Shown here piece by piece: positions 1 to 64,000 of a stretch of DNA of 64,000 nucleotides (position 1 is its first letter; every line of letters begins with the position of its first letter). This DNA comes from Prorocentrum cordatum (lineage: Eukaryota > Sar > Dinophyceae > Prorocentrales > Prorocentraceae), in the NCBI GenBank assembly GCA_963575745.1, contig CAUYUJ010018457.1, forward strand, positions 37,501-101,500, in the 5' to 3' direction. The translations under genes and the position numbers were made by a program. The notes below the pieces were generated by a model, which saw nothing but the letters and a program-made list of their open reading frames with translations, did no database searches and was not told where the DNA came from.

Positions 1-740
1 ACAACACAACACTACACAACTCATACATCCGTGCACAAATACTCAAAGCGGACATCAGCACCTACATCAGAGCCCACCGTCTGAGGTTATTCGGGAGCCT
101 CGTCACCGACGGGCCCTCTCACCTCATGGGGCTCTTGGGTGTCTTGCATCGGGAAGTCTCGGACTCTTGGGTATCTCTCATCATTTCAGATTTAATTTTG
201 GATGCGAGAATACACGCGCGCAGTGCACGATCTCCCAGACCCGCGAGATGATTTGCAGGTTTGGGAACGCTGTGCCAGACGATCCAAGAAGCGTTGGAAG
301 TCCGTCGTGGCGGACGCTGTACGCAAGTGCGCGGCATATCAGGCCAGAGCTGCCAAGGCTGTCAAGGCCGAAGCTGACATCTTCGAGATACTTTACGAAG
401 CTGGGGTACCTTATCCTGTCAAGGATCCCCTTTCACCCCCTCCGGGCTCAAGAAAAAAAACAGGTTCATAAACATACTTGTATGTGGTGTGGTATGCAAT
501 TCACGCATGTTCGTGGTATTAGACAGCATATTGCTCGGATACATCGTTCTTTCACACACACACACACCATTCGTTCAGTATTGGGTGACACTACTTCTTG
601 TGAGTAATGTAACAACGCAGTTCGCCAGCCGCAAAGCGCTGACCGAACACCTCGCTAAGGATGCCCCCAAGTGCGCTGTCTCGCTCTTGGCCAACGGTCA
701 GGATTGCAGTGGAGATACCGAGGCAGCCAGTCGCTAGCAG
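1..740 (+). pseudogene. LINE-type element: RT carboxy-terminal tail and C2H2 zinc fingers (5' end outside window)
   Basis: The first 180 bases read as a LINE-like RT tail containing RAHRLRLFGSLV and GPSHLMGLL, which I recognise from non-LTR elements of dinoflagellates. It is followed by a Lys/Arg-rich helix (RSKKRWKSVVADAVRKC). A C2H2 finger lies at about 479-546 (C-x2-C, then HVRGIRQH and IARIH) and a second finger-like CxxC...FASRKALTEHL..C at about 600-690. The pieces sit in different plus-strand frames and no single frame links them, so I call it a pseudogene; short introns are an alternative. It is continued by the domain at 744-1950. Identification rests on remembered family motifs; the frame breaks are seen directly. 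Confidence 0.6.
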
Positions 741-743
741 GAC

Positions 744-1950
744 TTGATGTTTGCTCTCAACTCGGAGGCCGCCACAAAGGCCGCCAACAACAGATCTATG
801 GGTCTTGGCAGGTGGAGGCAAGCTTACCCAGCAAGACAATGTACCCCGACACGTCCCCCCACTGAGTTTGAGCAAAACGTTATAGCTTTGCTGTCTGACG
901 CCGAAGCTAGAGCCGTCTTGGTAGAAGCTGATTATGTTTTTTGTTCCGAGGAGGCCGCGGTCCAATGTGTGAACCTGGGTACGTCCCAGGTTGGGGTCCA
1001 ATCGGGACCGTCTCTTCTGGAAGATCGTTTCTGGCCTTTTCGGCCCCAGGACTTCCAAAAAGAAGCTGCGGAGCACATTCCTTACCGTATCAGACGGTCG
1101 GATAAGTTTGTTTTAAATGTTTTTTTCTGGTATGAGACGCACTGGAGATATCCAGTGGCATCTGGATCGCACTATTAACCAGGATCCCCGATATACAGTA
1201 AACTGTTTATCCCTCGGCATTGCCATAGATGCTGTTAGAGGTGATTTGACTCAGCCCCAAGCCCTGGAGCATTGGGCCGAGCACATTCGAGCCAGATGGA
1301 TTCTTAACCCAAGGTGGGGGGCGCCTTGCGAAACTTGGTCCGCGGCGAGGTGGTATGAAGGAGGCCCCCCCTTTAAGGACTCGTGACCATGTTTGGGGTA
1401 TCCCATGTTGCACTCCCCGACAGCACTTGCAGGTAGAGACTGGCGCTCAGCTTTTGTTCGCCATTACTTATCTGCTTTCCGTCCACCTGCAGGTGGGCAC
1501 CAGCGGTTGGTTAGAGCACCCTACCCCCGCCACTTGGCTCCCGTCCGCCCCAACTTCTTTTCGTTGGCCTCCGTTAGTCGCCCTTTGCTCTGCCCCACTT
1601 TCCTCCGTTACGGACTTTGCCCAATGCGAACACTGGCCACAGGATACTGACATGTCAGCCGTCGGCCGTGCACCAACTAGGATTCTCTCGCTCCGCATGC
1701 CAGTTTTGGCTGAGGAGTTAAGAAGAACGCCTGGTTCAGGCAGATGCTCTCATGATAATGGTACACGTGTGACTTTTCGAGGTAAGGATAGGAACAAATT
1801 TCGCACCGCGGGAAAAATATTTACCCCACTGGGCTCTGTCGAGCTCTGGCCCGCGCCATCCTCTCTTCTGTGGAGCAATTTGTTGTCTCCGAAAATGAGG
1901 ATGCGGATTTCGTATATGCCCGCGATTCTCCCGAGGTGCTGTGTTCTCTT
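744..1950 (+). pseudogene. LINE-type element: carboxy-terminal domain with PCETWSAAR motif
   Basis: A plus-strand frame at 744-1178 (144 codons) overlaps the next at 1117-1386. The latter reads FSGMRRTGDIQWHL, LSLGIAIDAVRGDLTQP and then GAPCETWSAARW. This order (a start resembling a SAM-binding motif I, an acidic IAIDAVRGDLT, then a Pro-Cys loop) resembles a Rossmann methyltransferase with a C5-MTase-like PC motif. It is a recurrent carboxy-terminal domain of dinoflagellate LINEs; catalytic activity is not shown. The next frame (1355-1963) continues with HLQVGTSGWLEHPTPATWLP and a short GSGRCSH segment, both consistent with the same family. Successive frames differ, so the copy is broken. It lies directly downstream of the zinc-finger part, as expected for one element. 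Confidence 0.6.
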
Positions 1951-2469
1951 TTCGAATTCCTAGTTCCGTGGAGCGACGACTCCGACGAGCGTTTCTTGGT
2001 TCCTTCTGACTTTGGAGTGCAGAAGAAGAATCGCAAACGAGTTGACCCTGAGAAGCACAGATTTCTTGCCGAGGCAGTGGACATTCAAGGGTCTGACACA
2101 ACACACCAGCAGGAGGTTTTTGAAGCCCCTGAGGAGCAGAGATACATCGAGATCCAGGCTGACGCTCTCGCTGCAGCCCAAGACGGCCATTTTGGCACGT
2201 CCAGCTCCCTGCCTCCGCTCTCGTCTCCTCCGACGTCGTCGTCGCCGTCTGTTGTTGTCCCCCCCTCGCCTCCGCCCCTCGTCTTGAGCGGGGCCCAGCT
2301 GGCCCGCATCGAGACCAACCGAGCAGCGGCCAGAGCCAGACGCGCGGAGCGCGCCAGGCAGGCACATGCTCTCAGAGCTCCGTGGAGCGGTGGAGGCACG
2401 CTCAGGGGCAACTTCTCCGGGGAGCCCACACGGGTTCAGGGCCCCGACCTGTTCTACTTTGGAGGTTAA
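1870..2469 (+). CDS. Hypothetical 199-codon frame at the 3' end of the LINE fragment
   Basis: This ORF starts at an ATG within the tail of the previous frame and ends just before a CT-rich tract. The first 90 residues are acidic and ordinary in composition (MEQFVVSENEDADFVYARDS). The middle is a Ser/Pro-rich stretch (about 105-140), followed by a basic helix rich in Arg and Ala (IETNRAAARARRAERARQ). I recognise no family. Its position, immediately 3' of LINE sequence and in the same direction, suggests it is the end of that element or a neighbouring exon rather than an independent gene. No promoter or splice evidence was found. Confidence 0.35.
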   Translation: MEQFVVSENEDADFVYARDSPEVLCSLFEFLVPWSDDSDERFLVPSDFGVQKKNRKRVDPEKHRFLAEAVDIQGSDTTHQQEVFEAPEEQRYIEIQADALAAAQDGHFGTSSSLPPLSSPPTSSSPSVVVPPSPPPLVLSGAQLARIETNRAAARARRAERARQAHALRAPWSGGGTLRGNFSGEPTRVQGPDLFYFGG

Positions 2470-2574
2470 ACTAGTGGTGGCGAAAGTGGTGGATCCTCAT
2501 GAGGTCCCATGCGCCACCCACCGGTTTGCCTCGTGGGACGAGCACGCAAGACAGCGAAGCCGAGCGTCGCATCA

Positions 2575-2665
2575 TCACCTGCCTCCTCCCTCCTACCTCC
2601 TCCCTCCTACCTCCTCCTCCTCCCTCCCTCCTCCCTCCTCTCTCCTCCCTCCTCTCTCCTTACTC
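2575..2665. repeat. CCT/CTC-rich low-complexity tract
   Basis: A pyrimidine run built of CCTCCCTCC-type units. The rest of 2,470-3,110 holds no gene I can support. It contains a short motif, CCCAACCCTGGA, repeated near 2,681, 2,759 and 2,789, with similar inverted motifs (CCAGGGTTG) near 4,914 and 4,938, hinting at a dispersed repeat family. Confidence 0.7.
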
Positions 2666-3109
2666 CTCCCCGGTCGGTGTCCCAACCCTGGAAGATGTGG
2701 GCGGATCACCGCAAAGACGAAAACGGGAAAGAAAAGTTCCAATCCTGCAAAGGGAACAGCCCAACCCTGGATAGGGCGCTCGCGGCCCAACCCTGGAAAG
2801 GGGAAGGCCCAACACCGGAAACCCCCGCCCGAGCGATGGAAAGCACAGCAGATGGAGTATGAGGAGGAATCCAGGAAGAGGGGGCCGTGCAGCCGTCGCG
2901 CCGCTCCAAATTGCAGCCTCGATGCTCGCTGGCGAGCCTGAAACAGCCAATCTTGTTCACACCCTGGAGAGCCGCCGCGGTCGAATGATCGCCCAACCCG
3001 CACCACAGCGAAAACGGAGAGAAGGGGGGCAAGATGAGACAAAGAGAGAGAGAGAGAGCAAGACAAAACAGAAGGGAGGGAAAAGGAACAAGAAAGTGAG
3101 ATACACTAA

Positions 3110-3452
3110 TTTGGCGATTTCCCCACGCGTCCCCCCCGCCGCTCAAAACCGACGAAATCACCACACTAAGGCAAGCGGAGACAGGCAGACTAGACTGACA
3201 GACAGGCAAATCAAACAGAAAGAGAGGGGGGCAAAGAGAGAGAGAGAGAGAGAAATTGGGAGATGTAGAAAAAGAAAACAAACAAACAAAGGGAACATGA
3301 CAAGGAGAGGGACCCTAATTTAGTGATTTCCCCATGCGCACCCCCCACCGCACAAAGCCGACGAAATTACCAAACTAGGGCGGGGCGGTCGGGAAACCTT
3401 GTCCCCGGGGCCCTGGCGGTCGCATGAAAAACTACCATGCCACGCAGCCACG

Positions 3453-3486
<34 letters not shown>

Positions 3487-4790
3487 CGCACACGCACACA
3501 TACTCGCGTATATACGCCGACGCACCCAACACAGAAAGACAGGCAGGCAGGCAGGCAAACAGGAGACAGGCAAACATGACTGACAGATGGGCAAAGCGAA
3601 AACGGAGACAGGGAGGAGAGAGAGAAAGACAGAGAGAGAGCGAGAGAGAGAAAAAAACAAACAAAACAACAGAGAAAGAGAGAGAGGGAGAGAGAGCCAA
3701 AAAAAGGGAGAGGGAAAAGTAACAACAAAGGGAGAGACCTTAATATGGCGATTTCCACACGAGCCTCATCTGACACGCAAAAGCGACAAAATCACCACAC
3801 TAGGGCGGAGCGGTCGGAAAACCTGGCCCGCAGGGACCCGGCGGCCGCGTAGGAAAGGAAACGACCATGACACGCACGCGCACACAAAGACGCACACATG
3901 CGCTGACGCACCCAGCAGGCAGGCAAACGAGAGACAGGCAGACTAAGAGAAAGAGAGAGAGAGCAGACATGCAAAGCGGGGGAAAGACAGAGAGAGAGAG
4001 AGAGAGAGGTACAGATCGGGGAGACGTAAGACTCGGGTACGGGGGACTCGAAGTGGCTTGACGGGGCCATCATAAAAATCACGAGACCCAATCTGAAATT
4101 TCATGCGAGCTCCCGCAACAAACGTCCCACGAACACTGGACCGTCAAAATCCAGGACCCGCTCGTCAAACAACTCCGGCAAACCTGAGTTCCGGCTCACT
4201 CGAGTCATACGTTTCCCCGAACAAAGGGAGATAACAAAAAAAGAAATGACCCAAATTTAGTGATTTCCCTATGCGCACCCCCACCGCACAAAGCCGACGA
4301 AATTACCAAACTAGGGCGGGGCGGTCGGGAAACCTGGTCCCCGGGGCCCTGGCGGTCGCATGAAAAACTACCATGCCACGCAGCCACGCACACGCACGCA
4401 CACGCACGCACACGCACACATACTCGCGTATGTACGCCGACGCACCCAACACAGACGGACAGGCAGGCAGGCAAACAGGAGACAGGCAAACATGACTGAC
4501 AGATGGGCAAAGCGAAAACGGAGAGGGGGAGAAGAGAGAGGGAGAGACAGAGAGAGAGAGAAAGAGAGACAGAGAGAGATAGAGATAGAGAGATAAAAAC
4601 AAAAGGAGAGGGAAAAGTAACAACAAAGGGAAAGACCTTAACATGGGGATTTCCTTACGCGGCTCCCCCGCCACGCAAAACCGACGAAATCACCACACTG
4701 GGGCCAAGCGGTCGGAAAACCTAACCCGCGGGGACCCGGCGGCCGCGTCGGAAACGACCATGACACGCACGCGCACGCACAGACGCCAGC
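3110..4790. repeat. Higher-order repeat block with CA and GA microsatellites
   Basis: A module beginning GATTTCCCC and containing CGACGAAATxACCAxACTAGGGCG recurs near 3,113, 3,323, 3,747, 4,260 and 4,645. Copies starting near 3,318 and 4,256 are close relatives (same GGAAACCT, CCCCGGGGCCCTGGCGGTCG and GCAGCCACGCACACAC segments). Copies near 3,742 and 4,640 form a second related pair (GGACCCGGCGGCCGCG). The pattern is therefore a dimer of about 900-940 bp repeated about twice. Each unit carries (CA)n near 3,452-3,510 or 4,388-4,420 and GA-rich tracts near 3,610-3,700 and 4,545-4,600. Open frames here are products of the microsatellites. Confidence 0.8.
4015..4145 (+). repeat. Dispersed repeat, copy 1 (relative at 23,835-23,970)
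   Basis: The segment from GGGGAGACGTAAGACT through GGCCATCATAAAAATCACGAGA to ACACTGGACCGTCAA is closely matched by a second copy about 19.8 kb away in the same orientation. It sits inside the repeat block at 3.1-4.8 kb. No coding potential was recognised. Confidence 0.7.
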
Positions 4791-4974
4791 ACGATTTCCA
4801 TGTAGCTACCCCAACAAACCTTTCCGTTTCTCTTTCCACTGCTCGACCTTTCCGTTTCCAGTACTCGGCCTTTCCGTTTCCATGCTGGGGAGCAGCCTTG
4901 GAAAACAGCCTTTCCAGGGTTGGCGGGAGCTCAGGCTTCCAGGGTTGAGACCTCGTTTCTCGGGTTGGGAGTTT

Positions 4975-5050
4975 AACCCTCCTCCTCCTCCTCCACCTCT
5001 CTCCTCCCTCCTCCTCCTCCTTCTCCTCCTCCGTTTCCTCCTCCATCCCT
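4975..5050. repeat. CTC/CCT tract
   Basis: A pyrimidine tract of (CCT)n and (CTC)n. The stretch 5,050-5,590 holds no recognisable gene. A degenerate tandem repeat of roughly 80 bp is visible from about 5,156 to 5,330, marked by TTTGCAxCAG, GAGGGCGG and CTCTCGCCT. Confidence 0.6.
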
Positions 5051-5592
5051 CTTCCTTATGAACAACTCTCCCTGTCGCTTCCCCCGGACGTGTCCGTAAG
5101 GCGGGCCGGGCGTTTCGCCGGAGATTTCCTCACCACTGATGCCCCTGAAGCTTGACATTTGCAACAGTTGTGCGGACGGAGGGCGGGTGCTGAAAACGCG
5201 CCTCTCGCCTCAGCGCTGTGCGCAATCGTCTTAAAAGTTTGCAGCAGCTCAAGGATAGAGGGCGGTTCCTTTTCAAAATGTGGCTCTCGCCTGAGTGCCA
5301 CGCAAATTCGTGTTGACAGCTCGCAACAGGTTGAAGGATTCGTAGGGTCACAGGAGTATTGTTCTGACACGATCTAGAATGGTCCAGACAGAACAAGTCG
5401 CGTTGATTCGAGGTGTTGAACACCCAAGGATGGTGTTATGGCACGATTTCGGATTGTCGGGACACAACCATCACGTTCATTCGCGGCGCTCAAGTCCCAG
5501 GAACTGTGTTCTAGCAAGAGTGAGCATTCTCATAGGGCTGTCTTCCAATAAGGCACTCCCCGCAACGATCATATCGTTCATGCGTTTTGGGG

Positions 5593-5765
5593 ATTGACTG
5601 GTCCTCCTCCTCCTCCTCATCATCCTCCTCCTCCTGCTCCCTCCTTCCTCCTCCCTCCTCCCTGCTCCCTCCTCCATCCTCCCTCCTCCCTCCTCCTCCT
5701 CCTCCTCCTCCTCCTCCTCCTCCTGTTCCTCCTCTCCACCTCCTCCTACTCCTCCTCTTCTGACG
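5593..5765. repeat. (TCC)n / (CCT)n trinucleotide tract
   Basis: A run of CCTCCTCCT units with interruptions directly precedes the second LINE fragment. Long Ser/Leu/Pro or Glu/Arg open frames on both strands are explained by this composition and are not genes. Confidence 0.85.
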
Positions 5766-5769
5766 GTCT

Positions 5770-7290
5770 GGGGGCCCGTGGAGGGCCCCAAGAGCCCAGA
5801 AACGGAGAAAAACTTCGGGACCCGTTTCCCTCAGGACCGCATCTCTCCATCGGGGGCGTCCAAGATGGGGGCGTCCGAGAGGGAGGCTCGCAAGTCCTGG
5901 CTCGAGGCTCGTGCGCAGCCCAGGGGGCAGCCAAGGCACGTGCTGAAAGATGAAGGCGGGACCATGAGATTGGGGAGACCTCGTGGCCCCAGCCATGATA
6001 TCCCCCCCCTAAGCATCGACTCAGCCGCTTTGGAGGCCCTCGAGCGCTCCGAGATGCCCTATGCCATGATGCACACATGCGCAGCAGCGTAGACAGGCCC
6101 ACGTCACTGCTCGTATCGCTGGAGAGCTGGCCCCACCGATCCGCCCATGGCGCGGTCTCGCCCAAGGGGACAGCACTGCCCCAGCCACAATGATTGCATG
6201 TCTGGCTCCGTGGCAGCCTTTCGGAGCCAGCAGCTGCTACATGGACGACAGGTCCCTCGTGGCGGACAATAACTTGAGTCTCCAGCGCGACCTTCAACTC
6301 ACCACCGCGTTCGACAAGAACATCGGCTTCTCAGAGAACACGGCCAAGTGGCAAACTTGGTCTGCAAATCTATCCTGATCTACCCATGTCGAGCACCTAG
6401 GCATCATCGCGGTTCCCACGGACCCGTCCGTGCAGATCGTTCCTCGGCAGCAGTGGAGGAAGGTCCAGAGTGCCATCGACATCCTTGCCACCATCCCTTG
6501 ATCTACCCTGGTTCGGACGAGGCTGGCCTATGCGTATATCAAGCCAGTGTGGACATGGGCGAGTCCTGTGGTGGTCCCACCGCCGCTCGAATTCGCCAAG
6601 AAACTGGCCAAGGCTACCTGGCGAACCAGTACGACGTGGTGGTGCTTGGGACGGTGGTGGCGTCAGAACATTCCACTACATCCGACATACGGTGCCGCGC
6701 TGAAAGCTTCCGAGACCATCGCCGACGCCAAGATCGTATGGAGCACTTTCCTGGATACATCTGTGTCGGCGCACGCCAAGGCCCGGCTTCGATTCGCTCG
6801 CTGCTCTGAAGGGAGGGGGGAGCCTGCTGGAGGCTGGCCCCATGCCAGAGCATCGGGTCAGACATGCAGCGGAACATATTGTTGATGCTTCGTGGCGTTT
6901 CTGGGCTCGAGGCGCTCCGTCGTACAACAGGTGGGTCCTGCATGCACTTCGGCCGTTGGCGCGTATCAAGTGTTTGCAAATGGTCAATCCACAACGCCAT
7001 GATGCTGAAGGCATTGATGATGTAGATATCAACGCCAGCTCGTCCAATCTGTTTTCTCGTTGGAGGCGTAAGTTATCGACTCAAGAGTGTCTGCGCCTGT
7101 CTATCTTTCGGTCGGGAGCGGCGACTTCCGAGACTTTTGCCGCCTCGGATGACGGGGCCGAGCGTGCTCGAATGATGCTGGTTCTCTGCCAGATGGGTGT
7201 CTACATCGTCTCACAGGGCCTCGAAAAACGACTGGTGGATCCTGGGCCGCTCCGACATTGTCGGGGCCGTCTTCCTTCCAGAGCGTAGCC
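5770..7290 (+). pseudogene. LINE-type reverse transcriptase fragment with YMDD box
   Basis: The plus strand around 6,100-6,190 reads RIAGELAPPIRPWRGLAQGD, an RT QGD-type motif. At 6,229-6,300 SCYMDDRSLVADNN supplies the catalytic palm box. TAFDKNIGFSENTAKWQTW follows, then VEHLGII and a thumb-like region. The part at 6,842-7,288 (EHIVDASWRFWARGA, NLFSRWRRKLSTQECLRLSIFRSGA) matches what I recall downstream of LINE RTs in dinoflagellates. Stops and frame changes near 6,380, 6,500 and 6,890 break the frame, and the 5' half (endonuclease) is missing, as in 5'-truncated LINE insertions. It may belong to the same family as the fragment at 1-2.5 kb, but it cannot be the same copy because the order is reversed. 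Confidence 0.65.
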
Positions 7291-8650
7291 AACCACTTGT
7301 GCATCTACCCCATTGTCAGGGTGCTGTACTTCATTATTCCCCGCCCCCGACTTAATGGCGATTCCGGTTTCTTGCTGCCCGTGGGCGGCGACAGCCGTCG
7401 CCAGCGACTGCCGCGCGGGGGCGCAGCGGAACACGCAACACTCAGCCGTGAACGCCAGCGCTTCCGCGCGGTGTGCTTCGGGAGTCGGTGCGCCCACCTC
7501 CTCGCTGCACCACGAAGAGGTGGGTCGGCGGCGAGCGGGGGGGGGAAAGAGAAGGAGAAGGCCCTCTCAAAGGCGTCGGGGCTTCTCAGAAGCCATCCTG
7601 CCTTCTCTGACTTCCTCCCCCCCGGGCTGGCCGCCGAGTGGAGGTCCCTGCTCGGCTCGGAAGCGCTGGCGTGGAGGCTCGCTGGGGGGGACAGCCTCAC
7701 AAGCCTCGGGCCGTCTGACCCAGGCGTTCGAGGCCCCGCAGTCCATCTTCCTGCGTGAAGGCCTTCCCGGCCAAGGCCCTCAAGAACGAGTTCTGAGGCC
7801 GCGGTCTGACACCTGTGCGAAACAGGCCTCGAGGCCCAAAGCGGCGGACGGGCGACGGAAGCCAGGCCAGCGGAAACAGAACGAGGGCGCGAGCTGTCGC
7901 AGCCATTACGACAGGGATCGCGGCCCAAAGCCGGCGACAGGCCGGCGCGAGCCGTCGCAGCCATTACGACAGGGAACGCGGCCTGAACGCCATCAGCGCG
8001 CAGCCGCAACGTGTGGTGAAGAAACGTACGTGCCCCTTTCATGCAGCTTTGAGGCCGCAGTGGCAGTTCAGGGGCCAGTGGGGGCCCCTGCAGGACCACT
8101 TTCCTGCAGTCCTCGCTCTCCCACGGTTACTGCCCCCCGTTGCCGTCCGCCCGAGCCACTACGACTCCGCCCCTCAAGCTGCTCCGATATGGGGCCATAG
8201 CCGAGCCTGCACGCGGGCGGCATTGTGCCGCTTCGGAGTCTTGGGGGGGTCCTAGGGAGGACGACGGCGAAGAGGAGTGCGGCGAGCGCACCTTTGGCGA
8301 TGGCGGCCTCGTCGTCGCCGGCGGTGTACTGGAACTGGATGGCCACGCACCCGATGGTCGAACTGCATTTGATTATGCAGTCGCCCTTCCCGAACCCCAT
8401 CTGCTCGGGGCCTCTGGGCCAGGCGGGTGAGCCGATGGCCAGAGCCGAGGTGAGGGCAAGGGGGACTGTGGGAGATGCGACGGAAGCTGCACGGGATTCA
8501 AGAAAGTGGGATCATGGAGGGATCCAGGGGTGGAGGACAAGACGGGGCATAATCATGAAGGGAAAAGTGAGAACGGAGGGAACAAGGAAGTCTGTTAAGA
8601 CGCCCGAATGGGGGATGCAATTATCCAAGCGAAAGGCCGCTGGTGAGTAC
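7291..8650. other. No recognisable gene; GC-rich spacer with a small tandem duplication
   Basis: Long overlapping frames on both strands (for example 7,313-8,200 plus and 7,305-8,099 minus) have no recognisable domains and mirror each other, as expected for GC-rich noncoding DNA. One clear structure is a direct repeat of about 38 bp containing GTCGCAGCCATTACGACAGG near 7,894 and 7,951, period about 57 bp. Confidence 0.5.
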
Positions 8651-8654
8651 CGCA

Positions 8655-10790
8655 CTGGTGCGTATCCTCTTCGGTGGAGCTCCCTATGGTGCCACGGAGC
8701 GTGTGAGGGGTGTGCCGACATGGGTGGCGGGGACGCATGTGGTCACAGCTTCTAAGGCCTTCGGTGGAGCTCCCTATGGGGGCCACGACACATGTGAGGG
8801 GAGTGCTGCCGAAATGGTAGCGGGGACGTAAGTGGTCACAACCAGTGATGCTTTCGGTGGAGCTCCTTACGGGGCCATGAAGCGCGTGAGTGGTGTACCG
8901 AAATAACTGGCGGGGACGCATATGGTCACAACCACTGAGGCGTTCGGTGGGGCTCACTATTGGGGCCACGAAACGTGTGAGGGGTGTGCCGACATGGGTG
9001 GCGGTGACCCGTGTGGTCACAGCCACTGGGGCCTTCGGTGGAGCCCCCTATGGGGCCAGGAAAAGTGTTAGGGGTGTGCCGACATGGGTGGCGTGGACGC
9101 ATGTGGTCACAGCCGCTGGGGTCTTCGGTGGCGTTCCATTTTGGGCCACGAAGCGCGTGAGGAGTGTGCCGGAATGAGTGGCGGGGACGCATGTGTTCGC
9201 AGCCACTAAAGCCTTCGGTGGAGCTCCCTAATGGGGCCACGACACGTGTGAAGGGTGTACCGAAATTAGTGGCGGGGACGCATGCAGTCACAGACACTGG
9301 GGCCTTCGGTGGCGTTCCCTATGTGGCAACGACACGTGTGTGGAGTGCTGCCGAAATGAGTGGCGAGGACGCATGTGGTCACAGCCACTGGGGCTTTCGG
9401 TGGAGCTTCTCTGGGACCACGAAGCGTGTGAGAGGTGTGCCGAAATGGGTGGCGGGGACGCATGTGGTCACAGCCGCTGGGGTCTTCGGTGGCGTTCCAT
9501 TTTGGGCCACGAAGCGCGTGAGGGATGTGCCGAGAAGAGTGGCGGGGACACATGTGGTCACAACCACTGAGCCGTTTGGTGGAGTTCCCTAATGCGGCCA
9601 CGAAGCGCGTGAGGGGTGTGCCGACATGGGCGGCGGGGACACATGTGGTCACACCCACTGGGGCCTTCGGTGGAGCTCCCTGTTCGGGCCACGCCACGTG
9701 TGAGGGGTGTGCCGAAATGGGTGGCGGGGACGCATGTGGTCACAACCACTGTGGTCTTCGGTGGCGTTCCTTATGGGGCCACGAAGCGCCCGAGGGGCCT
9801 CCCTACTGGAGCCACGAAACGATTGAAGGGAACGCTGCCGACATGGGTGGCGGGGACGCATGTGGTCACAGCCACTAGGGCTCTCGGTAACATTCCTTGT
9901 GGGGCCACGAAACGTGTGAGGGGAATGCTGGGAGGGGAGTGCTGCCGACATAGGTGGCGGGGAAGCATGTAGTGACAGCCGCTGGGGCCTTCGGTGGCGT
10001 TCCTTATGGGGCCACGAAACTTGGTGCGCCGAAATGGGTAGCGGGGACGCAAATGGTCACAGCCAGCGGGGCCTTCGGTGGAGCTCCCCATTGGGCCACG
10101 AAGCGTGTGATGGGTGTGCCGACATGGGTGGCGAGAACGCGTGCGGTAACAGCCACTGGGACCCACGGTTGAGTTTGTTATGGGGCCAGGACGAAGGTGA
10201 GGGGTGTGCCGACATGGGTGGCGCGGACGCATATGGTTACAGCCAGTGGGGTCTTCGGTAGCGTTCCTTAAGGGGCCACGAAGCGCGTGAGGGGTGTGTC
10301 GGAATGGGTGGCGGTGACCAATGTGGTCACAGCCACTAAGGCCTTCAGTGGAGCTCCCGAAACGCGTGAGGGGTGTGCAACAAACATGGGTGGCGGGGGC
10401 GCGTGTGGTCACAGCCACTGGGGCCTTCGGTCGAACTCCCTACGGGACCAGGGAAAGTGAGGGGTGGGTGGCGCGGACGCATGTGGTCACAGCCAGCGGG
10501 GTCTTAGGTGGCGTTCCTTACGGGGTCACGAAGCGCGTGAGGGGTGCGCCGGACTGGGTGGCGGGGACGCATGTGGCCACAGCCACTAACGCCTTCGGTG
10601 GAGCTCCCTGATGGGGCCACGACGCGTGTGAAAGGTGTGCCGATATTGGTGGCGCGGACGCATGTAGTCGCAGCCACGGGGGCCTTCGGTGGCGTTCCCT
10701 ATGTGGCCACGTCGCGTGTGAGGGGAGTGCTGCCGAAATGGGTGGCGGGGACGTATGTGGTCACAATTACTGCCCCGCTGCTGCTGCTGC
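8655..10790 (+). repeat. 90-bp satellite array, about 23 copies
   Basis: The marker TTCGGTGGxGxTCC recurs near 8,670, 8,759, 8,852, 8,942, 9,033, 9,122, 9,212, 9,302, 9,394, 9,483 and onward to 10,683. Most spacings are 84-93 bp; near 9,755-9,990 two longer intervals (about 128 and 106 bp) mark rearranged units. Each unit contains GGGGCCACGAAGCG, GTGAGGGGTGTGCCGA, TGGGTGGCGGGGACGCATG and TGGTCACAGCCACTG. Two subtypes alternate irregularly (GGTGGAGCTCCC versus GGTGGCGTTCC). A plus-strand frame runs through many units because the period is close to a multiple of three; I treat that as incidental. Confidence 0.9.
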
Positions 10791-10834
10791 ACCTGCTTCT
10801 GCTGCTGCTTGCCAACCATCGTACTTCGTCGTCC

Positions 10835-10940
10835 TGTGGCAGCAAATCCCCCCACAAGTGCTTTGTAGCCTTGAACCAACATGAATACGGACCAGAATCC
10901 ACTGTCGTGAGTCTAAACGATCGAATCTGGGACACTTCCA
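10835..10940 (-). repeat. C1 3' LTR
   Basis: This is a direct copy of 19,910-20,016: both contain CAAGTGCTTT, TAGCCTTGA, CATGAAT, AATCCACTGT and ATCTGGGACACTTCCA. On the minus strand it starts TGGAAGTGTC and ends CA. Outside it, toward the left, lies a GCT-rich spacer and then the satellite array. Confidence 0.75.
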
Positions 10941-11270
10941 CATGCCCCAGACTTTCTTGTAGATTCCGCTGCCCATGAAGTGGAGACTGTCCCTCCCCGG
11001 GGTTGACCCACTGAGGCCTTGCTCAATGGTCTGCTCTCCGGCAGAGAACGTCTAAATGTTATGAAACGTTCCTGCCTGTCGGCGGGCTCCTCTGATCACT
11101 TACTGGAAAACGGGATCGTCTGAGAGGCCTGCCAGCCGAAGCAAGCAGCAGGAAGCAGAGGAGCAAGTGGGAGAGGAAAGGAGGGGAGAACCACCAGCCA
11201 CACCACCACCAGACCGGGCTCTGGACTCCAGGAGGGTGTGCTCCCCGAAACTGTCGACGAAATCGATCGA

Positions 11271-12031
11271 CTACTCCTCTAGTGTTCTCCTGGAAGCCGT
11301 TTGGGGTCGATTCTTCAGACCTGGGTCCTGTCGTCGCCTATCCACCTCTGATCCCTCAACGACCAGCACCAGTTTCCCACTCGTCATTAAATCGACAATT
11401 GCGGCATTGCATTTGGTCACATCGTCTTTATGAATATACTGACACCTGCCATGCGAGATCCATCGGACCCGCCCGGATGTTTTCTCTAGAGCTTCGCACA
11501 TATATATATATATATATGTGTGTGTGTGTCTGTATACATATATATATATGTATATATAATGGCTAGCTAGATCGATGGCAACTCTACGGTATTCTGCACT
11601 AGCGTTGCCCTCCTTGAGTATTGTGTCATATATTGGTTTGGCGTCTACCACGTGAATCTGGCCCTCTCGGGCCCCAAGCCGGCAGTCTCGACGAGGTGCC
11701 GTGGTAAATGGCCCAAAACGGCGACGGTCGCCCCTGCGGTCACGTCGCGGAAGAGCACGTCTCTGCACATAACCTGCAAGTGCTCTACCTCGGCTACAAC
11801 CGAGGACAGGGCCTGCGTTTCGCCTGCCAGGGTGGATGGACCATCTCTCCGGAGCTCGGAGCTTCTCCAGCCCAGGATAGACGCCTTCACGCAACGATTG
11901 TCAGCTACGCTGCGACCGCATGCCAACACCATCCACGCCCCCTGTGTTGGGCCCTCGGGCAACCCTCGACGATCCTCTCGCTGAGCCGGACCTCCTACAC
12001 CGCTGGCGTCGGAGAAGGACGCGAATGACAT
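11271..12031 (-). pseudogene. C1 RNase H domain (broken)
   Basis: The frame 11,645-12,031 reads FASFSDASGVGG, LGWRSSELRR and STLAGETQALSSVVAEVEHLQ, the copia RNase H pattern (first catalytic Asp in FSDAS, Glu in AGETQA). After a frame change, 11,271-11,894 continues with HVVDAKPIYDTI (the DAKSLYD-like motif), YRRVAIDLA and VRWISHGRCQYIHKDDVTK. An ATATAT/GTGT microsatellite has expanded inside this segment. The piece is the 3' end of the C1 pol region. Confidence 0.7.
11500..11560. repeat. (AT)n-(GT)n-(AT)n microsatellite inside the RNase H remnant
   Basis: ATATATATAT, GTGTGTGTGT and a further ATATATATAT run occur where the surrounding minus-strand frame otherwise encodes RNase H, giving a Tyr-Ile repeat in translation. 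It is an expansion in already nonfunctional coding sequence. Confidence 0.85.
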
Positions 12032-12422
12032 GCTCTCCGGGTTCAGCTTCCAAACGATAATCCCACGAGACGCAGAGGATCAAGTACTTCACGAGATTGT
12101 TGGCTAGCGCGATGTCGCCCGCTGCGGGTGACTTCAGACGGCTGGCGAGCACGCTCGCCGGCCCTGCAGCCTCTGGGCGCGCCTCTCGGCCAGGCCAAAT
12201 GAATCTGTAGACCAGTGACCTACGAGATTTGAGCTCGGACTCTTCTAGTGGCGCATCCTTGTGGCTGAGGCGGCCCTCGACCTCTTCTAGGATGTATTTG
12301 CCCGCGTCGATGGCGGCGCGGATCGACCCTGCCGTCGGGCGGCGGCCGGTGCAGTCTACGGGGCTTGCTTGACAGTCTCAATACTTGCCAAATCAGAGCC
12401 AATCTTCGAGTACACGGCGGAG

Positions 12423-13027
12423 CTACGCTCGGTTCTCTTCCGACGAGCTCGCGATGAAGAGGTCATCGACCTCGAGAAGAATCATGTACAACAGGTCCCC
12501 CTTATCATTGTGCCGACACCAACCGCACGGTTCCAGCAGAGCACGAGTGAACCCGTGGCGCTCGAAGTGAGAGACCACAGTGCGACGCCAGGCTACTGGG
12601 GCGTTGTCGAGACCGCACGCGTTGACCTTCAGACGGATCAACGAACCGTTCGGCACGTTGACCCCCTCACACGGCTCCGCGAAAGCCCCCCCTGAGCTCG
12701 AGACATATTGTCCGGCTGGGCGAAGGCATCTTTGACATCCGAAATGTCGGCCGAAATGCCCATGTTCATCATCACTTGAACGAACAACATGACACTCGAC
12801 GTCTGTGGAGTGGGTGATTACACCTGCAGAGCACCTGCGTCTGGAGTCCTTGTGACCGTGCTCGCTCCACCGCTCCACCGGGATTTGGCCTCTGGGTCCT
12901 TGAAAGCGCCTTCCACCGGCTTCCACCTCCTGACCATCCGACTGGAGATCGCCCAGTCGGACTGCTCCTTCCGCGCGACTTCCGCTTGCGCCGGCGGGGT
13001 GACTTCGAACCCTCCTGATTCTTCCAT
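12423..13027 (-). pseudogene. C1 reverse transcriptase (broken), EVDD box
   Basis: The amino-terminal part (12,818-13,027) reads EVTPPAQAEVARKEQ, DWAISSRMVRRWKP and PEAKSRW, a copia RT entry pattern. After a frame change, 12,423-12,926 gives PNGSLIRLKVNACGLDNAPVAWRR, a GF segment and LLEVDDLFIASS, which is the palm box with EVDD in place of YVDD. The two frames overlap and differ, so a frameshift interrupts the domain. RNase H follows downstream as expected. Confidence 0.75.
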
Positions 13028-13060
13028 GGCCTTACAGCCCCATCATCAGAGGCGTCGAAC

Positions 13061-14099
13061 TTAGCGATCCGATGGACTCAGATTCTTTGGAGTCATCTCG
13101 CCATCACGGCTGGCCGTCGACGTCCTACGACAGGGCGTAGGCCCGGAGTCCAGAACCCACCTCGCCGACAGGAACCATCGCGAAATCCTCGCTCGCCCTC
13201 TCCTCCTCACGTCCTTCGGCGCCTCTGGCAGGGGACCTGGACCTCGGGGGTCGTCCGCCCTCAATGGGCCTCGCCATCTCGCCCGCGCTTCGGCGGCGCT
13301 GCGAGCCCCGGCTGATCTCTCCTGGGGCCGGAAAGGAAAAGGAGGGGGCGGCGGCGGCAGGCGGACAGGCCGGCGACGGCACTTCTTCCATCCTAGCCCG
13401 CTTGACATCTGGCGGCTCGCCGGCCGCTCTCTCCGGAAGCCCCCTGGGCCGTTGAATGCGCGCTGGGGCGTCCGAGGGCTGAACCAACCTCCTGGGGCGC
13501 GCCGGCCCCCTGGGTTCGACGGCGCTGGGCGACGGGAGCGGCGGCTGCGCGACGGCGGTCGACTCTCCAGGTGGGGGGGGCCCGGGGGGCCGCGATAACT
13601 CGGGCTCCGCTTCTCCGACTGACCCTGGCGACGGCGAAACTTCGAGCTCCCCCCCCGACCCCTCGGGGGCCGCCTGAGGCGGTGTCGACGAACCTCCACT
13701 GGGAGAAGGAGGACTCGTTCTTCCTCCGTCCGCAGGCGCCGTGGTCGAAGCCCCGGCGAGGTCGGATCCCGCTCTGGCCTCCATGGAGTCTGCCTCGGAG
13801 GGCGCTGCTCCCAGCAGACGTCTCGGCATTCTCCTGGGGGCAAGAGCGGGCCTGGCCCGCCGGAGTCCCCGGCTGAAGGACCTGGCCCCCTCGGAACTCT
13901 CGGGGCCTCCTGGGGCCCGGGGCCCGGGTCTCCCACGACGCGAGGGGCGGCGTCGAGGTCTGTCTGGCGGCCTCGCCCCAAGCATCTTCGGGCGGTGGGC
14001 CCTCGCGTTGAACATCCACCGCAGTGGCCCTCTGAGTGTCGGACTGCCTAATTCAGGAGTTCCTGCCACTGCGGGCTCTGGGCCAGCTGAATCCCGCAC
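13061..14099 (-). pseudogene. C1 linker between integrase and RT, Pro/Arg/Ser-rich
   Basis: Two overlapping minus-strand frames of 306 and 324 codons cover this stretch. The 324-codon frame is rich in Pro, Ser, Gly and Arg and lacks domains, which fits the low-complexity connector between integrase and RT in copia elements. High GC makes both frames open, so which one was coding is uncertain. Confidence 0.45.
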
Positions 14100-15157
14100 T
14101 CTTCATCGGAACTCGCAAGGCGCAGCTGCTCGTTGGAGCATTCATGGAGACGGGCCCGCATAGCAACCCAGACGGTCCCCCCTTCGGCAAGAACAACGAC
14201 TCCGGGGCTGGCCCATCCGCCCCTGCGTCTTCCTTGACTGTCGGCTCGCGACGTCGCCCTGGACATGCGACGCCACGCGTGCACCCGCTGACCCAGTGTG
14301 AAAATGTGAAGGGGCGGGGGTGCGAGCACGGGAAGCCATGCTGATCTTCTCCTTCGCGGTTGCCTCCATCGCGAACCTCCTGGCGGCTGCTCGGATCTCT
14401 GAGGCTCGCGAGAACTCCGCGCCGGCATCGTCCTGTTCCGACGGCGGCCGCGCGAGGTCTTGCCAGCCCGGGAGTCCAAAAGGAGCCGCCAGAAAGGATC
14501 TCGCGAGGCAATCGCGAATTGTCACCGAACACGGCCTGTAACGGAGAGAATCCCCTTCTGTGCCAGTATCTGTTCTTATGGGCAGTCAACTCAAACATGA
14601 GGGTGTCTAGATCTTCAAGATTGGAAGGAGCACCGGGACCAGATTCCAGTTAAAGCTTCAGTCTGCCTTGAACCCAGCCCCCGTGACGCTCGACTCGTCC
14701 GTTCAGCCGCAGAGAGTCGGCGTCGCACGCGTGGTGCTTGACCCCCCACTGTTCGAGTCCACGTGCGAAACTTCCCAAACTCAAATCAACCATCCGAAAT
14801 CAGAAGGTGGGGAGCACCGAGGGGTCTGATCCAGCACATCGTGAAACCAGAGCAGACAGTTACAGCTCGGGCGTCGCCGACTCGAGCGCACACCTGTAGG
14901 TTGGAGCCATGATCCACAACATTGATGATGGGATGGGTGTTGCACTGCAGCTCTATATAGAACAAGCCGGTTCAAACTGTGTGATTGAAACGGAACGTCC
15001 CTGGCAGAGCCACTCTCCGATGGACTCCGGCTCTGCGCTTCTCTTCGCACTCAGAACGCTTGAAGTGCTGGCCGAACCATCGGATGAGACGAGGCTTTAC
15101 GCCCCCCGCTCGTAGGACGCGACAGAACTTCCGATTGTCGGGGTGCCCCATGTGCAC
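14100..15157 (-). pseudogene. C1 integrase (broken)
   Basis: Read right to left, 14,972-15,157 gives HMGHPDNRKFCRVLRAGGVKP and FKRSECEEKRR, the zinc-binding GAG-preintegrase pattern seen in one dinoflagellate copia clade. Downstream, in other frames, come LARGLEQWGVKHHAC, SLRLNGRVERHGG (the NGxVER catalytic region) and NRYWHRRGFSPLQAVFG with RLPREILSGG from the integrase carboxy terminus. At least three frame changes make it nonfunctional. Confidence 0.65.
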
Positions 15158-15449
15158 GTGGAGTTTGAAGAGCAGCCTTTTCTATAACTTTTCCGGCACT
15201 TTCTCGTCGACCCCGGGGCTCCTCGTCGTCGCGCTGGATCGGGTCTCGAACTCATCACCACTTTCTTTGCTTCCCTCGGCTTCCGCTGCCTCGTCTATGG
15301 TAGGCAATCGACAAACCAGCAGGCTGTCCGCTTCTTCCGCAGGATGGCCCCCGTCGTCGAACTGGGCCCAGCTGGGCCTGTCGCCAGAGGCTCAGGCCCA
15401 TTATTCCGAGATAGCTCTGGCGGTGGCTCGAACGAACGGCAGGGGGTAT

Positions 15450-16376
15450 CTAGCGGCCTCGGAGGTCCGGTGGCTCCCTTAGAATGGCATGCCGACGCTC
15501 CCCCGTACAGAGTCGTCCTGTCATGGCGGCAATTATCCTACGATGGTCGCTCAGCAGTCCGGTCGGTTTCTTGCCCTGGAGGCTGACGGTGCACATGTCA
15601 ATCCTTAGTCTGGTGACTTCAGGAAGCGAACCTATGATCCCTGCGACCTCCAATCCCCAAGAGCTAGCGTATTGAGGGCGCTCGAATATAAAGAACCTAC
15701 CTCGGGAGTGCTGACACTGGGCGATCTCCATGCACCGCGCGAGATCCCTCAGACCCTCGAGGACCTCCTGGCGCCACTTGATGGGATCGCGCCAATCTAT
15801 GTTTAGCCAGATGATCGCCGAGAAGACCCGAAATTCCGAGCTGTGCCATGTCGTCTCTGGTTCTTCTCGATCGATGTGTTCCCAGAGCTATCGGACATGT
15901 TCTGATCGGCTCGAGCCCCAATCGATGGTTCGATCCAAGCTAGGGCGATATCCTAAGCGTCCTCCGAGCCTCTTGACATCCGGGGCTATCCTGGGTGGAG
16001 AGAACACTTCAAGGAACGTGGTCTTGGCCTTCTTGACACTAGGTGGTTTGGCCTCCTGAGCCCCCGCGAAGCACTCGAGCGCTCTGCGGACTCTGTGGTT
16101 CCAGGCCGCCTCGTGATCGTCATTGAACAGATCCCCGTCCAACCAAGATCCGGGCTCGCACCCGCGCTCTTCCGAGCCGTTGTCCGTCGCGGCGACGAGA
16201 GCTCCCCCCGACACCCCGGTCCTCGGAAACCCTATGGGCAGACTCGCACCCTCCAGGGGCTCGGGAACCTCTGTTTGGGCCTCCTTTCTTTTTTCTGCAT
16301 GCGCGCGCCGCGAACCCGGCTGCCCAAAGTGACCCAGAAGGCATGGTGCATCCTGCTCTGCAGCAGGATGCTTCAC
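15450..16376 (-). pseudogene. C1 methyltransferase-like domain before integrase (broken)
   Basis: The frame 15,888-16,376 ends with TTFLEVFSPPRIAPDVK, a motif-I-like segment of a Rossmann fold, and a SLDRTIDWG acidic segment. The next frame (15,450-15,731) has MEIAQCQHSRGRFFIFERP and LRIDMCTVSL. This arrangement recurs between protease and integrase in copia elements of dinoflagellates and is comparable with domains in the two other copia elements of this window. Captured cytosine methyltransferases have been reported in dinoflagellate copia elements; whether this degraded domain belongs to that group is inference. Confidence 0.5.
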
Positions 16377-17118
16377 GTATGGGCCTCTGGACTACACGAG
16401 GTCCCACTGGCTTTCCGGCGGCGGCGCCGTCGTCGCGGTCGGAGCGGTCCGGCGGCGTTTGCCATCCGCGCCCGCTACTGCTGCTGGATGGCCCACCAGC
16501 TATACTCGCGTGGCGGTTCATGAAATTGGCCATCGCTGATACGGACGTCGCTATCTGTACAGTCATGGTGGTCAACTGGTCCAGGGCCATGTGCATGGTC
16601 GCGATTTCGACTTGCATGGCTGCGAGTTTGTCCGAGATGGTGCCCGCCGCTTCGCCAAACTCTTCGAACACGCGGAGCATCCTGCGAATGCGCATGGCGC
16701 CCTGATGGATTTGCTGGAGCCCCTCCTCGACCTGCCCGTTGCCGCCGATCTGGGGCGAGCTCGCCACGTCGAGCATCTGGCCGATCGCAGGCTTGATCTT
16801 GGCGGTTTGCTGAACCCCGTCCGGCAGATTGCGGAGGTGCCACGAGAAGGACTGCATCATCGACGAGATGCCGTTCGCTGCGTTGAGGGTCGCTGTCCCG
16901 TCGATGAAGCCTTCCTGGGCCTGCGTCATCTCGACCGTCTGCTGTGCTAGCTCTGCCGCGCGGCGGACTGCTTGAGCAGCGCTCCCGGGGCGATCTTCAG
17001 ACTCTTGATCGGCACCTCGTCGCGCCCAATCGAGCCTGGCTCCGCATCCCGCAACGCCACCAATTCCCCCGCTGACGGCCGCGCGGGCGGCGCCTGTCCA
17101 CGGGGCGGTCGCGGTCAA
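16120..17118 (-). CDS. C1 helical Gag-associated segment (332-codon frame)
   Basis: Residues about 60-215 form a long helical, coiled-coil-like region (for example QIHQGAMRIRRMLRVFEEFG and ISDKLAAMQVEIATMHMALD), followed by a Ser/Gly-rich tail. It lies between the protease/Gag region and the methyltransferase-like domain of C1, in the same direction. The carboxy-terminal 100 codons overlap the frame of the next domain and look noncoding. I recognise no named family; a structural part of the polyprotein is most likely. Confidence 0.4.
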   Translation of the reverse strand: MTATAPWTGAARAAVSGGIGGVAGCGARLDWARRGADQESEDRPGSAAQAVRRAAELAQQTVEMTQAQEGFIDGTATLNAANGISSMMQSFSWHLRNLPDGVQQTAKIKPAIGQMLDVASSPQIGGNGQVEEGLQQIHQGAMRIRRMLRVFEEFGEAAGTISDKLAAMQVEIATMHMALDQLTTMTVQIATSVSAMANFMNRHASIAGGPSSSSSGRGWQTPPDRSDRDDGAAAGKPVGPRVVQRPIREASCCRAGCTMPSGSLWAAGFAARACRKKKGGPNRGSRAPGGCESAHRVSEDRGVGGSSRRRDGQRLGRARVRARILVGRGSVQ

Positions 17119-17678
17119 CCACTGGCGGTGCCTTGCTCGGCACTAGAACTCGCTTGACTGGTGGGTTTTTGGTCGTCAGAGCGCAGCTCGGAGCCCCTGT
17201 TCTCGAATGGGCTCCTGCCGCGCTGCTGCTGGAGATGGCATCGGCGGTGGCCTGGAGCCCGGACCGCGAAGCGATGTGGGCTTGCTCGACCACGAGCTCG
17301 GCCGCGGCCGGACATCCGCCTGCCTCGGCGGCGCCGGCGGCCAGAGGCCCCAAGGTGGCCGGCGCTGCTGCAGCTGCTGCTCCCGCGTCGGCGGCTGCGG
17401 CTGCCCCTGATCCGCTGCTCTGGCCCGGGTTGACTGAGCCCCCGTCCTCGTTGGCGTTGACCGCCATGGCACCAGCCTCTTCCTCGGCTAGGCGCAGCTC
17501 CCCCCTCAGCCTTCGCAGGCGCTCCTCCTGGGACTGCCGATCGCTCGAGTCGCCCCCCTCCCCGCTGACAGCTCCCGCTGCAGCCGGCACGGTCGTCAGC
17601 AGGCTCGCGCGAAGCATGGCCGTTGGCTGCCTGGGCGCGAGTCCTGTCGGAGGTCTCGCGAGTTCTAGCTCTGAGAAT
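17119..17678. other. C1 interior between the coiled-coil segment and the protease remnant; no domain recognised
   Basis: Frames are open on both strands here (for example 16,997-17,755 minus), with an Ala/Gly/Arg-rich composition typical of GC-rich low-complexity DNA. The minus-strand frame is the likelier continuation of the C1 polyprotein, but it shows no motif. Confidence 0.35.
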
Positions 17679-18457
17679 TCATGAGCCGAAATGGCCTGCG
17701 GAGGCGAGAAGGGCGATCCCCTGTGAGCGGCCTGTCCTGAGGAATTTGAAGACACTCTTCGCCTTCGCTGACGGGGTCGCTTCTAAGCGCGGACCTGCTT
17801 CTGCGAGGTTATGCTGAGGCCGTGGCTGGACCTTGGGTTCGAGGAGGTTAACCTCTGAGATCCCCCGAGACGCCTTGCTGCTTTCGCGGCGCCCCTCCGA
17901 GAGCGGGCCCCCGAACCCATCGTGGGCCTCTAGGTAGTCGAATCCTAAGATGTTCCCTTCTTGGCTGCAGTGTCCCCCCCTTCGGCGCCGCGGTCTCGGG
18001 GCGACTCTGACAACCATGGCAACGATCAAGAGACAGTCGAGCAGATGGATACACCGTCGCGCAATGCCGGAATCGGACATTTGCTTCACTGGCCCGCCAG
18101 TGAACGCAAACGACGTCGGCGCGAGAAAAGGAAAATGCTGCAGTGCACCAGGGGGAATGTAGATCCGACGGCTCAACGGCCTCGCGATATCGGCCACCCG
18201 AAGGCCAGCTTCTCCAAAGGCGTTGCGAGCTCGAACGCCCCTGACCTCGCGGCGTCGCCCGGTAGACTGATCACGCACTGCAGGAAGTCAAGCAAATTTA
18301 CGCTTGGGACTTGCGGAATGTCTCCGGCGATCGCCGTCGTCTCCATGGCGCCCAGAACGCCGAACAGGCGCCGCGGGAAGAAGACAGAGCCGACGACGCT
18401 TGCCGGACCGCCCGCGCCGCGAGCAGCAACTGGTCGGCGATGGTCGGGCGACGCCAA
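17679..18457 (-). pseudogene. C1 retropepsin region (broken)
   Basis: The 199-codon frame contains GNILGFDYLEAHDGFG, which matches the carboxy-terminal retropepsin segment in which a Gly-hydrophobic-Asp-x-Leu motif follows the flap. Upstream (18,173-18,457) a frame with VPSVNLLDFLQCVISLPGDAA may be the preceding linker. I did not find an intact catalytic DTG/DSG. The position between Gag and the methyltransferase-like domain fits protease. Confidence 0.45.
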
Positions 18458-18487
18458 CGCGCGCTGAAGCCCGATGTCTGCCGGCGC

Positions 18488-19691
18488 CTAGGATTCTGCG
18501 TCGAACGCCGGCACTCCGACGAGATCTTTCCCTGCGCCAGGGCCCGCCAGCCCCTGGGTGGTCAAGGAAACGACGAAGGCGCCGTCCTTCAGGATCTCGT
18601 CCTGAGGCCTCGACTTGGAAGCAACGTCCTCTGGGGGCGGCGCCGGCGCTGCCTCGCGCCCGTTAAATGCGCGCGCTGAGAGCTTCTGTCTGTCGGAGTT
18701 CTGTCCAGCCTGTGGCTTCGCCCTCGCCCTCGCCCAGGTCGTCGTCGCTGGAGCCCTCGCTCGAAACGCCGCCGCCATCGAACCGACCGGCCGGGGAGGG
18801 GCGAGGCGAGGGGGGGGGGGGCTGGCTCGAAGCGCGCCCGCCTTCAAGCCCCTGCTCCTCACCTGGGCCTGAGCTACGAGCAGGGGGCCCACAGCCGCAG
18901 CCGTCCTACCGGGCAGGAGCTTCTCGGACCCCGTCGCATCCATCTGACGGAGAGCCCGAGCGACGCTGTCTGAGGCCGGCCCCTCTTCCAAGAAGGCCTT
19001 TCAGCTTTGCCGAGAACCGCGCGTCGCGACCTTCTGCCTCCGCCAAGTGCGCCTCTCTACGGATTAATTGCACCGGCGATTCCCGCGGTTCTCTAGCAGC
19101 TTCGACAAGGGCCATCCGACCGGCACGACGCAGATCGTCGCCCTCACGCTCGCCTGCCATGATGTCCATATTATTCAGAATCACGTCGAGCCAACTCGCA
19201 CCATCGAATTTTGCCTGGGAGCTCCATTTAAATAATTTGAGCTGCTCGTCTCCAGAGCGCCACATCGGCGCCCGTATGCTATCGCCGGACGGCGCGAGCC
19301 CACTGTCTGTAGTGACTCCAGCCCGGCCATGCCGGCGGGCCCGAGTAGTCGCCTCTGCCAGCAGCGCCAGCGCCCCAGCCGCCCGTCCACTAGTCAGTGG
19401 CGCCCCTGCCAGTTGACCAGCCATCCCAGGAGGCTGCCCCCTCGCTGTCGTCGCCGTCCCCGGCGTTCCACCCGCCGCTGCGCCAATCGTTCAAGCGCCA
19501 GCTGCTCCTCTCGGACTGCCCCCACTGGTCGCGATCCTCTGTTCGGGAAGTTGCTGCTGTGGCCGACTGCTGTCGGCGGCCGCCTGCCAGGGATCCGATG
19601 CGGGAGACCCGGGCGTCTGCGCTGCCTCGGTCGTGGCGATAGTCTCTCGCGCTATGTTCGCTATGACCTGGCGCAGCTGGTCCGTCGTCAA
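18488..19691 (-). pseudogene. C1 Gag remnant
   Basis: Three minus-strand frames follow the 5' LTR. The first (19,491-19,691) starts MTTDQLRQVIANIARETIAT. The second (18,906-19,424) contains LKLFKWSSQAKFDGASWLDVI and a Glu/Arg-rich helix, the pattern of a copia Gag amino terminus. The third (18,488-18,991) is Ala/Arg-rich. They occupy different frames, so Gag is interrupted. Confidence 0.5.
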
Positions 19692-19895
19692 TCCTGCTGA
19701 CTCCTGCCGGGCCCTGGCAGCGTCTCAGCTGCCTGCCTCGTCACGTATCTGCTCCACTGCACGTGGCCCCATGCCGCGGGAGCCGCGCCGGTCTGGCCGC
19801 GGCCGCGAGGACCTGGCCGGGGCTCTCGACGGGCTGCAGGGCACGCCGCTTCAGCGCGTCGCCTCGCCCCCCATTGGCGCCCAGCGGGATGCACC

Positions 19896-19907
19896 GCTCC
19901 GCTACCA
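19896..19907 (-). other. C1 primer-binding site (initiator-tRNA-type)
   Basis: The minus strand reads TGGTAGCGGAGC, 2 nt downstream of the CA that ends the 5' LTR. It resembles the complement of an initiator tRNA-Met 3' end including CCA. The same 11-12 nt core occurs at the corresponding place in E2 and, with two mismatches, in the 16-kb element. Confidence 0.7.
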
Positions 19908-19909
19908 CC

Positions 19910-20016
19910 TGCGGCGGCAACTCCCCTCCCCAAGTGCTTTTTAGCCTTGAGCCGACATGAATGCGGAACATAATCCACTGTGCTGAATCTAAACGACCGA
20001 ATCTGGGACACTTCCA
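19910..20016 (-). repeat. C1 5' LTR
   Basis: Direct partner of 10,835-10,940. On the plus strand it starts TGCGGCGGCAACTCC and ends ATCTGGGACACTTCCA. The primer-binding site adjoins its left side, which fixes it as the 5' LTR of a minus-strand element. Confidence 0.75.
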
Positions 20017-21130
20017 CTGTCCACTGCTGTGGCGCTGCTTGAACATCTTCTGCGATGCCAGCAACGCGAGCAGAACTCGAGCGTCGGCACGACGCCGCCG
20101 CTCGCGTCGATGCCAGGCTGGCTCGGGCCGCTTGGCCGTTGGCGCCCAGGCGCGGCGGACCCCCCCCCGCGCGACCCCTATGTAGGAGCCAGGAAAACGC
20201 GCACAATGGAATTTCACACGAAGGGTTTTGGCACCACCAACGGGGCAACGCATGTGCACCCATGCCACTGGATCCCCGGCGACCCGACACAGGGTTGATG
20301 TACGGCCGCGCGCTAAGATAAAATTGAAGGTATGGTGTGGCAGCGCTGTTGGCGGCGACTAGATCCCAATCTCCGCTACCAACAGACATGACGTAGTGGT
20401 TTGGCACAGCCAAACCACCATGCAACGTCAGTTTGTTCATCCGTTGACAGCAGCACGCGTCGCGGCAGCAGAACGCAATAGCGAGCGAGGGCACGCGGGA
20501 CCAGCGATGTGGCTGGCCAGCTGCCAGCGCGATGTCGGCAAAAGTGCCAACATCCACGTAGGATCGTTTTGGGCGTGGTATCCGGCGCAGCTGCATCGCG
20601 CTGCCAGGTGCCGCGGCCTTGCGTTTGTAGCGCCAGGCCCCGCGCGCTCCTCGAGGCGGGAAAACACAAAGGAATCGCGCATACTCTTGCGGGGCCGGCG
20701 AAACCGATCGTACATCAAGGAAATTCCTTTGTGTGCCCCGCGCGTTGGCAATGTAAGCGGACCGCACAAGAAGAAATTACACGAGACTTCGTGGCACACA
20801 ACAAAAATTACAGCAATGCCCTTTGGGTTGCGCTTTTCGCGCGCGGTGACAGCTCCGAGCTGGAAAGGAAGGGGGGCGGGGCAAGTCAAAGCAGGGGAAG
20901 ACGGGAAGGAGGATGAGGGCGAGAAACAAGCGAAGGAAGCAACGGAAGGAACCCAGGATGCGCGCAAGCGAAGCCAACGCTGCGCGCCGAGACAGTTGTT
21001 CGTTCGTTCGGTTGGCCGTGCGGCATATGAATAAAAAATTGCTGCCTATAGCGAAGGGACTCTTTGGGAAAGAGACTCGCGCTCTCTACAATTACTCGAT
21101 ATGAATACTACTTTCCCTCTTCCCCTGTTG
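20017..21130. other. No recognisable gene; contains two short inverted repeats
   Basis: Overlapping frames on both strands lack domains. A perfect 10-bp inverted repeat with a 3-nt loop lies at 20,396-20,418 (GTGGTTTGGC-ACA-GCCAAACCAC). A perfect 12-bp inverted repeat (ACACAAAGGAAT and its complement) occupies 20,664-20,675 and 20,723-20,734. Neither is next to a recognisable gene end. Confidence 0.5.
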
Positions 21131-21279
21131 CCGTTTGGGGGGTGTTCGCCCCCCCCCCCCCCCCGCGTACTGTTTTTTACACACAGGTTTCCCCGAAGTT
21201 AGGTTTTCGCCTGCATTTTTTTCCAAAATGCTGCTCTCGCTGAGGCGCCGGCCTCATTTTCGGGCCCCGCTCGTTCCGC

Positions 21280-21720
21280 ATCGTGCTCCCGCTGCAGCGT
21301 TGGCATCATTTCCGCCGGCGCCTGGGCTGCACGCCCGAGCCGGCGCCCGGGCCGGCGCTCGGGCCGCCGGGTCCGGATCCAGTTCCGGCGGCCCCCGGAA
21401 AATGGAGTTCCGAGGCGGCGCTGGAAAAAAACAATTCTAATACACATTTTTCCTTTGAGAATGCTAAATGTCTGCTTCCCGCGCCCGGGAGGCCTCCTGG
21501 GCCGATTCCGACGCCTGGGCCGGCGCCCGAGCCGGCGCCCGGGCCGGACGCCCGAGCCGGCGCCCGGGCTGACGCCCGGGCCGGGTCCGGAGCCGGTTCC
21601 GGCCGGCGCCGGAAAATCGAGTGCCGAGGCGGCGCCGAAAAAAGGCCATTCCAATACACATTTTTCCTTTGAAAATGCTGAATTTCTGCTTCTGGCGCCC
21701 GGCGTGCTTCCGCTCGTTCC
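21280..21720 (+). repeat. Tandem duplication (about 225-bp spacing) with CCCGGGCCGGCG-type minisatellite
   Basis: The block CCGGATCC/CCGGAGCC ... GGAAAATxGAGTxCCGAGGCGGCG ... CCAATACACATTTTTCCTTTGA ... ATGCT occurs twice, starting near 21,366 and 21,588. Between and before the copies are 12-bp GC repeats of the form GCCCGAGCCGGC/GCCCGGGCCGGC (21,320-21,365 and 21,500-21,585). A run of about 16 C lies just upstream near 21,151-21,170. Confidence 0.75.
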
Positions 21721-22223
21721 GAATCGTGCCTCATTTCCGCGCTTCCGCTCGTTTCGACTCGTGTTCCCGCTGCAGCGCTGGCGCCATGTCCCGTGCCATG
21801 CCACGGCATGCAATGCAATGCTGGGTTGATACTACGCTTCGCGGTGCTCTTCTACGCCATGCCATGCCGTGCTCTACAATGCATCGCGTACCCTTTCGGG
21901 ATCATTGCCCTGCTCGACATCCGACTGTGCGAGTAGAGAGGGGATCTGCGCCATGGTCAGGGATGGGAGGGAGGGGTAGGATGTCAGATATGACGCGAGC
22001 GCACCTAGCTTGTCCCAACCCCCTCTCCCGCACCCCGTTACGAGCGCGCGACGATCTGTTCTGGCACGCCGGCAGAGGATTCCCAGTTGCTGGTGAGCGG
22101 CCTTTCCACCCGTCACGCATTCCAAACAAATGCGGCCAGCTAAAAACACTTGCCACGCAAAACCGCCAGCTCCAAACACCGACGCCACCCCGATCCCCGC
22201 ATCCGTGCCAGGAACCCTCTTGG

Positions 22224-22390
22224 GCGTGGCTTAATGGGGGGGGTCACAAATGGGGGGGTCAGAAAAGATCCCCTTTTGTGCCCCTTTCGGGCACCTCCAG
22301 AGCCCCAGGGGGCTCGTTTAGGTACCATTTGGGTACCTTTTCGGACCACACTCGCCGCCCCCCCATTTATGACCCCCGCATTACGCGGCA
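22224..22390. repeat. MITE-like element with imperfect terminal inverted repeats and internal hairpins
   Basis: The left end TAATGGGGGGGGTCACAAAT followed by GGGGGGG is mirrored at the right by CCCCCCC-ATTTATGACCCCCGCATTA, about 26 bp with two mismatches. Between them lie several perfect small hairpins: GTGCCC-CTTTC-GGGCAC, GAGCCCC-A-GGGGCTC-type, and GGTACC-ATTTG-GGTACC. No open frame with recognisable content is present. Target-site duplication is not evident. Confidence 0.55.
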
Positions 22391-22551
22391 CCCAACCCTC
22401 TCAACGACGCCCCCTTCGGGCGTAAAACCAATACAAACTCTGTGTTTGTGTGTTTTTTCCTGTTCTGCCTATGGCGGCGCCGCGCTGCCGTCGCCCGCTG
22501 TGGGCCCCCGAGCGGGACCTGCCCCGAGCGAGCGGGCAACGGCTCCTCACC

Positions 22552-22606
22552 TCCCCCTCCTCCTCCTCCTCCTCCTCCTCCTCCTCCTCCTCCTCCTCCT
22601 CCCTTG
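22552..22606. repeat. (TCC)n tract
   Basis: About eighteen consecutive TCC triplets. It abuts the inverted copies of the 90-bp satellite. Confidence 0.9.
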
Positions 22607-22639
22607 CTCCACACCTTGCCTCTGCCCTCCTGCGCATGT

Positions 22640-22865
22640 CCTCGCGACATACCCCTCACACGCATCGTGGCCCCGAAGCCGCCGAAGGTCCAACAGTAGC
22701 ACGGTTCGCATGGCGCACCCGCCCCCAATTCGACACACCTCTCACACTTTTCGTGGCCCCGCAGGGAGCTCCACCGAAGACTCCAGCAGAAGGTTCGCAT
22801 GGCGTACCCGCCCCCAGTCTGGCACACACCTCACATGATTCGTGGCCCCAGAGAAATCCACCTAG
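22640..22865 (-). repeat. Inverted outpost of the 90-bp satellite (2-3 diverged units)
   Basis: Read on the minus strand, the segment has GGGGCCACGAA, GTGTGAGAGGTGTGTCGA, TTGGGGGCGGGTGCGCCATG and CTTCGGTGGAGCTCCC in the same order as the array at 8.66-10.79 kb. The spacing between shared motifs is about 85-100 bp. Copies are diverged and in the opposite orientation to the main array 12 kb away. Confidence 0.75.
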
Positions 22866-22879
22866 GGTGGCGTGATGGG

Positions 22880-23830
22880 CCAAAGGCCACTAGATTTGTG
22901 CTCTGCATCGCCAGGGCAACTCGCTCACGAGCACTAGCAAAGATGGAAACGAGGAAGCGAGAGGGAGGGGATGGTGGAAGCAAGGCAGGGTGCGGAGAGA
23001 GCGATTCAAGGAGGAAAAGCGTGAAGGATGAGTAGAGGAACCGATGAAAGGACGGAGTAACTAAGGAGGCATATGGACGAGAAAAAATGAAGTGAGTGCG
23101 TTTGGGGGAGGCAGGTCGGCGGGGAGGCGAGAGAGGAGGCGGAGGCGGAGAAGGGACATGAAAGAGCGAGTGTGAAAGGGGAAGAGTAAAAAGAGGACGA
23201 GGGGAGGGGAGCCAGGGACGAGAGAAGAATATGCAGCAGGAGTGTCCCGATGGGAACCAACGCGGTGAAGGAAGAAACGACTATGATAAACAAACGGCAC
23301 TGGCATTGGCAGATCCCGGACCGAGCTGAATATCGTTCCAGTTGGAGCACATTTTCTGATGCTTCTTGTCGGTCAGGAACGACGTCTTGGGCCAAATAAT
23401 GTGGTACAAGTCCTGCCCGCCATCCGTCGACCCTGTGCCACGCCCGAAGTGGAGACGAAAAAGAAAGACGAGGCGCCCAACAACGAACGTTGTCCAAAAC
23501 CGACAGGCGAATGCTTTTGCAGGCGACGCTGGTCTCAGATGGGCAACGCCCGCGGCGACGCCGATAGCGAATCCGATTCAGGAAGTGGCAAGAACTGCCG
23601 TCGTTCTTCGGCACCTCCGCCCCAACAGTCGACTCTCCCGAGCGCCGCCGCTCGCTCGTCGACCCATGGACATCACAAGTGTATCGGGAAGTTGGGGAGC
23701 GGATGGGGGGCGGCACGGAAGCATCGGGTCGGACAAAAGGGGGGGTTCCAGTAAAGAGGAAGTGGGCGAATAAACCCACGTAGCTGGTTTTCCCAGCGCC
23801 TCCCGGCGCTGGAGGCACCAATACATCATC
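22880..23830. other. No recognisable gene
   Basis: AG-rich sequence from about 22,930 to 23,260 creates long Ser/Pro/Leu frames on the minus strand. Frames at 23,006-24,016 (minus) and 23,359-23,773 (plus) overlap and show no domain. I see nothing to support a gene. Confidence 0.4.
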
Positions 23831-24170
23831 GGGGAGACGTGAGACTCTGGTACGGGGGACTCGGGTTGGCCTGACGGGGGCCATCATGAAAATGACGAGA
23901 TAGGATCTGAAATTTGACGCGGGCTCCCGCTGCAGACATCCCACGAAAACCGGACCGTCAACATATCGAGCATTACGTTTTCCCGAATCAATGAAAGCGC
24001 CTGGCGGCGGGGCCAAAAACCAGCTGCGAGCAGCAAATGTCGTAAGCTCCCCCTCCTCTCCCCCCCCCCCCTTCGTCCGACGCGATAGCGAAACGGGGGT
24101 GAGCGCATCAGATCACGTCGCTGGTTTTCCTGGCGCTTCCCGGCGCTGGAGGCGCCAATATGTGCAGGAG
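23776..24170 (+). repeat. Dispersed repeat, copy 2 (relative at 4,015-4,145), with a local duplication
   Basis: The segment 23,835-23,970 repeats GGGGAGACGTGAGACT, ACGGGGGACTCG, GCCATCATGAAAATGACGAGA and ACCGGACCGTCAA from 4,015-4,145 in the same orientation. A second small duplication of about 45 bp (GTxGCTGGTTTTCC, CGGCGCTGGAGGC) occurs at 23,778-23,822 and 24,118-24,163. Confidence 0.65.
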
Positions 24171-24748
24171 AGCGCCCGGTGGCCCCGCGACGAGGCGACG
24201 CGTGCAGCAGGCTTCGAGCCCCCTCTGCCCCGTCCCCCCCTGCCTAACCCGAAAAAGGGGGAAGCGACGGGAGCAGAGGAACACTCGGGGATGGACAGAA
24301 CCCCCTTTAGTAACACGTGGTTTAGTGAAAACGCCCTCGGGCCCAAACCTGGCGGGCGCAAGCCTGGAAAATGACGGCCGCGGCGCCTTCTCGAGAACCG
24401 AAAACGGACAATTCACTAATCGACGTGTCAGGGTGGGGGTCCTATCCACCCCCCAAACATAAACCGGTATGCGCATCATTTCTCGGAGGTCCACGCGGAT
24501 TTCTTGGATCGGCGCTGGACCCCCCTCCCTGGCCCACGGAATTCAACTAGGGCGTAACCCAACCCTGAGACCCCAAGACGTCCTTCCACGGCAAAGCCAG
24601 CCAAACCAATCGAAACCCAAGAAACCTGGGGCGCCCCTGGAGGCAAGCAGGGTGTTTCTTGGCATGGGTCTCCAATGTAGGGAGGCCCAACGCCGATCCA
24701 ACTAATTCGTGCGGACCTCCGATAATCCAGTTGTTGGAATTAAGCTGC
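24170..24748. other. No recognisable gene
   Basis: Frames on both strands overlap and none carries a recognisable domain. No conspicuous repeat was seen. Confidence 0.3.
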
Positions 24749-24948
24749 TGATGGGCCTGTTCCACCACCACCACCACCACCATAACTTGGAGGGGGGAGG
24801 CGGTGGAGGACGAACAGGAGGAGGAGGACGAAGAGGAGGAGGAGGAGGAAGAGGAGGAGGGGGAGGAGGAGGAGGAGGAGGAGGAGGAGGAGGAGGAGGA
24901 CCTTTCCCCCTCCAACTTCTGGTGGTGGTGGAAAACAGGCCCATCACC
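24749..24948. repeat. Large inverted repeat enclosing a (GAG)n purine tract
   Basis: The left arm (TGATGGGCCTGTT, CCACCACCACC, ACTTGGAGGGGG; 24,749-24,797) is mirrored by the right arm (CCCCCTCCAACTT, GGTGGTGGTGG, ACAGGCCCATCA; 24,904-24,948) with small gaps. The loop of about 105 bp is almost entirely GAG/GGA. The unit could extrude as a cruciform or form a triplex. Long Glu/Gly or Ser/Pro frames across it are compositional. Confidence 0.7.
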
Positions 24949-25529
24949 TGCCGTTTCTCGAAGAAGGGAAGGCGGGCGTCTGCGGGGACGCCGCGGGGCC
25001 CCCACGCGCCGGGGGCGTTCGGGTTCTCGGGGGGGAGATAGCCATGCGGGCTCGGGCGCTTGCTTGCCTCTCAGGCTCTGGCGCTGCGCTTGCAGCGTAC
25101 AGCCGTGGGCACCTCGTTCTTGCATGGTGCAGTTTTTGGACGTCTGGAGCGGGTGGTGAGGAAAGTCGCCGTTGGAAAGCCAACCATCGGTTTTGTGCTG
25201 GCAAGCGTGGGCGCAAAATGACGGGACAATCCGCAGACCCCTTAGGTTTTACGGCCTGTGAAATCGCCCCCCCAACCCCCAACCTCCCCAAGGGGTTCCG
25301 TCCAGCCGGTTTGGAGGGACGGAAGGTTTACGAAAACCGCCAGCGGACTCAACCGCCTCAGCAATGCTCTTGGACGGCCTGCATGGCTTCGGCAGTTCTG
25401 TCAAGGGTTCCTAGACGATTCCAGATGGCGCTGAATCGCCCTGAAACTGTTTCAAGACAGCCCACGGAGCCTGCAAGACGCCTGAGGTCTCCCGAGGATC
25501 CCTCAGTAAGACAAGGGGAGGACTCGGCC

Positions 25530-25960
25530 AAGCGAAACTCAGCCTAGCCGAACTCGGCACAGCCGAACTCGGCCAATCTAAACTCGGCCCACGGCCGACA
25601 TTTGCGTGGCCGCGTTCAGCGTGGACCAAACTTCTCCGGCCGAGCTTCTCTGGCTGAGAATTCCAACCGACTTTATCTGGTGCGAATTCGCCTGGCCGAG
25701 TTAAAACCAAACTCCCGCTGCAAATGAAACGCCAGCCGAGATCAGCGGGCCGACTGCAGCGCGGGCCGAGCTCAGCTTGGCCCAGTTGCTCCCCGGCCAA
25801 ATTTGTCCGGCCGATTTTTTCTGGCCGAATTGTTCCGGGTCCGAGTTTGTCCGAGTCGAATTTGTCTGGCCGAGTTTGTCTTGGCCGAGTTTATCGGGCA
25901 AAATCCGGCCGGGTGAATTTCGCCTGGCCGATTTTATCTGGAATCGCTTTCGGGTGCCAC
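25530..25960. repeat. Degenerate minisatellite, about 17-20 bp unit (TTTxTCTGGCCGAG)
   Basis: Units such as AATTTGTCCGGCCGA, TTTTTTCTGGCCGAA, GAGTTTGTCTTGGCCGAG and TTTATCTGG recur through the interval. Earlier units resemble AACTCGGCCxAxCxAA. The segment 24,950-25,530 to its left has no recognisable gene. Confidence 0.7.
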
Positions 25961-26710
25961 TACGCGCGTATAGGGGGGCGGTCGAGGGGCAGTTCCTATA
26001 CGGGGTCCGTAGGTAGAGGCCAGGAGTAGGATTCCTTGTCAGGGGCTCTGCGCAGGGTGGCAGTGCACCGTCAGTGTTTGCCAATACCTGAGCCACTGCA
26101 GTTGCGGTATGAGAGCATCTAGTAGGGAAGTGAGCGGACTTCACACACGCACGCACCCCGCCGCGAAACCCGCCAACTCCCGATGGCCTCGGGCCCGCGG
26201 GAGACGACGGCAGGACTCGGAAACCAGAATGCGAGGTCCACTCACGACCCCGCTGCACCCACCGCCCCTCCAAACGAGGGTGCACCGGCAAGCAAAGGTA
26301 AGAGAAAGGACCAGCCCTGCCACGCGGGAAGAAGGGTGTCACCAAAACAATCATGAGTAAATGCTACGCATCGGTCGTGAACAGACGCCGTCTCATGGTA
26401 CAAAAGTAAACACTCATTTCAGATAGGATTACTGGCGGGCGACCTGCCTGGGTGCGCTCATGCCCGAGTGCCAGGTGCATCGCATAGATTAACAGCGGCG
26501 TCGAAGAACATTCTAAAAAAAGCCAAATGTAACAAACTGCTAAATGCATCAAGATACACATGAATCAGCATGAAGGATGTAAATTTGTTTCAGAATCAAC
26601 AGTGACATAATATGCAGTGCACTACGCAGGAAGACAATATGAGCCGAAACGCATGTCTAGAATGATTCGTAATAATGTTCGTCCCAGACACGAGAACCAT
26701 AGATGTTGAA
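25961..26710. other. No recognisable gene
   Basis: Only short overlapping frames without domains are present. Base composition becomes more AT-rich after about 26,350, and no repeat structure is visible. Confidence 0.35.
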
Positions 26711-28331
26711 TCAACTGATGGTGATAGTCCTGAAGTTATCGCATGACCATATGCATTCGCAATCGTTACCGTCGCCATAAATCCAAGAGCGCAGGAAATG
26801 TGACCAGTATCGATATGTGTCGTGCTGGTAATGCTGGAGGCCAAGGCGCCACCGTGTGTAGATGTTGCGGCGCTCGCGCGCGGCGCCCCTGCTGCGGCCG
26901 CGCTGTTCGGCGTTGTCGGGCGCCCATCTCGGCGATGCGATAGGGCGGCGCGAGCTCGATGAGGAGCCAGCGCCGCCGGTCCAGCCAGCGCCGTCGGCCC
27001 AGCCAGCGCCGCCATGATCAGAGGCGGCGGCGGGGCCATTGCGGCGAGGGGGTGGGGGGGCAGGGGCGAAGCGAACGGGTTCGACGGAGGCGGCCGAAAA
27101 GTCACCTTCGTTACCCTTCGCGGCACCGAGCCCGCCGGGACCCGGCACCCGCCGGCCCGCATAGCCAGCCTGCACACTGAGATGGGGCAGTCGCACGCCC
27201 CCATGCTCATCCACCAACGTGAATGTGCGCTCTCGCTTCAGAATCCCGGCCTCAGTCATCAGATCGAGAAAGAGCAAATCTTCCAGATAACGGGTAGCGA
27301 TATCCGGGTATGAGTGATAGAGGACAGCGCCTTCCTCGTCGGCCTCTTATTCTCCGCTGATGCGGCGCTGACTGGAGGGCGGACTACCTGCGCCCAGCTA
27401 CTTAGCATGTCGGACCTCGGCTTCATGAGCAAATCTGCGGAGAAGGTCTCGCTCAGTGGAGATGTCGAAGCGCTGTCCCTGGATGCAGATCTTAACGTCG
27501 GCGCGCGTGAGCTGACGAACGAAATCTTCGTCCATCGATTCACGGATCCATGTGTATATCTGCCAAGAATCGAATATTCAATGCGCCTGTTCCCCCATGC
27601 TTTAATGACTCAGTGCATACGTGGCACAGGTCATCGTCGTGAATGTCCACGTTGGGGAGGTCACGATAGCAACTGGAACCATGGCGCTTTGCAGTCTGCA
27701 TGTCGGCTGAACCAATATTGAATGAGGTCATGAATGCGATTGCGGGCGTTGCCACCAGCGCTCCACGATGAACGAGATCACGGACAGCATGATTCGGGAC
27801 GAGGCGAAAGCGATTGGTGGCCAAATCATTCGCCAGAGAGTCCAATCCCTCATCGGTCATTGGGTCAGAAAGATCTCCAGCTGCGATCTGATCGCGAGCA
27901 TGGTGTGCTGAGGCCGTGCCCTGATGCTCCTTCAGGAACTTCTCCGCCATGTGGCGGAACTCCTGGTCCCGCGCGTCGCGATCACTGGCGTCGCTCATGC
28001 CGTCGCCGCAGCCGGCTCGCAGCACTTCCATGAGTTGTCCCTGGGTTGGAGCAGCGGCGGAAGCCGAGCTTGGGAGAACGGCCGCAGGTCCTGTGGCTTC
28101 AGCGGTCGGCGGTGTGGCGTCAAACCTGAGATGATTAAATTGATATCGCATTGGGCTGGCCAACATGTTCGTGCACTTCGGGTCGGCGAGTACCGTTGTT
28201 TCCCCGAAGTCGAAGGGAGACCCCAGAACGGGATGATTTCTGAGGGTGTCCAACGCAGAGGCATCCACCAGGCGTTGCGTGGCATCGCTCTGGACGATGG
28301 CGAAAAGATGTGGCACCCAACGAGATGGCAC
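26711..28331 (-). pseudogene. Unidentified coding region with frame breaks
   Basis: A 263-codon frame (27,540-28,331) has normal-looking composition (RLVDASALDTLRNHPVLG, EFRHMAEKFLKEHQG, HDDDLCHVCTESLKHGG). After its stop, another frame continues with MDEDFVRQLTRADVKICIQG and RDLLRRFAHEAEVRHAK. A third then gives PDIATRYLEDLLFLDLMTEA and LVDEHGGVRLPHLSVQAGYA near 27,180-27,310, before a Gly/Ala/Arg-rich tail. These segments look like one protein interrupted by stops and shifts. I recognise no family. A hairpin of the GCAA family lies within it at 27,745-27,756. It may be part of an old retroelement. Confidence 0.4.
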
Positions 28332-28559
28332 AACATCCTCTCTGCATCACTCCAATTCACCTCCGTCATCATTGTGGAAAGGCAGCGATTGTGGCCACAA
28401 GCGTTAGGCAGCTCTTTGACCCGCGGACGGAAAAGTTTGGAATGCATAATGCACCAGTCCGCCTCGCTGTCGAGACGGAACTTGATCTCGAGATGACTGT
28501 CGACATGGTATTTGTTGGCCGCGTGTGTCGCCGCACACATCTGATCCACCTTACATAGC

Positions 28560-30900
28560 GGGGTGATCAACAACGGGATACCCTCGATACCCTTGCTAGA
28601 CGCACGGATGCCGCGAGAGCACCGTCAGAGAGTCTGGCGAAGACAGTCGCTACTCAATGACTTCGATTGTGGTCAGGAGCTTCGTCTCGGCAGTCTTGAT
28701 TTCCCGACTGTCCTCTTGTTGGGGCGCGGGTGCTTCCACCGACGCATCGATAGCGATCTCGCCGTCGGGGGCCCCAAGGTGCGCGTCATAATCGCGCGTC
28801 AGAAAAATTGTCAAACAAGTTTTGGAGTAAGTCAGCACGTAGTGGGACCGCGAATGGGAAACCGTTTTGGTCGTTATTCCGCCCTGAGTACCACATATTG
28901 GTCTAGAATAGTCCATGGCCACGGAACGGTATCTGTGCACTAACATAGGGCCCGTTGTGAACGGTGTCTATGATGGGTCCGAAGATCTTCCCCTTGTCCA
29001 GTGCGAGGGAAAGATCTTCCTTTCCTGGAAAGAGGCGATCAACGGCACAACAATGGGCCGAACCGTGCAAACGTGTGTACATGAAGTGGCCTGCGCGGAT
29101 GTCTCCATTGCGTGTAGTACGGTCCCAGGTGCCCAATGGAAGTGCCTTCACAAGCGGTTCGAAGCATTATTTCTTGCAGTCGTCCACGGTCTTCCACCAA
29201 GAAATGCTCGCCTGCTTGTCCTGGAGGTTCAGGTCGGTCGGAATCGGTGCAGGTGTTGCCACCGGCCCCAATCCGCGCAGTATCCGATCCAATTGGGGAT
29301 CTCCTTGTTGGATGAGAGCATATTTGCGAGGTTGCTTCAGCCTGTGCTGGTTGGGAATATACATCGCAGCAGTAGAAGAAGAGGAACGCATTCGATCATC
29401 GGCAGCCACAGAGCCACGAGGCATGGGCTTAGGACGTGGCGCGGGGATGAGCGTTCGAAACTGGTCTGCCGCAGGTGTCACCACCGGCACAATGCCGCAA
29501 TAATTCGCATTGACTGCGTGGTGCCGGAAGTCGGGCCGAAGCTGGATACGTCCACGTCTTGGTCATGTCTGGGTAAAGGGTGCCTCCCCTGACCATTCTG
29601 ATGGCTAGGATGGTCATCGGTGGAATAGTTTGGGGACACATGATGGCCCTTTGGTCGCCGAGCCAGAACTCGCAGACCGCCACTGAGGCGGCCTGCATGT
29701 CGATGACCACATCGACCTGCTTCTTCTTGTGCTCGAAATTGCATCATCGGATCGTGGTGCGAAGATTTTGTCCGCTTCCAAAGACAAAAGACCACGAACT
29801 TAAAAATTGTTCATTCCGTGTCAGACGGTCAGCACCGCATCCTGGGGTGAACCAATTTTGCGGATACTGTCCCAGGCATCGCGCGTAGTGGAGCGGTGCT
29901 GCCCCAAGCATCGCGCGTAGTGGCGCGGTGCAGGTATCTCGCATCCGTCCACGACACACGTTTCCAGGCCATGATCCACGGTCGGCTCTTGCTGCGAACA
30001 GCGTCGTGCCCGCCAATGGCGCGAAGAACCAGTGCCTGATCCCGCGCGAAGTCTGAATCTGAAGCGTCGGGGTCGGGGCGGCAGACAAATGCCTGGAAGC
30101 GGGCCTTCTCGTCATCAACGCGCAGTTGGAGAGCGCGCAGAGGAGCGATGCCAAAATAGTCACGTGCATTCGTCCATGGTTAGCCATGACTATTTGCCTG
30201 GAGCATGCTGGGGTGGACCGCAGATGCACTAGGGCCATCATTGTTTCGAGTGAACACTTCCGAATCGATGTGGCTGAAAGCTCTGGAGCGATTGGCCACT
30301 GCTCACGTATCAATGTCGCCATGTGGCCAGGCAGTGATGCGACGGTCCAGAAATTGGTTCACCTCATTCCTTCCACCGCCGTCATGGCGGAGTGCAACCG
30401 AAAGAGCCTTACTGGAATAGTTCGGTGTCCCCATAGTATGACTAAGGTAACGTGGACCAGTAAGAAGAGGTGGTCCCAGCTGTTGAGCCCTCACACTACA
30501 AAGAATGATCCATGCATATGCTGGGAAGCAACCACTGTTGTGGAGGTCCGGAGCGCGCTTGATGACGTAATCATCGTAGTGCAGACTCTTGCGGTACTCC
30601 AAGAAGCTATCCACGCACGACTCGCACCGACCGTGCCCGCGCAAGGGCGGAGGGGCCCAAGGGAATGGGCCGGGCATTTTAGCACGAATGGCACATTCTC
30701 CGAGAGTGATGCCGAACGTGGCCTCGCCCTCCAGCGTTTCACAGTCTCGTGTTGCGATCGCGCGCAACAGTCGTGTGCACCCATTATCCTGTATTTCACA
30801 AGTTCCGCAAGCGTCTGTGCGTCTGCGGGAGTTGCCTCCGGCTCACGCACATCCAGTGCTAGAGTGGATGTCGGGGCAGGTTCGCGTGCATCCAGTGCTG
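28560..30900 (-). pseudogene. Unidentified decayed coding region
   Basis: Short minus-strand frames of ordinary composition succeed each other. One (28,903-29,151) contains VKALPLGTWDRTTRNGDIRAG, FPGKEDLSLALDKGKIFGP and TVHNGPYVSAQIP. Another (29,167-29,490) has RKYALIQQGDPQLDRILRGLG flanked by PVVTPA and PVATPA peptides encoded by GNRA hairpins. Stops and frame changes separate them. No domain was recognised; retroelement origin is inferred from neighbours and shared hairpins. Confidence 0.35.
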
Positions 30901-30930
30901 TCGGTGTCGCCGCATTGGGCGGCGGCGGTG

Positions 30931-32066
30931 TCATTGTAGATGCAGGTGTTGCCACCGACGCAGTAGGTGCGGATGGCAGCGGGGCCGACCGCGGCGGTGC
31001 AGGCGGCGGCTGCTCAGGGGTCGCACCCGCCATAGCGCCACCCCCCATGCGGTGGGGGGGTGCGTTGGCGGAGGCGGCGGTGCAGGCGCGGAGCCACCCC
31101 CAGAGGCACCAGGGGCCGCAGAAGGAGGATCGGGTGGCACCTCCGTCTGAGAAGCCGCCTGACTCCGAAACCATGGAGCACGGTCCTCGATGTAGTTCGC
31201 GCTGACATCGCGTTCTGCGATAAGGACACCTGATTCTTTACTGGCACAAATCGGCGCGACATTTTTGATCTTGTTGATGAATTGCTGCAACGCCAGCCAT
31301 GTGGCAGCGTGGCGTACCATATGTGTCCTGCTGGTCGTGGTTTTGATGCCATCAGACCAGGAGACCCAGATCTCGGGGAAATCATCCAGCATACCACTGA
31401 GCCGCTTAAAGATGACCTGGCATGAGGAGTAGTACCTTTCTTTTGTCTCCGAGTGTATAACTTTGCCATCCCAATCTTGGCCATGCGCAATAGGGTTGGC
31501 TTGCGTGTACACAGGAGGAGCATCTCGGGACGTTGTCGCATCCGCTCGCGCGAAAGCCAGGACGGGTACCTGGCTCCGAGATGTCGGAGCGGCAGGAGAT
31601 GGCCCAGCTGCAGGAGTTGCCTCCGGCGGAAGTACCGGAGGGGCGGCAGCCGAACACTTGGCAGCCTGAAAGGCCTTGTTCATCCACGCAGCCAAACCTG
31701 TTCTCCGAGGGCCTGGACCTGCAGAGCAGCAAGACTCTTGGCACGCTGGAATTACGTGGGTTGCTCCAGGGGAACACGGAGTGCTTCCCGCATCTCCATT
31801 GCCTGGGCGTGGCCTTGGTAGTCATTTACAAGCTGAATCAACCAATGACGGAACGGGAAAGGCTGCGTTGGCGGGGACAGTGGTACCGCACTCAGATTCC
31901 GCAGAGTGGCGGCGTACATAAACTGCGGCGGCAACTGCGCAAGGTTGTGATCCGTCTTCTGTGGATGCCAAGAGTTGGTATGAGGGCGGTCCGAGGTTTC
32001 GATCCACTGATCGGCAAATAAGACAGCAATACCTCGGCCTGTGAACATCGGGATGACTTCGCCCAT
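30931..32066 (-). CDS. Unidentified protein in two overlapping frames (104 + 254 codons)
   Basis: The upstream frame (31,752-32,066) contains LAQLPPQFMYAATLRNLSAVPL and FRHWLIQLVNDYQGHAQAMEMREALR. It is followed with a frame change by 30,931-31,695, which has DWDGKVIHSETKERYYSSCQVIFKRLSG, FPEIWVSWSDGIKTTTSRTHMV and ATWLALQQFINKIKNVAPIC, before a Pro/Ala-rich tail. Composition is protein-like and the two frames probably formed one product. No catalytic motif is visible. It is flanked and interrupted by family-2 hairpins (31,613 and 30,945). It may be a Gag-like or accessory protein of an old retroelement; I do not recognise it. Confidence 0.4.
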
Positions 32067-32212
32067 GAGCTCATCGAACTTCTCTGGCAGTCCCCATTAA
32101 TGAGCCTTTCCAGGGCCCATGACTGTGGGACAGCGGAAACAATTCAAGACTTCAATGCAGCTAGAGATATTCACTTAACGTGCTCGAGGATCACCGAGAC
32201 CACCCTGCCCTG

Positions 32213-33954
32213 TTAAGGCAACCACTTACGCTCATATACCTCGGGTACAGGTGCTCGGGCTCGAGGTGGATCGAGCTTCATCCGCCTTCCGTCCGTGGTA
32301 TTGTCACTGCCGCTCCACCAGAGAAATGCGCTAAGGCCACGTTGGTAGTGGCGCTGCTTGACGCATGCGGGGATGGAATCTGCCCAGTACGCCCACATGA
32401 CCTCGTTGAGGTCGCGGCATTCGTCATGCTTGCTGGCCATACAGAGCGCCCGAGCACGGCGGATATGCCCGATGACGGTCAGCTGCTCATCATTGCATGG
32501 AGCAGAGGGAACCATGATCGCATCGAGGCGTCGTCGCAGCTTCGTGTGATACGCTTCACGTGCAACGGCTGGTACCAGAGTGCAGGCGCTGCCACCGGCC
32601 TCAAATAACAACGGCAAATCACATCCACTTGGCGTGTCGTGTTCAAGCCAGTAACGCTTGTAATTGTCACGCGACAGTGCCCAAAGGAGGACATCAGCTC
32701 GCATCCAAGTGCTGAAGTCCTCCGGTGTAGCGCCAGCTTGGCACTGGGAATCGTGCATCCAGGGACAGACGAAGGAGACGAGCGCGGGGTTGGATGCCCC
32801 GGCAATCTGCCACCGTGACGAAGCAGCGTTCATCTCGTCGATGCCGGAACATTGTGTTTGTGACTTCTTTTCCGATCCACTGGGTACCATCAATCAACTC
32901 GAGTCGCTGCACGCGTTGACCCATGTGGACGCGTGGCCGTCGGGACCAAGTGCATGAATGACGGTGAGACCGAAATCTTTTCTCATCAATGGTGCCCCAA
33001 CATCTTCGCTGATCATCCACAGAAAGTGCCGACCGATCGATAAGGCAGACCAGCGTGTGGCAGTGGCATCAGGGCCGAAAGCATCGCGATCAGATCCACC
33101 AGCGTTCCGGCCCTCAGGGATGTCTGCTGGGTGGCAGCGGTTCGGTATCCATGGCTTCCATGTCGGGCCGCAAGGGTTCAACTTACTTACATGCACTAAA
33201 CAATGTGATGTTGTCCTATGCGAGCGTTGCCACCGGCACTGGATTGCAAATGTCGCCACCAAAACCTCCGCGGGAGGTGATCCACGAAGATGCGGTGACT
33301 TCGCAGTCCCGCCACGCGGTGAGCACATGGAAGACGCGACACCATGTGCGCTGCAGCGGCTGGCCAATCTTGCCGACGTGCCCCGCCGTGTCGGACGTGC
33401 GTGGAACCGCAGGCTGTCCTGTTGGCAGCTTGATGCGCGTGCGATTCTGCGTCGAAAAGTTGTGCGCCGTGAGTCCATGATCGCGGACACGCAGCGGCAT
33501 GGGACCTGGGGGGCCTGGTGACTCGACCATCCGACGGGTAGTTGATGGTCGCAGCGGCCGAGCCGCCCAGAAACGCGCTTCCAACTTTGTCCCATGGCAC
33601 CCGCAGGACATCCCACATGCCGCCCGCGACCCGCGAACAAACGACCTTAGGACCCTTAGGAGGACATTTGCGGGCATCGGCGTTGGCGGCGCGTGGGTTG
33701 GACCACAAGAAGTCTGGGCACTGACGGACCGCGGCGTCGATCCACGGGCCTTTGAGGTATAGTCGCAAGGCCGCGATCCAAACAAAGAAGAATGCCATCC
33801 ACGGTGTTGCTGTTGCAGGGGCAGGGCTCGGAGGGCCATCGCCGGCGACCAGGTTCGCCGTCTCATGCGTCGCCTGAGATGCCGCGGTGATCAAGCCCTG
33901 CTTGCTGCAGCGGAGCCAACAGGACCCGCTCCCGTCCGGGCGGCCCTCTGTCAA
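32213..33954 (-). pseudogene. Unidentified decayed coding region
   Basis: The 226-codon frame 32,213-32,893 has protein-like segments (ALVSFVCPWMHDSQCQAG, FSTWMRADVLLWALSRDNYKRYWLE, LTVIGHIRRARALCMASKHDEC, EVMWAYWADSIPACVKQRHY). Upstream frames (32,894-33,954) include FLWMISEDVGAPLMRKDFGLT and MAFFFVWIAALRLYLKGPWID. These lie in different frames. Family-2 hairpins occur at 32,585 and 33,223. No family recognised. Confidence 0.35.
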
Positions 33955-34249
33955 GGTTGTGACTCACCCCCCCAGTGACATGGCGGCGGCGAACAATTTT
34001 GGGCTCGAACGCGGGCCCGTTGCGGACGATGCCTTCGCCAGATGCTGGGGCGAGACATCCAGCCGGCATCCGGTGCTGCATGATAGGAGGGCCCGCCATC
34101 GTTGGCCGATTCTTGTTGGCTGGGAAACCTCTGCCCGCAGGAGCGAGGGAGGGAAGCGTGCGCGGTCGCGTGGGAGGCTGAAAACAGCTGCGGAAGGGCA
34201 GCGGATCAGGCATACAAAGAACAACAAACACACGCGCGCGAATGACCGC

Positions 34250-36254
34250 GGCAAAAGAAGCACGATTTGCCAAAGAACCCTTGGCGGAAGGGACAGTCTC
34301 GACGATTTCCGGCGTCGCGGCGGTCTTCGCGACGGCAGGGGAAAGGAGTGATAACTCAAGTAAATCCTGCCAGAGGGAGCCTCCTTAGGCTCGAAGTGTT
34401 TGGTTACCATGTCGGCGTACTGTTCTTTTGTTCCAACGCAATGCAGTTGCATGTGTTCCTGGTGGCATGTTTCCGTGACCCAGACCAGATTTATGCGATG
34501 TGCACGAAGGAGATGACGAAGCGCTGGGGTCCGCCCCTTGCGCACTGTAGCGATCACAGCCCCGCTGTCTACTGCCGCGATAAGGTCGACCACTGGTGGT
34601 GGTTCAGTGGCGGGGGGAGAACGATGAACATGTAGTACGATGTCATCATGCGATATGTGATTGCTGGTGGGTGGTGGTGGTGGAGGCGGGATTCGCGTTG
34701 ATGACCGCGCGCGGGGAAAGGAAGCGCGGCTGTGTGATCCCCGTCTTGGCGGCGGTATGTGACGCTTCTTCTTGGCCGCCAGCGACGCGTCGCAATGTGC
34801 GGCGCGCGCCACCGCTTCCCAGAAGGATAACAGAGGCAGACGCTCCGTTCGCGGGGCTGCGTCCAGCGCTGCGATCTCCGACTTTGCGGAAGAGTGGGAG
34901 ACTACGGTCTACTGCTTGCGCGCAGTGTTTAGGGGGGAGAACGTGTTAGGCCCTGCAATTGCGACAAAGACCCCAATCGTGGACTTCGACGTATTTACGC
35001 AGTCCGCAAACGAGGCATCAGTTAAAGGCACGATCGAAATTCGATTCGCTGCATCACCAATCCATCCGTGTAGGCAGTGAAAATGCGTAGATCTGCGGTA
35101 ACAAACCAACCAATGCAACCTTTTATCGCTTCATGGCTCAAGTTGGTGATCTCCCTGGCAAGCATGCAAGCAAGATGCATGAGGTCAAATCTGCAGCACC
35201 GGGCTATATGCAATATCTTCATGAGTACACTGGCGGCGTCGGGTCCAAAGACGCCGGCATCCTCATTATCCCCATCAGTGAACGATGTATCCTCGATGCC
35301 AGGAGTGCCAGCACGCGGGGGGACATCGTAGGTGATGCCTAGGGCGTCGGGCGCGGGTTTTGCAAACGACGCGAATGGTCGAGATGCGGGTTTGTCAACC
35401 GGCGCATTCGACCGGAACTTGGTTGTTCGTGGCTTGGGCGATGATGATCGTTTTCGTCGGGATCCAGGTGTCCCTGGTAGCTTGGAGACACATTCCAGAT
35501 ACCGCTCGATGCATTGGTCGGTAAAGCCAAGCATATCGTGGCGAATCCCACGCACGTTGGACGCTGAAGTATACTGCTTGTGGCCATGCTCAGGAAGCAT
35601 GGGTTTAATTGTATTCACACGCTTGTCGAAGACGTCCTGTGGTACCCTAGCGTCTTGGCCGCACCCCAAATAGTGGTCGCATTTCGAAGATTGGCCCAAC
35701 TCGATACCGCTGTGCCGTATCAGACCCCATCATTGTCTAAGGTTGTCGGTGGGTCCGGCCATCTTGAAGTCGGCGACGTAAACGGACAGGACGAGGTCAA
35801 GCTTGTCGCGTTCCCAAACGCATTCCCAGCCAGGAATGGGGCGGAAGCCTACCGACTCGAGGCTGGCACGGCAGCGTCGTTCACAGAAAGCACCTGCCAG
35901 GGGGTGGCCATGCAGGGCAAGGCACAAACGACGCACAGAGTTCTTGCATTTTGCCCAAGAGGATGGTTGTCTCCATTTTGGTTCGGTGATCCACGCATCT
36001 ACTGGGTCGATGCGACCGTCGCCGCACAGCAGGGCCTGGGCGCATGCACCCGGAGATCGCTCTGCTGACCATCGCTGCCAGGCAACAGGGCCGTGGCATC
36101 GCAGAGCTTGGAGGCCTCGGTGTGAGATGCGCTCGAGGCAGCGTCGGCGAATACAGCCGCAAGACCACTTTCGTCTTTCATGTTGTCGCGCTGTACTGCG
36201 GCGCGTCCTCTGCACTTCTGAAGTCCAGGATGAAGTTCAGAATGCTTGACAGAC
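34250..36254 (-). pseudogene. C3: 3' half of a decayed copia element (RT palm to RNase H)
   Basis: From the right: KCRGRAAVQRDNMKDESG and ASHTEASKLCDA (RT fingers), then LALHGHPLAGAFCERRC and VYVADFKMAGP near 35,750-35,925, where the palm box has Ala in place of the first Asp (YVAD). Next comes the connection segment SVLMKILHIARCCRFDLMHL. RNase H follows with DASFADCVNTSKSTIGVFVA near 34,930-35,010, then VRKGRTPALRHLLRAHRINL and KEQYADMVTKHF near 34,390-34,580. Several frames are involved, so the element is dead. The 5' continuation is at 52,235-53,260, on the other side of the 16-kb insertion. Confidence 0.75.
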
Positions 36255-36259
36255 GAGAG
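36255..36259. repeat. Target-site duplication GAGAG, left copy
   Basis: GAGAG directly precedes the left LTR and recurs at 52,230-52,234 directly after the right LTR. Five bases is the usual length for copia integrase. Collapsing the two copies restores the C3 RT reading frame across the junction. Confidence 0.85.
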
Positions 36260-36513
36260 AGTCGAAAGTGAGCCTGGTAGCTCAAATATGGCATATAGCC
36301 TGGCAAATTGCGTCCATCGCTCTGCTGTGAAGGTACAGTATGAAGGGTGGACGGATAAGATAGGATAAGATCGATGTAATGATCTTTCCAGCACATAGCG
36401 AACACTCGCGGTGTCCGGGCAAATAGGGCGCGCGTGCCTTGGGCCAAAGGCAACGGCGCGCGCGAGCTATGCTCCCGATACTATAACATCTCCCAAAGAC
36501 CTACCCTTAAAGT
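36260..36513 (-). repeat. 3' LTR of the 16-kb element
   Basis: Shares 252 of 254 bases with 51,976-52,229; the two differences are transitions near 36,340. Plus-strand ends are AGTCGAAAGTG and CCCTTAAAGT, so on the coding strand the LTR runs ACTTTAAGGG to TTTCGACT rather than the usual TG to CA. It contains the same open frame that begins Gag in the 5' LTR. Confidence 0.9.
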
Positions 36514-36881
36514 CGGGAGGGGAGGAGACGGAGAGCATAGTCGCACGCAACGGTCGCGCGCACGACTGCTTGCAAAAAAGGAAAACAGTGCGTACAGTCT
36601 GGCCTAACACCAGACTGCAAGGCGAGTTTCCTCGCAAAGCATTTCACGCAAATACAAGACAGCCCCTTCAAACAATGAAGGGCTATCGGCTCAGTTAGAG
36701 GTAAGCCAAACAGGCCATACCTCACCAAGCAAATGTGTATTAAGGCAAAGAGCCTGAGTTGTACGAAGCCGGCTCGTTGCCAGGCGTGAAATATAAGGGG
36801 TTGTTTCCGAGCAACTAGAGGGGCGCCTTTATAGTAGGCGCCCGTGCTGGCAAATTGGACCGCGAGGGCAACAAGGACAGA
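36514..36881 (-). other. 3' untranslated region of the 16-kb element, with hairpins
   Basis: Noncoding interval between the pol stop and the 3' LTR. It holds one family-1 hairpin (36,622-36,635), a degenerate one near 36,772-36,785, and a perfect 7-bp stem with a 9-nt loop at 36,821-36,843 (GGGCGCC/GGCGCCC). Next to the LTR the plus strand is purine-rich (GGGAGGGGAGGAGACGGAGAG), so the sense RNA is pyrimidine-rich at the place where a polypurine tract would be expected. Confidence 0.6.
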
Positions 36882-39800
36882 CTAAAATTGATTAGACTTA
36901 GGTTTGTCTCTGTCCTCGGGACCCCGAAAGGGAACAAATTGCTTCACGTCATACTTAAATGACTGAGTGCCTGACATCACTTCCAGAAGCAGCTCCCGAT
37001 CGATGCTTCCCTTTGTATGCCCATCTGCGGTCATATCCCTAGTATCACACCATTGCACATTATGTACTATACCTATATCCATGAGCTCACGTATCCAGCT
37101 GATATGTCCAAGCAGAGTCCGTTCTGTAGGTATCTTGAGATCCCTGCTTGATAAAGATTTGTAGACGGACTCGGCGTCTATGGTAAGAGAGACTTTGATA
37201 GCCAGGCCTCCAACTTCACGCATGTCTCGTAGTTGTCGTGGAGTCAAAGCTCCAGCCTTAAGCTCGTGGAGAGTAATGAGCGTAGGGTAACACTCATCAA
37301 GGTTATGTGCAGCTGCAAGTGCCTCCGCAGCATAACTGGACCTCACCTGTAATCGGTGTGATTTGCATAGTCCGTCACAGAGGTGAACGACGGACTTGCC
37401 TTGAGGCGAGTTTCCTCGCCGTAGTACATTGGCCCCGCGTATGCCGTAGCCCTTGGTCTCGTCATCCTCCTCCCCGGTAAGCTTCCGATACCCCGAATCG
37501 CTATGGATGTCAACTTCATTCGTCGGCTTCATCCGAGGGAAGGTGATACGTTTCGGGCTGCTGATCAGCTTTCGCGTCACAGCATTCAGACGTCTGACTT
37601 GCAGACTGGTGGGCTCTTGAATTTTCTGAAGAGAGACCACGTATACCATGAGCCAGATTTGGGTAAGAAGGGCATAGGCGAGGGCTCCTCGCAGGCTGAC
37701 GAACATGTCGGTAATGAGTTTCGCGGCTTTGGCATCGGCCGCCGCTCCTGTAAGTTCTGGGTGTGTGATAGGACGTAGTTGTTTGATATACTCGTCCTGG
37801 TCCATGATCACATCTCCTTGATCATTCTTAGTGTAGCGAACGGCGCAGTTCGTATATGTGTGCTTGATGAGCTTGCATTTGCCAAACACCTTTTCGACGC
37901 GTTGTACATAGTCGTCTATGTTTTTCTCTAGACCTGTCATGTTAATATCATCGACATGTTTTGCCGTCAGAAAGTCTTGGCTGAATTCAAATTCAGGATC
38001 GTAGCTGGTCGGCGTAAGTCCTATAGCTCGTGTGGTCGTACGAAGTTTGAGAGAGAACGCTCTTGGAGCGTCCTTTGTACCCGTTCCTGGTTTGAGGCAT
38101 CTAAGACAGTGTCGACTTTCGTCGTAGGATGAGAAGCCGGGTAATGTACGAAGTACCTGAGCACTTCCTGGTGGAAGAGTAAAGCAAACCATGCGAGTTT
38201 CCTCGCCGGTGGCATGGGCAAGTTCCTCATAGGTCAAACCCTTGAGGAACGCCTTATCGATATCCATGGATGCTAAGATCCACTCTGGATGGCATGCCGC
38301 TTCACTTGCCAGGAGTCGTTGGGACTGCCTTCGGGCGGTTCCCGAGAATGTTTCCACATCAAAAGCCTCAGTGTCCATAAATCCACGAAGGACCAGTCTG
38401 AGACGAATGGTTTTAACGTTCTCGGTACCCATCTTTACAAACTTCCACTTATGTACATATCTGGATGTCATGATGTTGGAAGCTTTGGATAAATCATACA
38501 TCTCAAAGCATCGATTATCAATCCAGGTTTTGAGCTCAGTATACAAAGCTTCACTAACCTCCTTTGGATGCGCTGCTATGTCGGCTTTGGTCAGTAGATC
38601 ATCTTCTTTGACAACCACAGCACGTTTAGCAGCAGAGGATACATATACTCTCATCGTTGCGACCATATCAGTATCGAGCTGTGCAAGTTGAGTCTGATCC
38701 AACACTATTTTTGACATTTCCGATGTAAAACATAATTCAACGTAAGGACCATATTCATCACTGTCAAGAGAGTAGCTCTCGTCGGTTGTGGTTGAACAAA
38801 GAGAGACTAGACAGGGTTCACGTGATTTCGGCTCGTCTCCGAGCATATCTGATGATATAATATCATCTTCGTCCACAAATGCTGAAACCAAAACACATTG
38901 GTCGGGCAGCATAGTTGTTGGGACGCAATAAAGATAATCATCAGTAATCGTCGTAGGATGAAGGTCCATACGTAGCTCGTCGCACCACTCTTCCAGCATC
39001 ATAGCTTCGATATTGTGTTCCTCATTTTCCTCATAGATTGTCGCCAGACGGCCTTCACTCGGCGATGAAACATCTGGTGTGTCTGGAGAAGGCCTGTTTC
39101 CAGGCGACTCGTGTTCCCCAGACGTGTTGCTTGAATGCTGATATTTAACCAAATCGTCGTGAAATCCTGAGGAAGGGACACGTGAAGTCAAGCATTGAAT
39201 AAGTCTGGAGTGAGTGCTACCAGTGATCTGAAAAATGTTTAAGCCGGTGCCCACACATTCGTAGTAGTGGAACGCCGGGCTGATGTCGTTGTCATAGTGG
39301 ATCAGCGTAGACCCGGTGGCGTACTTTACTGCAGGTAAGCTTGACACACTCTTAGCCGGTCGAACTGCTACTACATGTTCTACTCGGAAGTAATTTCGTA
39401 CGAGATACTGTAGTGCTAAGTGTACGCGCGGGTGGAACTTGCTGTCGTCTGACAGATTAAGGTTTCCCTTGTAATCGGGGATATAACCGAAAACTTTGGC
39501 AGGTTTCCCTGCGCTGAGGTGTGCCACATAAGCAAGGACGGTTTGCATGGCCATATTATCCATGCCAAGTTCCCGTGTGAGGAGACATTCGATGTATAGT
39601 GTGTGACGAGCATCAGGATACATCACAATTACCTCACGAGATCCTGCCTTGACAACAATATGTCCTCTTTCAGGCACATTTCGGATTACCGGGAATGGGC
39701 CATTCCAGCCTCCATGGTCGTCCTTGGTGGCAGTAGGTCGGTGGTAATCGACCAAATCCCCTGATGAGTAGAGGCGAGCACCATCAGGAGTCGTCTTAGC

Positions 39801-41624
39801 CCTAAGAGCCCGATTTGTCTTGGCCACAGCAGTAGCCTGAGTTATAGCTTCTAGGCTGACTTCCCTTACACGACGTTCTCGTTCGTGTCCTGAAGTCTCG
39901 GGTCCCTTGGGAAAGTCAAGGGTATCGAGATCAGGGAGGAAAGAGGGCTGACGTCCTGTGTGTGCCTGATATGGCGATACTCCGTTATAAAACGTAGACG
40001 CATTAGTAACGAAGATGCCTTCCGCCAGTACTCTAGTGAATACAACAGGGATCTTGTGTCTACTCAATTCTTCCTCAATCATATGGAGGACGCCTCTGAG
40101 AATGCCGTTTCGTGACTCAATTGAAGTCGCGTGTTGGCCAGGTGCTCGGATGCGAAGTTCCGTGCCCTTATTGGCCATCATGGTTTTAGCGGCATCGTTA
40201 TTCAGGGCGCCTTCTCCGTCTGAGTATAAAACTTTGAAGGGTCCGTGATAGGCAATCCAGCAGTAGTGGTAGGCGTCGATGATAGTGTCACGTTCTCTGT
40301 CGGAAATGTCTAGGCCTGCTGCCAAGCGAATACAACGATCCATAATATGAAATATGGTCCGTTTCTTGTAAAACATGAGGTCCATTTCCCCTTCATCGAG
40401 CCAGTTACCAGGAAGGCTCACCGATGGTAGCGTTGAGTTTCCTGGACGTTCCCATGCTCTGCATTCCCGACAGGTATCGCAAACTTCCTTGATCATGTTC
40501 AGTCGAACGTTATCAAGCCCCACGTTTTCGAGGATTAGCCTCATCTTTGGCTCCTTCGCATGATACCATCGCAGATGCAGTTTTCGGAGTTCCTTTTTCA
40601 CGACATGAGGTTCGTGACGACGGAGACTCTGTAGACTGTGTTGGATGTCGAATCTCGTCCAGTCGGGTAGTCGTGGAGCCCCAGAGCCGGTGGAGGCAAG
40701 AGGGTTCCTTGTAGCTCTCCGTAGTTGGTCCCCTGTGTTAACTGCGTCTGGAGGTGGTGGTGCGCCTTGTAGACGGCCGCGGCGGGCCGCTACCTGTGGC
40801 ACTTCGCTAGAAGACGCAGAAGGCGTGTTTCCACGCTCGGGGGCGTCTCGTAGCATGTCGTAGCTGCTGGCACCAGATGTCGGATCGACGTTGCCGAAGG
40901 ATCGTGGTCGTGGTGGCCTGGCGCGTGCGCCTTGACGGCCACCTGAAGCTGAAGCTTGGCCCTCACCAGGTTTAGGTAAGGGTTTCCACCAAGCTGGCAC
41001 GGTTTTGCCTTCGGGGTCGTGGTCGTCTGGTAGTTTAAATGGTTCAGCAAAACGACATTTACCAGGTTCGGTATCGAGGTGGTTCTTAACACCCTTGCTT
41101 CTCGTAAGATCCCTCTGACATGCTGGACATGGCCAATATACAGAGATGGAATCATGATATTTACACTGCGTAGGGTCTCTGTTATGGCTAGGACTGTCCT
41201 TTCGGACGTTGTCGATGCATGCCGGGCAAGTAGCCACCTTTGGGATGATACGATCACCGATGCGTCTCATACCTTCGCCTGGTTCAGCTTGATCGGGAAG
41301 GTCTGTAGGATAAGCATGTGCGGTACTTATAGGCGCGTTTCCGCGCGTGGTGTCAATGGCTTTCGCCAGATATACAGCTTCCACGAAGGCAGACTGCAGT
41401 CGTCGGGTGTATTTTTGTGCCAGTGAAAGCTCGGTATTGCACGGTTGTGCGTGCACATGCTGACCGTTCCACTTGAGTCGCTCAAAAGGTTTAAGAATTG
41501 TCTCGTCGTTGCTGGTGATATTTGTCGGCTTCTTAATATAGTCACCAGTCGTGTCTTTAAGTCCCGTAGCGCATTGGTCAATGCGTACGGTTGTGATGTG
41601 GGTCGGTTGGCAAGCTTCTTCCAT
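36882..41624 (-). CDS. pol: Pol of the 16-kb element: integrase, reverse transcriptase, RNase H (1,580 codons)
   Basis: This frame encodes the replication enzymes. A Cys-rich segment CDTCRECRAW near residue 383 is the preintegrase zinc site. The integrase core shows MDLMFYKK (first Asp, about 412), YSDGEGALNN (second Asp, about 467) and SIESRNGILRG (Glu, about 503). Residues 840-1040 are an acidic, low-conservation spacer. RT motifs are IRLRLVLRGFMD (about 1,075), ASMDIDKAFLKG (about 1,120) and AKHVDDINMTG (about 1,226), where HVDD replaces YVDD. RNase H has EVDIHSDSGY (about 1,372), YAAEALAA (about 1,433), TIDAESVYKSL (about 1,482) and DMTADGHTKG. The first ATG is 41,624, but homology-like sequence begins only after the methyltransferase-like frame, 298 nt of which overlap, so expression probably uses a -1 shift near 41,590 rather than this ATG. 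Confidence 0.85.
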   Translation of the reverse strand: MEEACQPTHITTVRIDQCATGLKDTTGDYIKKPTNITSNDETILKPFERLKWNGQHVHAQPCNTELSLAQKYTRRLQSAFVEAVYLAKAIDTTRGNAPISTAHAYPTDLPDQAEPGEGMRRIGDRIIPKVATCPACIDNVRKDSPSHNRDPTQCKYHDSISVYWPCPACQRDLTRSKGVKNHLDTEPGKCRFAEPFKLPDDHDPEGKTVPAWWKPLPKPGEGQASASGGRQGARARPPRPRSFGNVDPTSGASSYDMLRDAPERGNTPSASSSEVPQVAARRGRLQGAPPPPDAVNTGDQLRRATRNPLASTGSGAPRLPDWTRFDIQHSLQSLRRHEPHVVKKELRKLHLRWYHAKEPKMRLILENVGLDNVRLNMIKEVCDTCRECRAWERPGNSTLPSVSLPGNWLDEGEMDLMFYKKRTIFHIMDRCIRLAAGLDISDRERDTIIDAYHYCWIAYHGPFKVLYSDGEGALNNDAAKTMMANKGTELRIRAPGQHATSIESRNGILRGVLHMIEEELSRHKIPVVFTRVLAEGIFVTNASTFYNGVSPYQAHTGRQPSFLPDLDTLDFPKGPETSGHERERRVREVSLEAITQATAVAKTNRALRAKTTPDGARLYSSGDLVDYHRPTATKDDHGGWNGPFPVIRNVPERGHIVVKAGSREVIVMYPDARHTLYIECLLTRELGMDNMAMQTVLAYVAHLSAGKPAKVFGYIPDYKGNLNLSDDSKFHPRVHLALQYLVRNYFRVEHVVAVRPAKSVSSLPAVKYATGSTLIHYDNDISPAFHYYECVGTGLNIFQITGSTHSRLIQCLTSRVPSSGFHDDLVKYQHSSNTSGEHESPGNRPSPDTPDVSSPSEGRLATIYEENEEHNIEAMMLEEWCDELRMDLHPTTITDDYLYCVPTTMLPDQCVLVSAFVDEDDIISSDMLGDEPKSREPCLVSLCSTTTDESYSLDSDEYGPYVELCFTSEMSKIVLDQTQLAQLDTDMVATMRVYVSSAAKRAVVVKEDDLLTKADIAAHPKEVSEALYTELKTWIDNRCFEMYDLSKASNIMTSRYVHKWKFVKMGTENVKTIRLRLVLRGFMDTEAFDVETFSGTARRQSQRLLASEAACHPEWILASMDIDKAFLKGLTYEELAHATGEETRMVCFTLPPGSAQVLRTLPGFSSYDESRHCLRCLKPGTGTKDAPRAFSLKLRTTTRAIGLTPTSYDPEFEFSQDFLTAKHVDDINMTGLEKNIDDYVQRVEKVFGKCKLIKHTYTNCAVRYTKNDQGDVIMDQDEYIKQLRPITHPELTGAAADAKAAKLITDMFVSLRGALAYALLTQIWLMVYVVSLQKIQEPTSLQVRRLNAVTRKLISSPKRITFPRMKPTNEVDIHSDSGYRKLTGEEDDETKGYGIRGANVLRRGNSPQGKSVVHLCDGLCKSHRLQVRSSYAAEALAAAHNLDECYPTLITLHELKAGALTPRQLRDMREVGGLAIKVSLTIDAESVYKSLSSRDLKIPTERTLLGHISWIRELMDIGIVHNVQWCDTRDMTADGHTKGSIDRELLLEVMSGTQSFKYDVKQFVPFRGPEDRDKPKSNQF

Positions 41625-43345
41625 GGAGAAATATCATCTACCCATGTTCCTGTAGGTTGTTCGCGTATAAACCACCTCCGAGAGTCATCTTGGGTTACAG
41701 CAATTTCACCACAATAAGTTATGTGTGGTAAGTCTTCTTTATGGTGCTGTTCCCAAGTGTTGTAGTTGACTTTGTAGTTGTAGTAGGATGGTGGTCCTGT
41801 GGTGCGGCAGCTGGGTTGCAGTATGGCAACTCGTACGTAGCATATAGCAAAGTAATGGTCTATAACCTGCTGCACCGAGGGGTCTCCCAGGTCGACATAT
41901 GTAGTCTTGTCCAAGTTGCCGCCTGAGGAAAGTCCCCTTGAGAAGGCAAGCTCTGAGATGCCACCCTCACCGCCACAAAGCTCCAACATATCCACGCAGT
42001 TGTTATGACCATAGCATAGTGTAGCAACTATGCTGTATATGTTAGCGTGTGTGTCGGGCATAGATGTGGGGAGGGTAAGGAACAGGTCATCGTCCTCGTC
42101 GGAGCTTATCAGCTCAACAGGGACGTCAGTACTCCAGGTTGCCATAAGATCCTGTCCGAGTCCTGACAAGTCGTCGCCGCAATCATCGTTTCCGTCTTCA
42201 ACGTGCTTTTTAATGCGGCGAGGCTTGATGCCTGCTTCCTTTTCGGCTTTGAGCCTCTCCTTCTGCTTTATGCGCGATTCAGTGGGTAAAACTTGCTCGT
42301 CTTGTTCGTCGGTCTGTGTACTCATTGTCGTGGTTGAATGGGTACATGCGTCAATCGCCAGAGTCGGGAGGGGGAGAGAACAGTCATCTCTGATGACGCG
42401 TCGATGTTTCTGTGGTGATTGAGTCGGCTCGTTTCCGAGCAAGACCGGTTCCTCGGGTTGCCGATATAACCGAGTACTGATGTTGGCAACCCCTGCAGGT
42501 AATGGTGCATGCCAATCATATCCTGTTGGTTGATCGGTAACTGAGATATCTTGAATAACCGCATTGGTATCCAGGTTAATTGTTACACGCCGGATGACTT
42601 CAGACCATTTTGGTCCTCCCTTATTAGTCGTCACGTAGTGACGGGTGTTGTGGTCTGTGCGTGTATACGTATTTAAGTATACAGGCACGTTTCCGTGCGT
42701 GGTGGTGCTCCCCAGGATGTTGTCACTCAAGTGACGGATGAGTGTAGTACGTGTCTGAGCTCGCCATTCAGCATGCCGTACTGTATGGCCGTACCAATCC
42801 AACACATGTTGTGGCATTGCCTGCTTACAGGTACATGCCCACAGCTTCGAGCTGATCGGTATTGATGATGCTACCTGCATATAGGTACCGCTTGGTGTAC
42901 TGTCTTGCATATTGAACCGAATACCGAAATGACACAAACGCATCCGTATTACTGACAACTTTAGATCTTCCAGGGTGTCACGTACTGGAGATAACTTCCA
43001 AACATATCCTGGGGGACCAAATATTATGATCTGCATGCGGAGTTTCTTGGCTTTTATCGACAGGTTCTGGATACGTGACCAATGTGGGGCCACTCTCTTT
43101 CCTGGAGTTCTTACGTACCCGTCACTCGGAGTACTGATCCATATGAGAGTGTAATCTCCACTGATCACCGCACCTAGGTAGTTTGTGCCCACGCTTGTCA
43201 TAAGTTCGTTGTGGGAAATACGATCACAAATATAACCTCGTGTGCGGAGGTCGGCACATGCCTCCCTCGTATCTTCAATGACAAAAGCCCTTTTACTAAG
43301 GCAGGTTACCCCGCTGTCCTTGTTACCCCCCGGCTTTTCAGCCAA
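41327..43345 (-). CDS. Methyltransferase-like region of the 16-kb polyprotein (672 codons)
   Basis: Two Rossmann-like parts are visible. The first (residues about 15-190) has TREACADLRTRGYICD, GDYTLIWISTPSDGYVRTP and KLRMQIIIFGPP, and resembles the pre-integrase domain of E2. The second (about 465-600) has MLELCGGEGGISELAFSRG (motif-I-like, Gly-rich), TTYVDLGDPS (acidic second strand) and VAILQPSCRTTGPP, a Pro-Ser-Cys loop comparable to the Pro-Cys motif of cytosine methyltransferases. Activity is not established. The nominal start at 43,345 is TTG. The frame is really an in-frame continuation of the upstream protease frame, separated only by the TGA at 43,385-43,387, so readthrough or a lost sense codon is likely. 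It ends inside the pol frame. Confidence 0.65.
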   Translation of the reverse strand: MAEKPGGNKDSGVTCLSKRAFVIEDTREACADLRTRGYICDRISHNELMTSVGTNYLGAVISGDYTLIWISTPSDGYVRTPGKRVAPHWSRIQNLSIKAKKLRMQIIIFGPPGYVWKLSPVRDTLEDLKLSVIRMRLCHFGIRFNMQDSTPSGTYMQVASSIPISSKLWACTCKQAMPQHVLDWYGHTVRHAEWRAQTRTTLIRHLSDNILGSTTTHGNVPVYLNTYTRTDHNTRHYVTTNKGGPKWSEVIRRVTINLDTNAVIQDISVTDQPTGYDWHAPLPAGVANISTRLYRQPEEPVLLGNEPTQSPQKHRRVIRDDCSLPLPTLAIDACTHSTTTMSTQTDEQDEQVLPTESRIKQKERLKAEKEAGIKPRRIKKHVEDGNDDCGDDLSGLGQDLMATWSTDVPVELISSDEDDDLFLTLPTSMPDTHANIYSIVATLCYGHNNCVDMLELCGGEGGISELAFSRGLSSGGNLDKTTYVDLGDPSVQQVIDHYFAICYVRVAILQPSCRTTGPPSYYNYKVNYNTWEQHHKEDLPHITYCGEIAVTQDDSRRWFIREQPTGTWVDDISPWKKLANRPTSQPYALTNALRDLKTRLVTILRSRQISPATTRQFLNLLSDSSGTVSMCTHNRAIPSFHWHKNTPDDCSLPSWKLYIWRKPLTPRAETRL

Positions 43346-43384
43346 CAGGCAAGACGACGAGGGGGCGACGTCGCCCTGCCATCT

Positions 43385-44704
43385 TCAAGATGAAGAAGAT
43401 GTGCCTACAATATCTGCCAGCATCTGGGCTTCCCTCAGATGCTGGAGCTCAGCACTGCAGCGCGCCGTGGCCTCAGAGGCGGATTGCTCCGCAAATGCTG
43501 TCAGCATCGATGGATTATCCATCAGCTGTTTCAGCACGCCTTTGGACCTAGCGTCGCTGACCGTATGCAATTCACGATTAGTGTATCCCATCACTATCTT
43601 ACGGCGGGACTGTACAGCGTCCATGGGTACACTACCACCATGCAGGGCCAGTGTCCTGGCAACAAAACAATCGAACGTCTCGAGATCGTCGATGTTGTCG
43701 CCTCGCATGGTGGCCTTGGCGAGCGTCTCCATCAACCCCTGGGGCAGGTTTCCCTGCAATTGCTTGCGCTCCTGCGCCGGGGTCGGCTCGCCTGTCAGCA
43801 CTGTCTGGAAGGACGTGCTGCTTGAGCTCGAGGCGGGTTGCCCCGCAGCTCCAAAACAATCACACCTGATCGACAGATGCCCTGACGGCAACTTTGTCGT
43901 CGGCATGATTTTGGAGCCTTCTGGGAGCTCCATTTTGACCTGCCCCTTACCAGGGAATATCAGCTTCTCCTGGCCTCGTTCAAGCACGATGATCGTGCGT
44001 TTGTCCTGCATACTGTCGAGGCCTAGGATGGCTGGCAGGTCCTTGCCACAGCCTGACACAATGTTCGTCTTGTATGAATCGAGTTGGGCCGACCCCTGGT
44101 ACTCGCAGGCAATACTGAATGTGCCTACGGTATCCGCTGGGGCCGACCCTTCTCCCACTCCGTTGATATTCAAACGAGAGCGGGGCTCGAACGTACAAGT
44201 ACGGCCATGTGCCTCGGCAGCCTGGACGAACTTACGGCTCGTGTTCTCGCCCATGATGTTGATCTTCGAACCGACGTCGATGAGTATGGAGTTTCCACCA
44301 TCATCCAAGAACGTCTTACTCGGCTGCTTGATGTGCACAATTTCTGAAGTGTCGGCTGTGTCGGTAGGCGGGTTTCCCCGCGGCACAGTCGTGCTCCCTG
44401 GCGGGTTACCCCGCATGACACTGGCATGCGACTCGCTCTCGGCCATGCGTGCCAGGTCGATGTACTGGAAGTACGACACGTGCTGGGCGTGATCGCCACG
44501 CTCCTCCCGCCAGTTGGCATACTCATCACGTATGCTCTTATACTGCTCGCGGGTCGTGCGCCTTATCAACGTCAGGTACGAGTGAAGGGCGATGTCTTGC
44601 AGCCCCTCGTTCGTGATGTGATCCCGGTACTTCAGCCACTCCTCGAACTCCTCGTTCGTCGCTGTGATGTTGACGGCCCTGGCTGCTGTTGCTGCTGACG
44701 CCAC
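43385..44704 (-). CDS. Protease region of the 16-kb polyprotein (retropepsin, 439 codons)
   Basis: Residues about 1-110 form a helical region (NEEFEEWLKYRDHITNEGLQ, IRRTTREQYKSIRDEYANWR). A retropepsin-like domain follows: SILIDVGSKINIMGE with catalytic Asp near residue 143 (DVGS in place of DTGA/DSGS), a flap-like region, and DLPAILGLDSMQDKRTIIV near 225-245 as the carboxy-terminal motif. The rest is a Gln/Glu-rich helix. The nominal start (44,704) is GTG. The coding signal actually continues from the upstream frame with a +1 shift in the sequence around CTCAGTGGCGTC, so a separate start is doubtful. It ends at a TGA, after which the same frame stays open for 672 more codons. Confidence 0.7.
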   Translation of the reverse strand: MASAATAARAVNITATNEEFEEWLKYRDHITNEGLQDIALHSYLTLIRRTTREQYKSIRDEYANWREERGDHAQHVSYFQYIDLARMAESESHASVMRGNPPGSTTVPRGNPPTDTADTSEIVHIKQPSKTFLDDGGNSILIDVGSKINIMGENTSRKFVQAAEAHGRTCTFEPRSRLNINGVGEGSAPADTVGTFSIACEYQGSAQLDSYKTNIVSGCGKDLPAILGLDSMQDKRTIIVLERGQEKLIFPGKGQVKMELPEGSKIMPTTKLPSGHLSIRCDCFGAAGQPASSSSSTSFQTVLTGEPTPAQERKQLQGNLPQGLMETLAKATMRGDNIDDLETFDCFVARTLALHGGSVPMDAVQSRRKIVMGYTNRELHTVSDARSKGVLKQLMDNPSMLTAFAEQSASEATARCSAELQHLREAQMLADIVGTSSSS

Positions 44705-47700
44705 TGAGGATTCTGATAAGGTCTAGCGACGGACTATCAGTTTCAGGATTGTTGGCATCCAGCATAAATGTTGTGTGCGTATTATCCATCTGATTCTGGA
44801 AATGTCGTACACGCAATTCACGCAGCTGATCAGGGTCCAGTGACATCTCAGCCTCGCCTCCACTCTGGGGAGACATCTGAGGAATATCATGCAGGTTTCC
44901 CTGCTGAGGCGCCGTAATCGGGATAAACTGATCAGAATATCCCGTTTCCATAGGCGGCCTTACCTCTTCAGGCAGGTATCCCTGCTGTTGTGACTGGGCT
45001 GTCTGCATAGCTAGCATCCTAGACGTCATCTCCTCCACCATGCTCCTCAGCTCCCGCAGCTCTCTCGCTGATTGCTCAGGAGTCTGACTAAAGGAGCCGG
45101 TCCATGGGAAGGATGATGCTACAATGCCAGGTGCTCGACAGATAGCACATGGTGGCTGCTGGGGATCTCCTTCACGCTGGTTTGTAACGTGGCCCACCGC
45201 ATTAGAATTCCAGCATCCCTCGTGGAACAAGTGGTTGCACCTCAGGCGGTAAACACTGTCCCTGGGCTGATATTCTTCGAGGCATACTGCACAGGTATCT
45301 TCCATCCCAGTAAGGACCTCTACGTCTGCTGCCCTGGGATATACCCGCCGCTGCCTCTCCAGCACCGTCTCGGAGGGCATGAAGGCTGATGGGGGAGTCC
45401 CCGTTGGATTCAGCACCTCCTGCACTTCAACATTTCGCATGGAAGTGGTAGGAGTCACGGCGGGCGAGTTTCCTCGCAAAGGTGAGCCCCTGTTCCTCAC
45501 CACATCAAGTGCAGCTGCACGTGACTGACCCCGTACACTTTGCACCGCCTGCCTTCTCCTGAAGCATGCCTGTTGAGTGTGGTGCGTCTGCCTGATGTAG
45601 TCAGGCACGCCCCTACTGCCAGACGATATTGAATGGGCAGTGGGCTGGACAACCACCTCTGGTGGGGTCGGTGAAGGCATGAAGGCCATGTGCGGGCACA
45701 TGGAATGGTCACTGCAGCGCACATTAGTGAGGTTATGCATCTGATCCGCCAATTCACGAACATATTTGTTCGGAACCCTTGACCCATCAGGGTATAATGG
45801 CGGGTTCATCTGCGCTGGTGGTGGCCTCTGGCCCTGAGACATGCTCGGATGGGCATTGAACGCCGGGATAAAGGCTCGTTGCCGAGCAGGATCCCGTGGG
45901 TTGGGACCCTCAGGCTCCCAGGACCAGGCTGGCCTCCACCTCTGCCCACTTGGGTGAGGCAGATTATGGCTCTGCACCTGCTGCACCGCGGCCGCCACTC
46001 TTGAGCGATAGTCGTCAGGTACACCCGCCCTGTGGTGGCTTGGTGTGCCAGGCAGGTTTCCCTGCTGACTCGTTGGCGTGCCGGGCGGCATCATGTTGAG
46101 GAGGGCTGTGCTGTGTTCAGCCCTAGCCGCAGCTATCCTCTCCATGAGAGTGCCGTTTGTGGCAGGGCGGACAGGTGTCCCGAATGGGGATTGTGCCGGT
46201 GGTGTGCCCAATGGAGTCATGCCCCTTGGAGTGTGCATGCTCTGAGTAGGGCTTCCATGCATTGGCTCAAACCGAGCAGGTCCGCTTGTAGGCAGGTTTC
46301 CCTGCATGGCCTGACGATTTCTCGTAGCCATAGCGGACATTGCTCCCTGGCCTGCGGCCCAGGGGTCCTGCTGGTATAGCCTGTCCGCCAGCTGTTCTAC
46401 CTGGTCAGGGTTCAGCGCGGCTGCGATCTGATCCAGGTCCGAGGTATTGATGGCCTGCCAAGACACGGCACTAGGCCCTTGGCTTGGGGCACGGCTTGGA
46501 GCCGCGCTCCCGGCCTCACTCTCGGTAATCATGAAGATCCGATAGATCTCAGGCTGGTTTCCCAGCTTGGTAGGGCTGTAGTGGTCCCCAACTTCCCTGT
46601 GGAAGTAACCCATAGGGGGGTCAACGCCCCCTTGGTCTCGGGACCACTGGTACTTAACGCTAGCAGTGCCAACGTCAGCCCACCTGTCAGGAGCAGACAT
46701 CGTTGCGACAGAGACTCGCGCATGGCGGCTCCCCAGATACTCTGGATTACGCCAGTGCCTTCCTGTGGACAGGTCCTCTACATGGGAGATATAATACGGT
46801 TCAATGATGCCGTTATCTCCCTCGGACAAGAGGACTCCGTTATCGGACCAACAGAACTTCATACCATCTTGTATGGCCTTACGCCAATCTACGAAGATGA
46901 TGATGTCTGAGTCTGGGTCCCACCCACTGTTCACGGCACGGCGGCGAACTGTCGGCACGAAATGAATGTGCGACCGGCCTGTCCCCTTTTTCTTCGTGTT
47001 ATGCTCAGGTCTACAGGACAGGCCGTGCCACATAATCCCTTCGAAGGCGTGCCATCGAGTGCCATGCATAGCAACATCGGGGTATGGGGCCGGTCTCCCG
47101 GCAGGTTGGTCGCACAGCACAATGTAGCTGTACAGCGACCATGGAGCTTTCAATTCCCATGAATGCCCCTGAGAGGCGCGGACGAAGATAGCGGGCTCTC
47201 CGGAGTCCCGCATCAACACCTTGAACTGTAGGCGCTGTTTTTCTTCTCCGTCTGGTTCACGAACATGAACAACTTCCATCATGATGGCTGCTAGTTGGTC
47301 AACCGAGCGCCTACATAGATGCTCGTTGATGACCTTGGCCTCGTCATATCTTGGATTATACCCAGCGTGTCTTGATTGACCTGTGTTCCACGGGTAAGGG
47401 TCCACGAGTTCCACTAGGTTAACCCAACCATCATGATCATCGAAAGATTCCAGGCTCCACACAGGATTGTGTTGCCTGTCTGGCGCATGTCTGCATATCC
47501 TGCTGAGAGCTTTGCTCAGATGTTTGAGAATATCATTGGATGTGGGAAGGATTCCAGCTTTCCTGCATTCCTTCATGAATGTCTCATCCACCGAGCGTAT
47601 CGGTGGGAGCTTCCGAAGCGCAAGTCTATCCCTGATCACATTCGGAGTCCCACTAGTGAAGGACGTGTCGCCTGGGCGGTGCAGCTGAACCACTGGCGGG

Positions 47701-48689
47701 TTTCCCCGCATCGGAACCTCTGTTGCTGAAGAGGCTGCGGCTCCTGAAGAGGAGGAAGCTGCGGCGGCAGCGCCTGGCGGGTTTCCCCGCAGAGATGCGC
47801 GACTGGCGCTGCCCCTGATCTTCGGCACCCAGGTACCCCTCGACATAGCACCTTCATCGGACCTCCTGGAACGGGCCGCCACAGGCGAAGCTGGCGCAGG
47901 TGCATACCCACTGCGCTCGAAAGCTGCCGCCTTTTTCGCAATGGAGCTGCTGCGACTAGGCGGGCGTCTTCGTTCCTCCATAGGGTCCTGAGGTTGCTGC
48001 TTGGGCTCAGGCGCTTGTGTAGGAGTTGCGCCAATCGGCGGCCTCGGGGTTTCAGTTCGAGGCACCTCCATCTGCACGTCTGGCCCAGGGTCATGAGGGC
48101 TCGTCTTCGGTTTCGGCACCGAGGACGGCTTAGGTGTCGGGGGTTCACTCTTGGCCTTCGAAGTTAGTGGGAGTGGGGGCTTCGGAGCCCTCTTCATGTA
48201 GATCTTACTAGAATCCTCCAACATCTTGCGAGTTGCCTCGCGAGTGCGTTCTTCTGCTGTCCGCATGCGCTCCTCGTCCTCCGCCACACGTTGAGCCTTT
48301 TTCTCATCCTTGATTGTCGGTTCTGGTTGCTGGGACTGGCTAGAGACGCCAGGCGAATTTCCTCGCATACTAGGAAGACTAAAGAGCGCGTCTTTCTCTT
48401 CCTGGGTCATGGCTACCAGTCCCCTTGGAACCGGAGAAGGCTTCTCTTCTTCTTTCGGATCCAAGTGGCTCAAGATCCCGAGACGACGATTCACTTCTGC
48501 GATCTCTTCCTGTGTCATCGGGATAAGTTGCGGATGGCCCTCTTTATGAAGGGTTTTGCCCCTGTTCGGGCTCAGGCCATCGTTGTTGCCAACGGGGCAT
48601 CCTGGCCTGTGGTTCTGGAACGGCTGGGAACAAGGTCCGCATGCTGCGTGAGGCCTATACTGCTTGCGCGCCGCGATAATGTCTCGCAA
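44538..48689 (-). CDS. Tpt1/KptA RNA 2'-phosphotransferase plus RING-H2 finger (1,383 codons)
   Basis: Residues about 385-640 match the Tpt1/KptA family, which removes the 2'-phosphate left at RNA ligation junctions, using NAD+. Visible signature residues are LSKALSRICRH (Arg400-His401), VRASQGHS (Arg504 to Ser510), MHGT (His542-Thr544), and GRSHIHF (Arg572 to Phe577), followed by SGWDPDSDIIIFVDWRKAI. All hallmark residues I know are present. Residues 1,133-1,184 form a RING-H2 finger: C-x2-C-x14-C-x-H-x2-H-x2-C-x21-C-x2-C. The remainder is Pro/Gln/Ser-rich linker with many xGNxP peptides. An upstream stretch in the same frame (from about 49,120) is coding-like and is cut only by a TAG near 48,793, so the true amino terminus probably lies in the preceding region. 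This combination inside a retrotransposon is unusual. Confidence 0.85.
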   Translation of the reverse strand: MRDIIAARKQYRPHAACGPCSQPFQNHRPGCPVGNNDGLSPNRGKTLHKEGHPQLIPMTQEEIAEVNRRLGILSHLDPKEEEKPSPVPRGLVAMTQEEKDALFSLPSMRGNSPGVSSQSQQPEPTIKDEKKAQRVAEDEERMRTAEERTREATRKMLEDSSKIYMKRAPKPPLPLTSKAKSEPPTPKPSSVPKPKTSPHDPGPDVQMEVPRTETPRPPIGATPTQAPEPKQQPQDPMEERRRPPSRSSSIAKKAAAFERSGYAPAPASPVAARSRRSDEGAMSRGTWVPKIRGSASRASLRGNPPGAAAAASSSSGAAASSATEVPMRGNPPVVQLHRPGDTSFTSGTPNVIRDRLALRKLPPIRSVDETFMKECRKAGILPTSNDILKHLSKALSRICRHAPDRQHNPVWSLESFDDHDGWVNLVELVDPYPWNTGQSRHAGYNPRYDEAKVINEHLCRRSVDQLAAIMMEVVHVREPDGEEKQRLQFKVLMRDSGEPAIFVRASQGHSWELKAPWSLYSYIVLCDQPAGRPAPYPDVAMHGTRWHAFEGIMWHGLSCRPEHNTKKKGTGRSHIHFVPTVRRRAVNSGWDPDSDIIIFVDWRKAIQDGMKFCWSDNGVLLSEGDNGIIEPYYISHVEDLSTGRHWRNPEYLGSRHARVSVATMSAPDRWADVGTASVKYQWSRDQGGVDPPMGYFHREVGDHYSPTKLGNQPEIYRIFMITESEAGSAAPSRAPSQGPSAVSWQAINTSDLDQIAAALNPDQVEQLADRLYQQDPWAAGQGAMSAMATRNRQAMQGNLPTSGPARFEPMHGSPTQSMHTPRGMTPLGTPPAQSPFGTPVRPATNGTLMERIAAARAEHSTALLNMMPPGTPTSQQGNLPGTPSHHRAGVPDDYRSRVAAAVQQVQSHNLPHPSGQRWRPAWSWEPEGPNPRDPARQRAFIPAFNAHPSMSQGQRPPPAQMNPPLYPDGSRVPNKYVRELADQMHNLTNVRCSDHSMCPHMAFMPSPTPPEVVVQPTAHSISSGSRGVPDYIRQTHHTQQACFRRRQAVQSVRGQSRAAALDVVRNRGSPLRGNSPAVTPTTSMRNVEVQEVLNPTGTPPSAFMPSETVLERQRRVYPRAADVEVLTGMEDTCAVCLEEYQPRDSVYRLRCNHLFHEGCWNSNAVGHVTNQREGDPQQPPCAICRAPGIVASSFPWTGSFSQTPEQSARELRELRSMVEEMTSRMLAMQTAQSQQQGYLPEEVRPPMETGYSDQFIPITAPQQGNLHDIPQMSPQSGGEAEMSLDPDQLRELRVRHFQNQMDNTHTTFMLDANNPETDSPSLDLIRILSGVSSNSSQGRQHHSDERGVRGVAEVPGSHHERGAARHRPSLVPDVDKAHDPRAV

Positions 48690-50947
48690 CTGAGTCCGCG
48701 CTTCTTGAATTTCAGGGCGGCGGATATTTGTTGCAAGCTGATAGCCTCCGCGGATGGCTTTGCCATCACTGACCCTATAGGCAGGGTTGCCCTAGCCGAA
48801 GGCCGAGTGTTCCCCTTTTCGGCGTCTTGGGTCGTTGTACGGAAGTAGCTGGCCACCTCTCCTGAGAGCGTGTTCTTTTGGGCCAGCCTGCCTCCACTCA
48901 CGAGGAAGTCGAGCCTGTGGATGTGGCTCTTCTCTGACGCGCGTATGGGAACGAGACCTTCTGGTGTTCTCATCAGAAGAGGCTGCCGAAGCAGCAGGAG
49001 CGGTACCCGGTGGAGGTGCCTGAGGAGGCTCCTGTGCGATCCTAGATGGATCGTCCGATGGAGGCAGGTCTCCCTGCTGGGTGGAGCTCGGCGCAAATGG
49101 TTCTTGTGCCGATGGTGATGAGATGATTCAGACTCGTCAGGATCGAAGTCAACCTCTTCCTCACAATTCACGTCCATCATGAGGATGGTGACGTCATCCT
49201 CATCTAACCCGCAACCATCGCCTTCTACTTCTTCTGATGTCGAACTACCGATGATGATGGCCATTGGCGTATCTGGTACAGGCAGGTTTCCCTGCATAGC
49301 CGGCGTCTGTGCGTCGCTCGGCTGTCCCGGGGTAGGAGGCACTGTTGTCGGCTCAGGCTCGTTGCCGAGCACAGGCTGCCCAGCAATGTTGCGCATGGCC
49401 GTATGGTTTGGCCTCATTCCCACCGCCTGGAGACCCCATCCTGGCGGAGGAAGATCATGACCGCGCATAGCAATAGCCATTTCTAGAGCATTACGCCATC
49501 TACCACGGGAGTATATCAAGTGACTCTGCACGTCCTGAGGATGCACGCTGTCAATGAGAGTCAGAGCTGCCAATAACAGCTCTGAGCTACCACAAGCATC
49601 AGTATCCTGTTCTATCATAATGTCAGCTTCGATATGTTCTTGACTCTCAGGATAACCAGTAATAAGTATCTCATGCATCCTCATGAGGGTCTGCAAAAGG
49701 GTGCGTGGTCCATATTCGCCTGGAGCAAGCGAACCAGGAGGTATGAACGGAGTATCTGGTTCGCCTGCAATGAAGGCCTGAACAAATGCCTGAGACTCCA
49801 TTTCAATTAAGTCTTCAGTGGTCTGGGGATATTCTCCCATCAAAGACGGCCTGTTTCCAGGCGGGATTTCGGGCGGAGGTTCGAGGTTTCGTTGAACCTC
49901 GGAAGGCGAAGCCTCTATAGTGGTGTCCTCGTCGTCGCTCTCGTAGGCCATGATGTTGCCTGGGTTCCCGAACATCCAGTCGAAGAAAGAAAGAGGCTGG
50001 TTTCCCAGCGTACCGTGGTCCACGGGAGTGAGCTCGTTATTGCCCATAACGAACCGGCGGACGTACTCGAGGTAGTACGCGTACAATCCATGACCATACG
50101 CCTCGAGCTCGTCGACGTTGTCCATGCCAACAACCCAAGTGAAAAATATCTGCTCCATAGCCTCAAAGTCCTGGAGGCTCAGATACTCAATGGATGGTTC
50201 ACTTGAGCCAAAATGGACTTCGGTCGACCTGCCCTTTCCATTTCCCTTCACTGGACAATCTCGCACAAGATGATCGGAACTACCACATTCATGGCATTTA
50301 AGAACCTGGCCGTCTCTACCTCGCGGGTTTCCCCGCCTACCTTTGCCTTTTCCTGAGGTCTCTCTACGGCCTTTACCACGGCCTTTTCCCCCAAAGAATA
50401 TCTCATCATGTTGTTCATCTGAGAGCCTCTGGAGAAATGCCGCGATGCCTCGTCCGTTCAACCTCCGACGACCTCGCTTGCCTTTACCCTTTCCTTTAAA
50501 ACTTCTACGTATCCTCCTTCTAACACGACGCACTGGTTTTCGTGTGAACCTCCTCCACCTTCGTTTAGCCTGTTGTAATAACCAGAACAAATGTTCAGCA
50601 CGCTGATTGTCGTTATCCATATTCATAATATCTGACCAATCTAAAGCTTCAACACCATCTGATGATATAGTGTCTGTATCGGTGCCGGAGTCGAAATCCT
50701 CGTCTCCCAAGTAGGTGGATACACCGTCGGTTAGGGGGTTTGATTCCCCCCATAAAGAACGGTGTGGTTGTGGTTCTCTAGAAGGAGGGCTGGTTGCCCA
50801 GCTTGGTTGTGATCGATCCCCTGCTAATAACGCAGTGGATTCACCTGGGTCATCGGCCCATATGCTTGAGGGCCCGTTTCCAGGCTGGGCTTCAGTAGTC
50901 AAGGTAGTGTAGAATTTTCCACTACCAGATCCCCTTCCCCTTTCCAA
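48572..50947 (-). CDS. Nucleocapsid-like CCHC protein of the 16-kb element (791 codons)
   Basis: Residues 130-215 are strongly basic (KRRWRRFTRKPVRRVRRRIR and GKGKGKRGRRR). They are followed by one zinc knuckle, C218-x2-C221-x4-H226-x4-C231, typical of retroelement nucleocapsid. The following 380 residues are acidic (SDDEDTTIEAS, DEDDVTILMMD). The nominal start is TTG at 50,947. The coding signal continues from the membrane-Gag frame by a +1 shift in an A/G-rich sequence (GGAAAGGGGAAGGGG), overlap 26 nt. From about 49,120 onward the frame reads as nonsense-like (HHHRHKNHLRR), while the other frame carries a natural Gln/Pro/Ala-rich sequence, so a -1 change occurs there and the last 180 codons are probably not translated as listed. 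Confidence 0.75.
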   Translation of the reverse strand: MERGRGSGSGKFYTTLTTEAQPGNGPSSIWADDPGESTALLAGDRSQPSWATSPPSREPQPHRSLWGESNPLTDGVSTYLGDEDFDSGTDTDTISSDGVEALDWSDIMNMDNDNQRAEHLFWLLQQAKRRWRRFTRKPVRRVRRRIRRSFKGKGKGKRGRRRLNGRGIAAFLQRLSDEQHDEIFFGGKGRGKGRRETSGKGKGRRGNPRGRDGQVLKCHECGSSDHLVRDCPVKGNGKGRSTEVHFGSSEPSIEYLSLQDFEAMEQIFFTWVVGMDNVDELEAYGHGLYAYYLEYVRRFVMGNNELTPVDHGTLGNQPLSFFDWMFGNPGNIMAYESDDEDTTIEASPSEVQRNLEPPPEIPPGNRPSLMGEYPQTTEDLIEMESQAFVQAFIAGEPDTPFIPPGSLAPGEYGPRTLLQTLMRMHEILITGYPESQEHIEADIMIEQDTDACGSSELLLAALTLIDSVHPQDVQSHLIYSRGRWRNALEMAIAMRGHDLPPPGWGLQAVGMRPNHTAMRNIAGQPVLGNEPEPTTVPPTPGQPSDAQTPAMQGNLPVPDTPMAIIIGSSTSEEVEGDGCGLDEDDVTILMMDVNCEEEVDFDPDESESSHHHRHKNHLRRAPPSRETCLHRTIHLGSHRSLLRHLHRVPLLLLRQPLLMRTPEGLVPIRASEKSHIHRLDFLVSGGRLAQKNTLSGEVASYFRTTTQDAEKGNTRPSARATLPIGSVMAKPSAEAISLQQISAALKFKKRGLSCETLSRRASSIGLTQHADLVPSRSRTTGQDAPLATTMA

Positions 50948-52169
50948 ACACAGATCCTATGTTACCAGGAGACCGTTCGGATAGGTGGCCTATCGAACGC
51001 ATCCTCTCCAGCAACTCATCATGCTGTTGTTGTGTTCGGGGCATTTGGTGATTGAGTGGCTGTAAGAGTTGCATGGCTCGCTGGTTGCCGACGCCTAAGG
51101 CGCGGAATAGGATAGTGGTTAGCAGTTGGAAGTTGGGAAGGTCGAATCCCACCGACTGTGCCTCAAGTCGGGCCATTTCGAATCGGGTAAGGGTGACATC
51201 GATTCGTTCCCCGTGAGGCACGTGGAAGTCGATGAGTTGTGTGCCGGAAGTGAGCTGTCGCTCATCTTCCAGGCGTTCGAACTTCATGCTTAGGAGGAAC
51301 ATGATGTAGGTCACTGGGTCTGTGTGGACCCCATCGATGTCAGCACCATAGTTTATAATGTCAGGCGGTACCCTCATGGCGAGTGTCCTCGCTAGGCCAC
51401 CTAGGCCGCGTTGTATTGCGGCCGCTTGGGCCTGTGGCGTCATACGTCCGCTTGTAACGTTGAGCCATGCGTTGACCTCGTAGATGTACTCACGAAAAGG
51501 TACATTACCTTGAGGGTCCCAATATGGGCCATGTGTTTGCCCATCGGTGCTGTTTTCTCCACGACGCATGTGTCCGATTGCTGCCCCCAGCGCGAACCAT
51601 ATAATAGCGAAAACGACTAGCCCGAGAATGTGTAAAGAAGGACGGTTATGATGCGCGTTGTCGCGCTGGGGTAGCGCCTTGTCGAGTCTTCGAGGCGCTC
51701 TGTCTGGCGGGTCTCCCCGCCCCTGCTTCAAGCATTGCGCTGTTAGCTCGTTGCCGAGCGGTTGGTGGTAACGCAATGATGAAGCGTATATGGTACCAGT
51801 CTGGTCGTCTAGACGTCGTACCTCTCGTGTTGCTTCTTGCTCTTGGATAGATCCTCGTAAACGTACTGGGAGTGGCGGCGCAGGGTGGTAGGTGGTCACG
51901 AAGATCGTGCCGAAGAATATGAGGCTAAGAAGACCAAGAGCTGACCACACGAGAGTGCGGCCAGCTCCGTTACGAAGTCGAAAGTGAGCCTGGTAGCTCA
52001 AATATGGCATATAGCCTGGCAAATTGCGTCCATCGCTCTGCTGTGAAGGTACAGTATGAGGGGCGGACGGATAAGATAGGATAAGATCGATGTAATGATC
52101 TTTCCAGCACATAGCGAACACTCGCGGTGTCCGGGCAAATAGGGCGCGCGTGCCTTGGGCCAAAGGCAA
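50922..52169 (-). CDS. gag: Gag-like protein with two transmembrane segments, starting in the 5' LTR (415 codons)
   Basis: The frame opens inside the LTR. The nominal first codon is TTG at 52,169; the first ATG is codon 20 (about 52,112), still in the LTR. Residues about 72-94 (TLVWSALGLLSLIFFGTIFV) and 178-199 (LHILGLVVFAIIWFALGAAI) are hydrophobic and probably span a membrane, unusual for Gag. Residues 225-395 resemble copia Gag: QAAAIQRGLGGLARTLAMRVP, DPVTYIMFLLSMKFERLEDE and TLTRFEMARLEAQSVGFDLP. The frame reads straight through the primer-binding site. Ty1 also begins its Gag within the LTR. It ends GKGKGIW, 26 nt inside the next frame. Confidence 0.75.
   Translation of the reverse strand: MPLAQGTRALFARTPRVFAMCWKDHYIDLILSYPSAPHTVPSQQSDGRNLPGYMPYLSYQAHFRLRNGAGRTLVWSALGLLSLIFFGTIFVTTYHPAPPLPVRLRGSIQEQEATREVRRLDDQTGTIYASSLRYHQPLGNELTAQCLKQGRGDPPDRAPRRLDKALPQRDNAHHNRPSLHILGLVVFAIIWFALGAAIGHMRRGENSTDGQTHGPYWDPQGNVPFREYIYEVNAWLNVTSGRMTPQAQAAAIQRGLGGLARTLAMRVPPDIINYGADIDGVHTDPVTYIMFLLSMKFERLEDERQLTSGTQLIDFHVPHGERIDVTLTRFEMARLEAQSVGFDLPNFQLLTTILFRALGVGNQRAMQLLQPLNHQMPRTQQQHDELLERMRSIGHLSERSPGNIGSVFGKGKGIW
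51964..51975 (-). other. Primer-binding site of the 16-kb element
   Basis: Directly downstream of the 5' LTR the minus strand reads TCGTAACGGAGC, matching 10 of 12 bases of the TGGTAGCGGAGC sites of C1 and E2. There is no gap to the LTR. It is also coding (Arg-Asn-Gly-Ala within Gag). Confidence 0.6.
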
Positions 52170-52229
52170 CGGCGCGCGCGAGCTATGCTCCCGATACTAT
52201 AACATCTCCCAAAGACCTACCCTTAAAGT
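51976..52229 (-). repeat. 5' LTR of the 16-kb element, containing the Gag start
   Basis: Partner of 36,260-36,513. It should hold the promoter, but no TATA-like box stands out, in line with the usual lack of TATA boxes in dinoflagellates. GGGCGCGCGTGCC and GGCGCGCGCGAGC form a GC-rich segment that can pair, with the candidate Gag start codons downstream of it. Confidence 0.9.
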
Positions 52230-52234
52230 GAGAG
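52230..52234. repeat. Target-site duplication GAGAG, right copy
   Basis: Partner of 36,255-36,259, directly adjoining the outer end of the 5' LTR of the 16-kb element. Confidence 0.85.
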
Positions 52235-53260
52235 TTCCAGAATGTTCGCGAAGTGGACCTTCTTGTTTTTTTTTTGCGGGCGTTTCGTGCAACGCCGTCG
52301 CGTTCCATCGCCGTGTCGCACATCCATGTCTGATTCTTCTCCAGGCGCTCGCATTATTTCCGAAGTGCCTCCTGCGTTCGAGGTTCGGCCGCAACCTCCT
52401 TCTTGGCAAGGTTGCGAGTGGCGAGGCTGCGAGTGACGATGTAGGGCCTTTTCCACTGGGTGGAGTCAGGCTTGCTTATGTGACTCTGTTGGTGGTCGGA
52501 AACACAGGGCATCATGGGCACCATGCTGGACTTGTCGGTCATCACATGCGACCGCGCGACGCTTTCAGGATTTGCATCCGGCGCTGGGCGGTAGTAAAGC
52601 ACAGTGATCATGTCGCGGGGGCCGTTGGGTAGTAGCGCACTCGTGATGCGCCTGTCTGTGGTGCCCGCCGCAGTCTCGTCCCTAATCACTGCCTGATTCT
52701 GGAAGTCGTGCGCGACGCGTCTTCCCACGGCAGACCAGAATGGCCCGTTGCCGTCGGATGTTTGAAAACGACGGGTGTTTTTTTTATCTGCGCGAATCCA
52801 CGCGCGAATGGCAGAGTCGTGGCGAGCCTCCGTGCGCGGAGGACGTCTTTGGCGAATCCCCACTCTGCCGCTCGTTCGTTATTGGACATCGTATTCCCAA
52901 ACTCTGGTAGCACAAAGTCTGGTCGAGAGGTCGCCTGGACGCGAGTCGCACGACCGTGGATGTTGATCTTGCCATCGGTGGTGACCTCCGGACGCCCGTT
53001 GAAGCGAACGATGCCGGTCCAGGGCTCGCTGAGATGGCGGCGGTCGTTAGTGGGGCCGCCCCGAACGTCGCGGAAGTATTTCTCCCCTTCGACACTGGAC
53101 GTAGTTTCGAAGCTGCGAGTAACGTCGATATTGTCAACCAGAGGAAGGATTCCGATAGCGTCGTCGGTAGGGCGGAATAAATGCGTCCGCGGAGTACGGA
53201 TGCGGCGTAGGATAGCCTCACCGCGCTGTTCTCAGCAGTCGGGCTCGGGGGCCGGAGCCG
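52235..53260 (-). pseudogene. C3: linker and RT amino terminus of the decayed copia element
   Basis: From the right, a minus-strand frame near 52,900-53,200 reads AIGILPLVDNIDVTRSFETT, GRATRVQATSRPDFVLPEFG and MSNNERAAEWGFAKD, the segment between integrase and RT in this copia clade. Then 52,354-52,863 contains MVPMMPCVSDHQQSH, PYIVTRSLATRNLAKKEV and TQEALRK. The end, KVHFANILELS, abuts the target duplication. The same frame resumes at 36,254 on the far side of the 16-kb element. Frame changes within the segment show it was already decaying or has decayed since. Confidence 0.7.
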
Positions 53261-53452
53261 CAGGCACTGAGGCCTCAAGAAGCTGATCCCCGGGGCCGAG
53301 AACCTCGGAGTGTTCCGGTGCGATCGGAATCGAGAGACTAGAGAGAGAGAGAGCGTGATCCACCGCCGCTTTACTCTGGAAAATTGCCCCCCTCTTCCTC
53401 CGGAACCCGCCCCCCCCCCTTCCGAAAATCCCACCCTGCTGCCCCCCTCTTC
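53261..53452. other. Spacer with GA and poly-C stretches beside E2
   Basis: A GAGAGAGAGA run lies near 53,338 and C-runs near 53,383 and 53,411. The C-rich part resembles the sequence right of E2 (61,730 onward), consistent with E2 having inserted into C-rich DNA. No gene. Confidence 0.5.
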
Positions 53453-53759
53453 TGCGAAGCGAAGCTTCACAGGGTGCACTCCTTTTCCACACGGCCAGCA
53501 CACGTCCTCGTTGCTGGTCTCCACCAGGCGCTCCTCTGGCACCTTCTCGCACACGCACGCGCTGCTGAGCTGGGAGAGATGGGGCGTTGGGTATGGAGTG
53601 TTCTTATTGGGCTCAGTATGGTAGAAATAGGAGAGGCGAGGGAGGTACTCTTACCTCCGGGGCACCCGTGGCCCCGATGAAGGCCTGTAGCACAATGAAA
53701 TGAACTGCACATGAGATGAACCGAGACTGCACACTGAGATGAACCGAGAGAAATCGACA
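53453..53759 (-). repeat. E2 3' LTR
   Basis: Direct partner of 61,428-61,727. It contains GCTTCACAGGGTGCACTCC, GGTCTCCACCAGGCGC, GGCACCCGTGGCCCCGATG and GAACCGAGAGAAATCGACA. On the plus strand it starts TGCGAAGCGAAGC. The internal sequence next to it shows no strong polypurine tract on the sense strand (GGACCGG only). Confidence 0.85.
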
Positions 53760-53823
53760 CCGGTCCAAAAACATGTTCGCTCAAGTCCATGATGGAAACC
53801 AACGGGCCTGAAACGTGCGCGGG

Positions 53824-56800
53824 TCACTTGCCAGCGGGGGTCGCTACCTCGCCCCAGAGATCTGGCCTAAAATCAAGACAAGTCACATTCTCTAGAGCCT
53901 GGATACCTAGACTCTTACGCTTCTTGGCCGACTCAAACCTCTGATCGTAAACTAGATGCCACTTACACTCGTTACTGAAAAATAGATCTAGCTGCCATCG
54001 TTCATGGCCCTTGGTGAGACCGTTGGCGAGCATGGCGTCACTGTGTACCCAGCGCACAGGGCATTCACACGCTGATATCCGGTCCCTCAGGTCGAGCAGC
54101 TCAAGACCAGTCCGGAACTCCTTGCCACCCATGAGCTTCTCTGGACAGCGCAAACGATCATACAAGTTCTTAGAGTCGGTGATCAGGCAGCCTGGGATTT
54201 TCCGAACCTGGTCCCATGGATCTCTGAGGTCGGGTTTCCATCCCGGGAGTTCTGCCAGAAGGAATCTCACATAGGTGACTTCGTCCTCGGTGTTGACTGT
54301 AGCGGAAACCTCTGCGGCTGGCGGTGACCGACACGTGCGCTCTACTTTACCAGATCCCCAACTGATCAGGGAAACTCCTGTCTCCTCGCCGGAAAGGAAG
54401 CACAGCGGCACGATCCCGACGACGCGGCCCTCAGTCGACTTGCCGTCAACACGGTTGCCAAACGCGGCGTCCCCCCAGCCGACAACCGCCAGCTCGTTGT
54501 CCACGAACGGAAAGATCTTCAGCACCCGGTCCTTAGTCTCCTTGGTCCGCTTGATCAGCTTATTGACCTTCAGAAGGTCATCCACGGTGCATGACTCCGT
54601 CTTGCTCTGCAGCATGCTTAGCTCTGCCAGGATGTCCAGCCCAGTCTGGGTGCCCTTCCACTGCAGGCTCCCCGTGGCAGCACGGAACTGGCTCTTCTCG
54701 GCGTTCGTCACGGGCGCTGAGGGTTGCTTCCTTCGTTCAGATGGGACCTCGATTTCCTCGATCTGCTCCGTGTAAGTTGCCTGGCTCAGCGTGAAACCGA
54801 GATCAGGTCTCTGAGTGATGTCGACGCCGCACTGGGTGAACGTGTCGTATTCCCACTCAGTCCACCTGAACGCCTCCATCGCCTGGCGCCTTGCCTGCTG
54901 CCAGACCCTGTCTGCTTCGCGACCAGCGAACAGGAAATCATCCACGTGAGATAGAGCAATAGCTACGATGTAGTCTGGGCCTCCCGCTGTTGAGGAACTC
55001 GTCAGTACCCATGCACATGGATCGGGCTCGAGTTGCCGCCAACTCAGCTCCTTCAGCTTGCGATTCGCTGCCTGGTGCCAGGCTCGAGGTGCCTGCACCA
55101 GCCCGTGCGCCGACTTCTTCAGGATGGCCACCTGACCAGAACGCAGTCCCAGCATCTCCGCGATCTCGCCAGTGGGCTTGACGAACAGGTCACGGTCCAG
55201 CTCCTCACCCTGAAGGAACGCAGACTTCACGTCGCCCTTGGCCACCCGCATCTTCAGGTTCGCCGCCTTCTGTAGAAACACCTGACGGGCGGTGCGAGTC
55301 GCTGTCGGAGCGTACGACTCCTCGGTGGCGAGGTCTGGGTCCTGGAAACCCAGAATCACTAGCCGAGCCTTCGCACGTCGACCCCAAGTTTCTGCAGAAT
55401 CGATCTTCCACGTCAAAACCCACCTGAGGCGCATCAGCCGGTCGCTGGGAGCCGTGACATGGCTCGGCAGACCTTCCAGGACCATCTCCTTGATCCACTC
55501 CTGCGCCTCCTTCACCTTGGCCTTCTTGAACTTCTCCACGTCTGCGGCCGACAATGTCCGCTCTCGAACCTCCGCACGCTGACGTCGCAGTTGAGTGGCC
55601 ACAAACGTTGGTAGGTCACGTGGTACCGTGCCGCCTCGCGCACCTTCGGGAAGACTGATTTCCACCTCGATGGCATTGTCCTCCCTGCTCCAGAAGCACT
55701 CGAAAGGCTGGACCTCTGCCGTCAGGCCCTGCTCCTCGGTCAGGTCCCGTCGCTTCTGTCTGTCCGACCGCTCCTTGCCGTAGTGATCTCCGCCGGCCGC
55801 CGCAGCTGGTGGAAGACCGCCCCAGTCATGCGGAGAAAGTCTCGAAGGTGTCGTTCGAGATTTATTCGGCGGCCTTGCAGGTGTCGCCGGAAACGTAGCC
55901 GTCTCCGCCTCCCGGCCCTGCGAGGCTGGGGCTGATGCGCTCGCCGCCGATGGTCCAACTCGCGGCTGTTTGGGCGATGTGTGAGTCTCCGTCGGTACCC
56001 GCTTGCCGCTGACCCGTTTCTTAAGCTCCTCCGCCGCTGGTGGAACCGTCGGAAAGGGTGGTGCATCTCCTGCGTCCACAAACTCCGTGTCGCTCGGGAT
56101 CAGTCGCGGATCGTCAGCGAGGTCATCATACTGACCGGCTCTAAGACCCTGGCTCATGTTGTTGAACGTCCACGGCATCTCGGTGCCATGTATGATCTCG
56201 TGCTCGGCCACCTCTCGATCAGAGGCATCTCGTAGCTGGCAAGGATCACATCGAATGAGTCGACCACATGCGTTCAGCCACACGCGAGGTCGAGGTTGAA
56301 CTTCACCGTTCCTGTGAACCGTCTCCGTAGCCAGAACTCGGGCTGGACCGTAGAACCTGCCCGTCATGGAGCTGCTTCTCGGGTTCCTGAAATAGTACAC
56401 CAACGTGCCCGGGGTGTATACATTCAGCTTCCGCGATCTGGCATGACTGGCCCGGCGAGCACGTTCGGCATAGACCCATCTGAGCATCGCCTCCTGCGCC
56501 TGCCGCATGAATTTGAAATTATCCCCGAACGCGGTGTCGACCGCCTCCGACTCCAGCGCCGGAAGGTTCACTGGATCACCTGGCGCGTACATGAATGTCC
56601 CGTCGAGGTCTGGTGCTCGGCCAAGGGCCACCTGCAGTGGTGAGGAACCCCGATGCCTGTCGAGCTCGCTATAGGCTGCCATCGCGCGCGCCAGGTACTC
56701 CTCGCATGACCTTCCTGGGCACTCGCGAGCCAAGACAGTCATCATATCCTTGATGAGGCTGATGAGCCGCTCGACGCCGCCGATCTGCCAGTGCGCCTGC

Positions 56801-59784
56801 CCGGGGATGGGATCCATCTGAATGCCGCTGGACTCCATGTTTTCACGGATGGTCTTGCCCATCCAGGCGCCCTCGGGATCGACTTGAAATATCCGCGGAC
56901 GGCCAACATGGGATATCCACCTGCTCCAGATCGAGTCCTTCAACTCCTCGGCGGTCGCGTTCTTATTCTTGACCATCTTGAACAGAACATGTCCAACCCC
57001 GAGTTTCGGACCCTGGTCAAGGTACAGCACTAACTTGAACTTCTCGTGGCTGCACGGGCCCTCCCACTCAGCTAGGTCACTCTGCAAAACAGCCCACTTC
57101 TTCGGGACCTCATCCGCCGAGCCGACGGGACGTGGAAGTCCTTGCTTTTGGCTCTCGTCACAGGCCGGGCATCGCATGCCTTTCGCGTGCTCCACGATCC
57201 TCTTGTCAGCACCTCGAGCCGCCAACGACCTGGCGACTTGGGCAAACGGACAGTGTCCGCACGCAGCGTGGATCCGACGGGCCGCGATCTCCACCTTCCG
57301 AAGCTCGTCCGGGTCGATTCCTGTCTTCGAGGCAGTCGCTGCGTAGACCGCGTCGATCTCTTCGTCCTCGGCCTCGAATTCGCGCGCTAGGTTGCAGATA
57401 TCCTCCATCCTCGGCTCTTCCAGCATAGCCCGGGCCGCCCTCTTGACGAACGCGTCTGGGTAGTGCGCTGTGGCCGCCGTCCTGGCACCGCCGACACAAG
57501 GACTGTGTTCATGACGCCCGTCGCACCTGATGGCCATGCGCTGACACATGCGGTCGGAAGTGGCCCAGACCTCCCAGGGTTTGACCATCGGCAACCCCGT
57601 GTCACGAGCTTTGACGCCCAGCATGCAACCATCGCAGACCACCGGCCGCATGTCGCACTCCCTGAAGACCTGCGTCACCTCTGGCCACCGGTACGGCTGC
57701 AAGTCCCTCGGCCACTCCCAGTGCACATGACCTCGGTCCGTCACCTGCTCCATGACGAGGATCAGACAGTTCCTGATGAGGCGCTTGGACCTTTTTCGAC
57801 TCGAAAGAACCTGCGCCCAGACCTCTGGCTTGTGACGATTGACATTGTTATTCCCAGACCATGGCCCACAAGGTAGGGAAAACCACATGTGCTCCGGGCG
57901 GACTCGCTCTCGCTCAGCTCTGGCCTTTTGCAGGCCTGCAGTGGTGGATAAATCAAAACCGTTCCAGCCACTAATTCGACTCGCACTGTCCGCGCCCGAC
58001 TCTTGCATCACGAATTGAGATAGGCCCGACGCTGGTGAGCAACAGACCTCCATTAGCTTGACTCTTGCCGCCCCTGTCAGGAACGCCCATGCTGGCGTTG
58101 AACTCTTGTCCAGACACCCCGCCAGCCAGGTAGCCTGAGAGTCAGTGAGATCCTTCAGTGGCCCTGCGCGGCCGGCCCAGGCGGGCCGCTCGACACTGAG
58201 CTCGTCTCCTCCACCCTCTGCACCCTGGTCGTGAGCGCATTCGTGGTCATCTTCATGTCCCCATGCAGGTCGATGATCTGCTCCTCCTTGGACGTCCCCG
58301 TCTCCATCGCGGCGGCCTCCTCGGTCATGGAGCGCTTTGCTGCCGTGCGCTGGCGAGTCTGGTCCATGACCAGCACCCACGGGCCCGTCGTCTTCTCGAG
58401 CTTCTCCCCTTTTACCCTGGGCTGAGGCAGTTCGAACTTGTTCATCATGTCCTCGGACTTGATCCCCTTCGTGACCAGCCAGTCGGTGAGACGCTTGAGG
58501 CGTGGATTGCTCCAGCTCACCAGCCACCCGGCATATTCCGGTTCCTTTTCCAGCAGCCCCTGGATGGTCAACGTCCCGTGACGGCCGAACGGCATCCTGT
58601 CGGAGCCCTTGACCATCCCCAGGCACTGCTCGTGTTTCTCGGTGATCAGGATCTGGAGGTCGCCGCGCGTCTCCCTGCTCGTCAGGACACAGCCCATGGC
58701 AATCGCATCCTCGACAAGCTCGGCCTTCTTCTTGTGGCGCACTGGTGCGCCACCGACTGGCATTGCCTTGTAGATCTGGCGCAGCCTGGCCCTCAGCATG
58801 CCGCGCGTCATGTGGGTCCCGTCCTCGCCCCATAGCGCCAGCTCGGTAAGGAGCTCCGCCTTGCGCATGCGGGACGTGGTAGGGTGCTGGTACATCTGAT
58901 CGCACGTCCGGAGGCTGCGGAACGCTCGAGAAAACCGACGCTTGAGCCGACGCCCTCTGGGACTGAAGTGTTGTTGACCATGTTGGATTTTGTCTGCCGT
59001 CGGCCTTCCGTAGGGCCGAGTCTTCTGCTTCAGGACCCCGAGGAGGTCCCCTGGATACTAGGTCACCCGGGACATCTTGATTAGGTTCCCCGAGACGTCT
59101 GGATTCCTTCGGATTCGTAGACCTACTCTGTGGACCTGTGGTGGCTCTAATAGATCCCGTAGAGGTACATAGTGGACCCGTAGACCTGCTCTGTGTTCCA
59201 GTAGATCCTATTGGAGATCCCGTAGAGGTCCTCTGTGAGCCAGTAGATGTACTTGAGAACCTCGTAGTCCTACTCGGAGCTCCCGTCGATGCCCAGCAAG
59301 GCCCAGAGGATGTACACGATAACCCCGTGGGGCCTGGGAGTGCCTCTGAGCCTGCGCTGCTGTCGGTGATTGTTGCCGCCAACGCCAGAGGTGATGACGA
59401 TGAGGAGGGAGGGACGCATGACGCACCAGACTCATGCGACTCCTCGCCTGCTGGGACCCCAGCGGGCTTGTCTGCAAGTGCTGCCACTCCCCGACTCAGA
59501 ATGCAATCTGCCGGCCTTTCGACACTCGCCGTACCGCCCAGCAAGTCGCACGTCAGGTCGATCAGTAGGTGGCCAGTACGGGACCTGGGAAACGAGATCA
59601 TCCTGAACGGGTCTATCTTCTTGAAGATACCACATGCTGCATCAAAATCCACGATAGCCCTCAGGTTGTTCAGCGTCTCAATCGACACCAGGATAGGAAT
59701 ACCTTTTCGCATCGATAGCGTGAAGAAAAAACGATACGTATTCACCTTGCACCAAAAGGGTAAACTTGACCCGGCACAGGACAC
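53824..59784 (-). CDS. pol: E2 Pol: protease end, methyltransferase-like domain, integrase, RT, RNase H (1,986 codons)
   Basis: Residues about 25-55 (IPILVSIETLNNLRAIVDFD) are the carboxy-terminal half of retropepsin, whose first half lies in the gag frame. A heptad-repeat region spans about 165-235. Residues about 575-760 form a methyltransferase-like domain: LMEVCCSPASGLSQFV, MWFSLPCGPWSGNNN (a Pro-Cys loop), HWEWPRD. Integrase has the zinc site HAACGHC...CPAC (about 841-872), Asp in LQSDLAEWEG (about 900), Asp in QVDPEGAW (about 969) and Glu in GGVERL (about 1,002). RT has LRWVLTWKID (about 1,455) and LSHVDDFLFAG (about 1,614). RNase H has GWGDAAF, ITDSKNLYD and WVHSDAMLANGLTKG. The frame is uninterrupted to the stop just inside the 3' LTR. 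Translation from gag would require a +1 shift at the A6/T6 run. Confidence 0.9.
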   Translation of the reverse strand: MSCAGSSLPFWCKVNTYRFFFTLSMRKGIPILVSIETLNNLRAIVDFDAACGIFKKIDPFRMISFPRSRTGHLLIDLTCDLLGGTASVERPADCILSRGVAALADKPAGVPAGEESHESGASCVPPSSSSSPLALAATITDSSAGSEALPGPTGLSCTSSGPCWASTGAPSRTTRFSSTSTGSQRTSTGSPIGSTGTQSRSTGPLCTSTGSIRATTGPQSRSTNPKESRRLGEPNQDVPGDLVSRGPPRGPEAEDSALRKADGRQNPTWSTTLQSQRASAQASVFSSVPQPPDVRSDVPAPYHVPHAQGGAPYRAGAMGRGRDPHDARHAEGQAAPDLQGNASRWRTSAPQEEGRACRGCDCHGLCPDEQGDARRPPDPDHRETRAVPGDGQGLRQDAVRPSRDVDHPGAAGKGTGICRVAGELEQSTPQASHRLAGHEGDQVRGHDEQVRTASAQGKRGEAREDDGPVGAGHGPDSPAHGSKALHDRGGRRDGDGDVQGGADHRPAWGHEDDHECAHDQGAEGGGDELSVERPAWAGRAGPLKDLTDSQATWLAGCLDKSSTPAWAFLTGAARVKLMEVCCSPASGLSQFVMQESGADSASRISGWNGFDLSTTAGLQKARAERERVRPEHMWFSLPCGPWSGNNNVNRHKPEVWAQVLSSRKRSKRLIRNCLILVMEQVTDRGHVHWEWPRDLQPYRWPEVTQVFRECDMRPVVCDGCMLGVKARDTGLPMVKPWEVWATSDRMCQRMAIRCDGRHEHSPCVGGARTAATAHYPDAFVKRAARAMLEEPRMEDICNLAREFEAEDEEIDAVYAATASKTGIDPDELRKVEIAARRIHAACGHCPFAQVARSLAARGADKRIVEHAKGMRCPACDESQKQGLPRPVGSADEVPKKWAVLQSDLAEWEGPCSHEKFKLVLYLDQGPKLGVGHVLFKMVKNKNATAEELKDSIWSRWISHVGRPRIFQVDPEGAWMGKTIRENMESSGIQMDPIPGQAHWQIGGVERLISLIKDMMTVLARECPGRSCEEYLARAMAAYSELDRHRGSSPLQVALGRAPDLDGTFMYAPGDPVNLPALESEAVDTAFGDNFKFMRQAQEAMLRWVYAERARRASHARSRKLNVYTPGTLVYYFRNPRSSSMTGRFYGPARVLATETVHRNGEVQPRPRVWLNACGRLIRCDPCQLRDASDREVAEHEIIHGTEMPWTFNNMSQGLRAGQYDDLADDPRLIPSDTEFVDAGDAPPFPTVPPAAEELKKRVSGKRVPTETHTSPKQPRVGPSAASASAPASQGREAETATFPATPARPPNKSRTTPSRLSPHDWGGLPPAAAAGGDHYGKERSDRQKRRDLTEEQGLTAEVQPFECFWSREDNAIEVEISLPEGARGGTVPRDLPTFVATQLRRQRAEVRERTLSAADVEKFKKAKVKEAQEWIKEMVLEGLPSHVTAPSDRLMRLRWVLTWKIDSAETWGRRAKARLVILGFQDPDLATEESYAPTATRTARQVFLQKAANLKMRVAKGDVKSAFLQGEELDRDLFVKPTGEIAEMLGLRSGQVAILKKSAHGLVQAPRAWHQAANRKLKELSWRQLEPDPCAWVLTSSSTAGGPDYIVAIALSHVDDFLFAGREADRVWQQARRQAMEAFRWTEWEYDTFTQCGVDITQRPDLGFTLSQATYTEQIEEIEVPSERRKQPSAPVTNAEKSQFRAATGSLQWKGTQTGLDILAELSMLQSKTESCTVDDLLKVNKLIKRTKETKDRVLKIFPFVDNELAVVGWGDAAFGNRVDGKSTEGRVVGIVPLCFLSGEETGVSLISWGSGKVERTCRSPPAAEVSATVNTEDEVTYVRFLLAELPGWKPDLRDPWDQVRKIPGCLITDSKNLYDRLRCPEKLMGGKEFRTGLELLDLRDRISACECPVRWVHSDAMLANGLTKGHERWQLDLFFSNECKWHLVYDQRFESAKKRKSLGIQALENVTCLDFRPDLWGEVATPAGK
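59105..59300 (-). repeat. Heptapeptide-coding tandem repeat (about 21-bp unit) in E2 pol
   Basis: The minus-strand frame reads successive seven-residue units of the type SSTSTGS, QRTSTGS, PIGSTGT, QSRSTGP, LCTSTGS, IRATTGP, QSRSTNP, about nine in all. The underlying DNA shows GTAGAxxTxCTCTGTGxxCC units. The region lies between protease and the methyltransferase-like domain, where a flexible Ser/Thr linker could tolerate repeat-number change. Confidence 0.75.
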
Positions 59785-61394
59785 GCTTCACCTCCCCGTT
59801 GCCGAACTTGTAGACGGGCCGGTCCTGCAGGTCGACCTCCATCGGCGGATGCCCCCTTGAGATCAGTATCTCGTTGAGGGTCTCCACCGCCTCGATACCT
59901 CCGATGGTCTTCGTCGCCCGGCAGTCGGTGATACCGTGCCCGTTCTCCGTGGCCCTCTCGACGATGTATGCCACCCTGACCTCGGGGTCGTCGAAGTCCA
60001 CCACGTTGCCGAGCTCCTCTGCCTGCAGCACGGTCTCGTCGTCTGAGCGAGTGTCGTACTCCGTCATCAAAACGAAACCATGGAGCTTGGCGTCGCCGTC
60101 GCCGCCATCCCGGCCAGGTGCCGGGCGGGTCTGGCTCAACTTGGGGCTCGCCCTGTCCGGACAGCTCCCTGTGCGATGGCCACCTCCGCACTTGAGGCAC
60201 GGACCCTGACGCCCGTCACTTCGCTGGCCCCCCCCGGAGCCGAAGAACTTCCTGCCCGTGCAGTGTCTGTTGATATGTTGCCGTGCGTCCTGCAGCCTTC
60301 TCTGGCTCGCCTGGAACTGGGCGTAGGCTTCCTCTTCCTCCGTGACCGCTATCGCGTAAACCTCGTCGTCGACGCCTTCTTCCTCGCCTTCCGTTGTCGA
60401 CGTCACTGCCATCGCATTGTCTCTCTCGTCGCCGTCGCCCCAGGTCTGCACGTCGTCCCCGTAGAACGCCATAGCGGCCACTTGTTGCCGAATGAACTTC
60501 GACTTCCTGTAGTCCCTGTCTTTCAGGTTCTCGTAACTAGGCCACTGAGTCCCGAGAGCACTCTCGACATTGTGGACTGTGAAATCGCCGCGGCACGATC
60601 CGATCACTGCTGCTATTTCGCCGCCGTCCAGGCCTGCGCGATGTAGTAGGTACCATCCTCTGATCACACTCGGCAACACTTCTGGCAAGTCCTGGGTGGG
60701 GAAAGAGCATTGACTGCTGCCTCTGGCCCCGCCATGGGCCCATGGATATCTATCCCAGCTCTGCCATCCAATGTTGCGCCACCTGTCCTGCCGTCCGTGG
60801 TCACCGGGCCACGCCTGTCCGTGCCGCTGAGCTTCGGGAACCTGCCAGTCTCGCACTTCAGGTGCTTCCTCATCGCCCTCGGGAGTACCCTCTTCACTCT
60901 CGACGCGGTGCCGCGGAGCATCACCTGGACTGTGTTGGCCGCCCATCGGCCATTGACTGAATGAAACTGCTCGGGTATCAGGCGTGTCCGGAATGAACTG
61001 GTCCTTGCTGCTATTCCTGACCATTCTAGCGAGAGCCACTCGAAGACGCTGGTAGCTCTCGTGCACACGAAAGCAATACTCAGCCATGCCCTCACCGCGC
61101 CGTTGGCGGAGCTTCACGAAGTACTCCTCCATGTGTCTGTCGCATCACATTCTTCTGTAGGTACTCCAGCAGTTAGTCAGCACCCCAAGAGTTGGACAGC
61201 CATCCGCGAGGCCGACCGATGAAAGCTGTTGCCGCTGCACCCGTCAGTCGAGCGACCAACCTGGGGCCGCGCACATACCTGTCCTCTCACTTCGTGCCGT
61301 CCACGTAGTTCATCACATCCTGCTGGAACTTCTCCCACGTACCGGCGCTGCCGTTCCACGTCGGCACCGTTGGGTTCTTCATGACCTCTGTCAT
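59678..61394 (-). pseudogene. gag: E2 gag-protease, broken by stops and shifts
   Basis: The ATG at 61,394 starts a typical dinoflagellate copia Gag (NPTVPTWNGSAGTWEKFQQD, GPRLVARLTGAAATAFIG). It meets TGA at 61,287-61,289 and TAA at 61,173-61,175, and then needs a +1 change near 61,135 to enter the 484-codon frame 59,678-61,132. That frame contains a Gag helix region (YFVKLRQRRGEGMAEYCFRV), a zinc knuckle CLKCGGGHRTGSC (C-x2-C-x4-H-x4-C), and the start of retropepsin at ITDCRATKTIGG, where DCR replaces the usual DSG/DTG and catalytic geometry is probably lost. A run of six T (sense; 59,726-59,731) marks the switch into the pol frame. Five T would keep one frame. Confidence 0.8.
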
Positions 61395-61415
61395 GTCTCC
61401 GTGGAGCAGAAACCT

Positions 61416-61427
61416 ACTCCGCTACCA
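61416..61427 (-). other. E2 primer-binding site
   Basis: The minus strand reads TGGTAGCGGAGT immediately after the CA ending the 5' LTR. The extended match TGGTAGCGGAGTAGGTTTC resembles the complement of a eukaryotic initiator tRNA-Met 3' arm. Confidence 0.75.
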
Positions 61428-61727
61428 TGTGAAGCGAAGCTTCACAGGGTGCACTCCTTTTCCACACGGCCAGCACACGTCCTCGTTGCTGGTCTCCACC
61501 AGGCGCTCCTCTGGCACCTTCTCGCACACGCGCGCACTGCTGAGCTGGGAGAGATGGGGCGTTGGGCATGGAATGTTCGCATTGGGCTCAATACGGTAAA
61601 AATAAAAAAAGGCGAGGGAGGTACTCTCACCTCCGGGGCACCCGTGGCCCCGATGAAGGCCTGTAGCACAAATGGCTATGGACAGAGCGAATGACTGCAC
61701 ACTGAAATGAACCGAGAGAAATCGACA
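61428..61727 (-). repeat. E2 5' LTR
   Basis: Plus-strand ends TGTGAAGCGAAGC and AAATCGACA give TGT...ACA termini. It matches the left LTR closely except for small indels near 61,605 and 61,672. Confidence 0.85.
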
Positions 61728-61911
61728 CCCTCCCCCCTCCTCTCCCCCGGCAAAACCCCCCCCTCCCCTACCCCCCCCCCCTCTCCAAAACCGGGGTGGT
61801 CGCTGCCGATGCGACCCCGCCCCCTCGAAAACCGAGGGGGGGGGGTCGCCGCCGGTTCGAACCCCCCCCTCCCCTCGAAAACCGGAAGGGGGGTCGCTGC
61901 GGTTCGAGCTC

Positions 61912-61943
<32 letters not shown>

Positions 61944-62785
61944 CACACACACTCACCGCCAGTAAACGACTCCTGGCCCCAACCACCGTCCGCGCCACAT
62001 CCCCCACTGTTGTTCCCAGCACCACTGTCCTCACCACCACTGTCCCCGCTGGTTCCACCACCGTCCCTACTGCCCCCACCAGTGCTCCCACCACTGTCGC
62101 ACTGTCCACACTGTCCCCACTGCTGTTCCCACCGTCCCCCACTGTCTCCATGGCCCCAACCGCTGCCCGACTACCCCCACTGTCCCCACTGTCCCACTGA
62201 CTCCTCCGCTGCCCCACTGAGCTGCCCCATTGTTCCCGCCGCTCCCCCCTGTCCCCACCACTGCCCCCACTGTACCTCTGTCCCATTGTCCCGCCGCCAT
62301 CCTCGCCACCGCCTCCGCCGCTGTCCCCGCCACCACTGTGCCCTCCAATGTCCCACTGTTTCCACCTCCCACTGTCCCTGCACCACTGCCTCCACCACCA
62401 CCGCCCCCACCGCTGTCCACTGTCCCCATTGTCCTCACCACTGTCCACACCACTACAGTCCCCGCCGCTGTCCCACTGCCCCCACCACTGCCCCGCTGTC
62501 CCCTCGCCGCTGCCCCCGCCACAACCGCCCCCATCACTGTCCGCGCCCCCCTCGGTTTTCGGGACGGGGGGGGGGGGGGTCGAACCGGCAGTGACCCTCC
62601 CCGGTCTTCGATGGGGGGGTTCGAACCAGTAGTGATCCCCCCCCTCCCCTTCTCACACTGAACTGGGAGGGGGGGGGGGGTTCGAACCGGTGGCGGCCCC
62701 CCCCCTCGGTTTTCCGGAGGGGGGGGGTAGGGGTTCGAACCGGTAGTGACCCCCTTCGGTTTTCCGCCAGCAGCGGTAGAACACG
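61728..62785. repeat. C-rich/G-rich inverted modules around a CCACTGTCC minisatellite
   Basis: At the right (62,550-62,765), four units have the form CGGTTTTC, poly-G, TTCGAACCGGTAGTGAC, poly-C. At the left (61,790-61,910), units read as the reverse complement (poly-G, TCGCxGCCGGTTCGA, poly-C, GAAAACCG). Between them lies about 570 bp of degenerate CCACTGTCCC/CACCACTGT repeats. A run of about 32 C occupies roughly 61,911-61,942. Poly-G and poly-C within each unit can pair or form quadruplexes. No gene is supported; long Thr/Pro frames are compositional. Confidence 0.75.
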
Positions 62786-62790
62786 CCCTT

Positions 62791-64000
62791 TCAGAGACCA
62801 GGGTCGCCCCATTCTGCCGGGCACAGGAGAGGCGGGTCATCCTGCGCAAAGACACTCGGGTAGTTTGAAACGAGATCAACACGTCTTTTCTCTGGGGTGC
62901 GGTGTCGTAGGAGACCTTCTCGGATGGGAAAGACTGGTCCCCCGTCAGGGATCACAACTTTCTTAACACGATGAACATGACCAGCGTTCGCCGTCTGGGT
63001 TCTTGGCGCATGTGGCCGCGTCGAAGGCGAGGTAGTCACCAGACCGGCGCCCTCCAGAAAGGAAGTGGTAACCCATGAACAAGCCTTCCCGAGTGGTCTC
63101 GTCAAACTTTGCCGCGGACTTGTCGAGGTCCGGGTTGAGGCATTTCCAACAGACTCGAGCACCGAAGGGAACGTGCCATTAGAAGGATTCTCCGAAGTGA
63201 ACTTCGCGCGAAGAGAAGTCTGCGCATGCATCCAAGGTGGCGGTAAGCCCATGACGCGGTCGGGCAGTGAAGTTGCCGCCACAGCACCATGCCTGCATAT
63301 AGCCTCTTTCCACCGTTCATGGCCTAGTCCCGAGCTGTGGAGGACAACTCGTGTACCTTGTATAACAGACTTAACCGCGCGCTCGGCCATGCCGTTGGTC
63401 TGTGGCTGGCGTGGTGCGCCGGCATCGTGGCGTCGCCCCAACAGTCGGCATGCTTTTTACAGCTCCCCGGAATTATCTGCATAATGCGTTTGACTGCGTC
63501 GCTCGGCGCTAGGACTTCCAGAATAGATGCCTCGGTTGTTTCGGCGTCTTTATGTTTCGCCGGGCGCGCCATGATGGCGCCCGTGAACTTATCCAGCACA
63601 ACTAGTGCGCATGCGTCGCCGTGCTTGTCGGCTGCCTCGTCCGCCGCAAGGACAATGCGGTCTGCAGTCAGAGCTTCACCGAATCGTTGCGGCACGAACG
63701 CTTCATATTGAATGTCGTTAACAGTAAGGCCACTTGGTAGGCGAGGCCGATGCCGGCGTCGACATGGCGCGTTGTGCACCAGGATTCGCGGGCAAATCTC
63801 ACAGTCGGGCTGCCTAGGATTGTGTGTGATGCAGTGCGAGGGGTCGATGGGAAGACGTGGTCCGCCTGGCAGAGCAGTCGTTGTAGTGGCCGTCAATGCA
63901 GGCGTGGCCACAGGCGCCGTCGCTGGAACTTGGTGTTGGGCACACCCGATAGGATGCAGCGTCGGCGCAGGCGTTGCCGCCGGCGCTGTCGGACCAACCT
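62791..64000 (-). pseudogene. C3: integrase of the decayed copia element (runs off the window)
   Basis: The frame open from the window edge to 63,324 contains SHCITHNPRQPDCEIC (H-x3-H-x6-C-x2-C zinc site), GEALTADRIVLAADEAADKHG (first catalytic Asp) and ALVVLDKFTGAIMARP. A frame change near 63,435 leads into 62,791-63,441 with APRQPQTNGMAERAVKSVIQGT (the NGxxER catalytic Glu region) and LGHERWKEA. The expected second Asp (SDNG-type) is not seen, because the segment IMQIIPGSCKK is altered. It ends beside the C-rich block. The next part of this element in order is at 52.2-53.3 kb. Confidence 0.7.
63970..63981 (-). repeat. GNRA-hairpin family 2, copy upstream of C3 integrase
   Basis: The sense strand reads GGCG-GCAA-CGCC with GCC upstream and TGC downstream, the same layout as the copies at 27.7-33.2 kb. 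It encodes AATPA in the open frame. Its stem differs from the other copies by compensated changes. Confidence 0.7.

Follow-up and report, generated by a model that had tools for sequence, protein, structure and literature searches.

To our knowledge, little is known of how LTR retrotransposons other than the yeast elements Ty1 and Ty3 and the retroviruses select and package their RNA. Dispersed packaging signals are a debated concept because they are degenerate in most viruses. In the available text of PMC6281560, such signals in single-stranded RNA viruses consist of many stem-loops spread genome-wide that share a recognition motif in otherwise variable sequence, and short dispersed hairpins multiplying as units, independently in each lineage, are described as repetitive hairpin elements of sponge mitochondrial genomes, with the G-C clusters of yeast mitochondria mentioned as similar mobile hairpins (PMC2800124, available part). 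Features of both seem to recur in the dinoflagellate retrotransposon reported here.

The window, a 64-kb stretch of Prorocentrum cordatum DNA, contains on its minus strand a 16-kb element (36260-52229) flanked by LTRs and composed of the following parts:

36260..36513, minus strand, 3' LTR (core of repeat), one of a 254-nt direct repeat pair
36885..41633, minus strand, Pol frame with RVT_2 (PF07727); an integrase-like part and RNase H assigned by eye alone
41330..43384, minus strand, upstream part of Pol frame, with 68% identity to the related protein P0001 in its N-terminal part
43388..44722, minus strand, open frame 5' of Pol, resembling a protease by eye and separated from the next frame by a single in-frame stop
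44541..48791, minus strand, accessory frame with Tpt1/KptA RNA 2'-phosphotransferase (PF01885) and RING (PF17123) domains
48575..50956, minus strand, Gag-like frame carrying a CCHC zinc knuckle (PF00098) and a basic GKGKGK tract
50925..52196, minus strand, first frame, assigned to the capsid-like part of Gag solely from its position
51976..52229, minus strand, 5' LTR (core of repeat), the other member of the 254-nt pair

Direct comparison of the LTRs gives 2 mismatches in 254 nt, and both outer ends of the element are bordered by CTCTC, by eye a short target duplication. With near-identical LTRs, this duplication and RVT_2, the element is a Copia-type (Ty1/copia) LTR retrotransposon, and a young one. 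RVT_2 was matched in the Pol frame (E 4.8e-8; 33.3 bits, cut-off 31.6), and in protein alignment this frame is 74% identical to P0001. A block upstream of the reverse transcriptase (RT) is conserved by eye; the frame in the window has no Pfam integrase match, and PF00665 (integrase) is listed for 5 of 72 homologues, one of which also has RVT_2. The zinc knuckle in the Gag-like frame scores slightly below its cut-off (E 8.3e-4, 19.8 versus 20.8 bits), and Pfam searches returned no match above cut-off for frame 43388..44722 and none for the first frame. In the accessory frame, the Tpt1/KptA match spans profile positions 5-177 of 177 (E 6.6e-23), the RING match has E 7.2e-8, and comparison with PDB 7yw3 gives E 1.2e-11; no homologue of this frame was found among 7979 candidates scored.

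A motif scan of the sense (minus) strand identified 36 hairpins with a GC-NN-G stem, a GNRA loop and C-NN-GC, of which 35 have the fixed columns GC..G/C..GC with standard pairs and one, at 48353, closes with G-U. Three further hairpins have non-GNRA loops, giving a set of 39.

51746..51759, minus, GCTCG-GCAA-CGAGC, codes LGNE
51707..51720, minus, GCGGG-GAGA-CCCGC, codes RGDP
51379..51392, minus, GACA-loop variant, out of phase and perhaps a chance match
50872..50885, minus, GCCTG-GAAA-CGGGC, U-G pair, codes PGNG
50789..50802, minus, GCTGG-GCAA-CCAGC, out of phase
50323..50336, minus, GCGGG-GAAA-CCCGC, codes RGNP
49996..50009, minus, GCTGG-GAAA-CCAGC, codes LGNQ
49849..49862, minus, GCCTG-GAAA-CAGGC, codes PGNR
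49357..49370, minus, GCTCG-GCAA-CGAGC, codes LGNE
49282..49295, minus, GCAGG-GAAA-CCTGC, codes QGNL
49064..49077, minus, GCAGG-GAGA-CCTGC, codes QGDL, two overlapping frames
48353..48366, minus, GCGAG-GAAA-TTCGC, closing G-U, codes RGNS
48228..48241, minus, GCGAG-GCAA-CTCGC, out of phase
47777..47790, minus, GCGGG-GAAA-CCCGC, codes RGNP
47696..47709, minus, GCGGG-GAAA-CCCGC, codes RGNP
47089..47102, minus, GCCGG-GAGA-CCGGC, out of phase, Tpt1 region
46553..46566, minus, GCTGG-GAAA-CCAGC, codes LGNQ
46292..46305, minus, GCAGG-GAAA-CCTGC, codes QGNL
46052..46065, minus, GCAGG-GAAA-CCTGC, codes QGNL
45874..45887, minus, GCTCG-GCAA-CGAGC, out of phase
45464..45477, minus, GCGAG-GAAA-CTCGC, codes RGNS
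44972..44985, minus, variant with GATA loop, in phase
44891..44904, minus, GCAGG-GAAA-CCTGC, codes QGNL
44401..44414, minus, GCGGG-GTAA-CCCGC, codes RGNP
44368..44381, minus, GCGGG-GAAA-CCCGC, codes RGNP
43833..43846, minus, GCGGG-GCAA-CCCGC, out of phase
43744..43757, minus, GCAGG-GAAA-CCTGC, codes QGNL
43647..43660, minus, GACA-loop variant, out of phase and perhaps a chance match
43301..43314, minus, GCGGG-GTAA-CCTGC, G-U, out of phase, P0001 RGATR here (by eye)
42685..42698, minus, GCACG-GAAA-CGTGC, codes HGNV, P0001 HGSV
42427..42440, minus, GCTCG-GAAA-CGAGC, codes LGNE, P0001 LGDE
41333..41346, minus, GCGCG-GAAA-CGCGC, codes RGNA, P0001 RGDT, two overlapping frames
40823..40836, minus, GCGTG-GAAA-CACGC, codes RGNT, P0001 HGDV
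39499..39512, minus, GCAGG-GAAA-CCTGC, out of phase, AGKPA, P0001 peptide identical
39092..39105, minus, GCCTG-GAAA-CAGGC, codes PGNR, P0001 PGDR
38831..38844, minus, GCTCG-GAGA-CGAGC, codes LGDE, codon-compatible pair variation across relatives
38193..38206, minus, GCGAG-GAAA-CTCGC, within the conserved RT motif TGE-x-ER, here changed to TGEETR
37406..37419, minus, GCGAG-GAAA-CTCGC, codes RGNS, P0001 RGSS
36622..36635, minus, GCGAG-GAAA-CTCGC, 3' of the Pol stop, ahead of the 3' LTR

All 35 strictly counted GNRA hairpins are on the sense strand and none on the antisense strand of the element, and the remaining 48 kb of the window holds no GNRA hairpin of this form on either strand. In 200 dinucleotide shuffles of the element, the mean was 0.025 hairpins and the maximum 1, whereas synonymous-codon shuffles, which preserve protein and codon usage, left a mean of 1.6 and a maximum of 6 in 500 runs, against 34 observed in the coding pieces. 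Half-decayed copies are nearly absent: the element has 35 perfect hairpins, 3 that are one step off and 6 that are two steps off, compared with 0.02, 0.46 and 4.5 in block shuffles. By a KS test, the spacing along the element is consistent with a uniform distribution (p = 0.34), and 34 of 39 hairpins have a conserved C immediately 3' of the stem. An earlier note on this DNA had recognised the pattern and its extent correctly, from 36622 to a last hairpin at 51746-51759, and the shuffled controls that it proposed did not yield similar counts; its total of 33 was too low, and its statement that the hairpins are confined to a single retrotransposon is true of the window only, the pattern recurring at the protein level in related elements. 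The native context does not favour folding, as 25 of 35 hairpins exceed 0.5 there versus 90 of 105 when transplanted elsewhere in the element, so that they are predicted to fold slightly worse in place than when moved.

Covariation was assessed at 36 sites selected on the fixed columns and GNRA only, ignoring the free pairs. At 35 of these the free positions are paired (33 Watson-Crick at both, two using G-U), and the covariation score of 0.544 (21 distinct rows) compares with 0.094 in shuffles, none of 500 reaching it, which bears out the covariation that the earlier note had wished to see tested. The two free pairs occur in 13 combinations among the 39 hairpins, where at least nine had previously been counted, and the claim that changes are always compensated fails only at site 36772, which has a C-A mismatch plus a wobble. 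Two G-U copies, 48353 and 50872, had been noted and a third, 43301, overlooked. The argument for RNA built on G-U asymmetry is not supported, as near-misses in relatives comprise 11 of G-U type versus 10 of A-C type, and the window itself sets three G-U copies against the one copy with a C-A mismatch and a wobble.

Relatives were compared as proteins only, codon complementarity being read through the amino acids. P0001, which is 75% identical, has a stem-compatible counterpart at all 10 covered hairpin positions (seven in phase, among nine motifs scored, and three out of phase judged by eye) and a GNRA-compatible loop at eight; at the other two it codes Ser where GNRA requires Asn or Asp. Some counterparts differ from the window hairpin in the pairs (RGNA/RGDT, RGNT/HGDV), others by an N-to-D change that keeps the loop GNRA. 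A position chosen by eye from an alignment of 26 elements, site 38831, has complementary codons in 14 of 23 motif-bearing rows versus 4.5 when permuted (0 of 10000 reach this), and the tree places 6 or more changes within those 14; codons are incompatible in the other 9 rows, and P0011 codes Cys where GNRA requires Asn or Asp. Across 24 other relatives, 52 of the 99 sites left once conserved motifs were removed are compatible, versus 23.9 permuted (maximum 38). Some control motifs (GT, GV, S[ND]) exceed permutation as well. Read from these proteins, the hairpin trait looks family-wide with lineage-specific stems.

Given the sense-only GNRA loops, the covariation, the few decayed copies, the positions kept in a diverged element and the variation at 38831, it is very probable that the hairpins represent a selected, strand-specific structure of the sense RNA. 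The earlier proposal of selection on an RNA structure is supported on these grounds, RNA being the simplest reading of the strand-specific structure, but not on G-U asymmetry. We propose that the hairpins are cis-acting structures scattered through the sense RNA of the element itself and retained by selection. A protein would read the loop and frame, that is, the outer C-G pair, the closing G-C pair and GNRA, and the two free pairs would need only to match. The reader may be the element's own Gag/zinc-knuckle protein, and the zinc-knuckle Gag-like frame that the element carries speaks in its favour; through many weak sites along the 16-kb RNA, Gag would recognise the element's transcript and condense it when particles assemble, a mode of action also proposed for the dispersed packaging signals of small RNA viruses. 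Further observations in line with a selected structure are the third base of Gly, which is A in 25 of 28 in-phase hairpins versus 90 of 339 elsewhere, the hairpin 3' of the Pol stop and the RT motif altered in the two hairpin-rich elements. We hold packaging or condensation by Gag to be a plausible function, just short of a probable one. New sites would arise both by point changes in place and by copying of a frame-preserving unit into linker regions, the unit being 15 nt here including the conserved C and perhaps 18 nt in some relatives. More tentatively, a whole clade of Copia elements, probably of dinoflagellates, may write a lineage-specific hairpin code by which each element's proteins recognise their own RNA among relatives. 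GNRA and the closing pair would be the shared word and the stem the lineage's own, some lineages using a codon-for-codon 7-pair palindrome, and new words would be copied in frame and then retained by selection.

An unlikely but not negligible alternative is a selfish micro-element, a frame-preserving stretch of 15 or 18 nt that multiplies inside the retrotransposon lineage, for example when reverse transcription switches template, and that is tolerated in linkers. The second loop base is A in 25 of 28 in-phase hairpins versus 3 of 8 out of phase (p = 0.006), near-uniformity that fits a single parent. Of 66 motifs, 26 fall in gappy alignment columns, an enrichment over the 4.3% of residues found there, although linkers also align badly. 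The conserved C, two extra motifs in P0001 and eight similar PGNR/PGDR units in P0010 also fit such a unit. However, selfish copies should decay and few half-decayed ones exist, positions are common to P0001 at 75% identity, the pairs at one and the same site vary in concert, and neither flanking similarity nor target duplication was seen around the hairpins (by eye; base counts). In addition, the RT motif TGE-x-ER has become TGEETR or TGEATR in the two hairpin-rich elements and is altered in 0 of 24 others, and this hairpin is, as the alignment indicates, a case of creation in place, by substitution at fixed length. Loop uniformity and gappy-column enrichment point to spread as units and the RT motif to creation in place, and the two processes that the earlier note offered as alternatives, selection and spread, both seem traced.

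Ribosome pacing or frame maintenance at the linkers of a very long polyprotein, a rather improbable reading, would place the hairpins in one codon phase. Many are in variable linkers and 28 of the 38 coding hairpins do share a phase (p = 4e-7 versus one third), yet, of the GNRA hairpins, eight occupy other phases and one follows the Pol stop, five-pair hairpins of -7 to -9 kcal/mol as RNA (five tested) seem weak road-blocks, and a ribosome should be indifferent to the identity of GNRA. The phase bias is not predicted by pure RNA function and counts against our own explanation; like the conserved C, it was absent from the earlier note.

It is very unlikely that the hairpins face the host, recruiting or blocking an RNA-binding protein or nuclease, possibly together with the element's Tpt1-like enzyme, in the interest of stability, localisation or escape from silencing. 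The hairpins do spread over the whole RNA and the same element encodes a predicted enzyme whose Tpt1/KptA domain covers nearly the whole Pfam profile, but a tie between enzyme and hairpins is purely conjectural and the accessory frame lacks a homologue among the candidates scored. Action as plus-strand DNA in reverse transcription or integration appears more doubtful still. The DNA version folds (-4.4 and -4.6 kcal/mol, two tested), strand polarity suits plus-strand cDNA as well as RNA, and the G-U argument is weak; the reverse complement, however, is nearly as stable (-4.0 and -4.2 kcal/mol), so DNA explains little of the strict GNRA rule, and three copies carry wobble pairs. Chance or a repeated protein motif can be rejected for the window with near certainty, for although X-G-N-X'-P resembles a peptide repeat, X and X' take many residues while codon complementarity is kept, shuffles leave 0.025 hairpins or 1.6 of 34, 35 of 36 sites are paired, and hairpins occur in other phases and 3' of the Pol stop.

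The signal is rigid, abundant and strand-specific, and compensatory changes seem legible even in protein alignments. A packaging or condensation code, if true, would make the dispersed-packaging hypothesis directly testable; a self-copying 15-nt unit, if true, would be among the smallest mobile units known to us.

Palindromes or hairpins inserted within genes include the Rickettsia palindromic elements and the byps of Magnusiomyces, which are much larger or ribosome-skipped, whereas those here are tiny and in open frames. Classification as byps was rejected, as the frames appear open through the hairpins and homologous peptides appear to align. PARCELs (palindromic repeat coding elements) are likewise coding repeats with dyad symmetry and a link to mobile elements, but in the available part of PMC2996958 they are 25-residue tandem protein domains, unlike the dispersed 5-residue hairpins here. 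The sponge elements, as far as their description is available, conserve stems, vary loops and are intergenic, whereas in this element it is the loop that is conserved and the stem that covaries, and most copies are coding; mobile hairpins have near-identical stems and free loops, and here GNRA is fixed with 13 pair combinations. Ty1 belongs to the Copia superfamily as well, and its Gag prefers its own RNA with the help of RNA structure; it uses a 5' pseudoknot region, dispersed hairpins not being described in the available parts of PMC4974528 and PMC8396678. Ty1 also tolerates internal loss of up to 5 kb (PMC4974528, available part), which counts against a dispersed-packaging reading. With viral packaging signals the element shares many stem-loops along the RNA, a common loop (GNRA) and spacing compatible with uniform, and it differs in being an LTR retrotransposon with one rigid 14-nt GNRA form in 36 copies and putative protein binding.

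The hairpins lie in an LTR retrotransposon that is placed in the Copia superfamily on the basis of its RVT_2 domain. The principal features of this element and of its neighbours in the window are as follows.

36260-52229, minus strand: LTR retrotransposon carrying the hairpins, 15,970 bp
44541-48791, minus strand: accessory frame of this element, with a Tpt1/KptA RNA 2'-phosphotransferase domain (E 6.6e-23) and a RING finger
~53453-61671, minus strand: second Copia-type element, whose own terminal repeats comprise matched blocks of 177 nt and 62 nt
8669-10765: long tandem repeat array of ~90-bp units
61814-62728: inverted repeats adjoining the second Copia element, a 60-nt pair of 82% complementarity accompanied by long C/G runs

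The LTR cores of the hairpin-bearing element span 254 nt with 2 mismatches, and the same five letters, CTCTC, are seen by eye at both outer ends, so that the element looks like a recent insertion. From 5' to 3' it contains two overlapping Gag-like frames, the accessory frame, a frame with an in-frame stop at its end, and Pol; RNase H, protease, integrase and the frame boundaries were assigned by eye. Gag is GKGKGK-rich, and one Gag-like frame has a basic tract and a zinc knuckle, the latter just below the Pfam cut-off; a single homologue (P0073) was found for the Gag frame, covering 25% of the query. The Tpt1/KptA domain has PDB relatives 7yw3 and 7yw2, and no homologue of the accessory frame was found among 7979 candidates scored; judged from this domain, the element may have captured a putative RNA-repair or ADP-ribosyl-transfer enzyme. 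At 43385-43387 (minus) a lone stop codon, possibly a site of readthrough or re-initiation, parts two long frames of the same phase, close to where P0001, a diverged relative of the Pol frame, also starts. Neighbouring frames overlap in different phases at 50925-50956 and 41330-41633 (minus); since P0001 is unbroken across the second of these, the split there is likely a frameshift or a sequence error. The window contains no known RNA family at gathering thresholds and no tRNA.

The sense strand of the element carries 36 hairpins of the form GC-NN-G/GNRA/C-NN-GC, where NN denotes two free pairs: 35 are regular and one, at window position 48353, has a closing G-U. Three further sense hairpins have other G..A loops. 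Pairing was assessed at the 36 sites obtained by requiring just the fixed columns and GNRA, blind to complementarity of the free pairs. Both free pairs are Watson-Crick at 33 of these sites and G-U is used in 2 more, leaving 36772 as the sole exception, and the compensation of inner pairs claimed by the earlier note thus holds at 35 of 36. When the hairpins are reduced to 21 distinct rows, pairs form in 99% of cells; double changes number 22, compared with 6.9 in shuffles, and the covariation score is 0.544, compared with 0.094 after shuffling. Departures from the ideal hairpin number none in 35 cases, one in 3 (including 48353) and two in 6, compared with 0.02, 0.46 and 4.5 in block shuffles, indicating that half-decayed copies are nearly absent. 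In 34 of 39 hairpins the stem is directly followed by a C. Folded as RNA, five single hairpins have energies of -7.1 to -9.3 kcal/mol. Local context does not favour folding, as 25 of 35 hairpins exceed 0.5 in place versus 90 of 105 transplanted (Mann-Whitney p = 0.002, opposite to the expected direction). Two further structures occur on the minus strand: a five-pair palindrome at 51653-51666 (GCGCG-ACAA-CGCGC, loop not GNRA) adjoins two true hairpins, and a five-pair GNRA hairpin of a different stem type at 48581-48594 (CGTTG-GCAA-CAACG) codes VGNN.

The window gives good support for reading the hairpins as an RNA structure under selection, and the relatives add indirect support. The main rival is selfish copying of hairpin units, which may explain the origin of the copies even where selection retains them. 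Thirty-eight hairpins are coding, being the 39 with G..A loops less one located past the Pol stop. The loop centre falls on a codon boundary in 28 of the 38 (p = 4e-7 against one third), a count made by hand in which hairpins 49064 and 41333, which sit in overlapping frames, were scored as in phase. In such hairpins codon X pairs with codon X', and the encoded peptide is X-G-N/D-X', with Y in a single case; Pro usually comes next. The glycine codon is GGA in 25 of 28 in-phase hairpins versus 90 of 339 elsewhere, every third base being synonymous. Other phases account for eight GNRA and two GACA hairpins, and the second loop base is A in three of these eight (p = 0.006 versus in-phase). We read this difference in loop bases as a sign of two origins: in-frame copying of a GAAA unit, and assembly of other hairpins on the spot, where any GNRA loop would serve. 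Packaging alone leaves the phase bias unexplained; it may come from linkers that tolerate G-N/D-x-P, or from copying off in-phase parents.

Other explanations fare less well. A repeated protein motif is ruled out for the window, because synonymous-codon shuffles leave 1.6 hairpins (maximum 6 in 500 runs) versus 34 real ones in the coding pieces. Chance is likewise ruled out for the window by dinucleotide shuffles of the element (0.025 hairpins, maximum 1 in 200 runs) together with the pairing at unbiased sites. The shuffled control that the earlier note proposed thus leaves its hairpin observation standing. A DNA palindrome lacking strand preference is ruled out by 35 GNRA hairpins on one strand and 0 on the other, and bypass elements are rejected because the frames stay open through the hairpins. 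The second Copia-type element has none of the GNRA hairpins; it has 5 [HQLPR]G[ND] sites, of which 1 shows codon compatibility.

Searches for relatives yielded 72 homologues, three of them EukProt entries, of which two are labelled 'Skav', which we take to be Fugacium/Symbiodinium kawagutii. Taken with the GC content and the GKGKGK-rich Gag, these entries suggest a dinoflagellate as the source of the window. The three protein searches scored a limited number of candidates (7990, 7979 and 7990), so further relatives may exist. Relatives were compared as proteins only, with codon compatibility deduced from residues; scans of viral and genome contig collections for their DNA found none. Hairpin pattern scans of viral contigs returned 38 + 61 = 99 stretches, the twelve densest having at most two C..G-GNRA-C..G core hairpins per strand, which we take as chance.

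P0001 is 75% identical to the Pol frame, and all 10 window hairpins in the stretch it covers have a stem-compatible counterpart at the protein level. Those scored (window/P0001) are HGNV/HGSV, LGNE/LGDE, RGNA/RGDT, RGNT/HGDV, PGNR/PGDR, LGDE/LGDE and RGNS/RGSS; those found by eye are AGKPA/AGKPA, TGEETR/TGEATR and, at the G-U hairpin 43301, SGVTC/RGATR. The change from N to D retains GNRA, whereas the two Ser cases do not, and P0001 carries two additional motifs. A reverse transcriptase motif, TGE-x-ER in all 24 other relatives, has become TGE-x-TR in the window element and P0001, both hairpin-rich, so that a conserved residue was sacrificed for a hairpin.

Hairpin 38831 (LGDE) was the one site tested of five listed, chosen by eye for a motif present in nearly all rows. 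Three of the 26 aligned rows are motif-less; 14 of the remaining 23 are codon-compatible versus 4.5 permuted (reached in 0 of 10000 permutations) and nine are incompatible. Because the third residue of the motif could be N, D, S or C, GNRA is not kept in every compatible row; in rows with several motifs the last one was scored. Six compatible pair types occur (L-E, R-S, R-T, H-V, P-R and R-A), R-A coming with Cys in P0011 and hence without GNRA. A tree with states for 18 of the 26 rows, 14 of these compatible, requires no fewer than 6 changes within the compatible set, with modest support (4 of 23 branches starred).

Among P0002-P0025, 53 of 141 sites are compatible versus 31.0 permuted, and 52 of 99 versus 23.9 once conserved motifs are excluded through a hand-made list, drawn up in answer to an excess in control motifs. 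In the more distant groups, P0026-47 (6/51 versus 8.0) and P0048-72 (1/57 versus 7.1), G[ND] preceded by H, Q, L, P or R is compatible no more often than under permutation. Under a wider codon rule, GD is raised in P0026-47 (22/97 versus 14.6) and DN in P0002-25 (17/75 versus 10.2). The permutations take no account of shared ancestry, which can inflate such tests, as the controls indicate: GT beats permutation in all three groups, an excess we take as conserved protein sites, GV does so in P0002-25 (10 versus 4.2) and S[ND] in P0026-47 (15 versus 8.3). Near-miss pairs show no G-U preference (11 versus 10), and the G-U asymmetry offered earlier as evidence for RNA fails in relatives. Preferred stems differ by lineage, with PGNR inside D-PGNR-I in P0010 and P0018, HGNV in P0021 and P0024, and RGNA in P0005 and P0025. 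Of the PGNR/PGDR units in the P0010 Pol protein, eight in all, five read D-P-G-N-R-I, from which an 18-nt palindrome is predicted. Flanking codons are fully compatible in 21 of 60 cases versus 9.0, so some relatives' stems may reach seven pairs. Motifs fall in gappy alignment columns in 26 of 66 cases (two of the 26 from the N-terminal part of P0001, poorly aligned to the Pol frame) versus 4.3% of other residues, as expected from gain and loss of units; linkers align badly too.

The function we infer for the hairpins, as a selected RNA structure, would involve a protein that recognises the loop whatever stem carries it; this would fix the loop and closing pair and leave the inner pairs free but matched. 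The conserved unpaired C past the stem could be a further trace of such a protein. The zinc-knuckle Gag would be the obvious choice for it, and an RNA of 16 kb is a heavy load to pack. Lineage-specific matched stems would fit co-evolution inside each element, or founder copies retained by selection. No described counterpart was found among the matches listed, titles and abstract starts of the open-licence literature. The closest idea is that of dispersed packaging signals (PMC6281560). Ty1, also of the Copia superfamily, can do without most of its internal region (PMC4974528), so packaging based on hairpins would be another solution. Sponge mitochondrial hairpin elements (PMC2800124) are the opposite, with stems conserved and loops free, from which their authors infer no loop function.
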